NCBI RefSeq assembly: GCF_016767715.1
Contig: NZ_CP050145.1
Location: forward strand, 4,030,001-4,094,000
Reading direction: 5' to 3'
Source of the DNA: Mycobacteroides chelonae
GTDB taxonomy: Bacteria > Actinomycetota > Actinomycetes > Mycobacteriales > Mycobacteriaceae
DNA length: 64,000 nucleotides
The translations under genes and the position numbers were made by a program. This document shows positions 1 to 64,000 of this stretch, in pieces. How positions within the stretch are numbered: the stretch's first letter is position 1; each line of letters opens with the position of its first letter. Below the pieces are notes generated by a model. The model was not told the origin of the DNA and ran no database searches. It saw only the letters and a list, made by a program, of their open reading frames with translations.

Positions 1-1
1 C

Positions 2-541
2 GCAATCGGCATCAGCGGTTCCGACAGCAGGAAAGTCGGATCCACTGCTGCGGAAGTTCTCCGGTCGGTGCGCTGCCCGGTCGCGGTGATCCGTGATGGC
101 CAGGTACCGGCCGGTGCGGAGCCCTCAGTGGTGGTGGAGGTCGACGAGACCCACGAGTCGGTGGCCTCGTTGGAACTCGCGGCGCACGAGGCACGGCTGC
201 GCCGCGCACCGATGCGCGTCCTGCTGCGCCATCGCCCGATGCCTCTCTTCGGGCATCGGGTCGCCACCTTGGCACGCGGCGACCGTCAGGTGGCGTCCGT
301 CCTGCTGGAGCGACGCCTGGCGCCGATACGGGTGCGGCACTCCGACCTGGACATCCGTGTACTCGATCCGGTGGGCGGCACGCTGGATTACCTGGTACGC
401 CACGGGCATTCCGTACAGCTGGTGGTTCTCGGAGCCGGCGATGCGGCACACGTGCAGGAGTTGGTCGGCCCCAACGGATGCGGCGTGCTGGGTCGCACGC
501 ACTGTTCGGTGCTCGTTGCCGCGCGTCAACGGCTGCTGTAG
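2..541 (+). CDS. Universal stress protein family, C-terminal part (cut by window edge)
   Basis: The frame is open from the first bases of the window to the TAG at 539-541, so the N-terminus lies outside. The first visible residues include a Gly-Ser-x-Ser stretch followed by CPVAVIRDG, typical of the end of a universal stress protein domain (nucleotide-binding GS motif, last beta strand). About 150 further residues follow, ending in HCSVLVAAR, which repeats the pattern and suggests a tandem two-domain protein. Such proteins are cytoplasmic and often bind ATP; the exact role is unknown. It lies just upstream of a promoter region carrying the repeated 16-bp box described at 588. Confidence 0.7.
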   Translation, partial: AIGISGSDSRKVGSTAAEVLRSVRCPVAVIRDGQVPAGAEPSVVVEVDETHESVASLELAAHEARLRRAPMRVLLRHRPMPLFGHRVATLARGDRQVASVLLERRLAPIRVRHSDLDIRVLDPVGGTLDYLVRHGHSVQLVVLGAGDAAHVQELVGPNGCGVLGRTHCSVLVAARQRLL

Positions 542-587
542 ACAGCACCATCGGGGTGATGCCCACCACGCGTGATGCCTTCGTATG

Positions 588-603
588 GGGTACCTCGCTA
601 CTC
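588..603. promoter_or_regulatory. Inverted-repeat box GGGTA-N6-TACTC (copy 1)
   Basis: GGGTA (588-592), CCTCGC, TACTC (599-603). It lies 91 bp before the ATG at 695. Six other copies of the RRGTA-N6-TACTC pattern occur at promoter positions in this window (2879, 7164, 7263, 9115, 12048, 45041). Binding protein unknown; the LuxR-type regulator at 3229-5940 is the best local candidate. Confidence 0.55.
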
Positions 604-631
604 GCGTCATCGGGACCGTGTCGGATCAGGA

Positions 632-658
632 TCGTTGTGTACCGCTTTTACACAACGA
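632..658. promoter_or_regulatory. Perfect 10-bp inverted repeat, candidate operator or 5'-UTR hairpin
   Basis: Left arm TCGTTGTGTA (632-641), 7-nt loop CCGCTTT, right arm TACACAACGA (649-658), with no mismatch. It lies between the GGGTA-N6-TACTC box and the ribosome binding site of the gene at 695. Low GC and perfect symmetry suit a transcription factor site; if transcribed it would form an RNA hairpin. Confidence 0.5.
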
Positions 659-694
659 AACCGAGCCACACATCCCGTGCCGGGAGGAGTCGAA

Positions 695-1126
695 ATGATT
701 ACGCGAACTGCCCCGTACAGCGTCTCGCCGGACGTCAGCCTGCTCATCCTGGTCGAGGCCGGCCCCGCACATGACCTTCGTGAGCATCCCGGTGCAATCA
801 ATTCGGCCACCCCGATTTTCGAGGCTATTCGGGTGGCCGGGCACACGGTCGCACCCCTTCACGCCAATGCCGCGGGTGTACCGCCCGAGCTACGGTCCAT
901 CTTCGTGGTCACCGCGCCTGCCTGCCCCGAGTTCGAGCGGCTCGCCGAACATCTGCGGGCCCTTCCCGGTGTTGCTGCGACCTATCTGGAATGTGACGAC
1001 GCCCGCCCGGGGCCTGCCACCGTCAGTGCCATCCCGGTATCGATCGGTGCCCAGCGCCGGGCACTGATCCGCCGTGTCACCCACCGCGGTGTCGGTGCGC
1101 TGGGCGCGCGCCGGCTGGCCGGCTAG
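695..1126 (+). CDS. Hypothetical protein, 143 aa
   Basis: The ATG at 695 is preceded by GGGAGGAG at a suitable distance, so it is chosen over earlier in-frame starts near 572 that have no ribosome binding site and would run through the promoter palindrome. No signal peptide or membrane helix is evident. The sequence alternates hydrophobic and polar stretches as in a small alpha/beta protein (VSLLILVEAG, IFVVTAPACP) and has a basic C-terminus. I do not recognise a family. It follows a universal-stress gene and has a copy of the 16-bp box in its promoter, so it probably belongs to the same regulon as the proteases downstream. Confidence 0.65.
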   Translation: MITRTAPYSVSPDVSLLILVEAGPAHDLREHPGAINSATPIFEAIRVAGHTVAPLHANAAGVPPELRSIFVVTAPACPEFERLAEHLRALPGVAATYLECDDARPGPATVSAIPVSIGAQRRALIRRVTHRGVGALGARRLAG

Positions 1127-1133
1127 TAGACAC

Positions 1134-1171
1134 CCGGTGGGGGCGGTGCGCTGTCGCACCGCCCCCACCGG
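1134..1171. terminator. Strong GC-rich hairpin between convergent genes
   Basis: A perfect 17-bp stem (1134-1150 with 1155-1171) closes a CTGT loop, 8 bp after the stop of the gene at 695 and 13 bp before the end of the opposite-strand gene at 1185. There is no T run on either side, so it would act as a hairpin-only bidirectional terminator, as is common in mycobacteria. Confidence 0.7.
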
Positions 1172-1184
1172 CTTAGGTGACCCG

Positions 1185-1409
1185 TTACTGGATACCCGCA
1201 TTGGGCGGGGCGATATGCGTCCGCCCCTCGGGTTCCACCACCATTACTCCGGGGATATCCACCAGCGCAGCGGCATTCGCGATATCACCGGATACCACGC
1301 CGATCTCGCGGTGCACCTGCATACCGGCCATGCCGGCGGCCCGCAACGCGGCCACCGTGCCGTCGAAATCACGCTCTTCGATCGTCACGGTGACCCGCTG
1401 CGCCGTCAC
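1185..1409 (-). CDS. Stand-alone I9/propeptide-like small protein, coupled to the S8 protease
   Basis: GTG at 1409 overlaps the TGA of the upstream protease gene (GTGA), giving a 74-residue protein by translational coupling. It reads as a beta-alpha-beta-beta-alpha-beta unit: VTVTIEERDF, a helix ending LRAAGMAGM, then IGVVSGDI, a short helix, and IPGVMVVEPE. The IG-V-SG and IPGV--VE pattern is that of subtilisin propeptides (inhibitor I9 family), which fold their protease and inhibit it. Here it is a separate downstream gene, not an N-terminal propeptide. Inferred role: chaperone or inhibitor in trans for the 1406-2680 protease. The start is supported by the overlap only; the family call is by pattern. 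Confidence 0.65.
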   Translation of the reverse strand: MTAQRVTVTIEERDFDGTVAALRAAGMAGMQVHREIGVVSGDIANAAALVDIPGVMVVEPEGRTHIAPPNAGIQ

Positions 1410-2680
1410 TGTGGGGCCTGTACTAGCCCGGCACCCACATCCACGGCCGGAACGTTGAGCGGTGCCGCGTGCTGCAACAGCACCGCCCAGAGCTGCCGGC
1501 CGGTGAGCCCCGTGGCCTCGCACCAGAGCGCCGCGATACCGGACACATGGGGCGTGGCCATGCTGGTTCCGCTGATCGAGTTGTAGCGCTTCGGCATCGG
1601 CCACGCGGAGTACACATCGACACCCGGTCCGGCAAGGTCGATGCGGCCGGCAGCCTTCGTCTTGGTGCTCGAACGCGCCGAGAACCAGCCCGGGTTCAAG
1701 GACGAATCCACCGCGGCGATGGCCATGATCGACCGGCTGTTCGCGGGCACGCCGACGAAGCCGTAGTTTCCGATCCTGCGGTTGGCGTTGTTCCCCGCCG
1801 CGGCGATAATCAGCGAACCACGGTCCAGCGCACGCTGACCCACCGCCTCATAGGCGAGGGACGTCTTATCGACGTTGGCGCCCAACGACATCGAGATGAC
1901 GGCGCAGTTGTTGGCCACCGCCCAGTTGATGCCCGCGAGAATACCGCCGTCGGCCCCCGACCCGGCGTTACTCAGCACCTTGCCCGCGAAGATCTCGGCC
2001 TCGGTCGCCGCTCCGTAACGACGACTCCCCCGCGGGGATCGCGGTCCGCACGAGGTACCGATGCAGTGTGTGCCGTGCCCATGCCCATCGTCGGCGCTCT
2101 CGCCGTCGATGAACGACTGCATGGTCACGTGACGCTTCTTGAAGTCCGGATGTGCGGCGTCGAAGCCCGTGTCCAGCACCGCCACCCGAACCCCGCGGCC
2201 GGTCTTTGAACTCGTGTCTGTTCTCGTGGCCTGCAGGCCCCACGTCGACGAGTCGTTATCGGCATAGGCAGCGGCGAGTTCTTCGACGGTCGCGGTGTCG
2301 GCCTGCAACCGCGCGAAGAGGTCGGAGACACCATGCTGGTAGCCGCTGAGATATTCGGCGGAGGTGACCGTGAGTGCGTGATGGATCAGCTCCGGTTCCA
2401 CGGATAACACCGTGCCGCCGGCCGACGCCGCGGCCTGAAGTGCCATGGTCTGCTCCGGGTCGGAATCCACGACGGCCAGACCGAGCTCGTCGAACACCGT
2501 GGCATCGGCGTCGACGACGGCGCTGATATCCATCGCTTGATTCTCAAAATCGCTGCTGTGTACGATGTTCGAGATCCCCGCGATACCTGCAAGCGTGGTG
2601 ACGTTGTTTCCGCGCGCCGTTGCCGGTGCGAAGACAACCACTTGTCTTCCTGTGTAGATCTGCGAGTCGGTGTTAGTCAT
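1406..2680 (-). CDS. Subtilisin-like serine protease (peptidase S8)
   Basis: A 424-residue protein with the full S8 catalytic set: Asp170 in VAVLDTGFD, His202 in DGHGHGTH, oxyanion Asn297 in AAAGNN and Ser373 in SGTSMATPH. Residues 1-150 form an extra N-terminal region that may act as a prodomain. There is no signal peptide or membrane segment, unlike the secreted mycosins, so it is probably cytoplasmic or leaves by an unrecognised route. ATG at 2680 is preceded by a purine-rich GGAAAGGA. The next gene on the strand is an I9-like protein coupled by a 4-bp overlap. The nearest copy of the 16-bp box (2879-2894) is about 200 bp upstream. Confidence 0.93.
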   Translation of the reverse strand: MTNTDSQIYTGRQVVVFAPATARGNNVTTLAGIAGISNIVHSSDFENQAMDISAVVDADATVFDELGLAVVDSDPEQTMALQAAASAGGTVLSVEPELIHHALTVTSAEYLSGYQHGVSDLFARLQADTATVEELAAAYADNDSSTWGLQATRTDTSSKTGRGVRVAVLDTGFDAAHPDFKKRHVTMQSFIDGESADDGHGHGTHCIGTSCGPRSPRGSRRYGAATEAEIFAGKVLSNAGSGADGGILAGINWAVANNCAVISMSLGANVDKTSLAYEAVGQRALDRGSLIIAAAGNNANRRIGNYGFVGVPANSRSIMAIAAVDSSLNPGWFSARSSTKTKAAGRIDLAGPGVDVYSAWPMPKRYNSISGTSMATPHVSGIAALWCEATGLTGRQLWAVLLQHAAPLNVPAVDVGAGLVQAPQ

Positions 2681-2878
2681 TTCCAGGTCCGTCCTTTCCT
2701 GACGTACGTGATGGGAAGCCGTAGACGCCCAACGGGAGATAGACGCACTAGCTCGGCTACCAGCAATGGTCGGCAGCGTCGCGCGATTTCGAACGAGTGA
2801 TCCACTACCTGCATTTGGGCGCGGTCGGTGCCGCCCCGGCGAGGCCGCAGCGCGTCATCTCATCGCCCGCCAGGAACG

Positions 2879-2894
2879 AAGTAGCCCGCTACTC
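2879..2894. promoter_or_regulatory. Inverted-repeat box AAGTA-N6-TACTC (copy 2)
   Basis: AAGTA (2879-2883), GCCCGC, TACTC (2890-2894), in the 276-bp divergent gap between the S8 protease (start 2680, minus) and the small membrane protein (start 2957, plus). It is 62 bp from the plus-strand start and could serve either gene. No convincing ORF was seen in the rest of the gap. Confidence 0.5.
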
Positions 2895-2956
2895 GTGCGG
2901 GTACCGGCCCGCGAGACCTACCGTTTCAGCAGACCCATCACCCAAGGGAGCCGATC

Positions 2957-3202
2957 ATGACAACGCTTGAACGACAAGCAATCCGGCAGCCGTCACCGAT
3001 ACCCACGACCAAGGTTGCGGCCAGTGGCACCGCCGGCGCGATCTCGGTCGTGCTGGTCTTCGTCCTCGGCAAGTTCAATGTCGAGATACCCGGAGACGTC
3101 GGCTCGGCCATCACCGTCCTCTTCTCCGTCGCATCCGGGTACTTGGTGCACGAACGCACCGTTCTGCAGCCACCGGATGCGGAGAACGCCGCCGACGAAT
3201 GA
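2957..3202 (+). CDS. Small holin-like membrane protein, 81 aa
   Basis: ATG at 2957 follows AAGGGAG with good spacing. After a polar N-terminus with TTKVAASGTAG, two hydrophobic segments follow: roughly residues 23-38 (AISVVLVFVLGKF) and 46-63 (VGSAITVLFSVASGYLV), separated by an acidic turn, with a polar tail. This layout resembles small holin-like proteins found beside lysis genes of mycobacteriophages, but there is no endolysin here and the protein stands alone. It carries the 16-bp box 62 bp upstream. Alternative: an unrelated two-helix membrane protein. The lysis role is speculative. Confidence 0.6.
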   Translation: MTTLERQAIRQPSPIPTTKVAASGTAGAISVVLVFVLGKFNVEIPGDVGSAITVLFSVASGYLVHERTVLQPPDAENAADE

Positions 3203-3228
3203 ACCGCCGCGGGCAACGGGCGGTACGC

Positions 3229-5940
3229 CTATTCCTGCGGGTTCGCCAGGTCGCTCCACACGATCTTGGCAAGCTGATCACGGTCTGCGACATCGAGTTT
3301 GATGCACGCCCGGTAGATGTGGCCCTCGATGGTCCGCACCGACAGCGTGAGGCGCTCGGCGATCTCGCGATTGCACAACCCCTCCCCGATGAGCGCCGCG
3401 ATCTCACGTTCACGTGCGGTGACCGGCAGCGGGCGCGCGGCGGCCCGGATCGCGGGCGTAGCGGCACCACCGCATTGACCTGCGATCCGCAGTGCACGCG
3501 CAGCGGATTCGGCGCTCTTGCTCCGGTCTCCATCGCGACCGCGTAACGCCACCGCCTGCGCTGCGGCATCCGCGGCTGAGAGCAGCAGGCCCGCGTTCTC
3601 GAACTCACCACTCACCACATCCAGCGCCGCGGCATCGGAGGCACCGACGGCGACCGCATGCCGCGCATACAGCTGCACCAGCGGACCATGCACGCGCGGG
3701 ACGAGCGACCCGATGCGGCGACCCACGGTCCGGTCACCGAACCGCGCCGCATGGTGCAGGGCCTCGGCCTCCACCGCGTATTGGCCCGCGGTGTGTGCGG
3801 CGTCGGCCGCGCGCCGGGCGATATCGACCGCCGACCGGTCTGCACCGCGCGCGGCCGCAAGCCAGGATTTCGCGATCAACAGCTGGGGGTCGTGCAATGC
3901 GACGAACTGTCCTGAGTGTTCTCCGGATTCAGTCAGCACGCGCTCGGCATCTTCGACCTTGCCGAGTGCGGCGTAGGCGCGGGCCAGCAATAGCCGTGCG
4001 GGCAGCTGCCAAGGCAGTGGCTTCTCGGCATTGAGCGCGGCCAGCGCCTGTTCGATCGACGATATCGCCGTCGGGAAGGCGCCACGGTGCACGGCAACCA
4101 AACCGGCCATGATGCGCGCTATCGCCCACGCCAGAAACTGCCCGGCCGAGGAGAATTCGGTGTATTCCGTGACCCGGCGGTCGGCCAGCCGGAGCTGCCC
4201 CGTGTAGACAAGTGCCAGCACATCGCAGTAACGCACCATCACCGCGATCATGCCGTCGGTGGATCTTTTCTGCGCACGGCACCTCGCGGCGATCGGCTCG
4301 AACTCGTCGCCGCGGCCAGCGACGGGCAGCGCGAGCCCGATACCGAACGCCGCGAATTCCACCGCCTGCCGGGGAGCCTCCGGATCCGACAGCACCAGCG
4401 TCGCCGCCGCCAGCCCCTCGTCGAACTGGTTCTCGTGCACGGCCAACGCCGCCCCCGTCGCGTCGACGACCAGTTTCAGGGCGGGATGTTGCACCCTTTC
4501 ACGCAGCAGTGCCATCAGCTCGTGTGCACGCCGCACATCGCCCATCGACCAGAACGCGATGGACACCAGCGGAAGGCCCCACAGGACCAGCGAGAGTTCA
4601 TCGAGCTGGTCCGGATCGAACTCGGCGAGCACCTGCTCGGCTTCCTCGGGCCGGCCCTGCCACAGCAGAGCGCGCGAGAGCACCTCGGCCGCGCGCAGGC
4701 CTCCGTCACGTTCCACCGCGCAGCGCGCCAGATGCTCACCCACCGGCAGGTTGGACAGATACACCGCGTCCTTCGCGGCGGAGACCAGGAGGGCCGGGTC
4801 CGTGGCCTCGTCGCTGCCGACCGACAGCTGCGCGAGCCGGATGCGCTTGGCAGCCGAGTCGATGTCACGCTCGCGGAGTGCCCGCACCAGCTGACCGCGC
4901 AGACGCCGGGCCGATGCGGTGCCCACTCTGCGCCGGATCACCTCGCCCAGCATCGGATGGCTGAACCGCACATTCATCCGCCGGCCGTCGGCTTCGACAC
5001 GGACGAAGCCGCTGAGCTCGGCACCGTCCAGAGCATCGCCACCGGCGATCTCGCACAATGTGTCGAGATTGAGCGGTTCACACAAGGACAGCAGTTTCAG
5101 CACGTTGAGTACGTCGCCGTCCAACTGTTCGAGGCGATCTCCGAGCAGCGCGGCCAGCCCCGAGGGGACAACCGTGTTACCGCGCAGTTGCCACACGCCG
5201 TTGACGGCGGTGAGGGATCCGGCCTCGACGGCCCCTTCCACCAGATGTCGCAGGAACAGCGGATTTCCACCGGATGACTCCCACATCACGTCGGCGCTCA
5301 GGCCTTCGAGGGCTCCGCCGAGCACCGATTCCACGAGGGCGACACTCTGCTGCTTGGTGAACGCCTCGAGTTCGAACCGGCGCAGGTAATCGTCCTTCCA
5401 TAATGCGGTGACCGCATCGGGAACGGGCTCGCCGCTACGCACGGTGGCCACCAGCCGGCCCGCATGGCCGACCGCGATCTGATGCAGCAGAGTCGCCGAC
5501 AGATCATCCAGCAGATGAGCATCGTCGATCCCGATGATCGGATGTGGCGTCGCGACAATGGATTCCCGCGCCGCAGCGATGAGCGCAGCCGGGTCACGCG
5601 ATCCGGTTGTCTGTATCCAGTGTGCGAACACGCCCAGCGGAATGTTCCGCGACGACTCGGTACACGCCACCCAGCGAACCTGGCATTCCAGTGAGTCGGT
5701 GACCGTGCGCGCGAGGGTGGTCTTGCCCACTCCCGCCGAGCCGACCAGCACCACACCGCACGACAGGCTGTCCGACAGCGTCGCGCGGACAGCCTCGAAT
5801 TCGTTTGGGCGGTCGAGCAACTGCCAGCTCCCCGACATGGAAAAAGAGTTTAGATCGCGACGGCGGTTTGCGTGGGCCAGTCCGGGGGCCGGTTTCTCCG
5901 GCGCGGCTGGTTTGGTGATCGCACGTGTCATCGCAACCAT
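3229..5940 (-). CDS. LuxR-family transcriptional regulator with AAA ATPase domain (LAL/MalT-like)
   Basis: About 903 residues. A Walker A motif GSAGVGKTT lies near residues 67-75 and a Walker B-like IIGIDDAH near 136-142. A long helical, TPR-like middle follows, then a C-terminal GerE/LuxR helix-turn-helix (LPVTAREREIAALI to RTIEGHIYR, residues about 838-880). This is the large ATP-dependent LuxR class, which senses an inducer and activates transcription. The ATG at 5940 is 1 bp after the stop of the catalase-like gene, so the two are one operon; starts at 5931 or 5838 are possible. The operon promoter carries the GAGTA-N6-TACTC box at 7164, making this the best candidate to bind that box and regulate itself. 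Confidence 0.88.
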   Translation of the reverse strand: MVAMTRAITKPAAPEKPAPGLAHANRRRDLNSFSMSGSWQLLDRPNEFEAVRATLSDSLSCGVVLVGSAGVGKTTLARTVTDSLECQVRWVACTESSRNIPLGVFAHWIQTTGSRDPAALIAAARESIVATPHPIIGIDDAHLLDDLSATLLHQIAVGHAGRLVATVRSGEPVPDAVTALWKDDYLRRFELEAFTKQQSVALVESVLGGALEGLSADVMWESSGGNPLFLRHLVEGAVEAGSLTAVNGVWQLRGNTVVPSGLAALLGDRLEQLDGDVLNVLKLLSLCEPLNLDTLCEIAGGDALDGAELSGFVRVEADGRRMNVRFSHPMLGEVIRRRVGTASARRLRGQLVRALRERDIDSAAKRIRLAQLSVGSDEATDPALLVSAAKDAVYLSNLPVGEHLARCAVERDGGLRAAEVLSRALLWQGRPEEAEQVLAEFDPDQLDELSLVLWGLPLVSIAFWSMGDVRRAHELMALLRERVQHPALKLVVDATGAALAVHENQFDEGLAAATLVLSDPEAPRQAVEFAAFGIGLALPVAGRGDEFEPIAARCRAQKRSTDGMIAVMVRYCDVLALVYTGQLRLADRRVTEYTEFSSAGQFLAWAIARIMAGLVAVHRGAFPTAISSIEQALAALNAEKPLPWQLPARLLLARAYAALGKVEDAERVLTESGEHSGQFVALHDPQLLIAKSWLAAARGADRSAVDIARRAADAAHTAGQYAVEAEALHHAARFGDRTVGRRIGSLVPRVHGPLVQLYARHAVAVGASDAAALDVVSGEFENAGLLLSAADAAAQAVALRGRDGDRSKSAESAARALRIAGQCGGAATPAIRAAARPLPVTAREREIAALIGEGLCNREIAERLTLSVRTIEGHIYRACIKLDVADRDQLAKIVWSDLANPQE

Positions 5941-5941
5941 C

Positions 5942-7066
5942 TCAGTCCGGTAGATCCTGAACCCCGGCCGGCTCCATCCGCGACACACCGTTCTTCTCAT
6001 GCCGAAAGTTGCTGGAGGCCTCGTAAACCCGAAGTTTCAACCTGTTGATCGACCCCAATGGCCGATGCGCGGCCAGGGCGCGCCATGAATTGAAGGACAG
6101 TACGTCGTCGCCGAACACCCGCCTCTTGTCACCATATGAATCTTGCACGGGGAAGACGATTTTGGCGATTCCCCGATGCGGGGAGTCCCCTTCCGGCCAC
6201 GCGACGGTGGCATCTTCCAGGGGCATGGTCTTCTCGTCGGTGCACAGTTGCGCCCTCAGTTCGTACTCAGCACTGTTGTGCCGGAAGAACTCTGATACCA
6301 GGTGGCGGAACTCGTCGTCGGCGATGTCGTCCGGCAGAAGTACCCCTTCGAGGTCCCGCACGGACTTCGAGAGCGGTACGTAACTGAGCTTGGCCACATA
6401 CTCTCCGTACCGCAGCGGCGCCGAGGAATAGAACGTGTCACCGAGGATGTGGGTGTTGGGACGAACGAACACGGCCACCGATTCTGGCAGTGAGAGTCCC
6501 ACGCGTGGAAGCAGTTTCGCCACCCCGCCGAGAAGGTTGCTACCCAGTCTCAGCGCGGTGTCCGGCAGCCGTGCCAGCAACCAGGCCGTGGGCATCCCCC
6601 GCCGTAGATATGCTTTCGCGTCGGCGAAGAGGAACTCGCGGTGGGTGACCAACACGAAATCCTGGGTGGTGGCCTCGTCATCGGGGAGCGTCCGCGGGCC
6701 CGCCACACCCAGGACCTTGATGCCCAGGCCCCGCACGCCCCGGATCCGGTCGCTGCGCAGCAGGCCAGACGTGGTGGACAACCTGGAGATGATCGGATAA
6801 CTACCGGGCGTTGCGAACATGCCCTGGCGTAGGTGCGGTGGCAGGTCCGGATAGACCGTCAGCTCCCCGCGCAAGATGCCGTGGCTCTTCGCGTGCGCAT
6901 CACGAACGGCATGCCGATACTTCCGGAAGGCCCGCTGATTGTTCCTGTGCAGCACCTTGACGATCTTGTCGATGGCTTCCTCCTCGCCGGGAGGTGCCGC
7001 GTCCATGTTCTCGTTGTACCGAAGGTAGGTACGCGTCGCTTCGATCGATTCATCGGTGGCGCCCAT
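5942..7066 (-). CDS. Catalase-related haem protein (mini-catalase / allene-oxide-synthase-like)
   Basis: 374 residues from the ATG at 7066, chosen because GGGAGGA lies 10 nt upstream. The SHGILRGELTV segment matches the distal-His region of catalases, and RLKLRVYEASSNFR near the C-terminus carries the proximal haem Tyr. The length is shorter than true catalases and matches the catalase-related family that includes coral allene oxide synthase and M. avium MAP-2744c. In VLVTHREFLF the position usually holding the distal Asn appears to be Thr (alignment from memory). Divergent from a cyclooxygenase-like dioxygenase, so it may transform fatty acid hydroperoxides and not hydrogen peroxide. Co-transcribed with the LuxR regulator. 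Confidence 0.85.
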   Translation of the reverse strand: MGATDESIEATRTYLRYNENMDAAPPGEEEAIDKIVKVLHRNNQRAFRKYRHAVRDAHAKSHGILRGELTVYPDLPPHLRQGMFATPGSYPIISRLSTTSGLLRSDRIRGVRGLGIKVLGVAGPRTLPDDEATTQDFVLVTHREFLFADAKAYLRRGMPTAWLLARLPDTALRLGSNLLGGVAKLLPRVGLSLPESVAVFVRPNTHILGDTFYSSAPLRYGEYVAKLSYVPLSKSVRDLEGVLLPDDIADDEFRHLVSEFFRHNSAEYELRAQLCTDEKTMPLEDATVAWPEGDSPHRGIAKIVFPVQDSYGDKRRVFGDDVLSFNSWRALAAHRPLGSINRLKLRVYEASSNFRHEKNGVSRMEPAGVQDLPD

Positions 7067-7163
7067 CGCGGTCCGGTCCTCCCGTATTAGTGGTCCGGGA
7101 CGGTCGATATCCATCGGACACGGTGACGTTCTCAGTGTCGTGAATGCCGGAGGTGCCGCGCAT

Positions 7164-7179
7164 GAGTACACGACTACTC
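7164..7179. promoter_or_regulatory. Inverted-repeat box GAGTA-N6-TACTC (copy 3)
   Basis: GAGTA (7164-7168), CACGAC, TACTC (7175-7179), 97 bp upstream of the catalase-like/LuxR operon start at 7066. With copy 4 it brackets the divergent promoter region. Confidence 0.65.
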
Positions 7180-7262
7180 AATCCTGCGCTGCGGCCAGCG
7201 CCCATGTGCGTGAATTGACGAGGTATTCCCGGTGCGATCGGAAATCCGATTTCGTGGGTATC

Positions 7263-7278
7263 GAGTAGCGCAATACTC
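7263..7278. promoter_or_regulatory. Inverted-repeat box GAGTA-N6-TACTC (copy 4)
   Basis: GAGTA (7263-7267), GCGCAA, TACTC (7274-7278), 36 bp before the ATG of the haem dioxygenase at 7315. It is an exact match to copy 3 in both arms and spacing, 99 bp away. Confidence 0.65.
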
Positions 7279-7281
7279 ACG

Positions 7282-7297
7282 TTCTGACGCGTCAGAA
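7282..7297. promoter_or_regulatory. Perfect 16-bp palindrome TTCTGACGCGTCAGAA
   Basis: An uninterrupted palindrome centred at 7289/7290, 17 bp before the dioxygenase ATG and 3 bp after copy 4 of the GAGTA box. The position over the likely transcription start suits a repressor operator (TetR-like size). It is unlike the GAGTA boxes, so a second regulator is implied. Confidence 0.5.
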
Positions 7298-7314
7298 TTT
7301 GTCAGCATTACGGT

Positions 7315-9120
7315 ATGGCGAAAAAGAGTGGACCCGCCACATCAGCCACCACATTGGCCTCGTGGCTTGCAACACGAATTGATCGGTCGGTCGGGTGGTC
7401 ACGCCTGCCCACGGCATTCGGCATCGCAGTGCTCATCGGGCTCCGTAACGCGCTGCGAGCCGACAATCTGTTCGATACGGGGCGGGCGCCGGGTGGATCA
7501 CCGCCGCCGGAGGACGCCGCCTACCGCAGTGCCCGGACGTTGGACGGCACCTACAACAACCTCGAACATCCGCTGATGGGGTCGGTCGGCAGCCGGTTCG
7601 GGCGTAACGCGCCCCTTGCCCAGACCTTCCCCGAGTCCTCCGAACAACTCCTGGACCCGAACCCGCGGCTGATCAGCCGCAGGCTGCTGACCCGCGACGA
7701 GTTCATTCCGGCGACAACGCTGAACGTGCTGGCCGCGGCATGGATCCAATTCGAGGTCCACGACTGGTTCAGCCATAACACCGTCGAAGCCGAGCCATGG
7801 ACGGTTCCGCTCGACGGGAACGATCCGTGGCCACAACGGCCGATGCAGATACGCCGCACCGCACCCGACCCATGCCCCGATGCGTCCGGTCCCCCGACGT
7901 TCGTCACGCAGGACACCCATTGGTGGGACGGATCGCAGGTCTACGGCGGCACCCGCGTCATCGCCGATGCGCTGCGCACTGGGTCCGGGGGCACGCTACG
8001 GCTGGACGGACAAGGCCTGCCGCCTGCTGATGTCGAGGCGCTGGCCAGCACATCAGAGACGGCCGTGAACTTCTGGGTCGGCCTGGCCATCCTGCATTCG
8101 CTGTTCATGCGGGAACACAACGCGATCTGCGAGCATCTGGCTGCCTGTCATCCGGAAATGTCCGACCAGGAGCTGTACGACAAGGCCCGCCTAGTCAACA
8201 CCGCGCTGATGGCGAAAATCCACACGATCGACTGGACTCCCGCCATAATCGGGCACCCCACCACGGTATTCGCGATGAACTCCAACTGGTCCGGCATTCT
8301 GGGCGAGCGCCTAGGCTACCTATTTCGGCGCCAGCCGCATAACGCTCTGCTGCGCGGTATACCCGGCTCCCCCACAAGTCTGCATAACGTGCCATATTCG
8401 CTGACAGAAGAATTTGTCGCGGTGTACCGCATGCACCCGCTAATTCCCGATCGTTTTGTGCTGCGGTCGGCCTCCGATGATTCCGTGATCGCCGAACACG
8501 AATTACCGGATCTGGCCGTACAACATGTGCGAACCCGCTTCAGCGAGACGTCGATAGAGAACATCATTTATTCGTTCGGCCGTGCCAATCCGGGTGCGCT
8601 GACTCTGCATAACTTCCCGCGTCATCTGCAACGTCTGGAGCGGCCGGACGGATCCATTTTGGACCTCGCCGCCATCGACGTTCTTCGGGTCCGTGAACGG
8701 GGCGTGCCCCGTTACAACGAGTTCCGGCGGATGCTGCGTCTGCGGCCAGTGTCTTCGTTCGGCGAGCTCACCGACGACCCCGTGGTGGCCAAGGAGCTCG
8801 CGGCCATATACGGCGATGTCGAGCGAGTGGATCTGATGGTCGGGCTGTACGCGGAGCCCAAACCGAAGGGATTTGGGTTCAGCGACACCGCTTTTCGAAT
8901 CTTCGTGCTGATGGCGTCCCGCCGGCTGGAGAGCGACAGATTCTTCACAACCGACTTCCGGCCCGAGATCTACACGCCGGAAGGCATCGCGTGGGTCAAG
9001 GACAACTCGATGCGTTCGGTGCTGCTCCGGCACTTCCCGTCCCTGGACGCCGCCCTGGACGGTGTTGCGAATCCTTTCGCACCGTGGACGCCCGTGTGGG
9101 CCAGCGGATCGACCGAGTAG
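7315..9120 (+). CDS. Cyclooxygenase/alpha-dioxygenase-like haem peroxidase
   Basis: 601 residues of the animal haem peroxidase superfamily. The distal haem His is His149 in QFEVHDWF. AKIHTIDWTPAI (near 300-311) is the conserved core segment. EFVAVYRMHPLIPDRF holds proximal His374 with Tyr371 three residues before it. A Tyr-x-x-His pair at this place is the catalytic pair of cyclooxygenases (Tyr385/His388) and plant alpha-dioxygenases, so fatty acid dioxygenation is more likely than simple peroxidase action. No signal peptide is certain, though residues 34-44 are hydrophobic. Its partner is the divergent catalase-related gene. GAGTA box and palindrome lie just upstream. Its stop overlaps the next GAGTA box. 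Confidence 0.87.
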   Translation: MAKKSGPATSATTLASWLATRIDRSVGWSRLPTAFGIAVLIGLRNALRADNLFDTGRAPGGSPPPEDAAYRSARTLDGTYNNLEHPLMGSVGSRFGRNAPLAQTFPESSEQLLDPNPRLISRRLLTRDEFIPATTLNVLAAAWIQFEVHDWFSHNTVEAEPWTVPLDGNDPWPQRPMQIRRTAPDPCPDASGPPTFVTQDTHWWDGSQVYGGTRVIADALRTGSGGTLRLDGQGLPPADVEALASTSETAVNFWVGLAILHSLFMREHNAICEHLAACHPEMSDQELYDKARLVNTALMAKIHTIDWTPAIIGHPTTVFAMNSNWSGILGERLGYLFRRQPHNALLRGIPGSPTSLHNVPYSLTEEFVAVYRMHPLIPDRFVLRSASDDSVIAEHELPDLAVQHVRTRFSETSIENIIYSFGRANPGALTLHNFPRHLQRLERPDGSILDLAAIDVLRVRERGVPRYNEFRRMLRLRPVSSFGELTDDPVVAKELAAIYGDVERVDLMVGLYAEPKPKGFGFSDTAFRIFVLMASRRLESDRFFTTDFRPEIYTPEGIAWVKDNSMRSVLLRHFPSLDAALDGVANPFAPWTPVWASGSTE

Positions 9121-9130
9121 GCGAATACTC
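9115..9130. promoter_or_regulatory. Inverted-repeat box GAGTA-N6-TACTC (copy 5)
   Basis: GAGTA (9115-9119), GGCGAA, TACTC (9126-9130). It overlaps the stop codon of the dioxygenase and lies 71 bp before the ATG of the second S8 protease, so that gene has its own regulated promoter. Confidence 0.65.
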
Positions 9131-9201
9131 ATGACCGACAAGGACGTTTGGGTTCACAATCGTCAGATGAGTTCCACCGGATTCATGCCCTTCGGTGTGC
9201 G

Positions 9202-10728
9202 ATGAGCAGCCCCGTGCCACGCGGGCCCAAACGGCCATCGGTCATCAGCCCGATGGTCCTGGCCGATCCGCAGACGGCACTGCCGGCCGAGGCCAACGCC
9301 TTGGTCACCGACGATGACGATCGCAGGATGGTGCTGATCGAGCTTCTCGTCGGCGCGGGCGTCGACCCCGACGATGTGCGCGACCAATTCCTGCACATGT
9401 TCCATCGGGTACTGCGCGACGAGCCGCCCACACCAACGCCCGTCGGCCGCCACTATGTACGGTGCATGCTCACCCCCGATGAAATCCAGCGTCTGGTCCG
9501 TGGCGGCGCCAAGTCCCCTACCGCCAAAAGCGCACAACAAGCGCTGCAGCTGATCCGGCGGGTGTGGCCGGATCTGGTGGTGGAGGCGCATCTGGACCGC
9601 TCACTCACCACGATCAAGGCCGATGCGGCGATCCGTACCTATGGCTCCGGCGGGACCGGAGTCGTTTGGGCCGTGCTGGATTCGGGAATCGATGCCGAGC
9701 ATCCCCATTTCGCCGCTAACGGCACCCTCACCGCGGATTCGGTGATGCCGCTGCACAAAGATTTCACGCTGTCCCCGGAGGCCTCGAAGGGGCCGCTCGT
9801 CGACGTCTACGGACACGGCACCCATGTGGCCGGCATCATCGCGGGCGAATCCCCCACCGACCCGAAACTCATCCGGATCGCGTCCACTCAACCGACCGCC
9901 GAGGGGTTGCCGGAATGGGTTCCGCGAGTGTTGGCGCAGGGGTCGCGGCTGTCCGGGGTGGCGCCGCACGCCAACCTGGTGAGCCTGAAGGTCCTCGACG
10001 ACGATGGCAAGACCCTGTCCAGTGTGCTCATCGACGCCCTCAACTATGTGCGCGAGATCAACAGCTACGGTAACGATCTACAGATCCACGGCGTGAATCT
10101 GTCGCTGGGATGCGGATGGATGCCAAGGGATTACGCGGCGGGCCAAAGCCCGCTGTGCCGCGAGCTCGATCTGCTCACCGGGTCAGGGGTGGTCTGCGTC
10201 GTGAGTGCCGGAAACCTCGGGGCCGGCACTGCTGCGGCCGGTGTGGGCGCCGCGATCTTGGGCACGACGGCCGATGTCTACGGCCAGCTCTCCACCATCA
10301 CCGATCCCGGCAATGCTGCCACCGCCATCACCGTCGGCTCGGTCCACCGGTACCGGCCGCATACCAGTGGTGTCACGTTCGACTCCTCCAAGGGGCCGAC
10401 CCTCGATGGCCGACGCAAACCCGACCTGGTGGCCCCTGGTGAGCGGATCACCTCTGCGGCAACCGGTCTCATGGCCAAGGGCATTGACCTGTTGAAGGAC
10501 GACGGCACCGAGGGGGCCGCCAACTACATCGAAGACAGCGGGACCTCGATGGCCGCCGCACATGTGTCGGGTGCGATCGCCGCATTTTTGTCGGCTCGCA
10601 CGGAGTTCGTGGGTAAACCACAAGAGGTCAAGGACATCTTCCTGAAGTCGGCCGTCGACTTGGGGCGTCACGAGTTCTTTCAGGGCGCGGGGCTTGTCGA
10701 CCTGATGCGTGCACTATCCAACACCTAG
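9202..10728 (+). CDS. Second subtilisin-like serine protease (peptidase S8)
   Basis: 508 residues from the ATG at 9202; an in-frame TTG at 9148 would add 18 residues and no strong ribosome binding site decides. The catalytic set is complete: Asp160 in VVWAVLDSGID, His205 in DVYGHGTHVAG, oxyanion Asn in VSAGNLG and Ser449 in SGTSMAAAH. Residues 1-135 form a non-catalytic N-terminal region with a prodomain-like stretch (RHYVRCMLTPDEIQRL). There is no signal peptide or C-terminal anchor. It is the first gene of a run with the hydrolase 17 bp downstream, then the trypsin-like protease and a small protein. It is not a close duplicate of the 1406-2680 protease. Confidence 0.92.
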   Translation: MSSPVPRGPKRPSVISPMVLADPQTALPAEANALVTDDDDRRMVLIELLVGAGVDPDDVRDQFLHMFHRVLRDEPPTPTPVGRHYVRCMLTPDEIQRLVRGGAKSPTAKSAQQALQLIRRVWPDLVVEAHLDRSLTTIKADAAIRTYGSGGTGVVWAVLDSGIDAEHPHFAANGTLTADSVMPLHKDFTLSPEASKGPLVDVYGHGTHVAGIIAGESPTDPKLIRIASTQPTAEGLPEWVPRVLAQGSRLSGVAPHANLVSLKVLDDDGKTLSSVLIDALNYVREINSYGNDLQIHGVNLSLGCGWMPRDYAAGQSPLCRELDLLTGSGVVCVVSAGNLGAGTAAAGVGAAILGTTADVYGQLSTITDPGNAATAITVGSVHRYRPHTSGVTFDSSKGPTLDGRRKPDLVAPGERITSAATGLMAKGIDLLKDDGTEGAANYIEDSGTSMAAAHVSGAIAAFLSARTEFVGKPQEVKDIFLKSAVDLGRHEFFQGAGLVDLMRALSNT

Positions 10729-10745
10729 AGACGAGCGAGTACACC

Positions 10746-12017
10746 ATGATCACGATCAAAGGATTGCCGTACTACGAACCGGATTTCAATGCCGATGGCT
10801 CACTCAACGACGCCACCGGTGACGGCGACGGCGGTCTGCCGGCCGCAGTCGCGGCCGGGGGGATCACCGATCTGTTCCTGATGTCACACGGATGGAACAA
10901 CAGTGTGACCTCCGCCCGCCAGCTCTACACCGCGATGTTCTCGTTGATCGCCGATCAGCTCGGCGGCGATACCGCCGGTGTGGCCGTCGCAGGAATCAAC
11001 TGGCCGTCGGTGCTGCTGCCCGACGACAGCCCGGACAGCGCGCTGCCCGTACCTTCCACGGGCGCGGAGCTCGCCGCGGCGCTCACGCCACGCTTCCCCG
11101 GCCAGGCCGCGCAACTGAAAAAGATGGGCGAGCTGCTCGACGAGAAACCGCAGCAGTCCGCCAAGCTCATCGAGTTCCACACCTTGGCCGCCGGACTGGT
11201 GACCACCCCCGCCCAGTCGCAGGAAGACAGCGGCGAGTCCGACATCGTGAAGGGTGATCCGCTCGCGGTGTTCGGGCAAGCCTCCGCCATGGCGCCGAAG
11301 TCGACGAGTGCCGCACAAGGACTTGGCAATCCCTTCGCCGCGCTGTGGTCGGGTGCTCGCGAGATCCTGCGCACGATGAGCTATTACGAGATGAAGAATC
11401 GGGCCGGAGTCATCGGCCAGCGCGGCCTCGGTCCGCTGCTGGCTTCACTGTCGGGCCCCGACGGCCCGCCCCGTATTCACCTCATCGGACACAGTTTCGG
11501 GGCGCGACTGGTCTCCTACGCGCTGGCAGGGCTTCCGACAACCGGCACGAGCCCCGTCAAGTCGCTCACCCTGATCCAGGGCGCCTTCTCCCACTTCACC
11601 TTCAACCGCAAGCTGCTCTTCGATCCGGGACGAGGTCCCGGCGGCCTGGCCGGGCTCGAAGAGCGTGTGGACGGGCCGCTGCTGTCGACATACACCGCCG
11701 CCGATCGCGCGGTCGGCTGGTGGTATCCGGCGGCCAGCATGCTTGCGCGACAGGACAGCCAAGCCGGACAGGACCCCTGGTTCCGCTGGGGCGCAATGGG
11801 TCACGACGGATACCAGCAGGACCCGGCCGCCACGGCACTCGAGCTTGCCGTGGCCGGAAAGCCGTACGACTTCCAGCGCGGGCATTTCTACCGGCTTGAC
11901 GCCAACAAGGTCATCGACGACGCCAGCCAATCCCAGTTCAGCGGTGCGCACAGCGATATCAAGCACCCCGAGGTGGCGTGGGCTATCGTCTCCGCCGCCC
12001 GCGCCACCCAGAACTGA
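10746..12017 (+). CDS. Alpha/beta hydrolase, lipase-like
   Basis: 423 residues. An early SHGWNN (47-52) is the HG oxyanion motif and the nucleophile elbow GHSFG places Ser250. Late His residues (for example in GHDGYQQD or KHPEVAW) could complete the triad. No signal peptide. The start follows GACGAGCGAG and lies 17 bp after the S8 protease, so the two are likely co-transcribed. Inferred: a cytosolic esterase or lipase. Given the neighbouring fatty-acid dioxygenase it could release or process fatty acyl groups, but the substrate is unknown. A peptidase of the same fold cannot be ruled out. Confidence 0.78.
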   Translation: MITIKGLPYYEPDFNADGSLNDATGDGDGGLPAAVAAGGITDLFLMSHGWNNSVTSARQLYTAMFSLIADQLGGDTAGVAVAGINWPSVLLPDDSPDSALPVPSTGAELAAALTPRFPGQAAQLKKMGELLDEKPQQSAKLIEFHTLAAGLVTTPAQSQEDSGESDIVKGDPLAVFGQASAMAPKSTSAAQGLGNPFAALWSGAREILRTMSYYEMKNRAGVIGQRGLGPLLASLSGPDGPPRIHLIGHSFGARLVSYALAGLPTTGTSPVKSLTLIQGAFSHFTFNRKLLFDPGRGPGGLAGLEERVDGPLLSTYTAADRAVGWWYPAASMLARQDSQAGQDPWFRWGAMGHDGYQQDPAATALELAVAGKPYDFQRGHFYRLDANKVIDDASQSQFSGAHSDIKHPEVAWAIVSAARATQN

Positions 12018-12047
12018 ACACGAAAACTGCTCCCGCAGTGTGAGATC

Positions 12048-12063
12048 GAGTACCGCACTACGC
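12048..12063. promoter_or_regulatory. Imperfect inverted-repeat box GAGTA-N6-TACGC (copy 6)
   Basis: GAGTA (12048-12052), CCGCAC, TACGC (12059-12063): one mismatch from the symmetric form. It sits in the 120-bp gap before the trypsin-like protease, 74 bp from its ATG, a distance similar to copies 2 and 5. Confidence 0.5.
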
Positions 12064-12137
12064 ATGAATCAATCTCCGGTACCGAACAGGATGAATACGT
12101 CCTAGCTCGAACTCACACCCTATGCAGGGAGACAAAA

Positions 12138-13082
12138 ATGGCCACCGCAGTCAAGTCAACGAATCACAAGCCGTCCGAGACCGAGTACGAAATTTCAGGG
12201 GCCGCCGGTGCGGCCGCTGTTACCGAACACGAATTACCGTCGGCACAAGCGAGCAACGCCGACACCGAAACCACCAACGCCGCAACACAAGCACACGGTG
12301 AATCCACAGTCAGTGAACTGGGTTCCGTCGACGGGCTGAGCACCGACGAGTCGGAACTCGCACCACTGGACGCCATTCTGGGTAGTTACCCCGAGTTGGC
12401 CAACAGCGCCGAGGTCATCATCGGTACCGATGATCGCGTTCGGGTCGGCAACACCACCACGTTCCCCTGGCGCGCAATCTGCCACCTGATCATCACCTCC
12501 GCCAACAACCGCACCTATGTCGGAACGGGCTGGCTGATCGCTCCCCGCACCGTGATGACGGCCGGGCACTGCGTCTACATGCATGCCGATGGCGGCTGGG
12601 TGCGCTCGATCCAGGTGATCCCCGGGCGCAATGCCGGTGTCCGACCGTTCGGCACGCACGTGGGTACCGCCTTCCGCAGCGTCACCGGCTGGACCCAGAA
12701 CCAGAATCGCGACAACGACTATGGCGCGATCATCCTGCCGGCGTCGTCACGTCCGGGCGATCAGACGGGGTACTTCGGTTTCGCCACTCGCAATGACGAT
12801 TTCCTGAAGGCCGCCGCACTGAACCTGTCCGGGTATCCCGGCGAGAAGAACGGCGAGCAGTGGTTCATGGCGCAACGCACCAAGTCGGTCTCCGACCGCG
12901 TCATCACCTACGACATCGACACCACGGGCGGTCAGAGCGGTTCACCGGTGTGGGTGTTGCAGAACGGCAACCGTTACGGCGTCGGCATTCACACCAACGG
13001 CGCCAACTCGGGCAACTCCGCCACCCGGATCAACAGCGCCGTCTTCAACAACATGTCGACGTGGAAGAGTGGCGGTATGTGA
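12138..13082 (+). CDS. Trypsin/V8-like serine protease (peptidase S1 family)
   Basis: 314 residues. ATG at 12138 follows AGGGAGA with a 7-nt spacer. The triad is His144 in MTAGHC, Asp194 in RDNDYGAI and Ser267 in TGGQSGSP; the GQSGSP form is that of glutamyl endopeptidase-like (V8/SplA) enzymes. Residues 1-95 are a low-complexity Ser/Thr/Glu/Ala-rich extension with no signal peptide and no lipobox, possibly a removable prosegment. Two Cys (116, 145) are present, one beside the catalytic His. Members of this group are normally exported, so the lack of a signal is odd. Confidence 0.9.
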   Translation: MATAVKSTNHKPSETEYEISGAAGAAAVTEHELPSAQASNADTETTNAATQAHGESTVSELGSVDGLSTDESELAPLDAILGSYPELANSAEVIIGTDDRVRVGNTTTFPWRAICHLIITSANNRTYVGTGWLIAPRTVMTAGHCVYMHADGGWVRSIQVIPGRNAGVRPFGTHVGTAFRSVTGWTQNQNRDNDYGAIILPASSRPGDQTGYFGFATRNDDFLKAAALNLSGYPGEKNGEQWFMAQRTKSVSDRVITYDIDTTGGQSGSPVWVLQNGNRYGVGIHTNGANSGNSATRINSAVFNNMSTWKSGGM

Positions 13083-13126
13083 CAAGGCTTTTCAGGTAAT
13101 CAGAGAATCCGGACACAGGAGGATAC

Positions 13127-13369
13127 GTGGTCGGCATCTCGTTTCGAGACTCCGCCGGGCGCCCGATGGCCGGTGCTGTGATCAGCATCGACTCGGCGCC
13201 CGGCGAGGTCCACGATATTGCCATGGTGGCCGACGATTGGGGCGAGGTGGTCATCTCCGCACCGGTGGCCGGTGACTATCGATTTCTTGTGTCGCACACC
13301 GGGAAGACCTTTCATGCCACGGCCCATATCGCCGAGGGACAAGATCAGCTCACGGTGACCGCTGGCTAG
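13127..13369 (+). CDS. Small beta-rich protein (carboxypeptidase-regulatory/SpaA-like fold), 80 aa
   Basis: GTG at 13127 follows an AGGAGGA motif. The 80-residue sequence looks like one immunoglobulin-like beta sandwich: GRPMAGAVISIDS, then IAMVADDWGEVVISAPVAGDYRFLVSH and a last strand DQLTVTAG. The A-D--G---I--P-AG-Y-F pattern resembles carboxypeptidase regulatory-like and collagen-binding B-type domains. No signal peptide. It lies 44 bp after the S1 protease and probably shares its transcript. It could be an inhibitor, adaptor or substrate of that protease; this is inference from position only. Confidence 0.65.
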   Translation: MVGISFRDSAGRPMAGAVISIDSAPGEVHDIAMVADDWGEVVISAPVAGDYRFLVSHTGKTFHATAHIAEGQDQLTVTAG

Positions 13370-13385
13370 ACCGTCCCGGCGCCGA

Positions 13386-13706
13386 TCAGTACGACGTCTC
13401 GCGCGATGTCGCACGCGTGGCCGGGTAACAACCGTGCAGGCCGCTGATAAGGCGATGCGCCTCGTCAAGTTCCTTGCGCATGGCACGCAAGCGCCGATGA
13501 TGGCGTGGGGCAGCAAGATTCGCGTGGCGGTCGATCTGCCGCTCGGCCTTGTCGATCTGTTGCGACACATAGTCCACATGCTCATACAGCGACCGCAGCA
13601 GGACCCGAGCCTGTGCCACCGCCGCGTCTTCAGCCATGCGGGCATGGTCGCACCAATTTCCCCACTCTTCGCGCTGGCACGGGGCTGATCCGGAAATGAA
13701 CCACAA
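13386..13706 (-). CDS. Hypothetical helical protein, about 106 aa
   Basis: Minus-strand frame ending with TGA at 13388-13386. The frame is open up to 13814, but a start there would cover the PadR operator and overlap the PadR start, so I favour the TTG at 13706, which has AGGGAGG about 11 nt upstream; ATG at 13637 (83 aa) is the alternative. The protein is helical and rich in His, Arg and Glu (VAQARVLLRSLYEHVDYVSQQ), with no membrane segment. No family recognised. It is divergent from the PadR operon and may share its operator. Confidence 0.45.
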   Translation of the reverse strand: MWFISGSAPCQREEWGNWCDHARMAEDAAVAQARVLLRSLYEHVDYVSQQIDKAERQIDRHANLAAPRHHRRLRAMRKELDEAHRLISGLHGCYPATRATSRETSY

Positions 13707-13750
13707 CAGATGTAGTGCCTCCCTGGCGAACCACTCACCGAGCCATTGAC

Positions 13751-13788
13751 TTCGTAATAGTTTCGATATTACTTTCGTAATAGTTTCG
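13751..13788. promoter_or_regulatory. Direct and inverted repeats, likely PadR operator
   Basis: TTCGTAATAGTTTCG occurs twice, at 13751-13765 and 13774-13788 (23-bp period, about two helical turns). Within the first copy and spacer, GTAATA (13754-13759) and TATTAC (13767-13772) form an inverted repeat. The AT-rich block ends 24 bp before the PadR start, as expected for autoregulation. Confidence 0.6.
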
Positions 13789-13812
13789 TAGGCGCGGAGA
13801 GGAGGCACGGTC

Positions 13813-14280
13813 ATGGCACGTTTCTTCCGTCATGGCGAGCTGCCCCTCGTGCTCCTGGCGCTGCTGGCGCAGCGGCCCATGCACGGTTATGAACTGATGT
13901 CCGAACTATCACGGCTGTTCGGTGCCGGTGGCTACCAACCATCGCCCGGCACCGTGTATCCCGCAGTCGAAGCACTGGCCGCCGAAGGCCTCCTGACCGG
14001 CCAGACACGCGAGGGCCGGACGGTCTACCGCGCGTCAGCCGAGGGCCAGCGGGCACTGACCAGCAGAGCTGACGTGCTGGCAGGCGTGGAGCTGCGCACC
14101 GGCGCACGGTTCGGCCGCGGCGACTCATTCGAGAAGATCCTCGCCCGGTTCTCCGCGCGGATCATGCCGTCGGCAGGCCGGGTGGATCCCACCGCAGTGG
14201 AGAAGATCCTCGATCAGGCCGCCCTGGAGATTACTGGCCTTGCCCGAGTTGACGATCGCAGGAGAGGAGCCAAGCAGTGA
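13813..14280 (+). CDS. PadR-family transcriptional regulator
   Basis: 155 residues. The N-terminal winged helix is characteristic: LPLVLLALLAQRPMHGYELMSEL, then SPGTVYPAVEALAAEGLL and the wing TREGRTVYRAS. The C-terminal half is a short helical dimerisation region. GAGGAGGC precedes the ATG at 13813. It is first in a three-gene operon (overlaps GTGA at 14277 and ATGA at 14648). Presumed repressor of its own operon through the repeats at 13751-13788. Inducer unknown. Confidence 0.92.
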   Translation: MARFFRHGELPLVLLALLAQRPMHGYELMSELSRLFGAGGYQPSPGTVYPAVEALAAEGLLTGQTREGRTVYRASAEGQRALTSRADVLAGVELRTGARFGRGDSFEKILARFSARIMPSAGRVDPTAVEKILDQAALEITGLARVDDRRRGAKQ

Positions 14281-14651
14281 GCGATGACGCCTTTGAACGA
14301 GCAGTGGAACGTGCCGAACGCCGGGCCGACGAGGAACAGCGACGGATCGATCGAAAACGCCGGGCATGGATCGGGCAGATGAATCGAACTGCCTTCCGGA
14401 TCCACGCCAGCACCTACGCCGCTGTGCAGGTCCTGCTCGTGGCGATCTGGGCGCTTACCTGGCAGTTCGACCATGGCACGGCATACCCGTGGTTCATCTA
14501 TCCCCTCTTGGGCTGGGGAATCGCCCTCATCGCCCACTACGTCGTCGCCAGCTCCATCTGGCGTCATCATCCCGACACCGACCCAGAGCCCTGGCCTGCC
14601 GAGGGCGTCAATCGAGCCACCCGTGAAACACCCACCCAGGAGCCGCTATGA
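14277..14651 (+). CDS. 2TM-domain membrane protein
   Basis: 124 residues, GTG start overlapping the PadR stop. A highly charged N-terminal helix is followed by two hydrophobic segments (about residues 45-62, YAAVQVLLVAIWALTW, and 70-92, PWFIYPLLGWGIALIAHYVV) joined by a short polar turn. This is the 2TM-domain arrangement often fused to or encoded beside histidine kinases or PadR-type regulators. Function unknown; translational coupling to both neighbours implies a joint role. Confidence 0.75.
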   Translation: MSDDAFERAVERAERRADEEQRRIDRKRRAWIGQMNRTAFRIHASTYAAVQVLLVAIWALTWQFDHGTAYPWFIYPLLGWGIALIAHYVVASSIWRHHPDTDPEPWPAEGVNRATRETPTQEPL

Positions 14652-15505
14652 ACACCCCTGTTGACGAAGCCGCCCGGCCCATCAAGACAAGGCGTATCAC
14701 GTTCCGGTATCCGACCGGTTCATTGAATCGCCACTACGTGCAGGGCGATCTGGTGATGAGCCACATCATCGCGATGCTGTCGGCAGTGTTCCCGGAGGGA
14801 GAGGACTACTTCATCCGGTCCGTCAAACACTTCTCTGACCAGATCACCGACCCCGTGCTGAAAAAGCAGGTGGCCGGGTTCATCGGTCAGGAGGTGACAC
14901 ATGGGCGCGAGCACCGCGAACTCAACGAGCGACTGCAGCAGATGGGTTATCCGACGGGCATCGTCGACCGGCTGACCAAGCGAGGGATGAGTCTCTACAC
15001 GCGGTACCTGCCGCCTCGATTCAACCTCGCCATGACGGCGGCCCTGGAGCATTACACCGCGACGCTCGCCGAGACCCTGCTGACCGATCAGCGCGCGCAA
15101 GATCTGCTGGGCGAGGGCGAGGTCCGCTCGATGCTCCTCTGGCACGCGCTGGAGGAGTCCGAACATCGCGCCGTGGCCTTCGACGTCTATCGAACGGTCG
15201 GGGGCACCGAGCGCATGCGCGCGTGGGCGATGCGGCTGATCACGACGGTGTTCCTGTGCGGGACGCTCCTGGACACCCTGATGTCGCTGCTTCTCGACCG
15301 GGCGACGTACAACCCCGTCAGGTTGTTCAGAAGCATTGCCGAACTGCGGCATTCACCCTTCGTAACCCGGGACGTGCTCGCCCGCGTCAGGGCCTACAAC
15401 CGGCCCGGTTTCCATCCGGATGAGTTCGACAACACCGACCTCGTGGAACGCTGGAACACCGAACTCTTCGGCGAGCAGGGACAGCTGGCCGGCCATCTGC
15501 GCTGA
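14648..15505 (+). CDS. Putative metal-dependent hydrolase (PF10118-like)
   Basis: 285 residues, ATG overlapping the previous stop (ATGA). ITFRYPTGSLNRHYVQGDLVMSHII at the start and repeated helical motifs with acidic/His pairs (GQEVTHGREHRELN, ALEHYTATLAE, WHALEESEHRAVAFDVYR) fit the family of predicted metal-dependent hydrolases whose spacing of Glu and His recalls di-iron ferritin-like enzymes. Soluble, with a hydrophobic helix near residues 195-215. Last gene of the PadR operon, so expression is probably inducible. Confidence 0.8.
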   Translation: MNTPVDEAARPIKTRRITFRYPTGSLNRHYVQGDLVMSHIIAMLSAVFPEGEDYFIRSVKHFSDQITDPVLKKQVAGFIGQEVTHGREHRELNERLQQMGYPTGIVDRLTKRGMSLYTRYLPPRFNLAMTAALEHYTATLAETLLTDQRAQDLLGEGEVRSMLLWHALEESEHRAVAFDVYRTVGGTERMRAWAMRLITTVFLCGTLLDTLMSLLLDRATYNPVRLFRSIAELRHSPFVTRDVLARVRAYNRPGFHPDEFDNTDLVERWNTELFGEQGQLAGHLR

Positions 15506-15548
15506 GCCGATACACCGGGCACAATCTGCGCATCCCCCTGAAAAACAC

Positions 15549-15576
15549 CTCAGGCCCCCTCGAAAGGGGGCCTGAG
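15549..15576 (-). terminator. Rho-independent terminator of tRNA-Tyr
   Basis: An 11-bp perfect stem (15549-15559 with 15566-15576), 6-nt loop, followed on the minus strand by GTGTTTTT. It starts 5 bp beyond the tRNA 3' end. On the plus strand it lacks a T run but could also stop transcripts from the PadR operon. Confidence 0.85.
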
Positions 15577-15581
15577 TGCTG

Positions 15582-15664
15582 TGGCGGGTGCAGGATTCGA
15601 ACCTGCGTAGGCGTAAGCCGACGGATTTACAGTCCGCTCCCATTGGCCGCTCGGGCAACCCGCC
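15582..15664 (-). tRNA. tRNA-Tyr (anticodon GTA)
   Basis: Read on the minus strand it starts GGCGGGT and ends ACCCGCC plus discriminator A, giving a 7-bp acceptor stem. The anticodon stem-loop is GCGGACTGTAAATCCGTC with anticodon GTA. A long variable arm (CGGCTTACGCC region) makes it class II, as bacterial tRNA-Tyr is, and the T arm contains GGTTCGAATCC. CCA is not encoded. Confidence 0.96.
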
Positions 15665-15754
15665 TTATCAGACGATGCAGGATACAACGATAGGGTCGTG
15701 CCAACGCAAACCGACTGGATACGGAACATACGAAGACCAGAAAGAGGAGCAGTC

Positions 15755-16246
15755 ATGGCGGATTCATCGTTCGACATCGTGAGCAAGATCGACCGTCAGG
15801 AGGTCGACAATGCGCTCAATCAGGCGGCCAAGGAGCTGACCACACGATTCGACTTCCGTGGGACCGACACCACTATCGCCTGGAAAGGTGACGAGACCAT
15901 CGAGCTGATCAGCTCCACCGAGGAGCGCCTGAAGGCAGCCGTGGACGTCTTCAAGGAAAAGCTGATCCGCCGGGATATCAGCATGAAGGCCTTCGATGCG
16001 GGCGACCCGCAGCCCAGCGGCAAGACCTACCGGCTCACCGGGACCCTCAAGCAGGGCATCGACACCGAGAACGCCAAGAAGATCAACAAGATCATCCGCG
16101 ACGAGGGCCCCAAGGGTGTCAAGTCGCAGGTGCAGGGCGAAGAGATCCGGGTGTCGAGCAAGAAGCGTGATGATCTGCAGGCCGTCCAGGCACTGCTGAA
16201 GGGCTCGGACCTGGATATTGCCTTGCAGTTCGTGAACTACCGGTAG
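15755..16246 (+). CDS. YajQ family nucleotide-binding protein
   Basis: 163 residues beginning [20 protein letters not shown] after GAGGAG; the in-frame start at 15698 lies too close to the tRNA promoter and lacks a binding site. The conserved [16 protein letters not shown] and the C-terminal [23 protein letters not shown] are diagnostic of YajQ (DUF520), small two-domain proteins that bind nucleotides, in some bacteria cyclic di-GMP. Corresponds in my recollection to Rv0566c. A GGDEF protein at 38933 in this window could supply cyclic di-GMP. Confidence 0.95.
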
Positions 16247-16258
16247 CAGGATCGGTCG

Positions 16259-16906
16259 ATGATCCCCGCTGTCTCGCCGTCACACCTGATCGGCTTCGCG
16301 CTCGTCGCGTACGCCCTCATCGTGATTCCGGGACCGAGCGTGCTGTTTTCCGTTGGCCGTTCGCTCAGCGTGGGCCGCCGCGCGGGCCTGCTGAGCGTGC
16401 TGGGCAATACGGCGGGTACTGCGGTGTTCGTGGCGCCTGCGACAGCCGGACTGGGCGCCCTGCTGACCGCCTCCTCCTGGGCGCTGACGGCGGTGAAGCT
16501 GGTTGGCGCGGCCTATCTGATCTACCTTGGCGTACAGGCGATTCGGAACCGCAAGTCACTCAACGAGGCATTGAACGCAGACCGGCCTGCGGCAGGACAA
16601 CGACACGTCTTCCGGCAGGGCTTCATTGTCGGCCTGACCAATCCGAAGACGGCGCTGTTCTTCGCCGCGGTGCTGCCGCAGTTCGCCGATCCTGCCGCGG
16701 GCTCGGTGCCGACCCAGATCTTCCTGTTCGGCATCGTGTTCATCGCGATAGCTCTTGTCTCGGACAGCCTGTGGGCACTGCTGGCCAGCACCGCGCGCAA
16801 TTGGTTCGCCCGTTCACCCAAGCGCCTGGAGACCATGGGCGGTGCGGGCGGCTTCATGATTGTCGGCCTGGGGGCCGGGGTGGCGATCTCAGGTACCCAC
16901 GCCTAG
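16259..16906 (+). CDS. LysE/RhtB family amino acid exporter
   Basis: 215 residues with about six hydrophobic segments. The N-terminal VIPGPSVLFSVGRSLSVGRRAGLLSVLGNTAG is the LysE/RhtB signature, and GFIVGLTNPKTALFFAAVLPQF is the conserved central motif. Membrane exporter of amino acids such as homoserine or threonine; substrate not deducible. It begins 12 bp after yajQ and ends convergently with the next gene, the two stop codons sharing CTAG at 16903-16906. Confidence 0.9.
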   Translation: MIPAVSPSHLIGFALVAYALIVIPGPSVLFSVGRSLSVGRRAGLLSVLGNTAGTAVFVAPATAGLGALLTASSWALTAVKLVGAAYLIYLGVQAIRNRKSLNEALNADRPAAGQRHVFRQGFIVGLTNPKTALFFAAVLPQFADPAAGSVPTQIFLFGIVFIAIALVSDSLWALLASTARNWFARSPKRLETMGGAGGFMIVGLGAGVAISGTHA

Positions 16907-17937
16907 CGAGCCTCTGCGCAGGCGGTCAGCAGCGCTGCCAGCAGTGCACGATCGGGCCGGTACGGGGTGTTGAAACCCAACCGGTGCACCAGATCGCCGT
17001 AGCGGTCCCGCAATTGGCGCGCGCCCTGCGCGGGGTCGGTCACGGTGATCGCCGCGTTATCGACGAACTCGTCGTCGATCAGATTGGTCATCGCATCCCA
17101 TTCGCCCTGTTTGGACAGCTCTTTGAGTTTCGGGCCAACCTCTGAGCGCCCGTGCAGCTCCAGGATCGGCCAGTAGGCGGGCGTGGACCCATAGAAGGCG
17201 AGCTGCTTGCGCACCGCCGCCCGCGCACCCGCCAGCTCGGTGTCGTCGCGCCCGATGATGATCATCGGCGAGTGGTGGATCTGAATGTCGGCGAGTGTCT
17301 TTCCGGACTTCTGCGCGCCACGTGCCAGCGTCGGCACGGTGATCTGCGCGAGGTAGTCGGGTGTACAGAACGGGTGCGACAGAAATCCGTCGGCCACCTC
17401 GCCCGCAACCTCGGTCATCCCGCTACCGACACCGGCCAGCCAGATCGGTGGCGGGCCAAAGGCGCTCACCTCGGCGGGATCAGGCATGAACATCGGCGTC
17501 ATGAGGGTGTTCTGATAGAACTCGCCGCGATAGTCCAGACGCCCGCCTTCCTGCCACGACTGCCAGATGGCGCGCACCGCCAGCACCATGTCACGCATCC
17601 GCGCCGCGGGACTGCTCCACGGCATGCCGAACCTACGGGTGATGTGCGGTTTGATCTGCGTGCCGAGCCCGAGGATGAATCGCCCGCCCGAGTAGGCCTG
17701 CAGATCCCAGCCAATGTTGGCCAACAGCATCGGATTTCGCGCGAAGGCGACCGCGATGGAGGTCCCCAGGGTGACATCCCTGGTGTGCTCGGCGGCCAGC
17801 AGCAGCGGCAGAAACGGGTCGTGCGCGCCCTCGAATGTCCAGATACCCGCGTAGCCGGCCCCCTCGGCTTCGGCGGCATCGGCGGCCATGGTGGTCAGCC
17901 CGGTCGTGAGCGTCACATCGATCAACACCGCACTCAT
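16903..17937 (-). CDS. F420-dependent LLM-class oxidoreductase (TIGR03617-like)
   Basis: 344 residues from the ATG at 17937; ATG at 17952 is also possible and neither has a clear ribosome binding site. The protein shows the luciferase-like TIM barrel: AEAEGAGYAGIWTFEGAHDPF, ILGLGTQIKPHITRRFGMPWS and PPPIWLAGVGSGMTEVAGEVADGF. These enzymes use reduced F420 in mycobacteria. Substrate unknown. Divergent from gpsA with about 49 bp between. Confidence 0.9.
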   Translation of the reverse strand: MSAVLIDVTLTTGLTTMAADAAEAEGAGYAGIWTFEGAHDPFLPLLLAAEHTRDVTLGTSIAVAFARNPMLLANIGWDLQAYSGGRFILGLGTQIKPHITRRFGMPWSSPAARMRDMVLAVRAIWQSWQEGGRLDYRGEFYQNTLMTPMFMPDPAEVSAFGPPPIWLAGVGSGMTEVAGEVADGFLSHPFCTPDYLAQITVPTLARGAQKSGKTLADIQIHHSPMIIIGRDDTELAGARAAVRKQLAFYGSTPAYWPILELHGRSEVGPKLKELSKQGEWDAMTNLIDDEFVDNAAITVTDPAQGARQLRDRYGDLVHRLGFNTPYRPDRALLAALLTACAEAR

Positions 17938-17986
17938 ATTGCCGAAGTCCATATTCGTGGCGCATCGGGCCCATACCCTGGCGGGC

Positions 17987-19009
17987 ATGGCAGCACTTCG
18001 TGAACCACAAGTCGTCGTCCTCGGGGGCGGATCCTGGGGCACCACGGTGGCCTCGATTGTGGCGCGCCGCAGCCCCACCCTGCAGTGGGCCCGTTCGCCG
18101 GAAACCGTCGCGGATATCAATGAACGGCACCGCAATTCACGCTATCTGAGCGACGAGGTCGAGCTGACCGAGAGCCTGCGCGCCACCTCGGATCTGCACG
18201 AGGCCATCGAGCAGGCCGACGTGGTGATCATGGGCGTTCCCTCACACAGCTTCCGCGAGGTACTGACCGAGATCGGGCAATCCTTACGTCCGTGGGTGCC
18301 GATCGTGTCGCTGGTCAAGGGTCTTGAGCAGGGCTCCCGAATGCGGATGTCACAGATCATCGAGGAAGTGCTGCCAGGACACCCGGCGGGCATCCTGGCC
18401 GGGCCCAACATCGCCAAGGAGGTGGCTCGCGGGTATGCGGCCGCTGGTGTGGTCGCGATGCCCGATCAGCACCAGGCAGCGCGCCTGGGCGAGCTGTTCC
18501 GCACGTCGCGCTTCCGCGTGTACAGCACCAACGATGTGGTGGGTGTGGAGATGGCGGGTGCACTCAAGAACGTCTTCGCCATCGCCAGCGGCATGGGGTA
18601 TGCGATCGGCATCGGCGAGAACACCCGCGCCATGGTGATCGCGCGGGCACTGCGGGAAATGACCAAACTCGGTGTGGCCATGGGCGGTAACCCCGAGACG
18701 TTTCCCGGCCTGGCGGGCCTGGGCGACCTCATCGTCACCTGCACGAGTGCCAGCAGCCGCAACCGGCACGTGGGCGAGGAGATCGGCAAGGGCAAGACCA
18801 TCGACGAGATCATCGAATCGATGAATCAGGTGGCCGAGGGCGTGAAGGCGTCCTCCGTGGTGATGACCCTTGCCGACGAGTACGGCATCCAGATGCCGAT
18901 CGCCCGTGAGGTCGACGGGGTGATCAACCACGGCTCCACGGTGGAGCAGGCCTACCGCGGACTCATGGCGGCCACACCCGGCCACGAGGTGCACGGCACC
19001 GGGTTCTGA
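17987..19009 (+). CDS. gpsA: NAD(P)-dependent glycerol-3-phosphate dehydrogenase
   Basis: 340 residues starting MAALREPQVVVLGGGSWGTT, where the GGGSWGTT nucleotide-binding loop is the family hallmark. Also present: the SLVKGLE motif, GPNIAKEVARG, the conserved catalytic Lys in EMAGALKNVFAIASGM, and GLAGLGDLIVTCTS. Makes sn-glycerol 3-phosphate from dihydroxyacetone phosphate for phospholipid synthesis; cytosolic. Start chosen because the longer frame from 17888 would cover the divergent gene. Matches Rv0564c in context. Confidence 0.97.
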   Translation: MAALREPQVVVLGGGSWGTTVASIVARRSPTLQWARSPETVADINERHRNSRYLSDEVELTESLRATSDLHEAIEQADVVIMGVPSHSFREVLTEIGQSLRPWVPIVSLVKGLEQGSRMRMSQIIEEVLPGHPAGILAGPNIAKEVARGYAAAGVVAMPDQHQAARLGELFRTSRFRVYSTNDVVGVEMAGALKNVFAIASGMGYAIGIGENTRAMVIARALREMTKLGVAMGGNPETFPGLAGLGDLIVTCTSASSRNRHVGEEIGKGKTIDEIIESMNQVAEGVKASSVVMTLADEYGIQMPIAREVDGVINHGSTVEQAYRGLMAATPGHEVHGTGF

Positions 19010-19822
19010 TCAGGCGGGCAGGTACTCGGGCTTCACCACATCGCGCAGCTCGGATAGCGCCACCCGGCTCTGCATCGGCCCCTCGGCGTACGCGGCCACG
19101 CGGTATGGCTCGAAGGAGAACAGCAGCGCGTCGCCGTCCAGCGAAAGTTCTGTGAAATTGCCTGGCTCCGGAACTGTTCCGGTATCGACGAATTCGGTTC
19201 CCACACCGCCGAGCTGCGCGCGCAGATCGGCGCGGACCAGCGCGGCGATCTTGGGCAGAGCCGTCGCCGGGTCGATCACCAGCGACCCGATGGTGATGGG
19301 CTGTTTGGTGACGCGGTCGAAGGCCAGGGTGCGAAAAGCGAATCCCGGGTGATAGCCGCCGAGTGACTCGCTGATAGAGAACCGCACGCTGTCGGAGGGA
19401 TGCACACCCTTGCCCTGATACGCCTCGAAGCTGACCTGCAGCGCCCACGGCTTGCCTTCGGGTGGGGCTCCCGCACGCTCGACGGACTTGCGGAAATTAG
19501 CGCGGATATCCGCCACCAGCTCGTCGGTCGCCTTCTGCAGCTCGGGGAAGGACGAATCCCACTGGACGGGGATGAGCAGGTGCTGGGTGGCCTGCGGGGT
19601 GACCTCGTCGATGACGCAGCCCTGAGCGGCATCCCAGCGACCGCCGTGTTTGGGGCAGGCGGGCTCGCCGGCGGGGTCAACGGCCGCGGTGGGGGTTGCC
19701 GCGGCGGAGGCCGACGCACTGGTGGATTCCTGCGCGGGGGCGTCCGTGGGTGCTTCTCCCCTATCGCAGCCGACAAGGACGATGCCGCACAGGACGGCGA
19801 TCAGCAGGTTCCCAAGACGCAT
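19010..19822 (-). CDS. Lipoprotein with DUF3298/RsiV-like domain
   Basis: 270 residues. Residues 1-19 form a lipoprotein signal (LLIAVLCGIVLVGC) with lipobox LVGC. A Ser/Ala/Thr-rich linker of about 30 residues follows, then a Cys pair region (CPKHGGRWDAAQGC) and a beta-rich domain with SVRFSISESLGGYHPGFAFRTLAFDRVTKQPITIGSLV. The last part, including ALLFSFEPYRVAAYAEGP, is the DUF3298 signature, where a Tyr-x(n)-Glu-Gly-P motif ends the fold. Outer-membrane-facing lipoprotein of unknown function. Its stop abuts that of gpsA. Confidence 0.85.
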   Translation of the reverse strand: MRLGNLLIAVLCGIVLVGCDRGEAPTDAPAQESTSASASAAATPTAAVDPAGEPACPKHGGRWDAAQGCVIDEVTPQATQHLLIPVQWDSSFPELQKATDELVADIRANFRKSVERAGAPPEGKPWALQVSFEAYQGKGVHPSDSVRFSISESLGGYHPGFAFRTLAFDRVTKQPITIGSLVIDPATALPKIAALVRADLRAQLGGVGTEFVDTGTVPEPGNFTELSLDGDALLFSFEPYRVAAYAEGPMQSRVALSELRDVVKPEYLPA

Positions 19823-19842
19823 GCGACCAATCTAACCAGCGG

Positions 19843-20334
19843 CTAGGTGGTGTAGCTGCCGCCCGGACCCACCACGAAGCCGTTCTGCCAGCGGTTGTTG
19901 ACACAGGTCAAGGTGCCGCCACCGTCCAGGCCGCAGCTGACCTCGCGGTAGCTCAGGCGATGCCCCGGCGCCAGGGGCTTGAAGACATCGCCGCCGAGGC
20001 CGTAGATCGGCCGGTCGGTGCTGGCGAAACCGGGGGCGTTACTGCCGCTGACGAGGTTCGCTCCATTGGGCGCCCCGGGCAGCGGGCCGCTGCAGCCATA
20101 GCTGGCATCGGCGCGCTTGATCATGCAGGAGATCCCACCGGGAATAGTGAAGCCGTATGCCGTGTCCGCCAAGACGCTGTACTCCAGCGGTGACACCGGA
20201 GTGAGGCCGTTGACGTTCGGAAGCCCGGACGGGTCAAGAGGATTCGGGGTGTCCGGGTCGGCGGACGCCACGCCCGCCAGCACGACGGCGGCAATCGCGC
20301 TGGTCACAGCGCCAAGGATCGGCAGGGTACGCAT
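19843..20334 (-). CDS. Secreted protein with signal peptide, about 163 aa
   Basis: The ATG at 20334 begins MRTLPILGAVTSAIAAVV with signal cleavage probable after GVASA (about residue 25). The mature part has four Cys (in GISCMIK, SYGCSG, EVSCGLD and LTCVNN), which could form two disulfides, and a Gly/Pro-rich middle. Similar small exported proteins are common in mycobacteria; no function is known. The longer frame upstream runs through the next gene's start region and is rejected. Confidence 0.8.
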   Translation of the reverse strand: MRTLPILGAVTSAIAAVVLAGVASADPDTPNPLDPSGLPNVNGLTPVSPLEYSVLADTAYGFTIPGGISCMIKRADASYGCSGPLPGAPNGANLVSGSNAPGFASTDRPIYGLGGDVFKPLAPGHRLSYREVSCGLDGGGTLTCVNNRWQNGFVVGPGGSYTT

Positions 20335-20371
20335 CCCGTGACCATATCCAAGATCGCGCACAATCTCGCGT

Positions 20372-21439
20372 CTACTGGTCAAAGACGATATCGACACTGT
20401 CGGTGACCGGAACGGCCTGACAGGCCAGCGTCAGCCCCATCGCCAGGTCGGCATCGACCAGGGTGTCGTTGCGGAGCATCCGCACCTCGCCGCGGCGCAC
20501 CGTGCAGGCACACGCGCTGCAGGCACCCTCGCGGCATGAGTACGGCGCATCGAAGCCCTGGGCGAGCAGCACGTCGAGCAGCGGGGTGTTCCTGGGCCAC
20601 TCGACGGTGACCTGTGTGCCGTCGAGTTCCACCGTCGCCTCCGCGGTGTCCCCGCCACCCTGCGGGACCACGATATCGGCGAACGGGTCGCCGGTCAGCG
20701 ACTGGTAGAGCTCGACGTGAATGTGGCTGGCCGGCATCCCGACGGCCGACAACGCGGCGCGCGCCCCGTCCATGAACGGCGCCGGGCCACAGATGTAGGT
20801 GCCGTACCGGGTGTAGGCCTTGAACAACTCGGCCATGGCGTCACGGGTGGGCAATCCGCGCTCGGATTCGAGCCAGTGCACAACCCGCAGCCGGTCCGGG
20901 AACTCCACCATGATGTCGTCGATCTCGGCACCGAAGATGACGCTCTGCTCATCCCTGTTCGCATAGAACAAGTAGACCGTTCCGGCACCACCCAGCAGCA
21001 CCGACTTGGCGATGGACAGCATGGGGGTGATGCCGCTACCGGCCGCGATCAGCAAGAAGTCGCCGTCCAGCGACCGCGGCACGAAAACCCCGGACGGGGT
21101 AAGCACGGTGAGGTGATCACCCACGACGACGTTGTCGCACAGCCAGTTCGACGCGTAACCGCCGTCCGTACGTTTGATGGTGACGACGAGGTCGTCATCG
21201 AGATGCGGTGAGCTGGACAGCGAGTAGCAGCGGGCCACCGATCCCGTTTGTTCACTGGGGATTTTCAGCGTGAGGAATTGACCCGGTCGATACCGGAAGG
21301 CATCGACGAGGGCATCGGGCACTTCGAACACCAGGGAAACCGCATCCCCTGTCTCCCTGATGATCTCGACGACCTCCAGTGAATGTACGTGGGGATTGCC
21401 AGTCACCTTAGGGGCATCCGGTGTGACGGTGTCTGTCAT
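20372..21439 (-). CDS. Flavodoxin reductase-type oxidoreductase with C-terminal 2Fe-2S ferredoxin (KshB-like)
   Basis: 355 residues in three modules. The FAD domain (about 20-125) has RCYSLSSSP. The NAD(P) domain (about 130-240) has LIAAGSGITPMLSI and YICGPAPFM. The plant-type ferredoxin (about 265-355) has CREGACSACAC and a distal LACQA giving C-x4-C-x2-C-x(n)-C. The layout matches KshB and phenylacetate oxygenase reductases, which feed electrons to non-haem iron oxygenases. It ends a run containing an SDR, a flavin monooxygenase and a di-iron oxygenase; electron donor to the di-iron enzyme is the natural inference. Confidence 0.92.
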   Translation of the reverse strand: MTDTVTPDAPKVTGNPHVHSLEVVEIIRETGDAVSLVFEVPDALVDAFRYRPGQFLTLKIPSEQTGSVARCYSLSSSPHLDDDLVVTIKRTDGGYASNWLCDNVVVGDHLTVLTPSGVFVPRSLDGDFLLIAAGSGITPMLSIAKSVLLGGAGTVYLFYANRDEQSVIFGAEIDDIMVEFPDRLRVVHWLESERGLPTRDAMAELFKAYTRYGTYICGPAPFMDGARAALSAVGMPASHIHVELYQSLTGDPFADIVVPQGGGDTAEATVELDGTQVTVEWPRNTPLLDVLLAQGFDAPYSCREGACSACACTVRRGEVRMLRNDTLVDADLAMGLTLACQAVPVTDSVDIVFDQ

Positions 21440-21448
21440 CGACGGCGC

Positions 21449-22312
21449 CTAGAGCTCGATACCGAAACGCGCCGCGATCTTCTTGCCCGGCCCGTACTTG
21501 CCGAGTCCGTAGAACGGCGCCATCAGATCCCCGTAACGCGGTCCGATGATGCGCGGTATGGCGTCGAACACCCGGGCATCGGGACCGATCAACACCCGGG
21601 GCCGATTCTTCTCGACACCCCGCAGAATGATCCGCGCCGCCGAGTCCGGCCGGGTGATCGCCGCGAGCTGGAAGCCCTTTCGGACGGTTTCCCGGTCGAC
21701 TCCCTCCGGGATACCGCGCGCACTTGAGGCGATGTTGGTCTTGATCCCGCCGGGGTGCACACAGGTGACTCCGACGGGGTACTTGGCCGCCCGGATCTCC
21801 TGACGCAGCGCCTCGGTGAAGCCACGAACAGCGAATTTTGCTGCGTTATAGGCACTCTGAGACGGGATGCCCATGAATCCAAACACCGACGACACATTGA
21901 CGATGTGGCCATCGCCCGATTCGATGAGATGCGGCAGAAAGGCCTTGGTGCCGTGCGCGACACCCCAGAAATTGATGTTCATCAACCAGTCGAAGTCATC
22001 CCATTCCATGTCTTTGACGTCGGCGGACAGTGCGACCCCGGCATTGTTGAACACCAGGTTGACCTGACCGAACTCGTTCTTGACGTCGGCCGCATGGGCG
22101 TACACGGCGGCCCGGTCGGCGACGTCGAGTTCAAAGGGGATGGCGGTCGCGCCGGCCTTCTCGCAACGCCCGGCGGTATCGGCCACGCCCGCGGTGTCGA
22201 TATCCGAGAGCGCCAACCGCGCGCCGCGCTGGGCCAGATTCAAGGCCAGGCTGCGGCCGATACCCGAACCGGCACCGGTGATGACGGCGACCTTGTTGTC
22301 GAAGTTCTTCAT
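21449..22312 (-). CDS. Short-chain dehydrogenase/reductase
   Basis: 287 residues. TGAGSGIG cofactor loop (12-19), NNAG (about 89-92), catalytic Ser in VNVSSVFGFMG and YNAAK (YxxxK) are all present, so a classical NAD(P)-dependent SDR. The C-terminal region (RPRVLIGPDARVFDAIPRI) resembles SadH-type SDRs that in mycobacteria sit beside Baeyer-Villiger monooxygenases. It lies 9 bp before the reductase and 33 bp after the monooxygenase, so one transcript is likely. Confidence 0.93.
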   Translation of the reverse strand: MKNFDNKVAVITGAGSGIGRSLALNLAQRGARLALSDIDTAGVADTAGRCEKAGATAIPFELDVADRAAVYAHAADVKNEFGQVNLVFNNAGVALSADVKDMEWDDFDWLMNINFWGVAHGTKAFLPHLIESGDGHIVNVSSVFGFMGIPSQSAYNAAKFAVRGFTEALRQEIRAAKYPVGVTCVHPGGIKTNIASSARGIPEGVDRETVRKGFQLAAITRPDSAARIILRGVEKNRPRVLIGPDARVFDAIPRIIGPRYGDLMAPFYGLGKYGPGKKIAARFGIEL

Positions 22313-22345
22313 GGTTTCTCGCTTCTGTTGGGCGGAAGTGGCGGC

Positions 22346-23950
22346 CTAGCGTGCGGACAGACTTGGCGAGGTCTGCCGGGGACCGTCCGCGAGGGGAATG
22401 GTCTTGCGCACAGCCGGGCGCACCACACCTTCGAACTCATACTCGGTGGGATCGACTTTTCTTGTCTGCGACCAGTATTCGAAGGTGAATCCGGACCACA
22501 ACGTCCGGTTCTTGCCATGCTCGTCCAGGTACCAGCTCTGGCAACCGCCGTTGTTCCAGACTGAGCCCTGCAGCTTGCGCTGAACCTCGGCGTTGAACCG
22601 GTCCTGGGCCTCGCGGGTAGGCACAATCGCCTGGGCGTAGGCCTCATCAACGTGTTTGATGGCCTCGGTGACGTAGTGGATCTGCGACTCGATCATGAAC
22701 ACGATCGAGTTGTGGCCCAGGCCGGTGTTGGGGCCCAGGAGGAAGAACAGGTTGGGCATGCCGGCGATCGTGATGCCGCGATGAGCGGTGACACCCTCTG
22801 CCGACCAACGGTCGCCAAGATCCTCGCCGTTCTGGCCCTTCAGATCCAGGTACTTGTACGAGTCGGTGACGTGGAAGCCGGTGCCGAAGATGATGGCGTC
22901 GACCTTGCGTTCGATTCCGTCGCTGGTGACCACACCGTCCGCGGTCACCCGCGTGATGGACTCGGTGACCAATTCCGTCTTCGGGTTCTCGATCGCCTTG
23001 TAGTACGTGGCCGAGCCCAGCAGGCGTTTGCAGCCGGCCCGGTAATCCGGTGTCACCTTCCGGCGCACGTCCGGATCCGAGATCTGGCTCTTGATGTACG
23101 CACGGCCCAGCAGCTCAACGCCTTTCAGCAGGGCCGGGCGCCGGTTCATCGCGTATGCGCCCGCCTCGGCGCCGAAATACATGCCGCTGCGGAACAACGC
23201 CCGCAGCCCCGGGATGCTCGCGAACGCCCGCTTGGCCGCCGGCCCGAATTCGACATTGCTGCGCGGCAATACCCACGGCGGCGTGCGCTGGAAGAGTTTC
23301 AGCTCGCCGACCTTGCCGACGATCTCGGGGACGAACTGAATGGCGCTGGCACCCGTACCGATGACGGCGACCTTCTTGCCGGTGAGGTCGAAGTCGTGGT
23401 TCCACTGCGCGGAATGAAAGACCGGCCCCTCGAAACCCTCGAGGCCATCGATCTCCGGGATGCTCGGAATGTGCAGGGCGCCGACCCCCGAGATGAGGAA
23501 CTGGCAGATGTACTCCTGCCCACTCTCGGTGAACACATGCCAGCGGTACTCACTCTCATCCCAGTACCCGCGAGTGACGCGTGTGTTGAAGGTGACATGC
23601 CGGTACAAGCCGTACTTGGCGGCGACTTCCTTGAGATAGTCGAAGATCTCGGGCTGCCTGGAAAAGAGTTGATCCCAGTTCGACCGCGGCTCGAACGAGA
23701 ACGAGTAGAGGTGCGTCGGCACATCGCATGCCGCACCGGGATAGGTGTTGTCGCGCCAGGTGCCACCCATTTCGCCAGCCTTTTCAAGGATGCGGAACGG
23801 CACCCCCATCTTCTGCAGCGCGATCGCGGCACCGATGCCCGAGAAGCCGGTGCCGACTATCAGCGCCCGGACCCGGATGGGATCGGCGGAGCCGCTGTCG
23901 ATCACAGTGTCGGGCTGCTGTTCTTCGGACGGTGTGTCGGTGACAGTCAT
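22346..23950 (-). CDS. Flavin-containing Baeyer-Villiger-type monooxygenase
   Basis: 534 residues from the ATG at 23950 (an in-frame TTG lies 9 bp earlier). FAD-binding VGTGFSGIGAAIAL near the N-terminus, NADPH-binding VIGTGASAIQ in the middle, and FEGPVFHSAQW, matching the F-x-G-x3-H-x3-W Baeyer-Villiger fingerprint. Also YPGAACDVPTHLYSFSF. Resembles the EthA/MymA group of mycobacterial monooxygenases. Substrate unknown. Preceded by a 41-nt hairpin in the gap after the di-iron oxygenase gene. Confidence 0.93.
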   Translation of the reverse strand: MTVTDTPSEEQQPDTVIDSGSADPIRVRALIVGTGFSGIGAAIALQKMGVPFRILEKAGEMGGTWRDNTYPGAACDVPTHLYSFSFEPRSNWDQLFSRQPEIFDYLKEVAAKYGLYRHVTFNTRVTRGYWDESEYRWHVFTESGQEYICQFLISGVGALHIPSIPEIDGLEGFEGPVFHSAQWNHDFDLTGKKVAVIGTGASAIQFVPEIVGKVGELKLFQRTPPWVLPRSNVEFGPAAKRAFASIPGLRALFRSGMYFGAEAGAYAMNRRPALLKGVELLGRAYIKSQISDPDVRRKVTPDYRAGCKRLLGSATYYKAIENPKTELVTESITRVTADGVVTSDGIERKVDAIIFGTGFHVTDSYKYLDLKGQNGEDLGDRWSAEGVTAHRGITIAGMPNLFFLLGPNTGLGHNSIVFMIESQIHYVTEAIKHVDEAYAQAIVPTREAQDRFNAEVQRKLQGSVWNNGGCQSWYLDEHGKNRTLWSGFTFEYWSQTRKVDPTEYEFEGVVRPAVRKTIPLADGPRQTSPSLSAR

Positions 23951-23994
23951 GTGGCGCAATCGCTTTCTGTTTTCGAAGGTGGACCCTTGGCACG

Positions 23995-24035
23995 GCAGAA
24001 CTGGCTCATTGCCACCGGCAACGAGCCAGTTCTGC
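23995..24035 (-). other. Long intercistronic hairpin
   Basis: GCAGAACTGGCTC (23995-24007) pairs with GAGCCAGTTCTGC (24023-24035). Inside the loop TTGCC and GGCAA form a second 5-bp stem. It starts 8 nt after the stop of the di-iron oxygenase on the minus strand and there is no T run. It could be a partial terminator or an RNA-processing/stability element that sets different levels of the two genes. Confidence 0.6.
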
Positions 24036-24043
24036 TCTCGCGC

Positions 24044-25027
24044 TTATCGCGACTTGATCTCGGCCAGGATGTCGTCTGGCATCGCCCGCGACATCCGCAA
24101 CAGTCGCCCGGTGAATTTGCCGTCCAGGAAACCGATCTCGTGCATGAAGCGCATCAGCGGCTCCGAAACCCATGTCGCGTTCTCGCGGTAGTTCGGTGAC
24201 GTCAAGAAGGCGTACAGGCCGCGCAGCGGATGAATCCCCACCGACCGGTATGCCTTCGGGTTGAAGAGCACCGGGTAGATACCGATTACCGCAAGGGCGA
24301 AAACCCCGCGATGGAATGCGTTGGACACCGGGCCTCGTTCAGCGATCTGACGCACCAATTCCTCACGCGCATAGGTGATATGCCGCGCCTCTTCGAGCAC
24401 ATGGATCTTCATCAGCTGACGCGCATGCGGCTGCACCGTCTCATCCATCATCGATTCGCGCTGCGCGCGGTCCAACACCTCTTCGACCAGCAAAAGCCCG
24501 CCCAGGCCCGACGGGCCCAGCGGCGCCAGTCCCAGAAGCCGGATGACGCGCGTCGCGAACTTGGGATAGGTGTACGGCTCGACGCCGAGCTTGTTCACGA
24601 GACGACCGAACATGGTGGAGTGCCGCGCTTCCTCGCTGACCTCGGTCAGCGCGTAACGGCCGTGATCGGTCGCTCCCCCGTTCTGCTCGACAACCTGCCG
24701 CCACAGCATGGCGCTGAGACCGGTCTCCACATAGATGCCGAAGCTGAGTACCGAGCCGAGCTCATGACGCGTCAGTTCGATGCGCTGTTCCTGAGTCAGC
24801 TTGTCCCACAGTTTGGTGCCATACAGCGACGTCCGCTGCGGAGTTGTCCAGTACAACCCAGGAACCACGGGGGCGTCCCAGTCGATGTCGACCTCACCGT
24901 CGTAGGCACGTTCCGCGGCCGAACGCAGCAGTCGCTGCGCCGTCTTCTGCCGATCGCCCACGGACTTGCCCCGCACCGACGAAGCGCCGGCCTCGTGAAG
25001 AGCCGTTGGTTGGTCGATGGTCGTCAT
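24044..25027 (-). CDS. AurF-like di-iron oxygenase, intact ligand set
   Basis: 327 residues; ATG at 25027 follows GGAGG with a 9-nt spacer. Candidate ligands follow the AurF N-oxygenase spacing: Glu101 (YVETG), Glu133 and His136 (SEEARHSTM), Glu182 or 183 (LLVEEVL), His209, Glu213 and His216 (KIHVLEEARHITY). A carboxylate-bridged di-iron centre is therefore predicted. Such enzymes oxidise amines or C-H bonds using O2 and an external reductase, here probably the KshB-like protein at 20372. Upstream on the strand lies a paralogue lacking these ligands. Confidence 0.88.
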   Translation of the reverse strand: MTTIDQPTALHEAGASSVRGKSVGDRQKTAQRLLRSAAERAYDGEVDIDWDAPVVPGLYWTTPQRTSLYGTKLWDKLTQEQRIELTRHELGSVLSFGIYVETGLSAMLWRQVVEQNGGATDHGRYALTEVSEEARHSTMFGRLVNKLGVEPYTYPKFATRVIRLLGLAPLGPSGLGGLLLVEEVLDRAQRESMMDETVQPHARQLMKIHVLEEARHITYAREELVRQIAERGPVSNAFHRGVFALAVIGIYPVLFNPKAYRSVGIHPLRGLYAFLTSPNYRENATWVSEPLMRFMHEIGFLDGKFTGRLLRMSRAMPDDILAEIKSR

Positions 25028-25052
25028 TGATCCCACCCTCCAATTTTATACA

Positions 25053-25079
25053 TTACTTTCAGTACCCGTTACTTTGAGT
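25053..25079. promoter_or_regulatory. Direct repeat upstream of the di-iron oxygenase, containing AGTACCCG
   Basis: TTACTTTCAGT (25053-25063) and TTACTTTGAGT (25069-25079) repeat with a 16-bp period, and AGTACCCG occupies 25061-25068 between them. The same octamer forms both arms of the palindrome at 26131-26159. The 82-bp AT-rich gap thus looks like a second regulated promoter, not a simple operon spacer. Confidence 0.5.
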
Positions 25080-25118
25080 CTTAACGTTGCACCCTGGTTT
25101 GTCAATCCCCGAATGGGG

Positions 25119-26102
25119 TCATAAAAGGCCGCGACCTCCGAGAATCGACCGCGCGGCGCTGGTCGTGAACATTCCTGCGTCCTGGGCGATATCGAGGTAT
25201 CGCCGCAACAACACCTGATTGCGGTGGCGACTGTTCTCGCTCCGCGCCGCCGCCCTGCGGCCGGCCCGCTCGGTCAGGCCCACGCTGCGGTACACCTGCG
25301 GACGCACGATCAGCGAGGTCGCCAAGACCGTCAACAGCGCAACCGAGATATCAGCCGGGGCAGCGGGCAGATACCGCCGGGCATCCACCGCGCGGTACAG
25401 CTCGTCCTCGGCGAACTCGAGCTGACGGCGGCCGACCAGCACGCAGATCTTTGCGACCTGCCGGACCACAGGCTGCGCCTGCTCGTCGGCCTCGAGCTCA
25501 CTCATCAGCTGATGAATCAGCCTGTGCAGCAAGAGGATGAATCCGCGACCGAGAGGACCATGCGGAATGAGTGGCACGAAGAACCGCTGCAGTCGCTGCA
25601 CGGCCATAGGCGCGGGCGCAAGCTCCAACCCCGTCTTGTTGATCAGCCGGCCGACCATGGTCGCGTTGCGGCTGATATCGCGAACGCTGGCCAACAGAAA
25701 GCGGGTGTAGTCATCGGCGAGCGTGTTGCCCTCGATGACATCCCGGAACATCAGTGACGCCAGCGCACCCTGCGCATCCACGACGAAACTCAGCAGACTG
25801 ACCAGCTCCTGGCGCGCCAGTTCGTCACGCTGCTCCACCGACAGCGCACCCCACTCGGGGGTGCCGTAGAGCGACACCCGATGGGACGCCAGCCAATGCA
25901 TCCCGGAGCTCAGCGGCGCATCCCAGTCGATGTCCAGTTCGGGGTCGTAGCTGAGCTCTGTGGCTTCGAAGAGCAATCGGCGCGCCGTCTTGAGCCGATC
26001 ACCCACCCGGCGACGACGCGTAGGAACGCCACCGTCCACCGTGGTGGCCTGACTGAACTCGTAGTCGGTGTAGTTGATGTCTTTGTAACTACTGGACGTC
26101 AC
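25119..26102 (-). CDS. Di-iron oxygenase paralogue lacking all metal ligands (probable pseudoenzyme)
   Basis: 327 residues, collinear with the adjacent di-iron oxygenase (shared DIDWDAP, SLYGTPEW, TMVGRLINK, YRSVG segments). Every predicted ligand is changed: Glu101 to Gln111, Glu133 to Ile143, His136 to Asn146, Glu182/183 to His193/Arg194, His209 to Cys220, Glu213 to Gly224, His216 to Gln227. The frame is intact and the fold-defining residues are kept, so it is not a decayed pseudogene by appearance. Likely a structural or regulatory partner, for example a heterodimer subunit. First gene of the cluster, behind the AGTACCCG palindrome. Confidence 0.85.
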   Translation of the reverse strand: MTSSSYKDINYTDYEFSQATTVDGGVPTRRRRVGDRLKTARRLLFEATELSYDPELDIDWDAPLSSGMHWLASHRVSLYGTPEWGALSVEQRDELARQELVSLLSFVVDAQGALASLMFRDVIEGNTLADDYTRFLLASVRDISRNATMVGRLINKTGLELAPAPMAVQRLQRFFVPLIPHGPLGRGFILLLHRLIHQLMSELEADEQAQPVVRQVAKICVLVGRRQLEFAEDELYRAVDARRYLPAAPADISVALLTVLATSLIVRPQVYRSVGLTERAGRRAAARSENSRHRNQVLLRRYLDIAQDAGMFTTSAARSILGGRGLL

Positions 26103-26130
26103 GTCGCTGCCCTCTGATCACCCAAGGTTT

Positions 26131-26159
26131 AGTACCCGTATTAAATAGTATCGGGTACT
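26131..26159. promoter_or_regulatory. Inverted repeat AGTACCCG-N13-CGGGTACT
   Basis: Arms 26131-26138 and 26152-26159 are perfect; the AT-rich spacer is TATTAAATAGTAT. It lies 28 bp before the pseudoenzyme start (minus) and 62 bp before the DUF4873 gene (plus), in a divergent promoter, so it can control both. The half-site recurs at 25061. Confidence 0.6.
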
Positions 26160-26221
26160 CTTTGTTACGTATATGCCAGCGAGCTTGCCGGGGCGGTATC
26201 CCGGTTGTCAAGAGGAGAGTC

Positions 26222-26587
26222 ATGACCCTTCCCCGACAGGACGACACCAACAGCGTCTTCAGCCATAGCCCGCATGATGATTCGGACTACATCGGCGAGG
26301 CGACGGTGACCGTTCGCGGTGTCGAGGTACCGGTCCAGCTGGAGCTCAAGGGGTACAGCGAGCCGATCGACGGCATTTACCGATGGATCGGACGCATCAG
26401 GCCGAACGAACAACTGACCGCGATCGTCGGCGACGAGGCACGCGTGCATGCCACGATCCGCACCACCCACAGCGCGCGGGATGCCTTCATCGGCGACCCC
26501 GACCCGTGGAATCGGTATCGGGTGATCGGGAAGAGCACTCCGCCCTTCCACGTCGCTACCGATCTCTCGGAAGTCGAACCGGAATAA
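26222..26587 (+). CDS. DUF4873-domain protein
   Basis: 121 residues; ATG at 26222 follows GAGGAG, so the longer frame from 26162 is not used. DYIGEATVTVRGVEVPVQLELKGYSEPIDGIYRWIGRI fits DUF4873, a domain that elsewhere occurs at the C-terminus of, or beside, flavin monooxygenases of mycobacteria. The context agrees, since the divergent cluster contains such an enzyme. Soluble; function unknown, perhaps substrate or partner binding. Confidence 0.78.
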   Translation: MTLPRQDDTNSVFSHSPHDDSDYIGEATVTVRGVEVPVQLELKGYSEPIDGIYRWIGRIRPNEQLTAIVGDEARVHATIRTTHSARDAFIGDPDPWNRYRVIGKSTPPFHVATDLSEVEPE

Positions 26588-26599
26588 GGGTTTTCGCCC

Positions 26600-27163
26600 C
26601 TACTGCCGTCGAGCGCGAATCAGCGCCACGAGTTCGCGCTCAACCTCGCGCAGTGGCTGCACCGAGCGCGCCGCCCGCGCTTGCAGCAGCGCCCCCTCGA
26701 TCGCGCTGACAATCAGCGACGCCACGCCGTCTGCGCCGTCGACCAGGCCCGAGTCCCGCAACGAACCCTCCAGCTGAGTCCGCATCCCCAGGAAGGCGTC
26801 GTGGGCCGCGGTCCGGATCTGCTCCTCCCCCGGACCCGCGAGCGCAGCCGCCGCATGAGGGCATCCGGTGTCGAAGTCGTGGGTCTGCAGCTGGTTTGTC
26901 CACCACTTGATGAATTTGGCGAGGACGTACTCGGTATCGCCACGCTCCCTTAGCGCGCCAAGGAACGCGTTGGCCTGCGCCGAGGCCTCCCTTTCGGCCT
27001 CGGCGATGAGCTCACCCTTGCCCTCCGGGAAGTGCTGATAAATGGAGTTCCGGGCCGCGCCGCTGCGTTTAAGCAGATCAGCGAGGCCGGTGCCATGCAC
27101 CCCGCGTTCGCGCATCATCGCGATCGCGCTATCGATCAGCCGCTGCCGTGGACCCGGTGTCAC
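26600..27163 (-). CDS. TetR/AcrR-family regulator (LmrA/YxaF-like)
   Basis: GTG at 27163 follows GAGGAGG at 5 nt, giving 187 residues; an ATG at 27199 lies inside the palindromic operator and is unlikely. N-terminal helix-turn-helix: GVHGTGLADLLKRSGAARNSIYQHFPEGKGELI. The C-terminal domain with FDTGCPHAAAAL is typical of the LmrA/YxaF subgroup. Divergent from a thioesterase gene, with two TGGACC-type sites in between; it probably represses both itself and the thioesterase. Confidence 0.9.
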   Translation of the reverse strand: MTPGPRQRLIDSAIAMMRERGVHGTGLADLLKRSGAARNSIYQHFPEGKGELIAEAEREASAQANAFLGALRERGDTEYVLAKFIKWWTNQLQTHDFDTGCPHAAAALAGPGEEQIRTAAHDAFLGMRTQLEGSLRDSGLVDGADGVASLIVSAIEGALLQARAARSVQPLREVERELVALIRARRQ

Positions 27164-27181
27164 CTCAGCCTCCTCATCCAA

Positions 27182-27233
27182 ATGGACCGATCGGTCCATG
27201 CCCTGCTACCGTCGATATGGACCAATCAGTCTA
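27182..27233. promoter_or_regulatory. Two TetR operator candidates in divergent promoter
   Basis: A perfect 18-bp palindrome ATGGACCGATCGGTCCAT (27182-27199) and a related imperfect site TGGACCAATCAGTCTA (27218-27233). The GACC/GGTC core resembles the AGACC-type sites of LmrA/YxaF regulators, the subgroup of the adjacent TetR protein. Both lie between the TetR start (27163) and the thioesterase start (27249). Confidence 0.7.
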
Positions 27234-27248
27234 CGCGGAAGGTGCGGT

Positions 27249-27689
27249 ATGACCATCGAAATCGAGAACCTGTCCGGACTCGAACTGCTGAAGAGCATGG
27301 GAGGAACGCCAGAGGCGACGCCACCCATTTCCCGGCTACTCGGGATGCAGCTGGAAGAAATCAGCTTCGGTTCCGTCGCATTCAGCGTGGTCACCCGGCC
27401 CGAGTTCGCCAATCCCCTCGGCACCCTGCACGGCGGAATCTGCGCGACGCTGCTCGACTCCGTCATGGGTTGCGCCGTGCACTCCACGCTGGAGGCTGGA
27501 ATCGGTTACGGGACACTCGAACTCAAGGTCAACTATGTCCGTACCGTCGCCACCGACGGCGAGAAGCTGATCGCGACGGGCACGGTCTTGCACCCAGGGC
27601 GCAGGGTCGCGACCGCCGAGGGCAAGGTTGTCGACTCCCAGGGCCGGCTGGTGGCACACGGGACCACCACGGTGATGGTGTATCGCTGA
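27249..27689 (+). CDS. PaaI-family hotdog thioesterase
   Basis: 146 residues; ATG at 27249, preceded by GGAAGG. The signature NPLGTLHGGICATLLDSVMGCAV holds the HGG motif and catalytic acidic residue region of PaaI-type acyl-CoA thioesterases, followed by the beta strands ELKVNYVRTV and the last strand GTTTVMVYR. Hydrolyses an acyl- or aryl-CoA; substrate unknown. Probably induced through the adjacent TetR regulator. Overlaps the next gene by one base (TGATG). Confidence 0.9.
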   Translation: MTIEIENLSGLELLKSMGGTPEATPPISRLLGMQLEEISFGSVAFSVVTRPEFANPLGTLHGGICATLLDSVMGCAVHSTLEAGIGYGTLELKVNYVRTVATDGEKLIATGTVLHPGRRVATAEGKVVDSQGRLVAHGTTTVMVYR

Positions 27690-28240
27690 TGAGTGCCACC
27701 GAGGACTTTCTGCGGGCCTCGTCGGCCGTCGGAAAACTCGTCACCGCAATACTCCCGGAGCAGTGGGACGAGCCGACGCCGTGCGCCGAGTGGACTCTGC
27801 GCCAGCTGGTCAACCATCTGATCGACGTGAACTACTCGCTGTCCGAGCGCTTCGGCGGGCCCGGTGGCGGCGCCGACGATGATCCCGCCGCGGCGTATCA
27901 GCAGTCGGTCTTGGCATTGAGCGAGACGCTGACACGCCCCGGGGTGCTCGAGCAGACCTATCCCGGCCCATTCGCCCACACGACCGGAGACAACCAGCTT
28001 CGGATCCGGATGGCCGACCTGTTGACCCACGGCTGGGACCTGGCACAGTCCACCGGCGTTCCCGCGGACCTGCCCGCCGACCTCGTCGAGAATGCGCTGG
28101 GCCTAGTTGAGCAGCGTGCCGGAGCATTCGCACGGTCGGGGAAGTTCGGTACCCCACAGCCCGTCGCCCCGGATGCGCCCGTACTCGACCGGCTGGCCGC
28201 GCAGACCGGACGCACGGTCCGGTTGCCGTCGAGCCGTTAG
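27689..28240 (+). CDS. TIGR03086-type DinB/maleylpyruvate isomerase-fold protein
   Basis: 183 residues. [21 protein letters not shown] places an early His, [16 protein letters not shown] a second and the early Glu/His region a third, matching the metal-binding four-helix bundle of the mycothiol-dependent maleylpyruvate isomerase N-terminal family (TIGR03086). Possibly a mycothiol-dependent enzyme. Translationally coupled to the thioesterase and overlapping the convergent htpX by 4 bp at the 3' end. Confidence 0.82.
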
Positions 28241-29109
28241 AAGCGGGCCATATCCTCAAGGCGCGCAATACGATCGGCCATCGGTGGATGTGTCGAGAAC
28301 AGCGATGCCACCCGGTCGCCGGCCCGGAACGGGTTGGCGATCATCAGGTGCGACTGGCTGGCCAGCTGCGGCTCCGGCGGCAACGGTGCGGCCTGCACCC
28401 CGCCGGAGATCTTGCGCAGGGCCGAGGCCAGGGCCAGCGGATCTCCGGTCAGTTCGGCGCCCGACTGGTCGGCCTGATACTCACGTGAACGGGACACCGC
28501 CATTTTCACCACCGTGGCAGCCACCGGCCCCAGCATCGAAACCAGGAAAAGGGCAAAGGGATTCGGGCGATCGTCGCCGCCACCACCGAAGAAGTTCATG
28601 AACATCGCCATATTGGCCAGCCCCGAGATGACGGCCGCAAGCGCACCCGCCACACTCGAGATCAGGATGTCGCGGTTGTAGACATGCGAGAGTTCGTGGC
28701 CCAGCACGGCACGCAACTCACGCTCAGAGAGCAGATCGATGATGCCCGTTGTGCAGCAGACCGCGGCATTACGCGGATTGCGGCCCGTCGCAAAGGCATT
28801 GGGCGCATTGGTGTCACTGATGTACAGCCTGGGCATCGGCTGGCGTGCCACGGTCGCCAGCTCCCGCACGATCCGGTACATCGCGGGCTGCTGCAGTTCC
28901 GTCACCGGCTGGGCGTGCATGGCACGCAACGCCAAGGTGTCGCTCTTGAAGTACACGTACGCATTCATGCCCACGGCAAACAGAACGGCCAGCAGCAGGA
29001 TGCTCTTGCTGTGGAACAGCGAGCCGATGAACACGATCATCGCCGACATGCCGCCCAGCAGGAGCACTGTCTTCAGTCCGTTGGCGTGGCTCGGTCCTGC
29101 CGTCGACAT
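28237..29109 (-). CDS. htpX: Membrane zinc metalloprotease HtpX
   Basis: 290 residues with N-terminal membrane segments (about 12-30 and 35-53) and two more after the active site (about 150-172 and 185-203). Zinc motif [11 protein letters not shown] (HExxH) with a downstream Glu in [12 protein letters not shown]. Degrades misfolded membrane proteins under envelope stress. Context matches Rv0563. Start ATG at 29109 preceded by GGAAGG. Confidence 0.96.
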
Positions 29110-29176
29110 GAGCTTCCCTTCCGTTTACTCGGTTCACCCAAGCTAACGAAGCAGGGCGCGCTCGGGTTCCGCGCGC

Positions 29177-30181
29177 TCAGCCGTGACGACGGACGGTGTA
29201 TTCGATGAGCACGCCCAACGCGTCGCGGGCGGCACCCGCGGGCAGCTCGACCAGCTCGGCCTTGGCGCGATCGGCGTAGTCCAGTACCACCGACTTCGCC
29301 TGAACCAGCCCGTTCGATCCCCGCAGTAGCGTCAAAGCCTCTTCCACCTCGGCATCGTCGGTGATCGGCGCGGCCAGCAGGACACGCAGCCGATCGGCCT
29401 CCGGCCCGGTATCGCGCAGGGCGTACAGCATCGGCAGCGTGTGCACCCCCTCGCGCAGGTCGGTGCCAGGTGTCTTACCGGACTCGTCGGTGAGGCTCTC
29501 GATATCGATGATGTCGTCGGAGATCTGGAACGCGGTCCCGACGATGGCACCTAGACGGCTCAGCCGCTCGATCTGCTCGTCATCGCACCGGGAGGTCATG
29601 CCGCCGAAGCGTCCGGTCGCCGCGATCAGCGACCCGGTCTTCTCGTGGATCACCTTGAGGTAGTGCTCGGTCTCGTCACCGCCCTGCGGCACCCCGGCGG
29701 TCTCCCGCATCTGGCCCGTCACCAGTTCGGCCAAGGTCTCCGCGACGATCCGCACCGCGGTGGGCCCCAGCCGGGACACCAGCCGCGAGGCCGTGGCCAG
29801 CAGATAGTCCCCGGCGAGGATCGCGACGTTGTTACCCCAGCGAGCATTGGCGCTGGGCACGCCGCGACGCTTCTGCGCCTCGTCCATGACGTCGTCGTGG
29901 TACAGCGTGGCCAGGTGAATGAGCTCGCACACCGCGCCGGCGAGGATCACCTCGTCGTTGTCCGGATCGGGTCCGGTCTGGGCGGCGAGCACCGTGAACA
30001 GCGGGCGGAAGCGCTTACCGCCTGCGTGGAAAAGGTGCAGCACCGACTCCGTCAACAGCGGGTCCGACTGCCCAAGCTCGGTCACGATGAGGGTTTCGAT
30101 CGCGGCCAAATGGTCGCGCACCTTCGCGGCGAATACGGGATCACCGAGGTCAACTCCGGCCACCGTGGTCGAGTTACTCAC
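29177..30181 (-). CDS. grcC1: Polyprenyl diphosphate synthase (GrcC1-like)
   Basis: 334 residues from GTG at 30181. Aspartate-rich motifs HDDVMDEA (first) and SDDIIDIES (second) bind Mg2+-diphosphate, and GGKRFRP near residue 60 binds IPP. Makes a long-chain prenyl diphosphate, here plausibly the side chain for menaquinone, since menJ, menG, menD and menC are adjacent. The GTG lies exactly 6 nt after a TATGTT -10 element, so a leaderless transcript is likely. Divergent from menJ with only 14 bp between the starts. Confidence 0.93.
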   Translation of the reverse strand: MSNSTTVAGVDLGDPVFAAKVRDHLAAIETLIVTELGQSDPLLTESVLHLFHAGGKRFRPLFTVLAAQTGPDPDNDEVILAGAVCELIHLATLYHDDVMDEAQKRRGVPSANARWGNNVAILAGDYLLATASRLVSRLGPTAVRIVAETLAELVTGQMRETAGVPQGGDETEHYLKVIHEKTGSLIAATGRFGGMTSRCDDEQIERLSRLGAIVGTAFQISDDIIDIESLTDESGKTPGTDLREGVHTLPMLYALRDTGPEADRLRVLLAAPITDDAEVEEALTLLRGSNGLVQAKSVVLDYADRAKAELVELPAGAARDALGVLIEYTVRRHG

Positions 30182-30201
30182 CGGTCCAACATACTGTGAA
30201 G
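30182..30201. promoter_or_regulatory. Overlapping divergent -10 elements of grcC1 and menJ
   Basis: On the minus strand TATGTT (30193-30188) is followed by 6 nt and the grcC1 GTG. On the plus strand CATACT (30190-30195) is followed by 6 nt and an in-frame GTG at 30202 in menJ. The two hexamers share 4 bp, so polymerase could not occupy both promoters at once. Confidence 0.45.
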
Positions 30202-31431
30202 GTGCAGACGTCAGCGGACCTGGTCGTCGTCGGTGCCGGACCAGCCGGATCGGCGGCCGCGGCGTGGGCGGCACGCTCCGGGCGTGAGGTGGTCCTGGTC
30301 GATTCGGCGGTGTTCCCCCGAGACAAGACCTGCGGTGACGGGCTGACCCCGCGCGCCGTCGAACAGCTGGAGCTGCTGGGGCTGAAACCATGGCTCGACG
30401 AGCACATCCGGTACCAGGGTCTGCGGCTGCATGGATTTGGCGGCGACATCGAAGTGCCCTGGCCCGGGCCATCTTTCGGCGGCACCGGCAGCGCGGTGCG
30501 CCGCACCGAATTGGACGACAAGATCCGGCAGGTGGCGGTGGATTCCGGGGCCAAGATGGCCCAATCCACCAAGGCGGTTGACGTCGAACGCGACTCGGCG
30601 GGCCGGGTCACCTCGGTACGGGTGCTCGACGACAGCGGCCCGGGCGAGATAGCCTGCAAGGCCGTCATCGTCGCCGACGGTGTGCGCTCCCCTCTGGGCA
30701 AGGTCCTCGGGCGCGAGTGGCACAAGGACACCGTGTATGCCGTCGCCGGTCGCGCGTACATCGAGTCGGCACGCGGCGACGAGGAATGGATGACCTCGCA
30801 TCTGGAGCTGCGTTCACCCGAGGGCCAGGTGCTCCCCGGGTACGGCTGGATCTTCCCGCTGGGCGGCGGGCAGATCAACATAGGCGTCGGCGCACTCGCC
30901 ACCTCCAAGCGCCCCGCTGATGCCGCGCTGCGTCCGCTCATCGAGTACTACACCGAGCTGCGGCGCGAAGACTTCGGGCTCAGTGGCCGCCTGCACTCCA
31001 TCGCCTCGGCACTGCTGCCGATGGGCGGTGCGGTGTCCGGCGTCGCGGGCCCCAACTGGATGCTCATCGGCGACGCCGCCGCGTGCGTCAACCCGCTCAA
31101 CGGCGAGGGCATCGATTACGGTCTGGAGACCGGTCATCTGGCCGCCGAGGTGCTCGACGCCCACGACTACGCACAGTTGTGGCCGGAGCTGCTCCGCGAC
31201 CGGTATGGCCGGTCGTTCTCGATCGCGCGACGGCTCGCGGCGTTGCTGACCCTGCCGCGCTTCCTGCCCGTCATGGGTCCGGTCGGCATGCGCTCTCAGG
31301 TGCTGATGCGGGTCGCGGTGCGGCTCATGGGAAATCTGGTGACCGACGAAGACCATGACGCGGTAGCGCGCGCCTGGCGAGTGGCCGGTGGCGGCTCACG
31401 CCGCATCGATTCACGCCCGCCGTTCAGCTGA
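30196..31431 (+). CDS. menJ: Menaquinone reductase MenJ (geranylgeranyl reductase family)
   Basis: 411 residues from GTG at 30196 (GTG at 30202 would give 409 and fit a leaderless start). FAD-binding VVVGAGPAGSAAAAWAA, the CGDGLTPRAV motif of geranylgeranyl reductases, and WMLIGDAAACVNPLNGEGIDYGL. In M. tuberculosis the orthologous Rv0561c saturates one isoprene unit of menaquinone to give MK-9(H2). Peripheral membrane flavoprotein. Ends 13 bp from the convergent menG stop. Confidence 0.94.
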   Translation: MKVQTSADLVVVGAGPAGSAAAAWAARSGREVVLVDSAVFPRDKTCGDGLTPRAVEQLELLGLKPWLDEHIRYQGLRLHGFGGDIEVPWPGPSFGGTGSAVRRTELDDKIRQVAVDSGAKMAQSTKAVDVERDSAGRVTSVRVLDDSGPGEIACKAVIVADGVRSPLGKVLGREWHKDTVYAVAGRAYIESARGDEEWMTSHLELRSPEGQVLPGYGWIFPLGGGQINIGVGALATSKRPADAALRPLIEYYTELRREDFGLSGRLHSIASALLPMGGAVSGVAGPNWMLIGDAAACVNPLNGEGIDYGLETGHLAAEVLDAHDYAQLWPELLRDRYGRSFSIARRLAALLTLPRFLPVMGPVGMRSQVLMRVAVRLMGNLVTDEDHDAVARAWRVAGGGSRRIDSRPPFS

Positions 31432-31444
31432 TGGGAGCCTGTGG

Positions 31445-32128
31445 TCAGAGCGTGGCCACATGCAGGGCGACAATGCCGCCAGTGAGGTTGCGCCACCGCA
31501 CATTCGACCATCCGGCCGAGATGATCTGCTGCGCCAGCGCCTCCTGATCGGGCCATGCCCGGATCGATTCGGCCAGATACACGTACGCGTCCGGATTACT
31601 GCTGACGGCGCGCGCCACCGAGGGCAGCGTCTTCATCAGGTACTCCATGTACAGCGTGCGGAAAGGCCGGTTGACCGGAGTCGAGAATTCACACACCGCA
31701 AGGCGGCCACCAGGTTTGGTGACGCGCGCCATCTCCCGCAGTCCCTCGACGTGATCGACGACGTTGCGCAGACCGAAGCTGATGGTGACCGCGTCGAACG
31801 AGTGATCCGCGAACGGTAGCCGCGTCGCATCTCCGGCCACCTTGGGCACAGTGCGATGCGCACCGGCCTTGAGCATGCCGACCGAGAAATCCGCCGCCAC
31901 ACACCAGGCGCCGGACTGGGTGAGCTCTGCCGTCGAGACCGCGGTGCCCGCGGCGATGTCGAGCACCTTGTCCCCTGGCTTCAGTTTCAGCGATTCGCGG
32001 GTGGCACGGCGCCAGGCGCGGTCACGACCGAAGGACAGCACGGTGTTGGTGATGTCGTATCGCTTGGCCACCGCATCGAACATGGACGCGACCTCGTGCG
32101 GGTCCTTTTCCAGGGTGGCGCGGTTCAT
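31445..32128 (-). CDS. menG: Demethylmenaquinone methyltransferase
   Basis: 227 residues. UbiE/MenG signature [25 protein letters not shown], the SAM-binding [15 protein letters not shown] and later [13 protein letters not shown] and [12 protein letters not shown]. Methylates demethylmenaquinone to menaquinone. A length close to 230 residues is normal for actinobacterial members. Follows the mannosyltransferase gene by 19 bp on the same strand, matching the order Rv0557-Rv0558. Confidence 0.96.
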
Positions 32129-32147
32129 ACCGTGACGGTACAGCGCA

Positions 32148-33290
32148 CTAGGCCGTCATGATGCCGCGGCCCAGCGTGGTGCCCGCCGCGGCGGCGTAGT
32201 GCTCAAGCAGCTCGTCGCAGATGGCGGGCCAGGTGCGTGACAGCACCCCCCGGCGGGCGGCCGCCGAGAATCGGCTGCGGGTCGCCGGCTGCACCAGATG
32301 ATCGACGGCCATTCCCAGCCGCGCCTCGAAATCAGCCACCGGCAGCAGCATTCCGTTGCGTCCCGGGATCACCAGATCACGTGGTCCACCGGCATCCGGA
32401 GCGATGGCCGGGACCCCGCTGGCCAGCGCCTCCTGCACCGCCTGACAGAACGTTTCGTGCTCGCCCGGGTGAATGAAGACATCGAGGCTGGCGTATGCCC
32501 GCGACAGCGCCGACCCAGTCAGCTCTCCGGTGAAAATTGCTGTGGGCATCAGCTTTTCGAGTGCGTCTCGCTCCACGCCCCCGCCCACGATGACGAGCTG
32601 CAGGTCATCGCACTGAGCCAGCACCGCCAGGCGTTCCACATGTTTCTCGGGAGCCAGACGCCCGACAAACCCGATGATCGGCTTGCCCTCGGGCGACCAG
32701 GAGTGGCGCAGATCCTCATCACGCGCCGAGGGCGCGAAGCGTTCGATGTCGACACCGCGTGACCACCGAAACACTCGTGGTATTCCGTGCGCGGCAAGGT
32801 CTTCCATCGCAGAAGAAGACGGGGCCAAGGTGCGGTCGGCACGGCCGTGCAGATGCTTGGTCCAGCGCCAGGCGGCACGAGCGGCGAAACCGGCGCCATA
32901 GCTGTCGGCGAAACCCGCCACATCGGTCTGGTAGACCGCGACGGTGGGGATGTCCAGATGCTGGGCGGCACGCAACCCGCCGTATCCCAGGACGAAGGGT
33001 GAGGCCAGGTGCACCACGTCGGGCGCGAAATCACGAAGGATCCGCACCATGCGTGGCTGCGGCACGCCCAGCGGCAGGGTGCTCACCTTCGGAAACATGA
33101 CGGCCGGCACCCGGTGCACGGGCACTCCGTCGTATTCGGTACCAGCGGGGGCCTGTCCACGGGGAGTGTCCGGTGCGATGACGACGGCCTCATGCCCGGT
33201 GCGGCGGAGGTGCTCCAGCACCCGCAGCACCGAGTTGGAAACTCCGTTGACGTTCGGCAAGAACGACTCGGCGACGATCGCGATGCGCAC
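32148..33290 (-). CDS. mgtA: GT4 alpha-mannosyltransferase (MgtA/PimB-type)
   Basis: 380 residues, GT-B fold. N-terminal [21 protein letters not shown] with the GV-glycine loop, mid-protein [15 protein letters not shown], and the nucleotide-sugar motif [31 protein letters not shown] (Glu-x7-Glu). The M. tuberculosis counterpart Rv0557 is a GDP-mannose-dependent mannosyltransferase acting on a glucuronosyl diacylglycerol anchor, with debated involvement in PIM synthesis. The symbol is by synteny and similarity in memory. Confidence 0.88.
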
Positions 33291-33351
33291 GTAGACAGCA
33301 TGTCAGCGTCACCTGGCAGTTAGGTTGCCCCCAGGCATACGTCACGCAAAC

Positions 33352-33792
33352 TTAAGCGTGAATGGGCGCCGCACTTCGCCGCTGTATCCATGCAAGCCCC
33401 AGCAGCACCGTTCCAGCGACCGCCCAGACCACGACGATGATGGACCCGGCCGGAACTATCGACAATGAGGCGTTACGCCCTTGTACGCGAACCAAATCCG
33501 GGTCGGATTTGTCGTATTCGACATATATGCGCATGCCCGGGCTGAGCTCGGACGGGTAGAGAACGCCCAATTCCGGCCGGTACGTGACTCGTTCGGGCGT
33601 GACGAACTCGATGGTGGATCGCCGCGGCCCGGCGCTGAGCACCTCGGCCAGCGCGACACCCATATCTCGTTCGATGGCCTTGTCGTTTCGCCAGGCGCCC
33701 GCGACCAGTAGCAGTGACTGCAGGGTCATCAGTCCCGCCAATATCAGCACCCCGATCCTGACCCTCCTGATGACACGGGAGCGTCGGTTCAC
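33352..33792 (-). CDS. DUF3592-type membrane protein
   Basis: 146 residues, GTG start overlapping the menD stop (GTGA). Two hydrophobic helices (about 12-31 and 113-135) flank an extracytoplasmic beta-rich segment containing [35 protein letters not shown], the pattern of DUF3592 proteins. Matches Rv0556 in place and size. Function unknown; translational coupling to menD suggests tight co-expression. Confidence 0.85.
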
Positions 33793-35411
33793 AGGGCAGC
33801 CCTGATGGCGGCGTGCAGTTCACGCAGAGTGGAGCGGTCGGCCTTGACCTCCAGAACCCTGATGCCCCCGGCGGGTTCGTCCAGTGCGGGGCCGAGCTCC
33901 TCCACGGAGATGGATTGCGAATCGACATGGTAGGCCCGGCACAGGGCCGCGATGTCGACATCGTGCGGGGTTCCGAAGATGCGGGAGGACACGTCACCGA
34001 ATCTCGGATCGCCCTGTTCCAGCAGTTCGAAGATGCCGCCGCCGTTGTCATTTGAGACCACGATGGTCAAGTTCTCGGGGCGCGGCTCGGTCGGGCCTAT
34101 CAGCAGCCCCGAGCTGTCGTGCACGAAGGTGAGATCACCGATCAGGGCCACGGTACGACCCCCCTTATGCGCCAACGCCGCACCGATCGCGGTGGACACC
34201 GTGCCATCGATACCGGCGACCCCACGATTGGAACGCACCCGAACATCTCGGGCACCCCACGGGACCAGCGCGGCATCGCGTACCGGGTTGGAGGCGCCGA
34301 GCACCAGCTGGTCGCCGTCGCGCAATGACCCACATACCTTGGCCGCCACATGCAAACCGGTGGTCAGCGGATGAGTACCCAGCTGTACGCGCACCGCGTC
34401 GAGCGCCTTCTGGTGCGCGTGCGCGCACCGTTGCAACCACGCGGCATCCGGATTTCCGGACGTGACTGCCCGGGTTCCGGTGGCCTGGGAGTTGCCGGAC
34501 ACGTCGGGCCAGCGCGGGCCGGTGGTCAACGCGTATACCGGAATTCTATTGTCCGCCAACAATGATGACACCTGACGGTGCAGGGTCGGCCGTCCCAGCA
34601 TGATCACCTGCTGCGGATGCAACAGGGTCAGCGCCAGTGGATGCACAGGGTTGTCGGGTTGGGGCGCAGTAGGTTCGGCCACCGTGGGCAACATCGACAG
34701 GTTGGGGTGCGCGGCCGCGCCATGCCCCGCGATCACCACGGTATCGGGGGTCAGGTCGATCTCGACGGGTTCGTCGAACGTCACGTCCGGGGTGTAGGTC
34801 CACGGCATCCCGCCGGGGCGGCCCGCGGGTATCGCGCCCCCGTCGCGATCGGGCACAAGTGGTTCGCGCAACGGAATGTCGAACTGCACCGGGCCGGCAT
34901 TGGCAGTGCGGGATCCCTTGGCGGCAGCCAACACTCGACAAGTCGCCGAACGCCAGTGCGGGTTCTGCGCCTCAAGCTTCTCCGAGCCCTCCTCGGCCAG
35001 ACCGATGCTGATCGCGGCGCGAACCTGGGTGCCGAAGTAGCCGAGCTGCTCCATTGTCTGATTGGCACCGGTGCCGAGCAGTTCGTAGGGGCGGTTGGCG
35101 GACAGCACGATCAGCGGAATGCGGGCGTAATTGGCCTCCACCACCGCGGGCCCCAGATTGGCTACTGCCGTGCCGGACGTCATCGCCACCGGCACCGGAG
35201 CGCCGCCGGCCGCCGCCAGACCGACCGCCAGGAAGCCCGCGGTGCGCTCGTCGATGCGCACATGCAGACGCAACCGGCCGGCCTTGTCCGCATCGTGCAA
35301 TGCGAAGGCCAGGGGTGCGTTGCGCGACCCCGGACACAGCACGACATCGCGGACGCCGCCGCGGATCAGCTCGTCGACGACGGCATGGGCCTGTGCGGTC
35401 GACGGGTTCAT
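33789..35411 (-). CDS. menD: 2-succinyl-5-enolpyruvyl-6-hydroxy-3-cyclohexene-1-carboxylate synthase
   Basis: 540 residues of the thiamine-diphosphate enzyme family: [16 protein letters not shown] at the N-terminus, the catalytic-Glu region [32 protein letters not shown], and the ThDP/Mg motif [16 protein letters not shown]. Condenses isochorismate with 2-oxoglutarate. Located with menC and a BpoC-like hydrolase in the order menC-hydrolase-menD as in M. tuberculosis. Confidence 0.97.
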
Positions 35412-35423
35412 GCCATCAGGGTG

Positions 35424-36260
35424 TCATACCGCCTGTGAGGCGCTCGCAAAGAACTCCAGGATTACGCGGTTGACCTCGTCGGGACGTTCGATGAAGCCCA
35501 GGTGCCCGGCGTCGGCGATCTCGACGTAGGTGCCGCCGGGGATGGCCTCGGCCACCTCCCGGCCGAGGTATGGCGGCAGGGTCATATCGTCGCTGAATCC
35601 GATGACCAGCGACGGAACCGTGATGCCTGAGTACGCGCCGGGCCGATCGGGGGCAGGGATGGCACTGCGCTGGTGATCGATGCCACCCGAGGTCGGCTCC
35701 GGCCACAGCGTGAACATGTCGATCCAGTCCTTGATCGCGGCATCGTTGTTGAGGGTCTTCGGCGAGAAGTTCAACAGCAGACGCATGGCCGCCTGATATG
35801 CCGCCGGCACCTGCACACCCGATGCGGACAGTTCGAGCTCGGCCTTGCGGAAGAACGATCGGGTGGAGTCCTCGCGCCCCCGCGTTCCCATGAACACCGC
35901 TGCGGTCACCAGGTCCGGACGGGTGAGCGCGAGTTCCTGGGCGATGAGCGCGCCCATGGAAAACCCGACCAATCGGGCCGGAGCCGCGCCGAGGCTCTCG
36001 ATGAGCGCCGCGGCGTCGGCCACCATGTCCTGCAGGGTGAAACCGTCGGCGCACTCGGTGGTCGGCGGTATCCCCCGGTTGTTATAGGTGATGGTGCGAT
36101 AACCCGCGGCACGAAATGCCGGTACCTGGTGCAGGTGCCAGCTGCGCCCGGCACCACCGCGCCCCGAGATGAAGACGACGGGATCACCGGAGGCGCCGAG
36201 CGCCAGGGGCCCACGATCGTCGTAACTGATCTGGATGCCGTTGATGTTCGCGAGAGGCAC
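35424..36260 (-). CDS. Alpha/beta hydrolase, BpoC-like
   Basis: 278 residues from GTG at 36260, 11 bp after the menC stop. FISGRGGAGRSWHLHQV is the oxyanion region, GFSMGALIAQE the nucleophile elbow, then FSDDMTLP (acid) and DAGHLGFIERPDEV (His). Resembles Rv0554 (BpoC), annotated as peroxidase-like but lacking a defined reaction. By location it could serve menaquinone synthesis, for example a MenH-like step or DHNA-CoA hydrolysis; this is inference. Confidence 0.85.
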   Translation of the reverse strand: MPLANINGIQISYDDRGPLALGASGDPVVFISGRGGAGRSWHLHQVPAFRAAGYRTITYNNRGIPPTTECADGFTLQDMVADAAALIESLGAAPARLVGFSMGALIAQELALTRPDLVTAAVFMGTRGREDSTRSFFRKAELELSASGVQVPAAYQAAMRLLLNFSPKTLNNDAAIKDWIDMFTLWPEPTSGGIDHQRSAIPAPDRPGAYSGITVPSLVIGFSDDMTLPPYLGREVAEAIPGGTYVEIADAGHLGFIERPDEVNRVILEFFASASQAV

Positions 36261-36271
36261 GTTGAGAGAAC

Positions 36272-37261
36272 CTACCGGTTCAGCAGCGGGTAGCAGTCGG
36301 CCACACGGCGCCGCCACCAGTCGCGGCGGTCTGCGGCGGCGACGAGTGTCGCCAGCCGATCCGGGTCGGGTGTGAACGACGACACCGGCAGGTAACCGTC
36401 CTCGGGCGTCGGCGCCTGCGCCACATCCTCGACAAAGAATCCCCCGGTCCCCAATCCGCAGGCATGCTCGAGCACCGGCAGTGCCGCGGCCGCACGCAAA
36501 CCGATACCGATACCGACCGCGCTGTCCAGGGCGCTGGAAATCACCGCGGGCATACCGATCCGCGAGGCGATATCCAGCAGCGCGGCCACCCCGCCGAGCG
36601 GGGCCACCTTGAGCACCGCGATATCGGCCGCGCAAGCCCGCGCAACACGCATCGGATCGCTTGCACGCCTGATGCTCTCGTCGGCCGCGATCGGCACATC
36701 CGGGAGCCGCCGACGCACCTCCGCCAGTTCCTCGACCGTGGCGCAGGGTTGTTCGGCGTACTCGAGAGCGCCCGTGCGGGTCAGTGCCCTCAGTGCCTCA
36801 ACGGCCTGCTCGACGGTCCATCCCGCGTTGGCGTCCACCCGTACGGTGGGGATCTGCGCGCGGACCGCCTCGACACGCGCGATGTCGTCATCCAGGGTCT
36901 GCCCGGGCTCGGCCACCTTGACCTTGGCGGTGCGGGCGCCCGGGAAACGAGCCAGCACCTCGGGCACCGCCGCGGCGGCCACCGCGGGCACGGTGGCGTT
37001 GACCGGAATTCGGGTGCGCCGCGGCTCCGGAAGCTCGTAGTAGGCGGCCTCGATCGCCGCGGCCAACCAGGCTGAGGCCTCAGGCGGCTGATATTCGGGA
37101 AAGGCACCAAACTCACCCCAGCCCGCAGGGCCGTCGACCAACGCCACCTCACGGGTGGTGATGCCGCGGAATCGCACCCGCATGGGTAGCGCGACCACGT
37201 GCAGCCGGTCCAGCACATCGTCTAACGCGGGCAACTCCACACCTGCGATCGTCGCACGCAA
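36272..37261 (-). CDS. menC: o-Succinylbenzoate synthase
   Basis: 329 residues from TTG at 37261 (an in-frame GTG at 37240 gives 322). Enolase-superfamily motifs: AKVKVAEPG (catalytic Lys pair), VRVDANAGW (metal Asp), EYAEQP (metal Glu), IAADES and VLKVAPLGG (second catalytic Lys). The N-terminal VVALPMRVRFRGITTREVAL and GWGEFGAFPEY are typical of actinobacterial MenC. Dehydrates SHCHC to o-succinylbenzoate, upstream of menE. Confidence 0.96.
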   Translation of the reverse strand: MRATIAGVELPALDDVLDRLHVVALPMRVRFRGITTREVALVDGPAGWGEFGAFPEYQPPEASAWLAAAIEAAYYELPEPRRTRIPVNATVPAVAAAAVPEVLARFPGARTAKVKVAEPGQTLDDDIARVEAVRAQIPTVRVDANAGWTVEQAVEALRALTRTGALEYAEQPCATVEELAEVRRRLPDVPIAADESIRRASDPMRVARACAADIAVLKVAPLGGVAALLDIASRIGMPAVISSALDSAVGIGIGLRAAAALPVLEHACGLGTGGFFVEDVAQAPTPEDGYLPVSSFTPDPDRLATLVAAADRRDWWRRRVADCYPLLNR

Positions 37262-37366
37262 TTCAGAACGTCCGACGAGAAGCCCTGAAAGTGACTTTGG
37301 CTTCTAGAGCCGCACCGCAACCGGGTGCGAATCTGCTCGCATCGATGGATAGGCAAAGGAGAGCAG

Positions 37367-37693
37367 ATGCTGACGGTTCACGGTCTCGCGGGATTTCAAT
37401 CGGGCTGCCGGTGCGCGGGCTGTTCCACGGCCGAGTCGCAGCGACTGCAGCGAATCGGTGACTCAGAACGCGAACGCTGGGAGCGGATCAACCAGCGGGC
37501 CGCCCGGCGAACCCAGCGCTACTTCGCCGACGCCGGGAATCATCCGTTGAACTGGCAGAAGCCCTGGACCACCGAGGAGATCGACAAGGCCCTGGACGCG
37601 TCGACCACCGCGGCACAAGTCGCGGCTCGCTTGGGCCGCTCGATCGGAGCCGTCCACGCGGCACGGCGGCGGTTCGGCCCGCGCGCCAGTTAA
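37367..37693 (+). CDS. Hypothetical protein with Cys cluster and C-terminal helix-turn-helix-like segment
   Basis: 108 residues; ATG at 37367 follows AAGGAGAG. The N-terminal GCRCAGCS gives a C-x-C-x2-C cluster after a His (TVHGLAGFQSGC), a possible zinc site. The C-terminal half, TTEEIDKALDASTTAAQVAARLGRSIGAVHAARRRF, reads as a helix-turn-helix that tests one promoter-like element. The arrangement resembles small phage or HNH-associated DNA-binding proteins. No precise family. It stands alone on the plus strand, 12 bp before the first operator of the ClpN-fusion gene. Confidence 0.6.
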   Translation: MLTVHGLAGFQSGCRCAGCSTAESQRLQRIGDSERERWERINQRAARRTQRYFADAGNHPLNWQKPWTTEEIDKALDASTTAAQVAARLGRSIGAVHAARRRFGPRAS

Positions 37694-37705
37694 GGCCACC
37701 AACTG

Positions 37706-37751
37706 GTCAACTTTCAGTTGACAGTGCGATATCGTCAACCTAAGGTTGACG
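37706..37751. promoter_or_regulatory. Tandem GTCAA-N7-TTGAC operators
   Basis: Operator 1: GTCAACT (37706-37712), TTC, AGTTGAC (37716-37722). Operator 2: CGTCAACCT (37733-37741), A, AGGTTGACG (37743-37751). Centres are 28 bp apart and operator 2 ends one base before the ATG at 37753. A closely similar pair precedes the other ClpN locus (56608-56653). Confidence 0.75.
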
Positions 37752-37752
37752 C

Positions 37753-38454
37753 ATGGCCGACTTCTCCCTCTCTCTCGACAACTTGATCGAGTCGGTGCGC
37801 GGGATGCATCCCGACGGCACCGCCTTGGACCGCCTGTCCGATGCGATGTTGCTGGCCGGACGGCTCTCCGATCATGCCGATGCCCTGATCGGACATTTCG
37901 TAGACCAGGCCCGACGCTCTGGCGCCTCCTGGAGCGAAATCGGGTCCAGCATGGGCGTCTCCAAGCAGGCGGCGCAGAAGCGCTTCGTGCCATCGGTACG
38001 GATGTTCTCCCGCTTCACCGACCGGGCCCGGCGATCAGTCGTGGCAGCAGCAGGGTTCGCACTCACCGATGGCACACCGATCACCGTCGACCACCTTCTG
38101 GCCGGAACCGTAAGTGATCCGAAAGGACTCGCCGCACTTATCGTTTCGCAGTCCGGGATAAGCACCGAAGCCCTAGGAATTCCCGTGCGGGCGCTACCCG
38201 ACTACGAGACCGTCGCCCCGAAACTGCCCACCGCGGAATTCGACGGTGATGCGCAGGAGGCACTGGAAGCCACGTTGCACACCGCACTTCGGCTGGGCCA
38301 CAACTACATCGGTACCGAGCACCTGCTGCTGGCAATCCTGTCCGGCCACACGGAAATCTCCCGAAAGCTCTCCGATCTGGGCCTCAACGCACTGGTGGCC
38401 GAAGAGCAGGTGAACCGTCTCCTCGGCGACATTTTGAACGGTAGAACCCCCTAG
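37753..38454 (+). CDS. Fusion of a helix-turn-helix domain and a ClpN (Clp repeat) domain
   Basis: 233 residues. Residues about 1-85 form a small helical domain with a helix-turn-helix (RRSGASWSEIGSSMGVSKQAAQKRF). Residues about 90-233 hold two Clp N-terminal repeats (FALTDGTPITVDHLLAGTV and TALRLGHNYIGTEHLLLAIL), normally the substrate/adaptor-binding part of ClpA/ClpC ATPases. There is no ATPase domain. Probably a self-regulating protein that links protein quality control signals to transcription. The two operators end right at the start codon, so autoregulation is likely. The locus at 55796-56605 encodes the same two parts as separate genes. Confidence 0.87.
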   Translation: MADFSLSLDNLIESVRGMHPDGTALDRLSDAMLLAGRLSDHADALIGHFVDQARRSGASWSEIGSSMGVSKQAAQKRFVPSVRMFSRFTDRARRSVVAAAGFALTDGTPITVDHLLAGTVSDPKGLAALIVSQSGISTEALGIPVRALPDYETVAPKLPTAEFDGDAQEALEATLHTALRLGHNYIGTEHLLLAILSGHTEISRKLSDLGLNALVAEEQVNRLLGDILNGRTP

Positions 38455-38486
38455 TCAGCGCGACCCCAGGGGCGTACCCTAATGTC

Positions 38487-38936
38487 ATGCCAGTTGACAT
38501 CAAGCCCGTTCCCAAATGGCTCAGATACTTCAACAAGGTCGTCATCGGCGGGCACAAGATAGGCCTCAAATTGCCGATGGTGGTCCTCACCGTGCCGGGC
38601 GCCAAGTCGGGCAAGCCGCGGCCGACTCCCATCACCCCGTTCACACTCGACGGCCACCGCTATGCCGTCGGCGGAGTTCCCGGATCGTCATGGATTACCA
38701 ATGCACGCAAGGCCAAAGAGGGCACCCTGACCCAAGGCCGCCGCACCCAGCGGGTCCGGATCATCGAGCTGTCGCCCGAAGATTCCCGACCTGTGCTGCG
38801 CGCGTTTCCGGTCGAAGTACCCACCGGAGTCGGCTTCATCAGAAACGCCGGACTGGTCAAAGAGGGCACCCCCGATGAGTTCGAAGCTCTCGCCGGGATT
38901 GCCGCCGTCTTCCGGTTTGATCCGCTGGAAGGCTAG
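38487..38936 (+). CDS. F420-dependent nitroreductase/quinone reductase family protein (Ddn-like)
   Basis: 149 residues. MVVLTVPGAKSGKPRPTPITPF and the following DGHRYAVGGVPGSSWITNARKAKEG are the deazaflavin (F420)-binding signature of the Ddn/DUF385 split beta-barrel family. In mycobacteria these reduce quinones or unknown substrates with F420H2. The substrate is not deducible. The 3' end overlaps the convergent GGDEF gene by 4 bp. Confidence 0.9.
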   Translation: MPVDIKPVPKWLRYFNKVVIGGHKIGLKLPMVVLTVPGAKSGKPRPTPITPFTLDGHRYAVGGVPGSSWITNARKAKEGTLTQGRRTQRVRIIELSPEDSRPVLRAFPVEVPTGVGFIRNAGLVKEGTPDEFEALAGIAAVFRFDPLEG

Positions 38937-40126
38937 GCGCCCGACTGCCACACGTAGTGATCACCGGAATCCAATCCCGGGTGAAGGATCCGAGATTGGT
39001 TACCGCCATTGCGCTTCGCCTCATACATCGCACGATCGGCGCAGGCGGTCAGTACATCGATGGCCTCTCGTGATGCCGCCGACGCCACACTGGAAACCGG
39101 CTGCGCCGCCACCCCCACACTCGCGGTCACCGCGATGCCTGCCGGCTTGGACGCCGTCACCGCTTCCCGGAGCCGGGTGGCGAAATCAATGACGGCATGC
39201 GCAGGGCAGATTGTCACTACAATGAACTCCTCGCCGCCCGAGCGGCCCACCGTGTTTCCCCGCATCGATTCGCCCACGAACGCGTTGGCCAGGTCGACAA
39301 GCACCCGGTCACCCGTGCCGTGGCCGTACTGATCGTTGATCGACTTGAAGCGATCGATATCGACGATGGCGGCGGCGACCACTCGGTCGCCTTCCAACCC
39401 GTGCTCACGCATCAACCCGCCGTGCAGACGCTGCCACTCGCCGTAGATGCCGCGCCGGTTGAGCAGCCCGGTGAGCGGATCCCGCTGTGCCGCCAGCGCA
39501 TCCAAGCGCACCACCGCGATCCCGAATTGGATGACCATGGGTATCAACACCACGACCACCAGCATGCTGGTCACTTTCACCACCGCGGTCATCGCCGCAC
39601 CCACCGTGCCCTCGGCAAGCAGACGCAGCGACAGCGCGAAGATCACCGGGCCGCACCACGCCACGTGCGCCAGCAGCAGCCGGTTACCCAGGAAGAAGCT
39701 GACGTACGCGCCGACCGGCGTGAACAGCACCGTTCCCACCAAACCTGCCAGCGGGTCGGAGTCCTGCCAGCAGGCCACCGCGATTCCGACGTCGGCGAAG
39801 GCGACAAACGCGACCGCTTCACGCAGAGAAGGCCACGGCCCTACAACCCAGCGCACCGCCCACCCCAGCGCGCCGAGCGCGCACACCACGACGATGGCGC
39901 GACCCACCGTGCTTCGGGGCCCGGTGTCGCTGAACTGCACCGCCACGCAGATCGCGGCGAAGATCAACGCATACCCGCCGATGAGGTTGCGAACGGTCCG
40001 GTCGAGCTTGCGTTCCCGCAGGAAGGCCCGCAGCCAGCCCGTCGGGACCGGCTCGGTCCACCACTGGAGCAGAAAACTCATCCAGGCGGTGGCACGGACG
40101 TACGAGACAATTCTGTTCAGCGGCAT
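38933..40126 (-). CDS. Membrane-bound diguanylate cyclase (GGDEF domain)
   Basis: 397 residues. About six hydrophobic helices in residues 45-205, then a GGDEF domain: DPLTGLLNRRGIYGEW, DIDRFKSINDQYGHGTGDRVL and the active-site GRSGGEEFIVV. Catalyses cyclic di-GMP formation from GTP at the inner membrane. No EAL domain. The ATG at 40126 directly abuts the pirin stop, so it is the second gene of that operon. The N-terminal membrane part resembles MHYT-less, MASE-type sensors of unknown ligand. Confidence 0.92.
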   Translation of the reverse strand: MPLNRIVSYVRATAWMSFLLQWWTEPVPTGWLRAFLRERKLDRTVRNLIGGYALIFAAICVAVQFSDTGPRSTVGRAIVVVCALGALGWAVRWVVGPWPSLREAVAFVAFADVGIAVACWQDSDPLAGLVGTVLFTPVGAYVSFFLGNRLLLAHVAWCGPVIFALSLRLLAEGTVGAAMTAVVKVTSMLVVVVLIPMVIQFGIAVVRLDALAAQRDPLTGLLNRRGIYGEWQRLHGGLMREHGLEGDRVVAAAIVDIDRFKSINDQYGHGTGDRVLVDLANAFVGESMRGNTVGRSGGEEFIVVTICPAHAVIDFATRLREAVTASKPAGIAVTASVGVAAQPVSSVASAASREAIDVLTACADRAMYEAKRNGGNQSRILHPGLDSGDHYVWQSGA

Positions 40127-41134
40127 CTAAATTCCCGGGTTGGCGGTCGGCGCGTTGCGCCTCGGGACCATCCGCACGGTCGGCAGTGGCGGGGCAGGCA
40201 AACGAGGCACCGCACCCTCATATCCCTGCACCTGCCCGAAGCGCTCGGACTCGGCCTGCCACTCCTCGCGAAACCCCGCGATCTCGTCGTGATCACGGCC
40301 GACGAAGTTCCACCACATCACGATCTGCTCACCGAACGGCCTGCCGCCCAACAGGATCGCCCGCGCTACCGCATCGGTCGGGTTGAGCACGGTGAGCTGA
40401 TCGACGCCGGTACCGACGTATCCGAGCTCGCCCCGCGACAACCTGGTTCCGGACAACTCCACCGCCTCGGTGTCCACCAGCAGCCCGTGCTCAAAACCGG
40501 GATCGACGTCGAATCGCACCAGGCTGCGCGGTTGCAATGTCAGCTCGGCACCAAGCAACGGCGTGGCAGTGCGCACCGGCGATACCTGCCCCGCCAGGGT
40601 CCCCAAAAACACACGCAGACTGACCCCACCCACGGCGACCGCATCGGGCGCGTAATGCTGAAAATCCCGTGCCGCGTCCCGGGATTCATCGGGCAACGCG
40701 ACCCATAGCTGTACGCCGTGCAGCGTGGTGGTGTGGGCCGTCGACACCTCCGAGTGGCAGATGCCGTGCCCACCCGTCATCAGGTTGAGCTCCCCCGGCC
40801 GCACCATCGCGTGCACTCCGTTGCTATCGCGATGCTCGATCTCTCCGGCGAACAGCCAGCTGACCGTCTGCAGTCCGGTATGCGGATGGGGCGCCACATC
40901 CATGCCGCCGGACTGCGCGATGTCGTCGGGTCCGTAGTGGTCGGCGAAGCACCAGGCGCCGATCAGCGATCTCCCGGCCTGAGGCAGGGTCCGCAGCACC
41001 GTCATCGCACGTGGCCCCCCGAGAGGAACCTCTCGGGGAGTGAGTATTTCGACCACCGGACGGCCACGTCCATCCCGCGGGCACGGCCCGCCCTCGCAGC
41101 GGGTCTCCGTCGGGGCTGTCTCGGTATTGCTCAT
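40127..41134 (-). CDS. Pirin family protein
   Basis: 335 residues from the ATG at 41134 (MSNTETAPTE); the longer frame would cover the divergent gene start. Cupin metal site typical of pirins: APHPHTGLQTVSWLFAGEIEHRDS (His pair) and MTGGHGICHSE (His/Glu). GGPRAMTVLRTLPQAGRSLIGAWCFADHYGP is the characteristic pirin opening. Pirins act as quercetinase-like dioxygenases or redox sensors. Co-transcribed with the diguanylate cyclase. Confidence 0.93.
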   Translation of the reverse strand: MSNTETAPTETRCEGGPCPRDGRGRPVVEILTPREVPLGGPRAMTVLRTLPQAGRSLIGAWCFADHYGPDDIAQSGGMDVAPHPHTGLQTVSWLFAGEIEHRDSNGVHAMVRPGELNLMTGGHGICHSEVSTAHTTTLHGVQLWVALPDESRDAARDFQHYAPDAVAVGGVSLRVFLGTLAGQVSPVRTATPLLGAELTLQPRSLVRFDVDPGFEHGLLVDTEAVELSGTRLSRGELGYVGTGVDQLTVLNPTDAVARAILLGGRPFGEQIVMWWNFVGRDHDEIAGFREEWQAESERFGQVQGYEGAVPRLPAPPLPTVRMVPRRNAPTANPGI

Positions 41135-41183
41135 GTCCTCATCATCGGCCGAACTCACGGTGCGTGCGGCATAGTTGGTCACC

Positions 41184-41534
41184 ATGGACGGATCCGAATC
41201 CACCACCACGGTCGCCGACGCACCCGATAACCACCGATTCGAGATAACGGCAGACGGCGAACGCGCGGGCTTCACCGAATACCTGGATACCGCGCTGAGC
41301 GGCACGAAGGTGCGGATTTTCTATCACACGGAGATCGACGAGAAGTTCGGCGGCCGCGGCCTCGCCGGGACACTCGTTGAGTCGGCCCTGACATCCACAC
41401 GGTCCACCGGGCGCAGGATCGTGCCGGTGTGCCCGTACGTCCGGAAATTCGTCGGCAAGCACCATGAGTTCGACGACATCGTCGACCCGGTGACACCGGA
41501 GGCACTGGCCGCGGTCGAGGCCCGCCAGGGATGA
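41184..41534 (+). CDS. GNAT-type N-acetyltransferase (YjdJ-like)
   Basis: 116 residues from ATG at 41184 (MDGSESTTTV). HTEIDEKFGGRGLAGTLVESAL contains the acetyl-CoA loop (Gly-Gly-Arg-Gly-Leu-Ala) and RIVPVCPYVRKFVGKHHEFDDIV the last strands of the small YjdJ-type acetyltransferases. Substrate unknown. Overlaps the next gene by ATGA. Confidence 0.9.
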   Translation: MDGSESTTTVADAPDNHRFEITADGERAGFTEYLDTALSGTKVRIFYHTEIDEKFGGRGLAGTLVESALTSTRSTGRRIVPVCPYVRKFVGKHHEFDDIVDPVTPEALAAVEARQG

Positions 41535-41989
41535 CCGCGAAGCGCGTCTACATCGACAAGCAGACTCCGTCTGTCTACCAGGGGCTGACCAAAGCCGCCG
41601 CCGAACTCCGCGCCCAGGCCACCGAGGCCGGGCTCTCGCGAACAACGCTGGAATTGGTCAATATTCGCGTATCCCAACTCAATCGCTGCCTGTTCTGTCT
41701 CGATCTGCACACCCGGGTCGCGCTCGAGGAAGGTGAGTCAGCTCAGCGGATCGCAGTACTGCCGGTGTGGCAGGAGGCCGAGTTGTTCACCGATGTCGAG
41801 CGCGCGGCCCTGACGATCGCCGAAGCCGTGACGGAGGTCACCGCAGGCCACCTCACCGATGAGCAGTACGCCGCCGCGCGGGCGCATCTCTCCGACGATC
41901 AGGTATCAGTGCTGGTCTGGTCGGCCATCATGATCAACACGTTCAATCGGATCTCGATTCTGAGCCGCCACCCGATCACGCGGCGCTGA
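41531..41989 (+). CDS. Carboxymuconolactone decarboxylase family protein (AhpD-like)
   Basis: 152 residues. Active-site motif NRCLFCLDLHTRVALEEG holds the C-x2-C-x3-H set used by AhpD-type alkylhydroperoxidases. All-helical, soluble. Likely a mycothiol- or lipoamide-linked peroxidase or decarboxylase. Coupled to the acetyltransferase gene; divergent from the pirin/diguanylate cyclase operon. Confidence 0.9.
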   Translation: MTAKRVYIDKQTPSVYQGLTKAAAELRAQATEAGLSRTTLELVNIRVSQLNRCLFCLDLHTRVALEEGESAQRIAVLPVWQEAELFTDVERAALTIAEAVTEVTAGHLTDEQYAAARAHLSDDQVSVLVWSAIMINTFNRISILSRHPITRR

Positions 41990-42096
41990 CCCCCGGCACC
42001 TGGCGCGGGAATACAACCGAGCCACCATGAGTTAGATTTCTTACGCCAGGCTAATGATCTGGCCATTGACATATCTCACGGGGAAGGTATTCGACG

Positions 42097-42795
42097 ATGC
42101 CTCAGGTGCGTGCCACACGTTTCCGCAAGTCAGCGCGCGCGATAGTGGTCGCCGCGACGCTGGCTACCGCTCTGTCCGGGTGCACTGTCTACAAGACGCT
42201 CACCAAACCCTCGGAGACTCCCCCGCCGCCGCCCGCGACCTCACAGGTCAGCGATCAAGACCAGATCCGTCAAGTCACCGCCCAGCTCGGCAAGGCCCTC
42301 GGCAGCCTCGATCTGGACGCCGGTAATGCCCTGACCTGCCCGCGCTACCAGGTGTCCAGCCGCACCGCGGACGAGAAGCTCGTGCCCTCGATCAACTCGT
42401 GGCAGGGCGCCGAGGAAGCCTTGATGTACGGCGACACTTCCACCTTGTCCAGCAGTGTGGCACAACGATTCCCGAGTGCGGGAAGCAGCGAGCGCGCCAC
42501 CCTGGTCAAGGCGATCGTCGGCCGCGACCAGTTCGCTTATGCCGCGACCGTGCTGCAGGTGATCCGCGAGAACACCACCGTCGAGAAGTTCGCGATCGAC
42601 AACATCAAGATCATCGGCGACAGCGCCACCGGAGACATCACCGCGACCTACAGCTTTGGCGGTGCCGCTACCCAAACCCAGACCAAGCCGAACCAGTTCC
42701 GCAAGGAGGGTGGCAAGTGGGCCTGGTGCCAGCAGCCGCCGCCGGGCCTGTTCACCCAGTGGACGACATCCACGTCGGCACAGTCGTCGGCGTAG
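42097..42795 (+). CDS. Lipoprotein of unknown function
   Basis: 232 residues. Signal peptide with lipobox (LATALSGC, Cys29), then a Pro-rich linker and a domain with a Cys pair (LTCPRY and WAWCQQ) and NTF2-like features: an N-terminal helical part QDQIRQVTAQLGKALGSLD and strands ending ITATYSFG. RBS GGGGAAGG before ATG at 42097; a TTGACA promoter hexamer lies about 30 bp upstream. Membrane-anchored outside the cell. Immediately before menB on the same strand. Confidence 0.85.
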   Translation: MPQVRATRFRKSARAIVVAATLATALSGCTVYKTLTKPSETPPPPPATSQVSDQDQIRQVTAQLGKALGSLDLDAGNALTCPRYQVSSRTADEKLVPSINSWQGAEEALMYGDTSTLSSSVAQRFPSAGSSERATLVKAIVGRDQFAYAATVLQVIRENTTVEKFAIDNIKIIGDSATGDITATYSFGGAATQTQTKPNQFRKEGGKWAWCQQPPPGLFTQWTTSTSAQSSA

Positions 42796-42851
42796 TCGTT
42801 CACGGGTAGCGTCGACCGGCCGCACATCGGGCGGCCTCTAGAGTCGGAGCC

Positions 42852-43772
42852 ATGACCCAAGACGACGGGCAGACCGCCAGTCCCTTTGACCCGACTCGCT
42901 GGCAGCCGGTGGCGGGATTCGAGGATCTGACCGACATCACCTATCACCGGCACGTCAGCCAAGGGACCGTCCGGATCGCGTTCGACCGGCCCGAGGTGCG
43001 CAATGCCTTCCGGCCGCACACCGTCGATGAGCTCTACCGAACCCTGGACCACGCCCGGATGACCTCCGATGTCGGGGCGGTGCTTCTCACCGGGAACGGC
43101 CCCAGCCCCAAGGACGGCGGCTGGGCATTCTGCTCCGGCGGCGATCAGCGCATCCGGGGCCGCACCGGCTACCAGTACGCCGGAGGCGAGACCGCCGAGA
43201 CTGTGGACCCGGGCCGGGCGGGCCGCCTGCATATTCTGGAGGTGCAGCGCCTCATCCGCTTTATGCCAAAGGTGGTGATCGCCTTGGTGAATGGGTGGGC
43301 CGCCGGTGGTGGACACAGCCTGCACGTGGTGTGCGACCTGACCTTGGCCAGCCGCGAACACGCGCGCTTCAAGCAGACCGACGCCGATGTGGGCAGCTTC
43401 GACGGTGGCTACGGCAGCGCCTACCTGGCCAAGATGGTCGGGCAGAAATTCGCCCGTGAGATCTTCTTCCTGGGCCGCCCCTACACGGCCGAACAGATGC
43501 ATCACATGGGCGCCGTCAACGAGGTCGTTGACCACGAACACCTGGAGACGGTCGCGCTGGAGTGGACCGCCGCCATCAACGAGAAGTCGCCCCAGGCACA
43601 ACGAATGCTCAAGTACGCCTTCAACCTCACCGATGACGGGCTGGTCGGGCAGCAGCTGTTCGCCGGTGAGGCAACACGATTGGCCTACATGACCGATGAG
43701 GCCGTCGAGGGCCGTGACTCATTCCTGGAGAAGCGCAAGCCGGACTGGTCGCCCTACCCCTGGCACTACTAA
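42852..43772 (+). CDS. menB: 1,4-Dihydroxy-2-naphthoyl-CoA synthase
   Basis: 306 residues of the crotonase fold. VRIAFDRPEVRNAFRPHTVDEL, GGWAFCSGGDQRIRG (oxyanion-hole region), ALVNGWAAGGGHSLHVVCDLTLAS and FKQTDADVGSFDGGYGSAYLAK with the conserved Asp and Gly. Cyclises o-succinylbenzoyl-CoA to DHNA-CoA. Slightly longer N-terminus than in other bacteria, as usual in mycobacteria (Rv0548c). Confidence 0.97.
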   Translation: MTQDDGQTASPFDPTRWQPVAGFEDLTDITYHRHVSQGTVRIAFDRPEVRNAFRPHTVDELYRTLDHARMTSDVGAVLLTGNGPSPKDGGWAFCSGGDQRIRGRTGYQYAGGETAETVDPGRAGRLHILEVQRLIRFMPKVVIALVNGWAAGGGHSLHVVCDLTLASREHARFKQTDADVGSFDGGYGSAYLAKMVGQKFAREIFFLGRPYTAEQMHHMGAVNEVVDHEHLETVALEWTAAINEKSPQAQRMLKYAFNLTDDGLVGQQLFAGEATRLAYMTDEAVEGRDSFLEKRKPDWSPYPWHY

Positions 43773-43787
43773 GACCCAAGCGCCCGC

Positions 43788-44321
43788 TCAGCACGGATTG
43801 GGCCTGCAGCGACCGCCCGACGACGGCGCGGCGACCGTGACAGTCGTCGTGGATGTGACCGTCGTGGGGACGGTGACGGTCGTCGTACTGGTGATCGTGG
43901 TCGGCACGATTTCCGTGGTTGTCTCGGTGGTGGTCAATGTCTCCGTCACGGTCGTGGTCGACGTCGACGTTACGGTTGCCGTCGAGTGGGAGGTCACCGT
44001 CTCCGTCACCGTCCTGGTCGAGGTACCGGTTTCCGTCGCGGTGACAGTCACCGGTGCCGCCGTTGGTGTGGTGGAGACCGAATTGACTACCGGCGTAGGC
44101 ACATCACTCCCCCCGCCCGCCGACTGGGCGAGCGCGACACGGGTACCCACCGCGCCAGTGCCGATCACGATGGCCACCGCCCCGGCCACCAGATACCACG
44201 TCAAGATCTGGCCTCGCAGCTGTCCGATTCCGGTCGCCACCGATCGGGGAACGTCGACATGTACCGCTCGCCGATCACGCGCGACGGAGCGCAACAGCCC
44301 GCGAACGGCCGGATCACTCAT
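43788..44321 (-). CDS. Single-pass membrane protein with Thr/Val-rich repeat tail
   Basis: 177 residues. A basic cytosolic N-terminus of about 38 residues, one membrane helix (about 40-60, WYLVAGAVAIVIGTGAVG), and an external tail of roughly 100 residues dominated by repeating TVT/TST units, ending in a Cys pair (GRCRPNPC). The tail looks like a stalk, possibly O-mannosylated. The arrangement of a small cytosolic domain plus one helix recalls anti-sigma factors. It overlaps the upstream gene by ATGA, and that gene has sigma-like features. Shares the GAGTA-box promoter at 45041. Confidence 0.75.
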   Translation of the reverse strand: MSDPAVRGLLRSVARDRRAVHVDVPRSVATGIGQLRGQILTWYLVAGAVAIVIGTGAVGTRVALAQSAGGGSDVPTPVVNSVSTTPTAAPVTVTATETGTSTRTVTETVTSHSTATVTSTSTTTVTETLTTTETTTEIVPTTITSTTTVTVPTTVTSTTTVTVAAPSSGGRCRPNPC

Positions 44322-44977
44322 CGGTCCAACCCCCGGGCATAGGCAATCGGTGCGAGAACGCCGTCGGCAACCCGGAGTTCTGCTTGCACCTGCGACGGCG
44401 TCAACCCGAGCATGTCCGAGAGATCATCGATGCCGACGTCGGCGAAGGCGCTGAGCACCGCGGCCACCCGCTGAACCTGCGTCAACTGGGACAACGGGTT
44501 TGGCCCGGCGGCGGGCCGCCCGGTCAGCGTGAGCCGCGAATGCGCCATCAGCGCATGCACAAACCAGCACAACGTGAAGATCTGGATCGACTGATGCACC
44601 GGCCCTCGCCACTTCAGGGTGGCCTGAGCGATGGCGGTTTCCATCAATCGCTTGCCGACGTCTGGGTCATCACACAGCAGGCTCGCGCACTCTTCGAAGA
44701 TCGGCTTCTGGATCTCAAATGTCCGCGCCAGCTCTTCTTCCCGCCGGGTGAGGTCGGCAGTTATCCGTAACCCGGACGGCAGACCGAATTCCACCTGTTT
44801 GATCGCAGGGAACAGCGCCAGCGTCAACGCCAGTAACCCCACAAACCCGAGCACACCCAGCAGCAGAGGGCTGTGGACAAATGGCCCAGCGGCGACCGCG
44901 GCGATCGCGACAGCGACGGGCAGCATGATGCGCGGCTGGAACAGATCCGTCCATCGTCGAGGCTCGGTCTTACACAT
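44318..44977 (-). CDS. Membrane-tethered protein with sigma-factor-like C-terminal region
   Basis: 219 residues from ATG at 44977 (RBS GAGGGG). Two adjacent membrane helices (about 18-35 and 38-57). Residues 85-150 contain LCDDPDVGKRLMETAIAQA then W-x(n)-WFVHALM, reminiscent of sigma region 2. Residues about 165-205, LTQVQRVAAVLSAFADVG followed by IDDLSDMLGLTPSQVQAEL, resemble the region 4 helix-turn-helix. Similarity is by eye and moderate. If correct it is a sigma-like regulator anchored in the membrane, released or activated with its partner 43788-44321. Confidence 0.62.
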   Translation of the reverse strand: MCKTEPRRWTDLFQPRIMLPVAVAIAAVAAGPFVHSPLLLGVLGFVGLLALTLALFPAIKQVEFGLPSGLRITADLTRREEELARTFEIQKPIFEECASLLCDDPDVGKRLMETAIAQATLKWRGPVHQSIQIFTLCWFVHALMAHSRLTLTGRPAAGPNPLSQLTQVQRVAAVLSAFADVGIDDLSDMLGLTPSQVQAELRVADGVLAPIAYARGLDR

Positions 44978-45040
44978 CGCGAACACCCCTCTATGCGAAC
45001 TGAGTGGGGCAATCGTCGCCGCAGCGTCGCGGAGAAGCGC

Positions 45041-45056
45041 GAGTAACCGACTACTC
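45041..45056. promoter_or_regulatory. Inverted-repeat box GAGTA-N6-TACTC (copy 7)
   Basis: GAGTA (45041-45045), ACCGAC, TACTC (45052-45056), 63 bp upstream of the ATG of the sigma-like gene. This is the only copy found outside the first 12 kb and links this two-gene locus to the protease/oxygenase region. Confidence 0.6.
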
Positions 45057-45070
45057 GATTGTGCGGGCGG

Positions 45071-45907
45071 TTACCGCGCCGCGCGCTCCATCCAGAAGTC
45101 GAGTTCGAGGTCCTCTTCGGCGCATTGGCGGTACTTCGAGAAGTCGGTGACACCTGCCTCGGTGAGCACCTCGTCGTCAATGAAGCTGTTTCCGGTTACC
45201 TCACGGCTGGGCTTGATCAGGATCTCGTACGCGGCGTCGGCCATGATCTCGGCCGAGCGGCAGCGGGCCACCAGTTCTGCGCCGAGGATGTTGCGGATTG
45301 CGGCGGTGTCGATCGTGGTGCGCGGCCACAGCGAGTTCGACGCGATGCCGTACTCACGCAGTTCATGAGCCAGCCCGATGGCCACCAAGCTCATGGAGAA
45401 CTTCGAGATGGTGTACGCGGTAGTGGTCTGATCGAACCACTTGGGTTCCAGCGTGATCGGCGGTGACAGGGTCAGGATGTGTGGGTTGTCCGCCTCCTTG
45501 AGAGCGCCGATCGCCGACTTGGACAGTGAGAAGGCGCCCCGCGCGTTGATGTCCTGCATCAGGTCATAGGCCTTCATCGAAATCGATTCCGAGGGAGCCA
45601 GATTCAAGGCGCTGGCATTGTTGACCACAATGTCGATCCCGCCGAACCGCTCGACCGTCTGGGCCACTGCCGAGGCGACCACCTCGTCGTCACGGACATC
45701 GCCGAGAATCGCGAGCGCCTGACCACCGGCGGCCTCGATCTCTTCGGCGGCGGTGTAGATGGTGCCGGGAAGCTTCGGATGCGGCTCGGCCGTCTTCGCC
45801 ATGATCGCGACATTCGCACCGTCACGCGCGGCCCGGAGTGCGATCGCCAGCCCAATGCCGCGGCTGCCTCCCGACATGATGATGGTCTTACCTGCCAGCG
45901 ATCCCAT
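45071..45907 (-). CDS. Short-chain dehydrogenase/reductase (HSDL2-like)
   Basis: 278 residues from ATG at 45907 (AAGGACG upstream). SGGSRGIGLAIALRAARDGANVAIMAKT at the N-terminus, NNASALNL, Ser in ILTLSPPI and Tyr-x3-Lys as YTISK. The EPHPKLPGTIYTAAEEIEAAGG stretch and the PSREVTGNSFIDDEVL tail match the HSDL2-type SDR group. Probably lipid or steroid metabolism. Divergent from another SDR with a palindrome between. Confidence 0.9.
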   Translation of the reverse strand: MGSLAGKTIIMSGGSRGIGLAIALRAARDGANVAIMAKTAEPHPKLPGTIYTAAEEIEAAGGQALAILGDVRDDEVVASAVAQTVERFGGIDIVVNNASALNLAPSESISMKAYDLMQDINARGAFSLSKSAIGALKEADNPHILTLSPPITLEPKWFDQTTTAYTISKFSMSLVAIGLAHELREYGIASNSLWPRTTIDTAAIRNILGAELVARCRSAEIMADAAYEILIKPSREVTGNSFIDDEVLTEAGVTDFSKYRQCAEEDLELDFWMERAAR

Positions 45908-46028
45908 AGCCACGTCCTTGTCGTCATAGGGGATGAGTGAGGCCAGCGTAGGACACCGCCGGTAAGGCATACCTTCGAGACCTAAGTCACCCAGGCCCGG
46001 CATTTCGCACTCATCGCGAGGGGCATAC

Positions 46029-46052
46029 AGTTCTTACTCGTGAGTAAGAACT
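46029..46052. promoter_or_regulatory. Perfect 11-bp inverted repeat, TetR-type operator candidate
   Basis: AGTTCTTACTC (46029-46039), GT, GAGTAAGAACT (46042-46052). It sits in the divergent promoter of two SDR genes and overlaps the GTG start proposed for the plus-strand gene, implying a leaderless start there or a later start. No TetR gene is adjacent. Confidence 0.65.
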
Positions 46053-46924
46053 CGGTGAGCAAGCGACTGAACATCGCCTTTGCGCGCGCCCTGATGCAGC
46101 CTTTCCCCAGCCCATCGCTCATTCGGGCGAAGTTCGACGCAAACTACGGTGTCTCGGTCAAGGACAAGCGCGTCCTCATCACCGGAGCGTCCTCTGGTAT
46201 CGGCGAGGAGGCCGCATACCAATTCGGCAAGCTCGGCGCGAAGGTCATCGTGGTGGCGCGACGCGAAGACCTGCTGAACGAGGTCGCCGCGCGCATCACC
46301 GCCGCCGGCGGCACCGCGGATGCCATCGCATGCGACCTGTCCGACCTGGACGCCATCGACAAGCTGGTGCAGACCGTGAACGAGCGCCACGGCGGCGTCG
46401 ACATCCTGGTCAACAACGCCGGTCGCTCCATCCGGCGTAAAACCTACGAGTCTCTGGACCGCTGGCATGACGCCGAGCGGACCATGCAGCTCAACTACTT
46501 CTCGCCCCTGCGGCTGATCCGCGGGTTCGCACCCGGCATGGTCGAACGTCGCAGCGGCCACATCATCAACGTCGCGACCTGGGGAGTGCTCACGGACGTG
46601 GTGCCGCAGTTCGCGGTGTACAACGCCTCCAAGGCCGCACTCTCGACGGTGAGCCGCATCGTGGATGCCGAATACGGCAAGTACAACGTGCACACCAGCA
46701 CGCTCTACTTCCCCTTGGTGCGTACCCCGATGATCGCGCCGACCGAGGCATACACCAACGCAGCGGCACTGACCTCCGCTGAGGCCGCGGAGTGGATGGT
46801 GCTGGCGGCCCGTACCCGGCCGGTGCGTATCGCCCCGCGAATCTCGGTGATGTCGGCCGCCACCAACGCAGTGGCGCCCAGCCTGGTGACAAAGGTGGCA
46901 ATGTCGGGGCGCGAAACCCTTTAA
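46040..46924 (+). CDS. Short-chain dehydrogenase/reductase (Rv0547c-like)
   Basis: 294 residues from GTG at 46040; GTG at 46055 or ATG at 46094 are alternatives because the first lies within the palindrome. Motifs: ITGASSGIGEEAAYQF, NNAG, VNVATWG (Ser replaced by Ala/Thr in the usual place) and YNASK (Tyr-x3-Lys). C-terminal PVRIAPRISVMSA region. Likely oxidoreductase for a lipid substrate. Position matches Rv0547c. Confidence 0.9.
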   Translation: MSKNSVSKRLNIAFARALMQPFPSPSLIRAKFDANYGVSVKDKRVLITGASSGIGEEAAYQFGKLGAKVIVVARREDLLNEVAARITAAGGTADAIACDLSDLDAIDKLVQTVNERHGGVDILVNNAGRSIRRKTYESLDRWHDAERTMQLNYFSPLRLIRGFAPGMVERRSGHIINVATWGVLTDVVPQFAVYNASKAALSTVSRIVDAEYGKYNVHTSTLYFPLVRTPMIAPTEAYTNAAALTSAEAAEWMVLAARTRPVRIAPRISVMSAATNAVAPSLVTKVAMSGRETL

Positions 46925-46952
46925 TATCCCGGCGCCCGTGATACACACGGGT

Positions 46953-47339
46953 ATGGAGATATTGTCCAGCCGAATTTTGTTGCGGCCTAAGGACTATGAC
47001 GCGACGCTGGCGTTCTACCGGGACACCCTGGGGCTCGCCATCGCACGCGACTACGGAGCCGGCATGGTGTTTTTCGCCGGACAGTCCCTCATCGAGATCG
47101 CCGGGCACGGCCGCGCCGACGGCCCCCTCACCGCATTTCCGGGTGCCCTCTGGCTCCAGGTACGCGACGTGTATGCGACGCAGACCGAGCTGGAGAGCCG
47201 CGGTGCCTCGATAAGCCGTGCCGCACAGCAAGAGCCGTGGGGTTTGCATGAAATGCATGTGGCGGCACCTGACGGTGTCACGCTGATCTTCGTGCAGATC
47301 CCACCGGACCACCCATTACGCAAAGACACCCGGCGGTAG
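46953..47339 (+). CDS. VOC/glyoxalase superfamily protein
   Basis: 128 residues from ATG at 46953 (GTG at 46938 adds five). Beta-alpha-beta3 repeats: ILLRPKDYDATLAFYRDTLGLAI, then MVFFAGQSLIEIAGHG and a second half ending WGLHEMHVAAPDGVTLIFVQI. His and Glu near the strand ends could bind metal. Activity unknown. Matches Rv0546c. The stop codon lies in the loop of the terminator hairpin. Confidence 0.9.
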   Translation: MEILSSRILLRPKDYDATLAFYRDTLGLAIARDYGAGMVFFAGQSLIEIAGHGRADGPLTAFPGALWLQVRDVYATQTELESRGASISRAAQQEPWGLHEMHVAAPDGVTLIFVQIPPDHPLRKDTRR

Positions 47340-47357
47340 CTTCCGCCGGGTGTCTTT
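47322..47357. terminator. Bidirectional terminator hairpin
   Basis: Perfect 15-bp stem AAAGACACCCGGCGG (47322-47336) with CCGCCGGGTGTCTTT (47343-47357), loop TAGCTT. It begins with A's and ends with T's, so it works for both convergent genes. The loop includes the TAG stop of the VOC gene. Confidence 0.85.
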
Positions 47358-47368
47358 GGTTGGTCTCG

Positions 47369-47650
47369 CTACTTCTTGACGAACGGAAAGAAGTCGATGC
47401 CCGTGTGGTGGATGATCGTCGTCCGGGTGATCCACAACAGCGCGAGCACGACAACCGCTCCCACCAAAGTGAAGAGCGCCAGCCCCAGGAACTTCACGGC
47501 CGGGTTGGGTGCGGTGACCGTGCCGTCGTCATTGGCGCCGCCGGCACCCGAGGAGTAGGCGACCAGGCCTGCCGCGAACAACGCGGGCAGACCCGCACCG
47601 AGGACCAACCCAACAACGAGCACCTTGCCGATGGCTTCCAAGTAGTTCAT
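47369..47650 (-). CDS. Small two-helix membrane protein (Rv0544c-like)
   Basis: 93 residues. Hydrophobic segments about 10-33 (VLVVGLVLGAGLPALFAAGLVAY) and 54-74 (FLGLALFTLVGAVVVLALLW) separated by a Gly/Asn/Asp-rich loop, with a basic tail. ATG at 47650 preceded by GGAAT. Directly after pitA on the same strand, 30 bp away, as with Rv0544c-Rv0545c. It may be an accessory to the transporter. Confidence 0.85.
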   Translation of the reverse strand: MNYLEAIGKVLVVGLVLGAGLPALFAAGLVAYSSGAGGANDDGTVTAPNPAVKFLGLALFTLVGAVVVLALLWITRTTIIHHTGIDFFPFVKK

Positions 47651-47680
47651 GGAGGATTCCTTCTTTTCGCTGGGGTTGGG

Positions 47681-48964
47681 TTAGACCGAGGCCGTGTCGT
47701 TGGCGGAGTCCTTCTTCGAGGCATCCTTGCTCTCGCCGGACGCTTCGGTCTTGGCCTCGCGGACATCGGCGGGCACCACCGAGTTGGTGGAGTCGTCCCA
47801 ATCGGCGTTGACGTTGCTCGAGTCGACCTTCTCCTGCTGGGCACGCCACCACATGTAACCGGAGAGCCCGACCAGCAGGGCGAAGATGATCAGGTCGCCG
47901 ACCATCGGCGTGGTGAGATCGCCGACGCCCTTGGAGAGCCAGTAGGACAGCGCGCCGACGATACCGGCGGCGGGCAAGGTGACCAGCCAGGCCAGCACCA
48001 TGCGGCCGGCTACGGCCCAGCGCACCTCGGCACCGGGCTTGCCGACACCACTACCCAGGATGGAACCGGTGGCCACGTGTGTGGTGGACAGGGCCATACC
48101 GGCGGCGCTGGAGCTCAGGATGATCGCGGCCGAGGACGCTTCGGCAGCCAGACCCTGAGGCGATTCGATCTCGACGAGACCCTTGCCCAGGGTCCGGATG
48201 ACACGCCATCCACCGAGGTAGGTCCCGAGGCCGATCGCGATGGCGCAGCTGGCGATGATCCAGAACGGCAGGCCGGTCTCCTTGACGTTTCCGCTCAGGT
48301 GGCCGGTGGTGATGAGCGCCAGCGCGATGACACCCATGGTCTTCTGTGCGTCGTTGGTTCCGTGCGAGAGCGCAACCAGGGAGGCGGTGGCGATCTGGCC
48401 CCAGCGGAAGCCCTCTTCACGACGCTTCTTCACCACGTTGCGGGTGATGCGGTAGACCAGCCAGGTGCCGGCGGCCGCGACCAGACCCGCGATGAGGGGG
48501 GCGGCGAACGCAGGGATGATGACCTTCTGCAGGATGCCGTCCCACTTCACGCCCGAGAGGCCGATGGCGGCGAGGGCGGCACCGATAAGGCCGCCGAAGA
48601 GTGCGTGCGACGAGCTGGACGGAATACCGAAGAGCCAGGTCAGCAGGTTCCACAGGATGCCGCCGATGAGGCCCGCGAAGATGATCGTCAGGCCCATGGA
48701 CGGGGTGATGTTGGGCAGCAGATGACCTGTCTTGCTGTCTTGCACCTTGATAACCGAGGTGGTCACCGTGACGGCGACCTCGACAGAGAGGAAGGCGCCG
48801 ACAAGGTTCAGGACGCCAGCAAGCAGAACCGCGGTCTTGGGCTTGAGCGCACCCGTTGCGATGGACGTCGCCATGGCGTTACCGGTGTCATGAAACCCGT
48901 TGGTGAAGTCGAAGGCCAGTGCCGTTGCGATCAACAGCACCAGAATGATCATGGTTGCGTCCAT
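47681..48964 (-). CDS. pitA: Low-affinity inorganic phosphate transporter
   Basis: 427 residues with ten or more membrane helices and the duplicated PiT signature: FDFTNGFHDTGNAMATSI (N-terminal) and SHGTNDAQKTMGVIAL (second repeat), plus GIPSSSSHAL. Symporter of phosphate with protons, possibly as metal-phosphate. The acidic Ser/Asp/Lys-rich tail of about 50 residues is cytosolic. A possible PHO-box lies 95 bp upstream. Confidence 0.95.
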   Translation of the reverse strand: MDATMIILVLLIATALAFDFTNGFHDTGNAMATSIATGALKPKTAVLLAGVLNLVGAFLSVEVAVTVTTSVIKVQDSKTGHLLPNITPSMGLTIIFAGLIGGILWNLLTWLFGIPSSSSHALFGGLIGAALAAIGLSGVKWDGILQKVIIPAFAAPLIAGLVAAAGTWLVYRITRNVVKKRREEGFRWGQIATASLVALSHGTNDAQKTMGVIALALITTGHLSGNVKETGLPFWIIASCAIAIGLGTYLGGWRVIRTLGKGLVEIESPQGLAAEASSAAIILSSSAAGMALSTTHVATGSILGSGVGKPGAEVRWAVAGRMVLAWLVTLPAAGIVGALSYWLSKGVGDLTTPMVGDLIIFALLVGLSGYMWWRAQQEKVDSSNVNADWDDSTNSVVPADVREAKTEASGESKDASKKDSANDTASV

Positions 48965-49058
48965 GGCGCTAATTCTGGGGTAAAGGCCTTGACTTTGACC
49001 AGCTGATGGACGACCAAGTTTGTGCGCTGACCGGCCAGTTTGATATTTCCCGCAAGGA

Positions 49059-49076
49059 GTTCACATTCCGTTAACC
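49059..49076. promoter_or_regulatory. PHO-box-like direct repeat upstream of pitA
   Basis: GTTCACA-TTCC-GTTAACC: two 7-mers with a 4-nt spacer (11-bp period), close to the actinobacterial PhoP consensus GTTCACC repeats. Located in the 261-bp divergent gap between pitA (start 48964) and the gene at 49226. Otherwise I see no gene in this gap. Confidence 0.4.
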
Positions 49077-49225
49077 TTCCGGGTGCTGACTGTTCGAACT
49101 GCGCGCGGGCCTCCTGGCTGATTGCGGCTAGTTTTGCCTGGCGACAACACCAACCAACAGCACTACGATCCGTACCAAGTCGATACGAAGAGGACGGCCG
49201 CCCGTCCGTACAGGAGTTTGAGGCC

Positions 49226-49567
49226 GTGAACGCATTTCTGAGCAAGATCGTCACCTGGCTTCGGGCGGGATACCCCGAAGGTGTCCCGCCGCCCGACTAT
49301 GTCCCGCTGTTGGCACTGCTCGGCCGCAGGTTGAGCAATGACGAGGTCAAGACCGTGGCCCGCGAACTGATGGCCCGCGGCGACTTCGACAACATCGATA
49401 TCGCCGTACTCATCACCCAGGTCACCGATGAGCTGCCGACCAGCGACGACATCGAGCGCGTCCGCGAGCGACTGGCGAAAAAGGGCTGGCCTCTAGATGA
49501 TCCGCGCGAGCCCGCGGACCATCGTGACGAACCGGGCTCCGGTCAGGCCACCGACCACCCGGCGTGA
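49226..49567 (+). CDS. DUF3349 protein (Rv0543c-like)
   Basis: 113 residues from GTG at 49226 (AGGAG 9 nt upstream). WLRAGYPEGVPPPDYVPLLALLGRRLSNDEVKTVARELM and ITQVTDELPTSDDIERVRERL define the DUF3349 four-helix fold, known in mycobacteria only structurally. Coupled to menE by a GTGA overlap, suggesting a small role in menaquinone enzyme expression or nothing more than operon membership. Confidence 0.9.
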   Translation: MNAFLSKIVTWLRAGYPEGVPPPDYVPLLALLGRRLSNDEVKTVARELMARGDFDNIDIAVLITQVTDELPTSDDIERVRERLAKKGWPLDDPREPADHRDEPGSGQATDHPA

Positions 49568-50712
49568 CCCGGCTACTGCGCGCCCTGCCCGTACCCAGCG
49601 GGCAAACCATGCTCGGCCTGCTCCCGCGCCTGGCAGAACTGCTGGACGGTCGCGGCGACGCAGTGCTGCCCGTACCCGCCGATGACGCCGATCAGGCACA
49701 TTTCCTCGCCTCCGAACTCGCCGCCGACGAACCGATCGCCGAGGATGTCGCGGTGGTGGTGTCAACCTCCGGCACCACCGGAAAACCCAAGGGCGCCATG
49801 CTCACCGGGGATGCGCTGACCGCCAGTGGGGCCGCAACACACGCCCGCCTGGGCGGGACCGGCCAATGGCTGCTGGCGCTGCCACCCCATCACATCGCCG
49901 GAATGCAGGTGCTGCTGCGCAGCATTCAGGCCGGAACCGAGCCGGTGGTCCTCGACGTCTCGACGGGCTTTTCGCTACCCGACTTCGTGCGCGCCGCCGC
50001 CGAGATGACCGGAACTCGTCGATACATCTCCCTGGTGGCAATACAGCTGGTCAAGGCCTTGGAAGACCCCGTCGCGTCCGAGGTGCTCGCATCCTTTGAC
50101 GCGGTCCTGTTGGGCGGTGGTCCGCTACCGGCGCCCGTCGCCATCAGGGCGGCGCAGGCACGCGTCCCGGTGATCCGGACCTACGGCATGAGCGAAACCT
50201 GCGGGGGATGCGTGTACGACGGCGTGGCACTCAGCGGAGTCCAGGTGCGCATCGGAGCGGAGGGCCAGATCAGCCTCGGCGGTGCCACCGTGGCATCGGG
50301 CTACCGAAATATTCTGAACCACAAGGCATTTGCGGAGCCCGGATGGTTCCACACCGATGATTTCGGCGAGCTGCACGATGGCCGGCTGCGGGTGCTGGGT
50401 CGACTGGACGAGGCCATCGGCACCGGCGGCCTCACCGTGGTTCCGCAGGTGGTGGAGGCCGCCCTGGCCACCCACCCGCTGGTCGCCGAATGCGCCGTGT
50501 TCGGTGTGCCCGACGACCGGCTTGGCCAGCGCGTCGCCGTCGCGGTAGTGCCGTCCCCAGCGGGCACCCCGACGCTGGAGGATCTGCGGGCTCATGTCAC
50601 CGCGACACTCGATGACACCGCCGCCCCACGTGAACTGCATCTCCTCGACGAACTACCGCGGCACGGAATCGGGAAACTCGACCGCCGCGCCCTCGTCAAA
50701 CGCTTCTCTTGA
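49564..50712 (+). CDS. menE: o-Succinylbenzoate-CoA ligase
   Basis: 382 residues, shorter than most acyl-CoA ligases, as in mycobacterial MenE. AMP-binding P-loop VVVSTSGTTGKPKGAML, TYGMSETCGG, the Asp in WFHTDDFGEL and the C-terminal Lys in HGIGKLDRRALVK. Activates o-succinylbenzoate with ATP and CoA. GTG start overlapping the previous stop. Confidence 0.95.
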   Translation: MTRLLRALPVPSGQTMLGLLPRLAELLDGRGDAVLPVPADDADQAHFLASELAADEPIAEDVAVVVSTSGTTGKPKGAMLTGDALTASGAATHARLGGTGQWLLALPPHHIAGMQVLLRSIQAGTEPVVLDVSTGFSLPDFVRAAAEMTGTRRYISLVAIQLVKALEDPVASEVLASFDAVLLGGGPLPAPVAIRAAQARVPVIRTYGMSETCGGCVYDGVALSGVQVRIGAEGQISLGGATVASGYRNILNHKAFAEPGWFHTDDFGELHDGRLRVLGRLDEAIGTGGLTVVPQVVEAALATHPLVAECAVFGVPDDRLGQRVAVAVVPSPAGTPTLEDLRAHVTATLDDTAAPRELHLLDELPRHGIGKLDRRALVKRFS

Positions 50713-50739
50713 CCTCAAGCTCACTTGAGTTCATAGCGT
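50709..50739 (+). promoter_or_regulatory. SoxR/MerR-type box in the cupin promoter
   Basis: CCTCAAGCTCACTTGAGT (50713-50730) closely resembles the SoxR box CCTCAAGTTAACTTGAGG. It lies between a -35 TTGACC (50709-50714) and a -10-like TAGCGT (50734-50739) with the 19-bp spacer typical of MerR-regulated promoters. The cupin ATG is at 50747. Confidence 0.6.
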
Positions 50740-50746
50740 TGGTCCC

Positions 50747-51265
50747 ATGACACGTGAACAGTTTGCGCCGGGTTCCGCGCCGCTGGTTCGGGACGGCGAC
50801 CGCGAGATCGTCAGCACCGCGGCCGGGAACGAGACCGGATTGGTGATGGACTCCGACGCGACAGGCGGAGCGGTCAGCGTCCTGAGCATCTACCTGCCCG
50901 AGGGCGCGAATGGCGCGGCCCCGCACTTCCACACCCGATCCACCGAACTGTTCTATCTGGTGTCGGGGCGGCTGGAAATCCTGGCGGGTGATCGTATCGA
51001 GATTCTGGAAAAGGGCGACACACTGTTGGTTCCCCAGCTGATGCCGCACGCGTTCGGCGCCACACCGGACAGCGATGCCAACCTCTTCACGGTGCTCTCC
51101 CCCGGGGTCCAGCGCTTCGACTACTTCCGGCTACTGGACCGAATCGTGCACGGCCAGGCCGATATCGGCGAGCTGCAGGCCGCGCAGGAAAGCTATGACA
51201 ACCACTTCATCGAGAGTCCGGTGTGGTCCGAGGGGCGAGGGCTGTCGGCGCTGGACGCCCGCTGA
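50747..51265 (+). CDS. Cupin-domain protein
   Basis: 172 residues. Cupin motif 1 APHFHTRSTELFYLVSGRLEIL (two His and Glu metal ligands) and motif 2 LMPHAFGATPDSDANL. Resembles quercetin-dioxygenase-like cupins. A SoxR-type box in its promoter suggests induction by redox-cycling compounds, which would fit a quinone- or flavonoid-handling dioxygenase. Substrate unproven. Confidence 0.88.
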   Translation: MTREQFAPGSAPLVRDGDREIVSTAAGNETGLVMDSDATGGAVSVLSIYLPEGANGAAPHFHTRSTELFYLVSGRLEILAGDRIEILEKGDTLLVPQLMPHAFGATPDSDANLFTVLSPGVQRFDYFRLLDRIVHGQADIGELQAAQESYDNHFIESPVWSEGRGLSALDAR

Positions 51266-51724
51266 TCAGCCAGACTCGGCGACCGCTTTGATCCGGTTGA
51301 GGGTCTCACGCATGCCGTTACGGTTGGTGCGTCCGCGCGCCCAGCCAAGCAGCGCCCAGTAGATCCGAACCGGCAGTGACGGTGTCAGCTCGAAGGATTC
51401 GGTGACGTCGGTGCCGTCGCCCGCGGGCTCAAAGCGATATCGCCAGGTATTGACCGTCTTGCCGTTCGGCAAGAGCACTGCAAAGGCGAAAGAACGTTCG
51501 CGGTCGCATTCGACGATCCGGCACACCGTCCAGTAGACGGGCCCCTTCTGATTGCGCTTCACATGACCACGGAACCGCACACCCACCGCGGGACTGCTGG
51601 CGCCGTCGAGCCATTCGGCCTCGAACGTCTCCGGACTGAACTTCCCGGTGTTGGTGATATCGCTGACCAGTTCCCAAATCTTGTCGGCAGGAGCCGCGAT
51701 ATGCACGGTGACCGAATCACGCAT
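51266..51724 (-). CDS. SRPBCC (START/polyketide cyclase-like) protein
   Basis: 152 residues beginning VTVHIAAPADKIWELVSDITNTGKFSPET, the helix-grip fold opening, and ending with the long C-terminal helix LLGWARGRTNRNGMRETLNRIKAV. Binds a hydrophobic ligand of unknown identity. Convergent with the cupin gene, stop codons adjacent. Confidence 0.9.
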   Translation of the reverse strand: MRDSVTVHIAAPADKIWELVSDITNTGKFSPETFEAEWLDGASSPAVGVRFRGHVKRNQKGPVYWTVCRIVECDRERSFAFAVLLPNGKTVNTWRYRFEPAGDGTDVTESFELTPSLPVRIYWALLGWARGRTNRNGMRETLNRIKAVAESG

Positions 51725-51776
51725 GGCGTTACGGTACCCGCGATTAATCTCGGTGACGGGCCGGGTCTATATCACC

Positions 51777-52274
51777 ATGACCCTTACCTCCCATTTCGAT
51801 CAGCGGTTCAGCGAGCCCGGCGCGGCTGCACCCGCATGGAGCGACGTATCGACGCTGCTTGCCGCCGCCGAGCTGTACTGGATCACCACCGTGCGCGCCG
51901 ACGGCAGCCCACACATGACTCCGCTGGTGGGCCTGTGGCAGGACGAATCATTCGTGTTCTGCACCGGCCCTACCGAGCAGAAGGCGCGCAACCTCGACGC
52001 GAACGCCGCGGTGGCCGTCGCGACCGGCGTCAATACCTGGAATGACGGGCACGACGTCGTCGTCGAAGGAACAGCCGAACGCGTCCTCGAGCCCTCAGCC
52101 CTGCACATCCTGGCGGACGCCTACATCCAAAAGTATGGCGAGGAATGGAGATTCACGCCGAGCGAGGGCGGATTCGGCGAGGGCGATCAGTTCGCCGCCG
52201 TATATAAGGTGGTGCCGTCGAAGGTGCTGTCCTTTACCAAGAATCCGCACGGACAGACGCGATACGCCCCCTAA
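51777..52274 (+). CDS. Pyridoxamine 5'-phosphate oxidase-like flavin/F420 protein
   Basis: 165 residues from ATG at 51777. Split barrel: AELYWITTVRADGSPHMTPLVGLWQDE, FVFCTGPTEQKARNLDANAAVAVATG and VVVEGTAERV. This matches the FDOR-B/PPOX group of F420- or haem-binding proteins in mycobacteria. Reaction unknown. Overlaps mtnP by 4 bp at the 3' end. Confidence 0.88.
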   Translation: MTLTSHFDQRFSEPGAAAPAWSDVSTLLAAAELYWITTVRADGSPHMTPLVGLWQDESFVFCTGPTEQKARNLDANAAVAVATGVNTWNDGHDVVVEGTAERVLEPSALHILADAYIQKYGEEWRFTPSEGGFGEGDQFAAVYKVVPSKVLSFTKNPHGQTRYAP

Positions 52275-53062
52275 GGAAGCTCGATAGGCAGTGTGACGCC
52301 GTCATGTGCGCGGCAGTGTCCGCAGGTGTCGACGGATTCGGTCGCGGTCACAGCGGTGCGCACCAGCTCCTTGAATCCGCCGATATTCCGCTCGAACTCG
52401 GCGAACACGTCAACCGCCCGGACGCCCTGGCCGTGTTCGATTCCGGCATCCAGGTCGGTGACCAAGGCGATTGCGGCGTAGCAGATTTCAAGCTCGCGGG
52501 CCAGTACCGCCTCGGGGTATCCGGTCATGTTGACCAGAGTGAAACCCTGCGATGCGTACCACCGGCTTTCGGCCCGCGTCGAAAACCGCGGACCCTGCAC
52601 CACCACCATCGTGCCACCGTCGACGGTCTCAGGTTGCAGCGATACGGCCCGTAACCCGGGGCAGTACGGGTCGGCGAATTCCACGTGGATACCGCCACTG
52701 TCGAAGAATGTCTGCTCGCGCCCGCTGGTGCGATCCACCAGCTGATCGGGTACCACGATGGTTCCGGGGCCCAGATCAGCGGTGAGGCTGCCCACGGCGC
52801 ACGGCGCGAAGACCCGGCGCACACCCAGCGCACGGAGCGCCCACATGTTGGCGCGATAAGGCACGGTGTGCGGCGAGAACTCATGGCGACTTCCATGCCG
52901 TGGCAGAAACGCCACCTCGCGCTCCCCCACCAGCCCTATCGTGATGGGTGCACTGGGCTGACCGTACGGCGTCGTCGGGGTGACGGTCCGCACCGGTTTG
53001 TCGAAGAACGAGTAGAAACCGCTACCACCGATCACCGCGAGCATGCCGGTATTGTCGTTCAA
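52271..53062 (-). CDS. mtnP: S-methyl-5'-thioadenosine phosphorylase
   Basis: 263 residues. MLAVIGGSGFYSF (phosphate loop), RHGSRHEFSPHTVPYRANMWALRALGV, APCAVGSL, and QGPRFSTRAESRWYASQGFTLVNMTGYPEAVLARELEICYA. Cleaves methylthioadenosine for methionine salvage; corresponds to Rv0535. The C-terminal CGHCRAHDG adds a C-x2-C pair. Confidence 0.95.
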   Translation of the reverse strand: MNDNTGMLAVIGGSGFYSFFDKPVRTVTPTTPYGQPSAPITIGLVGEREVAFLPRHGSRHEFSPHTVPYRANMWALRALGVRRVFAPCAVGSLTADLGPGTIVVPDQLVDRTSGREQTFFDSGGIHVEFADPYCPGLRAVSLQPETVDGGTMVVVQGPRFSTRAESRWYASQGFTLVNMTGYPEAVLARELEICYAAIALVTDLDAGIEHGQGVRAVDVFAEFERNIGGFKELVRTAVTATESVDTCGHCRAHDGVTLPIELP

Positions 53063-53309
53063 CGCTTCGACTTACGACCAGTTGGGGTGTACGGCCGCAC
53101 CGTACAGATAATTAGTCGCCCGAATGCCTGCAATAGTTCCCAACAAATTTCGGCCGCAATTTTCTCAATTCCATGAAGCAATACACACATAGTTGCCGCA
53201 ACTGAATAGCGGAGCGGACACTCCCGCTCTGAGCTATCGCACGGCAGGTGCATAAATTGCTGACGGAAATTCATAGTCACCCAGAGACAATGCCGCCGGT
53301 GCTCCGGCC

Positions 53310-53337
53310 TTGACGCGCGCCGGGCCGGGGTTACGGT
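53310..53337 (+). promoter_or_regulatory. Sigma-A-like promoter of the superoxide dismutase gene
   Basis: TTGACG (53310-53315), 16-bp spacer, TACGGT (53332-53337). The ATG follows 6 nt later, so the mRNA may be leaderless. The rest of the 281-bp gap (53063-53309) is AT-rich for this genome and holds no gene I can support. Confidence 0.5.
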
Positions 53338-53343
53338 AGAGAG

Positions 53344-54096
53344 ATGAATTCGATTGGGCCTCAACTACATCGAAGACACTTCCTGATTGCTACCGCGGCG
53401 TCCGCCGGAGCCCTCGCACTCGCGTCATGTGCCGATCGGTCCGGTGAAGAAGCGGACCCCACGAAGGAGACGACCGGCGTGTACGAATTACCGAATCTCG
53501 ACTGGGATTACTCAGCCCTGGAGCCACATATTTCCGGCGAGATCAACCAGCTGCACCACGACAAGCATCATGCCGCATACGTCAAAGGCGCCAACGACGC
53601 CGTGGAGCAGCTCGCCGAAGCTCGGGCGAAGGGTGACAACGCAACGATCGTGCTGCTGGAAAAGAACCTCGCGTTCAATCTGGGCGGCCACGTGAACCAC
53701 TCGATCTGGTGGAAGAACCTCTCCCCCCATGGCGGTGACAAACCCCAGGGCGACCTGGCTGCCGCGCTCGACGAGCAGTTCGGGAGCTTCGACAAATTCC
53801 GCGGGCAGTTTTCCGCGGCAGCCAACGGTGTTCAGGGCTCGGGCTGGGCATGGCTCGGGTACGACACCCTCGGCAAGAAACTGCTGACTTTCCAGATGTA
53901 CGACCAGCAGTCCAACGTGCCGTTCGGGATCGTGCCGCTCCTCGGCGTGGACGTCTTTGAGCACGCGTACTACCTGCAGTACAAGAACGTGAAGGCCGAC
54001 TACGTCAAGGCGTTCTGGAACGTGGTGAATTGGCCCGATGTCCAGGCACGTTTTACCTCGGCACTATCGAAAACGCCTGGCTTGATCTTCCCGTAG
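53344..54096 (+). CDS. Exported Fe/Mn superoxide dismutase with Tat lipoprotein signal
   Basis: 250 residues. Residues 1-29 carry a twin-arginine motif (HRRHFLI), a hydrophobic core and a lipobox-like ALASC (Cys29). The mature domain has all Fe/Mn-SOD ligands: His71 ([10 protein letters not shown]), His119 (GHVNHSIWW), Asp203 and His207 (DVFEHAYY). Gly/Gln positions around [11 protein letters not shown] favour the Mn/Fe family, exact metal not deducible. Detoxifies extracellular superoxide at the cell surface. Unlike standard mycobacterial SodA, which has no N-terminal signal. Confidence 0.93.
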
Positions 54097-54132
54097 CGAA
54101 TGTTCGGACGTGGTCATGGCAGGATCGGCCAC

Positions 54133-55005
54133 ATGGCCAGCATCGCGCAATGGATCGAAGGTTCCCGCCCCCGCACCTGGCCCAACGCCCTCGCCCCGGT
54201 GATCGCCGGCACAGGTGCCGCAGCCGCGGCCGGCAGCCCCGTCTGGTGGAAAGCACTTCTAGCACTGGCCGTATCGGTGAGCATGATCATCGGCGTCAAC
54301 TTCGCCAACGACTATTCGGACGGGATCCGCGGGACCGATGACGACCGAGTGGGACCGCTGCGGCTGGTCGGCTCCCGTCTGGCATCACCCGCGGCGGTCA
54401 AGGCCGTCGCCATCGCATTCCTGGCCCTGGGCGCGGCCGCGGGGTTGACACTGGCCATCACCACCGCCTGGTGGCTAGTGGCGGTCGGCGCGGTATGCGT
54501 CGCCGGTGCCTGGTTCTATACCGGCGGGTCGAAACCCTACGGATACAGCGGTTTTGGTGAAATCGCCGTCTTCATATTCTTCGGCCTGGTGGCCGTGCTG
54601 GGCACTGAATATGTGCAGACCTTGACGGTCAGTCCCGTCGGCCTGGCGCTGGCGGTGGCAATCGGCAGCTTCTCCAGCGCGGTGCTGGTCGCCAACAATC
54701 TGCGTGATATCCCCACCGATCGAGAGTCCGGCAAAATCACACTGGCCGTGCGGTTGGGCGACGCGCGGACCCGAATCCTGTTTCCGGCGCTGTTGACGGT
54801 TCCGGTTCTGATCAGTCTCGAACTGGGCTTCGGGCACCCGTGGCGCCTGCTCGGGCTGGTGATGTTGCCGTTGATGGTCAAGGCTGCCCGCCCGGTTGTC
54901 ACCAAAGCGCAAGGGCCAGCGTTGATCCCGACGCTGCGCGATACCGGACTGGCCATGCTCGGCTGGGCGATTCTCACCGCCTCAGCCCTGGCCTGGTTGA
55001 GCTAA
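54133..55005 (+). CDS. menA: 1,4-Dihydroxy-2-naphthoate polyprenyltransferase
   Basis: 290 residues from ATG at 54133. UbiA-family motifs [17 protein letters not shown] (first Asp-rich) and [14 protein letters not shown] (second), with eight to nine membrane helices, opening [17 protein letters not shown]. Joins DHNA to the polyprenyl chain in the membrane. Corresponds to Rv0534c. Confidence 0.96.
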
Positions 55006-55027
55006 ATCCCGCGGGGCCGCGACGGGC

Positions 55028-55438
55028 TCAGGAGAAGTTCTTACAGACGACACCCGTGTTTTGGCACGTAACACCGGTGTGGTCCGGTGCGCTCACCCAT
55101 CCGCCCCCCTGGTTGTAGCCCGGAGGAAGATCTGACCGATTCGGGTTACCGGTGGCGTCGCAAAATATCCAGCTGTTCTGGCAGGCGTGCCCCTGGCCCT
55201 GAGGAAGCGTTCCCCAGCCGCTATTGCCGTCCCTGCCGGGCTGCTGATTGGTGAACGACTGACGCGAACCATCTCCGACGCCCGGTCCGGGTATCGGCGG
55301 CTCAATGGGGCCGGCCAATGTCCGCCCAACCGCCGGCTCTCGCAGAACATCGACGCCTTGCATCCCTAGTCCAAAGAGGGGAACAGCTAACAGCGCCGTA
55401 CAACAAAGAACGTTTCTTGCCTTCGTGAATGCATACAT
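55028..55438 (-). CDS. Secreted Gly/Pro-rich protein with repeated CQN-x4-C motif
   Basis: 136 residues. N-terminal signal peptide (about 1-27, NVLCCTALLAVPLFGLGMQG). The mature part is Gly/Pro/Asn-rich and contains two similar Cys units near the end, ACQNSWIFC and TCQNTGVVC, each followed by an acidic or polar turn. No family recognised. Occupies the place where fabH lies in M. tuberculosis as I recall it. Confidence 0.7.
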   Translation of the reverse strand: MYAFTKARNVLCCTALLAVPLFGLGMQGVDVLREPAVGRTLAGPIEPPIPGPGVGDGSRQSFTNQQPGRDGNSGWGTLPQGQGHACQNSWIFCDATGNPNRSDLPPGYNQGGGWVSAPDHTGVTCQNTGVVCKNFS

Positions 55439-55795
55439 AGTGACTCCGTTAAGTCCGCATATTCAGGTGCGGCCCCGGGAAACCACTGACAACGAAAACG
55501 CTAGGCGCCGCTTGTATGTCACCAACAGTACACCTGTCGTTCACTTTTGCTCAATCTGAAGTTAAGAAATAGATAAACCCTTACCCCGGAGGGGGTATGC
55601 GAGCCACGATGTGGTTACAACCGTCCACTACCTGGGCAAAAGCCGCAGCAAAAAGACGGCGGCGCGGGAAGCTCGCTGCCATCCGCAGAATCCGGCGCGG
55701 ACCGCGGCCAACGAGCCATTGACCATGTGGCGCCCGAGTGATAGAAGGCGAGTCGAGCGCCCTCAGGCCGTCACACCAGCCGACGGCCGAAGCCG
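55439..55795. other. Intergenic region without a supported gene
   Basis: 357 bp between the secreted Cys-repeat protein and the ClpN gene. The first 130 bp are AT-rich and should hold the promoter of the secreted protein. A plus-strand frame at 55611-55799 has no ribosome binding site and poor codon use, so it is not called. No strong hairpin was seen. Confidence 0.5.
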
Positions 55796-56377
55796 CTAGG
55801 CGGCCCGATCGAGCAAACCAACCACGGCCTGGCGCAGTTCCTCGGCGGGCACCCGCTCGGTGATCACGGCCAGCGCCACCGGATCGCCGCCACGCAGGAT
55901 GCCCAACACCATGTGCTCGCACCCGATCCAATTGTCCTTGTGCGCGATGGCCTCACGCAGTGCCAGTTCCAGGCACTTCTTAGCCGAGGAATTGAAGGGG
56001 ATCATCCCGAACGGGCGCCAGCCGCGCATCCTGCCCTGACGGCGCCCCGATTTTTCGAAGGCTTTGTCAAAGGCCTGTGGCCCAAAGACTTTCGACACGC
56101 TGTCCCGCACCTGGGACAGATCAATGCCAATGGCCTTGAGCGCCTGCGCGTCCTCATCGTCCAGCGGCGGCTCGTGGGTTCCGGTACGGAGCCGGTCGCG
56201 CACAGTGTCGGCGGTCAGCCCGTATCCGGCCAGCAGCTCCGCGAGTGATCCGCTCGCACTATCCAGGACACCAACCAGAACGTGCTCGGCCCCGATCCGC
56301 GATTCGTCCATCTCGCGGGCTTCTTCCTGCGACAGCACCACAGCGACCTTGGCCGACTTCTGGAACTTCTCGAACAT
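55796..56377 (-). CDS. ClpN (Clp repeat) protein without ATPase domain
   Basis: 193 residues. Two Clp N-terminal repeats: FEKFQKSAKVAVVLSQEEARE with IGAEHVLVGVLD, and SSAKKCLELALREAIAHKDN with IGCEHMVLGIL, the ClpC-like pattern. No AAA domain, so it may be an adaptor, decoy or sensor for ClpC substrates. It lies 6 bp after the small helix-turn-helix gene on the same strand; together they match the single fused gene at 37753. Confidence 0.87.
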   Translation of the reverse strand: MFEKFQKSAKVAVVLSQEEAREMDESRIGAEHVLVGVLDSASGSLAELLAGYGLTADTVRDRLRTGTHEPPLDDEDAQALKAIGIDLSQVRDSVSKVFGPQAFDKAFEKSGRRQGRMRGWRPFGMIPFNSSAKKCLELALREAIAHKDNWIGCEHMVLGILRGGDPVALAVITERVPAEELRQAVVGLLDRAA

Positions 56378-56383
56378 GGCTGC

Positions 56384-56605
56384 TCACTTCCTCGCGCGGT
56401 TGTATTTCTGATGCACTGCCTGACGGCTGACTTCGAGCGCTTCGGCGATGGCCTGCCAGCTCCAGCCCTGGCCGCGGGCGTTGGCCACGTGGATCGCTTC
56501 CAATCGTTCACACAGCCGGCGCAGCGCCTGCACGGCCCGCAACCCCACGGCCGGATCGGTACTGCTCACGGCGTCGTCCAGATCGGCCGTCGGGCCATCG
56601 CTCAT
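56384..56605 (-). CDS. Small helix-turn-helix protein, 73 aa
   Basis: ATG at 56605; longer frames would overlap the operator. The C-terminal half GWSWQAIAEALEVSRQAVHQKYNRARK is a helix-turn-helix close in pattern to SWSEIGSSMGVSKQAAQKRF in the fused protein at 37753. Probably the DNA-binding partner of the ClpN protein downstream and repressor of its own operon, since the operators end 2 bp before its start. Confidence 0.8.
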   Translation of the reverse strand: MSDGPTADLDDAVSSTDPAVGLRAVQALRRLCERLEAIHVANARGQGWSWQAIAEALEVSRQAVHQKYNRARK

Positions 56606-56607
56606 GA

Positions 56608-56653
56608 CTGTCAACATAGATTGACAGCCATGAGTTGTCAATCAACGTTGACA
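56608..56653. promoter_or_regulatory. Tandem TGTCAA-N6-TTGACA operators
   Basis: Operator 1: CTGTCAA (56608-56614), 6 nt, TTGACAG (56621-56627). Operator 2: TGTCAA (56636-56641), 6 nt, TTGACA (56648-56653). Centres 27 bp apart. Same half-site and layout as 37706-37751, but spacing N6 instead of N7. Confidence 0.75.
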
Positions 56654-56739
56654 GCTGAGGGCGCGCGTCGGCACGCCCACTTATGGCGAAAACATGGGAT
56701 ACGAACCCGCCACCAGGCGGCGTGCCGGCGGGAAGCGGG

Positions 56740-57048
56740 TTAGGAGTCTTGTGGCTTTTCGCCGCGCAACCGCGCCTGCAGATCCGCACGCTCCGCACGG
56801 CGCCGCTCGTCGACGACGGCGATGCTGGCGGTCACCCGGCGACGCAACGGTGCGAACACCGCCATGCCCAAGGGCAGCGCGATGATCAAGGCGAACAGAA
56901 TCGCGATCGCCAAGGGAAAGTCCTCGTACCCGATGAGCCGGGCCACCCAGAAGATGACGAGCGTCAGGACGACCGCGAGACCCAACCGCGCCAGCGTGTA
57001 CAACGCGATGTCGATAGCGAGCCGGCTCCCCGGCGACCGTTCAGCCAC
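56740..57048 (-). CDS. DUF4229-type membrane protein (Rv0531-like)
   Basis: 102 residues with two hydrophobic helices (about 17-37, LYTLARLGLAVVLTLVIFWVA, and 45-65, LAIAILFALIIALPLGMAVF) and a charged C-terminal helix rich in Arg/Glu. Function unknown. Placed beside the Rv0530A- and Rv0530-like genes as in M. tuberculosis. Confidence 0.85.
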   Translation of the reverse strand: MAERSPGSRLAIDIALYTLARLGLAVVLTLVIFWVARLIGYEDFPLAIAILFALIIALPLGMAVFAPLRRRVTASIAVVDERRRAERADLQARLRGEKPQDS

Positions 57049-57124
57049 GTCACCACCCTATCGCTGCGCCGAACAGCAGCCTTGGCCGCGCGTATATTTG
57101 CAGTTAGTTGTTCAGGAGGCTCTT

Positions 57125-57286
57125 GTGTACTACGTGCTCATCGCGGTCGTGCTCGGCGCGCTGGTCTACGCCGGATGGCGGATCAGTCAGTCGGTCCCGA
57201 CCCGTCCGCAGACCCGCGTGACCGGCCCCGACGACGACCCCGAATTCCTGTGGCGCATCAGTAGAGACGATCCGTCCGAACACTGA
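57125..57286 (+). CDS. Small single-pass membrane protein, 53 aa
   Basis: GTG at 57125 after CAGGAGG. VYYVLIAVVLGALVYAGWRI is a membrane helix, followed by a conserved-looking polar tail DDDPEFLWRISRDD. Size and position suggest the small Rv0530A of M. tuberculosis (from memory). Function unknown. Confidence 0.72.
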   Translation: MYYVLIAVVLGALVYAGWRISQSVPTRPQTRVTGPDDDPEFLWRISRDDPSEH

Positions 57287-57287
57287 A

Positions 57288-57314
57288 GGTTGTGCGGCCA
57301 GCAGCCGCACAACC
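57288..57314. terminator. Hairpin between convergent genes
   Basis: GGTTGTGCGGC (57288-57298), loop CAGCA, GCCGCACAACC (57304-57314). It lies 2 bp after the small membrane protein and 6 bp before the end of the ATPase gene, so it can stop both transcripts. Confidence 0.75.
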
Positions 57315-57319
57315 CACGG

Positions 57320-58843
57320 CTAGCCCTGGAACGTCTGCTGCTGCTGACGCTGTGTACCGGTGAACCCCTGCGCCACGACGGCGGCCAGCTCGATGAGCGA
57401 GCGACGCGTCGCGGGCCGGAGCCGGTCCAGGCTGATCTCGGCGCCCTCTTCGAGGTGCGGATCGAACGGCACCAAACGCACCGCACGGCACCGGCGCGAA
57501 AAGTGATCGACGACCTTTTGCATGTCAACCTTGCCCGAACGCGGACGCACCGCGTTGATGACCGCAACCGAGCGGCGCACCAGCTCGCGATGCCCGTGCG
57601 CATCGAGCCAGTCGAGGGTGGCGGAAGCACTGCGCGCACCGTCCACCGAACCGGAGCTGATCACCACGAGGGTGTCGGCCTGCTCCAGCACCGACGACAT
57701 CGCCGAGTGCATGAGTCCGGTACCGCAGTCCGTGAGCACCACGCTGTAGAAGCGCTCCAGAATCTCCAGTGTGCGCGAGTAGTCCTCGGCGCTGAACGCC
57801 TCGGACACCGCCGGATCGCTTTCCGAAGCCAGCACCTCCAGACGGCTCGGCCCCTGTGAGGTGTAGCTGCGGACATCGCTATAACGCTGAATCGAGTTGG
57901 CGTCGCGCAGCAGGTGACGGACCGTTGCCGGCGTCTCCAGCGGAACCTTCTGGCTCAGCGTTCCGCGGTCCGGGTTGGCGTCGACCGCGATGACCCGGTC
58001 GCCGCGGATGGACGCGAACGTCGCACCGAGGGTTGCGGTGACGGTGGTCTTGCCGACGCCTCCCTTGAGGCTCAGCAGAGCGATCTTGTAGCAACCCTGC
58101 AACGGCTGATTCACCTGCGCGACGAGGTCGTTTTCCTCCGTCTTCTTGGTGCCCTCGCCGAGGTTGATCGTCCCGAACGACGCACGGTAGACGGTCTTGC
58201 GCCAACCCGCTGACGGTGCCGGCTTGTGCGGGCGCAACAACGCCGACGTAGACAGGTCACGCGAGGAGGGCGGCAGCTCGGGTCGAATCTGGGATCCGAT
58301 ACCGGTTTGCTGACCGCCGACCGGCGTGTAGTACCGGGAGGCACCGACGGGAGGCTGCTGGGCCTGTTGGGGAATGCCCGAGGCGGGGGTGTCGTTGCCC
58401 CAGCGATCCGCCGTGAAGGGCGTCAACTGTGCGGGCCGCTCGGCCGAGTCGCTGAATCGGTTGTCGGCCCTAAAACCTCCCGGACCGCCCTGGCTGCCGG
58501 ATGACCCGGCCGCACCGATCGCGGTGGGATCGGTGCTCTCCTGCCCACCGGAAGGCGTGAAATCGAGCGGCGCGAACGAGCCGCCGAGCGTATTGAGCGA
58601 CGGCACCGAGGGATCGTGCCCACCCAGGCCCGCGATGTCCTGCTGTGGCGCGAATGGGTCCTGGAACGGGATCGCTTGGAACTGTTGGGTCATCTCGTGG
58701 GGCTGCTGCGGCGCGCTCTGGCCATACATCACCGGCTGCGCTGGCTCCTGTGCTGCCCACGGAGGGGCCGTTGGTCCACCCTGCGCCTCGTCGGCGTACG
58801 GCGACGGTCCATCCGGCGCGCGGTGCGCGGGATAGTCAGACAT
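57320..58843 (-). CDS. MinD/ParA-like ATPase with Pro/Gln-rich N-terminus (Rv0530-like)
   Basis: 507 residues. The first 200 are low-complexity Pro/Gln/Gly/Ser. The ATPase domain (about 245-500) starts with the deviant Walker A LKGGVGKTTVTATLGA, then VIAVDANPDRGTL and VVLTDCGTGLMHSAM. Similar to EspI-like and MinD-like proteins of mycobacteria. Probably a spatial or secretion regulator, exact role unknown. Confidence 0.88.
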   Translation of the reverse strand: MSDYPAHRAPDGPSPYADEAQGGPTAPPWAAQEPAQPVMYGQSAPQQPHEMTQQFQAIPFQDPFAPQQDIAGLGGHDPSVPSLNTLGGSFAPLDFTPSGGQESTDPTAIGAAGSSGSQGGPGGFRADNRFSDSAERPAQLTPFTADRWGNDTPASGIPQQAQQPPVGASRYYTPVGGQQTGIGSQIRPELPPSSRDLSTSALLRPHKPAPSAGWRKTVYRASFGTINLGEGTKKTEENDLVAQVNQPLQGCYKIALLSLKGGVGKTTVTATLGATFASIRGDRVIAVDANPDRGTLSQKVPLETPATVRHLLRDANSIQRYSDVRSYTSQGPSRLEVLASESDPAVSEAFSAEDYSRTLEILERFYSVVLTDCGTGLMHSAMSSVLEQADTLVVISSGSVDGARSASATLDWLDAHGHRELVRRSVAVINAVRPRSGKVDMQKVVDHFSRRCRAVRLVPFDPHLEEGAEISLDRLRPATRRSLIELAAVVAQGFTGTQRQQQQTFQG

Positions 58844-58980
58844 CGATCCCCCAATGCATTGGTTGGATGTGCAGTTCGGACACGGAGAGCCCGGAACGAC
58901 TGTTCAGAAGGACTCAGCATCGCACCCTATCGCAGGTGTGATGAACCGATCTGGCGGAACAGTTCCCCCAGACCTCCCGC

Positions 58981-59955
58981 CTAGCTCACCCCAGCGTACG
59001 AGTGAAGACCGACCGTCACCAGATTGACGAAGAACAGGTTGAACACCATGGCCACGAATCCCGCCACATTGATCCACGCCGCCTTCTTGTCCCGCCACCC
59101 GGCAGTGGATCGTGCGTGCAGGTAGGCGGCATAGATAACCCAGGCAACAAAGGAAACGGTCTCCTTAGGATCCCAAGCCCAGAACCGCCCCCATGCCTCC
59201 TCGGCCCAGATGGCACCGAAGATCACGCCGAACCCGAAGATGGGGAAACCGAAAATGGTGGTCCGGTACGCCAACCGGTCCAATGACTGGGCATCGGGCA
59301 GGCGCTGCACCACGGTGTTGTCCGGGAAGTACATCTTGACCAGGAACAGGATGCTGGCCACTCCGGCCACCAGGAACACGCCCGACCCGAGACTCACCAC
59401 CGACACGTGGATGGGCAACCAGTAGGACTGCAGGGCCGGCATCACCGGGGCCGCATAGGTGTAGAGGTACCGGCCGGAGACCGTCAGCAGGATCAACACG
59501 GGAATGAGCACGAAGACCCAGAGCGCCCGGCGTCCCTCGGCGCTGTTGGCGCGCGGGCGCAGCACCACGGCCGCAGTGACCAGACCACAGGCACACGTCA
59601 GATTGATGAACTCGTACATGTTGCCCCAGGGCACCCGGGTGGTGGCCACACCGCGCAGCACGATGCACGCCAACAGCAGTCCGATGCCCAGGTACACAAG
59701 CGCCAACCCGGCGCCACCTACCCGCTCGCCGAGGGGGCGCTTACCTTGCGGCACCACCAGCCCCGGCTGATTCTCGCCGGCGGACACCACCTCACCACCG
59801 GAGCTGACGAGCTCTCGCTGGGCGGTCTTGTTGCTCTGCCGGTAGGCCAGCTCGATGGCCAAGAGCACCAGCGCACCGACCATCACCACAATCGCCGAGG
59901 TGAAGGCGTAGTCGGAGAACCTGGCCAGATTCACATCGATATTGGTCGAATTCAT
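58981..59955 (-). CDS. ccsA: Cytochrome c synthase component CcsA/CcsB
   Basis: 324 residues, about eight membrane helices, and the haem-handling tryptophan-rich motif EEAWGRFWAWDPKETVSF. External His residues (for example LPIHVSVVSLG, GLHSYAGVS) are placed as haem ligands. System II cytochrome c maturation with ResB. ATG at 59955 overlaps the resB stop by ATGA. Confidence 0.95.
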   Translation of the reverse strand: MNSTNIDVNLARFSDYAFTSAIVVMVGALVLLAIELAYRQSNKTAQRELVSSGGEVVSAGENQPGLVVPQGKRPLGERVGGAGLALVYLGIGLLLACIVLRGVATTRVPWGNMYEFINLTCACGLVTAAVVLRPRANSAEGRRALWVFVLIPVLILLTVSGRYLYTYAAPVMPALQSYWLPIHVSVVSLGSGVFLVAGVASILFLVKMYFPDNTVVQRLPDAQSLDRLAYRTTIFGFPIFGFGVIFGAIWAEEAWGRFWAWDPKETVSFVAWVIYAAYLHARSTAGWRDKKAAWINVAGFVAMVFNLFFVNLVTVGLHSYAGVS

Positions 59956-61547
59956 TCGGCATCCTCATCTTTGTGGCCGTTCCCGGCCCTTACGACGGGC
60001 AGATTCTCAAGGCATCGGTCGCATAACCGCTCGAACTCATCGCCCCAGCCGGAGCTGTCGGTGCGTGCCAGCCCTCCCAGCTCGACGTTTACGGTACCTG
60101 CGGCCGCGCCCGGGGTCAGCCGCGCCCAGACTCGACGGCGCTTGATGACGAGCGACACCACCAGGCCCGCCATCATGGTCAGCGCGAAGACGAGCACCCA
60201 CAGTTGGGCGGGGTCGCGTGACACCTGCAGATTGACGAAGTTGACGGCGCTGTCGAACCTGACGATGGTGCCGTCATTGAGCTTGACCGACTGTCCGGGC
60301 AGCAGGTTGGCGCGCGCCACCTGATTGAGCCGCTTCTGCTCGATCATGCGGGGGTCGAGCTCGAAGATCGACTGGGCACGACCCGAGTCCAGCCCGGTGT
60401 CTCCGCGGTAGATGTTGATGGCGACCGCGGGCTTGCGCATCTCCGGGAAGCTCGACGAGAGCAGAGTGCCGTGCAGTTGTTCGGTGGGCGCGAACAGACC
60501 CTGGATGGCGATCTGATTCTTACGACGCACATTGGGATCCGGATAACTGCCGGCCGGAGGATCGATACGCACGGCCCCTGAAGACAGCAGGGTGGTCGGG
60601 TCGTCCGGTCGCCACTGAATGGTCTCGCTGCGCTGACGCCCGTCCGGGAAGGTCACCGTGAAGGTGGGGGCATATCCATAGCCGAGCAGATACACGCGGT
60701 TGCCGTTGACACGCAGCGGATGGTTCATGGCCAGCCGCTCCGGTCTCCAAATGTTGTTCTGGAGGTCGTCGCCCGCCTGGTACTCAATGTTCGATTCGAA
60801 CGAATGCGCCTGTCCCGAGGCAAGATAGGTGGCCTTGAAATCCTGGACCTTGACGCAGATCGGGTCCAGGTTGGTGCCATCGACGGTGTTGCCGGCCCGG
60901 AACGAGTCGAAGGCGGCGGGCGACGACGAGCAGAATCCCGGGCCATTGTTGGCGATGACGATCACATTGCCCTCGTACCCGAAGAGCTTGCCCACCGCGA
61001 ACGCGACCAACAGACCAACGAGGGAAAGGTGGAAGACCAGGTTCCCGAACTCTCGCAGATAGCCCTTCTCCGCGGAAATCTCAGTGATCTCGTCCTTTTC
61101 GCGGGTGGTTCTGCGCCAGCCCTTCAGCTGCCCCTCGATGGTCGACGCGATATCGGCCTGATCGCCACGCACCACCTTTTCCTGGTGTTTGGGCAACCGT
61201 GCCAGATTCCGGGGCACCGGAACCGGCTGCGCACGAAGGGCCCTGGCATGCTCGACGGTCCGGGGAATGATGCACCCCACTAGCGAGACGAAGAGCAGAA
61301 CGTAGATCGCCGTGAACCAGAAGCTGGAGAACACGTCGAAGGCCTGCACCCGGTCCAGCCAGGGACCGATGGTGGAATGTTCGGCCAAGTACTCGTCGAC
61401 CTTGGCCTGGTTGAGCGCGCGCTGCGGCAGCATCGCGCCCGGTATCGCGCCGAGCGCGAGCAGCACCAGCAGCGCCAGTGCGGTGCCCATGGACGTCAGG
61501 CCGCGCCAGGTGTTGCGCGAGTAAGCAAGGAGACGCTTGGCGATCAT
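59952..61547 (-). CDS. resB: Cytochrome c maturation protein ResB
   Basis: 531 residues from ATG at 61547; the GTG at 61550 directly before it shares bases with the ccdA stop. Opening RNTWRGLTSMGTALALLVLLALG, PQRALNQAKVDEYL, and late helices. The large external domain carries NPLRVNGNRVYLLGYGYAPTF-like ResB segments. Forms the synthase complex with CcsA. Confidence 0.94.
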   Translation of the reverse strand: MIAKRLLAYSRNTWRGLTSMGTALALLVLLALGAIPGAMLPQRALNQAKVDEYLAEHSTIGPWLDRVQAFDVFSSFWFTAIYVLLFVSLVGCIIPRTVEHARALRAQPVPVPRNLARLPKHQEKVVRGDQADIASTIEGQLKGWRRTTREKDEITEISAEKGYLREFGNLVFHLSLVGLLVAFAVGKLFGYEGNVIVIANNGPGFCSSSPAAFDSFRAGNTVDGTNLDPICVKVQDFKATYLASGQAHSFESNIEYQAGDDLQNNIWRPERLAMNHPLRVNGNRVYLLGYGYAPTFTVTFPDGRQRSETIQWRPDDPTTLLSSGAVRIDPPAGSYPDPNVRRKNQIAIQGLFAPTEQLHGTLLSSSFPEMRKPAVAINIYRGDTGLDSGRAQSIFELDPRMIEQKRLNQVARANLLPGQSVKLNDGTIVRFDSAVNFVNLQVSRDPAQLWVLVFALTMMAGLVVSLVIKRRRVWARLTPGAAAGTVNVELGGLARTDSSGWGDEFERLCDRCLENLPVVRAGNGHKDEDAE

Positions 61548-61549
61548 CA

Positions 61550-62341
61550 CTAGATGGGTAACCTCGCGTCCGAAACGAATGAATCGCGAACCCAGGCAAC
61601 AAAATCGGCCCACACGCCGGTAACCAGCGCGACCCCCACCGCCAATAGCGCGATACCACCGATGACCTGGATGGTCCGGCCGTGCCGTCGCAACCAGTCC
61701 ATACCCCGCACCGCGCGCGCCGAACCGAAGGCCAGCAGCAGGAACGGGATTCCCAGCCCAAGGCAGTAGGCGATCACCAGCGTGATCCCGCGAGCCACGT
61801 CGGCCCCCTCGGTGGCCGATGCCACCGCGACCACACCGGTGAGGGTCGGCCCCAGACAAGGCGTCCACCCGAGCGCGAACACCGCGCCGAGCAGCGGCGC
61901 TCCGGCCACCGTCGAAACGCGGCGTGGCGTAAACCGGAAATCGCGCTGCAGGGCCGGCACCAGCCCGATGAACACCAGCCCCATCGCGATGGTGATCACT
62001 CCGCCGATGCGTTGCAGCAGCACCTGATTGGTGATCAGTGTGGTCGTCATGCCCATCACAGCCACGGTGCCCAACAGGAACACCGCGGTGAACCCGGCGA
62101 CGAACAGCAAGGCCGATCCGGTGACCCGTAACCGCGCCGCGCGGGCACCGGCGCCGTCATCATCGCGGCCATCGGCCCCCACCACGGCGGCGAGGTAGGA
62201 CAGATAGCCGGGCACGAGTGGGATCACACACGGCGAGGCGAACGACACCAGCCCGGCCAGCGCACAGGCACCCAGGGCCAGCAGCAGCGGCCCGCTGGTC
62301 GCGGCGTCCTGGAACGCGGAGCCGGCATCGGCGAGGATCAC
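61550..62341 (-). CDS. ccdA: Thiol-disulfide interchange membrane protein CcdA
   Basis: 263 residues, about six helices, with the two redox Cys in [14 protein letters not shown] and [11 protein letters not shown]. Carries electrons from cytosolic thioredoxin to the external TlpA-like protein for apocytochrome reduction. GTG start overlapping the upstream stop by GTGA. Confidence 0.95.
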
Positions 62342-62949
62342 TTCTTTACTCCCGCAGGCTCTTTCGTCGATTCTTGCGCGACGCGCTCAACCACTGGTTG
62401 CAGATCCTGGGTCAACAACTCGCGCAGGAATACCGCCGCCACCCGATGCTGCCGGTCCAGCACCAGGGTCGCGGGAATGGCCCCCGTCGGGAATTTCCTG
62501 CCGAACGCGATGAGCGTGCGCATCGACGGGTCATAGATGGATGGGTACGGCACCTTGCGGTCGGCCACAAAGTCCTGCGCCTTGGTGATCTCGTTGTCCC
62601 GGACGTTGATGCCGAGAAATTCGACGCCTTGAGCGTGGGTGGCCTTGTAGACATCTTCCAGCGCCGAGAACTCCGAGCGGCAGGGCCCGCACCATTGCCC
62701 CCATACGTTGATGACGACGACCTTCTCGGTGAAATCGTTGAGCGACAGTGTTTTTGTGGGGTCCAGCAGGTTGGGCCCCTCGATCAGACCGGGGGTCTGA
62801 CGGGCCTCGGGCGGATCGTAGAAGATGTCGGTCTTGCCGCCGGGTGAGACGAACTGGAACTGCCCGCCGCGCGCCACCGCGTCATCACCGGTAGAGCACC
62901 CGGTGATGAGCAGAGCCAGCGCGGCCATCGCCGCGACCACACGTCGCAC
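62338..62949 (-). CDS. TlpA/ResA-type thioredoxin lipoprotein
   Basis: 203 residues from GTG at 62949. Signal with lipobox LLITGC, then a thioredoxin fold with active site [13 protein letters not shown] and cis-Pro in [11 protein letters not shown]. Reduces apocytochrome c haem-binding Cys outside the membrane. Corresponds to Rv0526 and lies in one operon with ccdA-resB-ccsA. Confidence 0.95.
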
Positions 62950-62952
62950 TGG

Positions 62953-63555
62953 CTACCCTGCCGGTTCCGAGTACACGACGTCGACGAACTCGTCCCCGTC
63001 GAATACCAGCGAGGTGAGTGAGGCGACGTTGCACTGGCGTTTGCGTGGGTCGTGCCACAGTCGCTTGCCCAGCAGGTACTGGCGCGCCGTCCACACCGGC
63101 AGCTGATGACTCACGCACACCACCTCGGAGCCCTCGGCACGACCGCGCGCCCGGTCGATCGCCGACGTCATCCGGGATGCGATGTCGTGGTACGACTCTC
63201 CCCAGGACGGGGTGAACGGGTCACGCAGCTTCCACCAGTTCCGGGGGTCGCGCAAGGCCCCGTCACCCACCGACACCTTCATGCCCTCGAAAGAGTTGTC
63301 GGCCTCGATCAGGTCATCGTCAGAGATAATGGTGAGGCCATGAGCCTCGGCGATGGGCGTGGCAGTCTGCTGGGCGCGCAACAGCGGTGAGGCCACTACC
63401 GCGGCAATCTCATTGCCCCGCAGCGACTCTGCCACCTTGACCGCCTGCGCCTGCCCCTTGTCCGACAACCGGAAATTTGGCAGTCGGCCGTACAGAATGC
63501 CCTCGGGATTGTGTACTTCTCCATGGCGCATCAAATGAACGATGGTGCGGGTCAT
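62953..63555 (-). CDS. Histidine phosphatase family protein
   Basis: 200 residues. LMRHGEVHNPEGILYGRLPNF holds the RHG phosphohistidine motif, with SPLLRAQQTA and the second His in VVCVSHQLPVW. Phosphoglycerate mutase-like (Rv0525). Substrate unknown. First gene after hemL in the transcript, start ATG at 63555. Confidence 0.93.
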   Translation of the reverse strand: MTRTIVHLMRHGEVHNPEGILYGRLPNFRLSDKGQAQAVKVAESLRGNEIAAVVASPLLRAQQTATPIAEAHGLTIISDDDLIEADNSFEGMKVSVGDGALRDPRNWWKLRDPFTPSWGESYHDIASRMTSAIDRARGRAEGSEVVCVSHQLPVWTARQYLLGKRLWHDPRKRQCNVASLTSLVFDGDEFVDVVYSEPAG

Positions 63556-63563
63556 GAAATTCC

Positions 63564-64000
63564 TTACCTCTCCTCGACAGAGGCCGCGGCGCGGGCAGCG
63601 GCGGGCAAAGCGTCGGCAATACGGTCGAACGCCTCGTCATCGAGGGCGGTGGAAACAAACCAGGTCTCGAACGCGCTCGGCGGCGCGTATACGTCGCGGC
63701 TCAGCAGCGCGTGGAAAAACGCGGGATAACGCCAGGTGTCGGTCGCCTTGGCGCTCTCGAAATCATGCACCGGCTCAGCACCGAAGAAGAGGCTGAACAT
63801 GTTGCCGGCCCGGCCGATCTGGTGCGCCACCCCCTCGGCATCCAGAGCCGCGGTGATCAGTGCGATGAGCGCATCGGCGTTACGATCAAGCGTCTCATAG
63901 GCTTTCGCATCTGCCGCACGCAATGAGGCCAATCCTGCGGCAACAGCGATCGGATTGCCGGACAACGTGCCTGCCTGATACACCGGCCCCAACGGCGCGA
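63564..64000 (-). CDS. hemL: Glutamate-1-semialdehyde 2,1-aminomutase, C-terminal part (cut by window edge)
   Basis: The frame runs off the right edge. The visible C-terminal 145 residues include [16 protein letters not shown], the conserved HemL segment near the PLP site, and the domain ending [19 protein letters not shown] region. Makes 5-aminolevulinate for haem. Haem supply fits the cytochrome maturation genes that follow. Confidence 0.93.

What the first reader, a model, noticed from the sequence alone, without database searches (positions are those of the whole stretch)
588..45056. Undescribed regulon marked by an RRGTA-N6-TAC(T/G)C inverted repeat
The same box occurs seven times, each in a promoter region: 588, 2879, 7164, 7263, 9115, 12048 and 45041. 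Four copies are exactly GAGTA-N6-TACTC (7164, 7263, 9115, 45041); the others differ by one base. The genes behind them are a hypothetical protein, a protease/holin-like divergent pair, the catalase-like/LuxR operon, a cyclooxygenase-like enzyme, a second S8 protease with a hydrolase, a V8-like protease, and a membrane-tethered sigma-like pair. I searched by eye, so other copies may be missed. Half-sites inside genes were not paired.
Basis: partly seen in the sequence, partly recalled or inferred. Interest (0 to 1): 0.9.

Follow-up and report, generated by a model that had tools for sequence, protein, structure and literature searches.

The report
LuxR-type regulon of soil mycobacteria
A short mirrored DNA word marks about a dozen scattered promoters in an environmental mycobacterium, and across the genus it is enriched almost only in genomes that have one of two large LuxR-type (LAL) regulators, which points to an undescribed set of co-regulated enzymes and a readily testable regulator.

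Summary
In detail: all seven boxes exist (0.34 expected). The one-mismatch consensus is at chance genome-wide (39 hits, 50 for the reversed pattern), but a refined box, GAGTAGYSSRCTACTC, is not. In 14 related genomes 82 of 84 fetched boxes lie outside called genes (86% of positions lie inside). A -10-like element follows at +24/25 and gene starts peak 30-39 bp away, an activator-type and often leaderless layout. Five more promoters in this genome carry it. The likely regulator is the 923-aa LAL protein encoded in the cluster. Boxes occur in 50 of 51 genus genomes with this LAL (clade A) or a second one (clade B), against 9 of 37 with neither; means are 8.0, 3.7, 3.4 and 0.4 per genome for A+B, A, B, neither. 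In several species, and in Gordonia rhizosphera, a box precedes an operon of alpha-dioxygenase, catalase-like protein and LAL. Targets include proteases, lipases, haem oxygenases and LysM proteins. Binding, direction of control and inducer are inferred. The "cyclooxygenase" is closer to alpha-dioxygenase; "LuxR" here means LAL, not a quorum sensor.

The parts
588..603 (+). box GGGTACCTCGCTACTC, 73 bp before the start at 677
   Evidence: half-sites 0.99 identical against 0.79 for the rest of the region (8 sequences with the window)
677..1126 (+). 149-aa protein, no Pfam match
2879..2894 (+). box AAGTAGCCCGCTACTC, 62 bp before ATG 2957
   Evidence: flanks favour the + direction; half-sites 1.00 against 0.75
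2957..3202 (+). 81-aa small protein with hydrophobic stretches (holin-like by eye)
   Evidence: no Pfam match
1406..2680 (-). subtilase (Peptidase_S8), divergent from the 2957 gene; start 198 bp from box 2879, membership uncertain
   Evidence: orientation score is against it
3229..6000 (-). LAL-type regulator (AAA ATPase, TPR, C-terminal GerE), clade A, proposed regulator; start could be 5931
5942..7114 (-). catalase-like protein, first gene of the LAL operon
   Evidence: Pfam Catalase E 1.8e-4, below cut-off; profile to catalase 9t0l E 0.0024
7164..7179 (-). box GAGTAGTCGTGTACTC (read on - strand), 49 bp before start 7114
7263..7278 (+). box GAGTAGCGCAATACTC, 36 bp before ATG 7315
7315..9120 (+). 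alpha-dioxygenase-like haem peroxidase
   Evidence: An_peroxidase E 4.1e-111; 4kvj, named fatty acid alpha-oxidase, E 8.7e-114
9115..9130 (+). box GAGTAGGCGAATACTC, overlapping the stop codon of the previous gene, 71 bp before ATG 9202
9202..10728 (+). second subtilase (start chosen by me; gene caller took 9253)
   Evidence: mycosin model only below cut-off
10746..12017 (+). alpha/beta hydrolase-fold protein, weak match
   Evidence: E 4.4e-4, below cut-off
12048..12063 (+). box GAGTACCGCACTACGC, 74 bp before ATG 12138
12138..13082 (+). trypsin-like protease
13127..13369 (+). 80-aa carboxypeptidase-regulatory-like protein (weak match), next gene
   Evidence: a look-alike 80-aa gene follows a 313-aa gene behind a box in G041 (L239)
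45041..45056 (-). box GAGTAGTCGGTTACTC (read on - strand), 54 bp before start 44986
44318..44986 (-). 222-aa protein with an N-terminal hydrophobic stretch, no family match
   Evidence: box kept in G050 (L236)

Best explanation
The box is the operator of a regulon controlled by LAL-type LuxR regulators. In this genome the regulator is the LAL encoded at window 6000-3229, in an operon with a catalase-like protein and beside an alpha-dioxygenase, both behind boxes, so it probably controls its own operon (shown: position; inferred: control). A dimer of its GerE domains binds the palindrome A-A-n-T-C-GAGTAGYSSRCTACTC-R-T-G, centred about 43 bp before the transcription start and abutting the -35 position, and recruits RNA polymerase to a -10 element that begins 24-25 bp after the box (shown: spacing; inferred: transcription start, binding and activation). 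The targets are scattered single genes and short operons for proteases, lipases, haem oxygenases, LysM and other proteins. The ATPase module probably gates the switch with a small ligand, perhaps a lipid or lipid peroxide given the alpha-dioxygenase and catalase-like neighbours (inferred). In other species a second LAL clade reads the same box.
For: Box frequency 7 against 0.34. Refined box: 82 of 84 sites outside called genes, baseline 0.862 inside, binomial 8e-68. Start distances: 21 in 30-39 bp against 6.3 expected, none from -10 to 19 bp where random intergenic points give about 24. Flanks alone give the gene direction in 45 of 53 sites by leave-one-out; TANNNT at +22 to +32 in 15 of 53 on the gene side against 2 on the other. 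Co-occurrence: any box in 50 of 51 genomes with LAL-A or LAL-B against 9 of 37 with neither, Fisher 4e-14; means 8.00 (A+B, n=10), 3.72 (A, n=18), 3.35 (B, n=23), 0.41 (neither, n=37), reversed-pattern control 0.60, 1.56, 0.48, 0.73. 60 outgroup genomes of the order: 14 sites, control 43 (my sums); 12 of these 60 have some LAL relative at E 1e-30 or better. Operon linkage: a box within 450 bp of the oxygenase-catalase-like-LAL operon in 8 of 12 loci scanned, none for 29 shuffled half-site controls. 15 of 47 LAL recognition-helix hits have a box within 7 kb, 0.68 expected. Footprint: half-sites 0.96-1.00 identical against 0.75-0.89 for surrounding intergenic bases. Gordonia rhizosphera keeps the exact palindrome before the same operon.
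Against: No binding or expression data. Species share ancestry, so the co-occurrence P value is not corrected for relatedness. LAL-B was picked after seeing boxes beside it; without G017, G051 and G080 the B-only group still has 66 sites in 20 genomes, 19 of 20 with a box (my subtraction). Exceptions: G040 has LAL-B and no box; G006 (4 boxes, control 0), G047 (3, control 1) and G027 (2, control 2) have neither clade; G055 has a LAL with the same recognition helix and no box. Of 12 oxygenase operons scanned 4 have no box within 450 bp, and L052, left out of that scan, has none in the stretch held. Clade-A loci without the oxygenase mostly lack a nearby box: of four with a catalase-like gene but no oxygenase and enough upstream sequence, L057 has one and L058, L061 and L066 have none. 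In the A-only group the control count is itself raised (28 for 18 genomes). Six of 61 flank orientations point away from the only called gene (L109, L123, L124, L125, L142, L181 by reading; L142 is not among the 61).
Confidence: 0.72

Rival explanations
1. The box is read by another regulator (for example a NarL-type response regulator or a small GerE protein), and the LAL genes are targets of it like the rest.
For: Boxes stand before other regulator genes: a LAL of another type in L170 and, by my reading, AfsR/BTAD-type proteins in L111, L138 and L120 (BTAD tally 2 of 77). G006 and G047 have boxes without either clade. Recognition helices near TVEGHIYRA also occur in box-free genomes such as G023, G029 and G074.
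Against: It must then be gained and lost with LAL-A or LAL-B: 50 of 51 against 9 of 37, with additive counts. The 60 outgroup genomes show no excess.
Confidence: 0.18
2. The LAL acts as a repressor on the box rather than an activator.
For: The box abuts the -35 region, where repressors also sit; the LAL SCO6993 of Streptomyces coelicolor is reported as a repressor (abstract and passages of PMC9628970).
Against: The -35 position (+1 to +6 after the box) has R-T-G-C-C-like bases, not TTGACA, with a -10-like element at fixed spacing, and this layout is the usual one for activators that touch sigma region 4 (recalled).
Confidence: 0.17
3. The boxes were copied with promoters by recent duplication or by a mobile element and have no regulatory meaning.
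For: Several sites lie close together in the cluster.
Against: Listed side by side, the sites share little outside the box and promoter elements; they stand before different genes genome-wide, and half-sites are kept while neighbouring bases change.
Confidence: 0.02
4. Chance matches of a loose pattern in a 65% G+C genome.
For: The one-mismatch version is at chance over the genome (39 against 50).
Against: Refined box: 147 sites in 28 LAL-A genomes against 34 control, 82 of 84 outside genes.
Confidence: 0.01

Closest known systems
LAL (large ATP-binding LuxR) regulators, prototype MalT of Escherichia coli
   Same: N-terminal ATPase, TPR-like middle, C-terminal GerE domain, large size
   Different: MalT binds short MalT boxes in direct repeat (passages in PMC6099782 and PMC9628970); here the operator is a 16-bp palindrome with fixed promoter spacing
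SCO6993, a LAL of Streptomyces coelicolor
   Same: LAL that binds palindromic sequences, also in its own promoter (abstract and passages)
   Different: 606 aa (abstract), repressor, and by the authors' words no consensus site could be predicted; here a sharp consensus shared by many species
TpdR of Rhodococcus jostii TMP1
   Same: actinobacterial LAL activator of a degradative operon (abstract and passages)
   Different: its presumed site is one of two 15-nt repeats; no wider regulon in the passages seen
LuxR-LuxI type regulators and the lux box
   Same: inverted half-sites ending in GTA/TAC with a 6-base centre, position about -42.5 (lux box recalled)
   Different: no autoinducer-binding domain was matched; half-site is GAGTA, not CTGTA (recalled)
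Plant and cyanobacterial alpha-dioxygenases
   Same: full-length match with catalytic Tyr and both haem His positions kept (residue roles from PMC8720084 passages)
   Different: placed beside, or in one operon with, a LAL and a catalase-like protein

Membership tests
LAL regulators | N-terminal P-loop ATPase domain | tested here: met
   AAA_22 31.4 bits (cut-off 27), residues 83-176; Walker A GSAGVGKTT read in the translation
LAL regulators | C-terminal GerE (LuxR) helix-turn-helix | tested here: met
   PF00196 41.4 bits, residues 861-913
LAL regulators | large size with TPR-like middle part | tested here: met
   923 aa, TPR_19 31.0 bits, cut-off 25
MalT regulon type | MalT boxes in direct repeat | tested here: not met
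   palindromic 16-mer; 76 of 80 fetched regions hold a single box
MalT equivalog | full-length MalT model above cut-off | tested here: not met
   NF003420 37.3 bits against cut-off 537
LuxR quorum-sensing regulators | autoinducer-binding domain | tested here: not met
   no such domain among the 11 Pfam families matched
NarL/DosR response regulators | receiver domain with GerE | tested here: not met
   no receiver domain among the 11 Pfam families matched
alpha-dioxygenase | full-length similarity to a solved alpha-dioxygenase | tested here: met
   4kvj (fatty acid alpha-oxidase) E 8.7e-114 over residues 23-592
alpha-dioxygenase | catalytic Tyr and proximal and distal His | tested here: met
   Tyr and His of VYRMHPLIP and His of FEVHDW align with the same residues of 4kvj; at an offset of three the His pair are H157 and H382 named in PMC8720084 (passage)
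alpha-dioxygenase | 2-hydroperoxide formation from fatty acids | not testable with these tools
   needs an assay
catalase or catalase-related hydroperoxide enzyme | catalase fold and haem pocket | tested here: inconclusive
   Pfam below cut-off; profile match E 0.0024 over 83 positions; structure model pLDDT 48, not used
LAL-bound operator | direct binding by the LAL protein | not testable with these tools
   needs gel shift or footprint

The most novel reading that the evidence does not exclude
The regulon is an inducible attack or defence response: LAL ATPase sensors in environmental mycobacteria detect a lipid or danger signal and switch on, from one shared box, a dispersed arsenal (alpha-dioxygenase oxylipin formation, Tle1-like and patatin phospholipases, subtilases, trypsin, astacin-hemopexin, CHAT protease, LysM and peptidoglycan-binding haem peroxidase, as found across species), with two or more LAL clades feeding the same operators.
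Probability: 0.2. Interest if true: 0.85.

Novelty: new variant of a known kind. Interest (0 to 1): 0.62.

Why it matters
For the one actinobacterial LAL with footprints that I saw in print, the authors say that no consensus site could be predicted (SCO6993, passage). Here a sharp consensus, its promoter geometry and two likely cognate LAL clades follow from sequence alone, so binding and regulon membership can be tested at once. A search for four forms of the box sequence found 0 papers; listings for LAL or LuxR regulons in mycobacteria (capped at 15 of 178, 10 of 10, 10 of 107 and 8 of 294 papers) and passages of PMC3466318 and PMC4301838 showed no description of this regulon. Many target genes are unnamed, and the box groups them by condition of use. 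A fatty-acid alpha-dioxygenase under LAL control would also open bacterial oxylipin formation to genetics.

Tried and rejected
Loose consensus with one mismatch as a genome-wide detector: at chance. Refined pattern with 3 mismatches: useless (110 hits, control 261). Idea that the window-clade LAL alone explains all boxes: rejected, since G028, G041 and others have boxes without it. Idea that the recognition helix alone predicts boxes: not clean; the same or related helices occur in box-free genomes such as G040, G055, G064 and G085. Hits in G152 and G153 and some in G017 look like background: 4 of the 18 loci (given for 18 of 35 sites) lie inside genes, three of them in G152/G153 and one in G017; over both sets 6 of 102 are inside. 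BlaI of M. tuberculosis as a reader of a similar half-site was considered from memory; a listing and passages of PMC4301838 did not show its motif, and it was not tested. Anti-phage reading: PADLOC models matched only through protease domains (subtilase, IetS, RT-protease, LmuA, Avs1b) and a CARF3 model through the GerE domain; no defence system was made out. Fold of the catalase-like protein: model too poor to search.

Rows dropped before counts: one search uses 88 of the 98 genus genomes (LAL-A status was not determined for G148-G157). One search uses 47 of the 100 helix hits, those in genomes whose boxes I had listed. orientation test uses 53 of 84 sites, those with a start within 200 bp on one side only and enough flank. 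The 77 proteins are from 90 candidate first genes; 13 were left out (flanks pointing away from the gene, distant start, or very short), and only 25 of 68 matched families were listed. One search scanned 13 loci; I count the 12 with the oxygenase (8 with a box) and give L057, which has none, apart. L052 was left out and has no box in the stretch held (8 of 13 with it); in G021 the operon is cut by contig ends, with a box 72 bp before the oxygenase (L150). Of 11 clade-A loci with neither oxygenase nor catalase-like gene (L060, L063-L065, L067-L070, L072-L074) five hold some one-mismatch box in up to 20 kb, of which some look like chance. An earlier count gave 15 and 47; the recount from the output is 14 and 43.
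Full report
OBSERVATION. Seven matches with at most one mismatch stand against 0.34 expected in 100 shuffles, maximum 2. The genome (one contig of 5,061,177 bases; window at 4,030,001-4,094,000) holds only six exact GAGTA-N6-TACTC, four of them here.

WHERE IT IS FROM. The nearest named relatives by the LAL protein are Mycobacterium sp. D16Q13, D16R12 and D16Q14 and Mycobacteroides sp. CBMA 271 and LB1, 94-96% identical. I take it as an environmental Mycobacteroides-type mycobacterium (inference from these names).

REFINING THE BOX. Exact boxes in 98 genomes of the genus (160 sites against 62 for the reversed pattern) have a non-random centre: in 75 of these sites, those that the capped list showed, read both ways, position 6 is G in 69%, position 7 T or C in 87%, positions 8 and 9 C or G in 91%. 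The refined form is GAGTAGYSSRCTACTC. In this genome it adds, with at most one mismatch, 3,381,190 (before a LysM protein), 325,071 (before a 206-aa gene followed by a collagen-like one), 3,101,919 (312 aa, 77 bp) and 3,557,951 (191 aa, 73 bp); at two mismatches it adds 368,982 (DUF5995, 80 bp), while the other two-mismatch hits outside the window are uncertain. At one mismatch this genome has 7 refined sites and 4 control sites. The 191-aa promoter keeps a box in G050 (L237), and boxes of the same or nearly the same sequence occur in G151.

PROMOTER ANATOMY. I fetched 80 regions around refined boxes from 14 related genomes. Of 84 boxes, 2 lie inside called genes although 86.2% of positions do. 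A further 18 loci (of 35 sites) from six genomes had 4 inside, three of them in two genomes that look like background, so 6 of 102 in all. In 61 sites with one called gene direction the motif extends to A-A-n-T-C before and R-T-G after the box, with A at +25 (0.61) and T at +29 (0.64) after it, a -10-like element. Flanks alone predict the gene direction in 45 of 53 left-out sites; TANNNT at +22 to +32 occurs in 15 of 53 on the gene side and 2 on the other. Start codons peak at 30-39 bp (21 against 6.3 expected) and none is nearer than 20 bp. A start about 35 bp after the box fits a transcription start at the start codon, that is leaderless mRNA (inference), and puts the box centre near -43 and the -35 position just after the box. 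In the window the distances are 73, 62, 49, 36, 71, 74 and 54 bp.

CONSERVATION. In eight Mycobacteroides-type sequences, the window included, the half-sites are 0.96-1.00 identical to the window while the surrounding intergenic bases are 0.75-0.89 (five promoter regions; a sixth had only two sequences). Beyond that group the gene order is alpha-dioxygenase, catalase-like, LAL in one direction. A box within 450 bp before it, at most one mismatch, is found in 8 of 12 such loci, and in none for 29 shuffled half-site patterns; a thirteenth locus, L052, has none in the stretch held. Gordonia rhizosphera, of another genus, has the perfect GAGTAGTCGACTACTC there (L094). Clade-A loci without the oxygenase mostly lack a nearby box.

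WHO READS IT. The 923-aa protein at 6000-3229 has AAA, TPR and GerE domains and is the only match at E 1e-30 in this genome (6 of 24 candidates were scored). Orthologues of at least 49% identity occur in 28 of 88 genus genomes examined; all 28 have at least one refined box. Genomes such as G028 have boxes without it. In four genomes (G017, G051, G080, G059) a box follows the end of a second LAL within about 150 bp of its recognition helix. This clade B is at least 60% identical to its member in L227. Taken together: A and B, 10 genomes, 8.00 boxes per genome; A only, 18, 3.72; B only, 23, 3.35; neither, 37, 0.41; any box in 50 of 51 against 9 of 37. The controls are 0.60, 1.56, 0.48 and 0.73. 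Sixty genomes of other families in the order have 14 sites against 43 control. Most clade-A members seen and the seven clade-B members seen carry the recognition helix SVR(T/S)(V/I)EGH(I/V)YRAC; clade-A exceptions are G008, G033, G042 and G066. Other LALs often have ESHIYRAM or EGHLYR(L/I)F. The helix alone is not sufficient, as G055 and G040 show. Exceptions to the co-occurrence are G040, G006 and G047.

WHAT IT CONTROLS. The oxygenase matches the alpha-dioxygenase 4kvj (E 8.7e-114; rice, recalled) far better than lactoperoxidase (4.1e-38) or prostaglandin synthase (1.6e-16) and keeps the Tyr and both His positions (residue roles from passages of PMC8720084). A second alpha-dioxygenase stands near a box in G049, G021 and G077. 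Of 77 first genes behind boxes, 5 match Tle1-like phospholipase, 5 FAD_binding_3, 4 LysM, 3 animal haem peroxidase, 3 subtilase, 3 thermolysin-type, 2 P450, 1 CHAT, 1 DUF5995. Single proteins include patatin, astacin with hemopexin, and haem peroxidase with peptidoglycan-binding domains. Of the eleven proteins of this genome in that set six have a Pfam match (the catalase-like one below cut-off) and five none.

MECHANISM. Shown: the box, its promoter spacing, its conservation, its linkage to LAL genes and its co-occurrence with two LAL clades. Inferred: binding by a LAL dimer, activation from a class II position, self-control of the LAL operon, and a small-molecule inducer. A lipid or lipid hydroperoxide is my guess because of the alpha-dioxygenase and the catalase-like protein.

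NOVELTY. The kind (LAL regulator with a regulon) is known; a sharp palindromic box shared by two LAL clades with a dispersed enzyme set is a new variant. Paper searches gave nothing on this box (0 papers) or on this regulon (capped listings; passages of PMC3466318 and PMC4301838); only open-licence papers are held, and supplementary motif tables were not readable.

Noticed in passing
window 7315-9120: An alpha-dioxygenase-like enzyme in a mycobacterium, with a plant-type alpha-dioxygenase as its best solved relative; 22 of 98 genus genomes have a relative at E 1e-60 or better.
   Followed up: partly
window 5942-7114: Catalase-like protein conserved beside the oxygenase and LAL, with many invariant columns in 9 sequences but only weak catalase similarity and no usable fold model.
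   Followed up: partly
L149:3106-5085: A 660-aa protein joining an animal haem peroxidase domain with peptidoglycan-binding domains, 67 bp behind a box.
   Followed up: no
L167:1554-2927: Astacin-like protease with four hemopexin repeats behind a box in a mycobacterium.
   Followed up: no
L083:8592-9290: Glycine-rich collagen-like protein (weak match) downstream of the 206-aa box gene in this genome.
   Followed up: no
L071:5214-13836: G060 shows two copies of the clade-A LAL, each matched in two pieces, around the oxygenase and catalase-like genes.
   Followed up: no
window 1185-1409: 74-aa gene directly behind the first subtilase, without Pfam match; it could be a protease partner.
   Followed up: no
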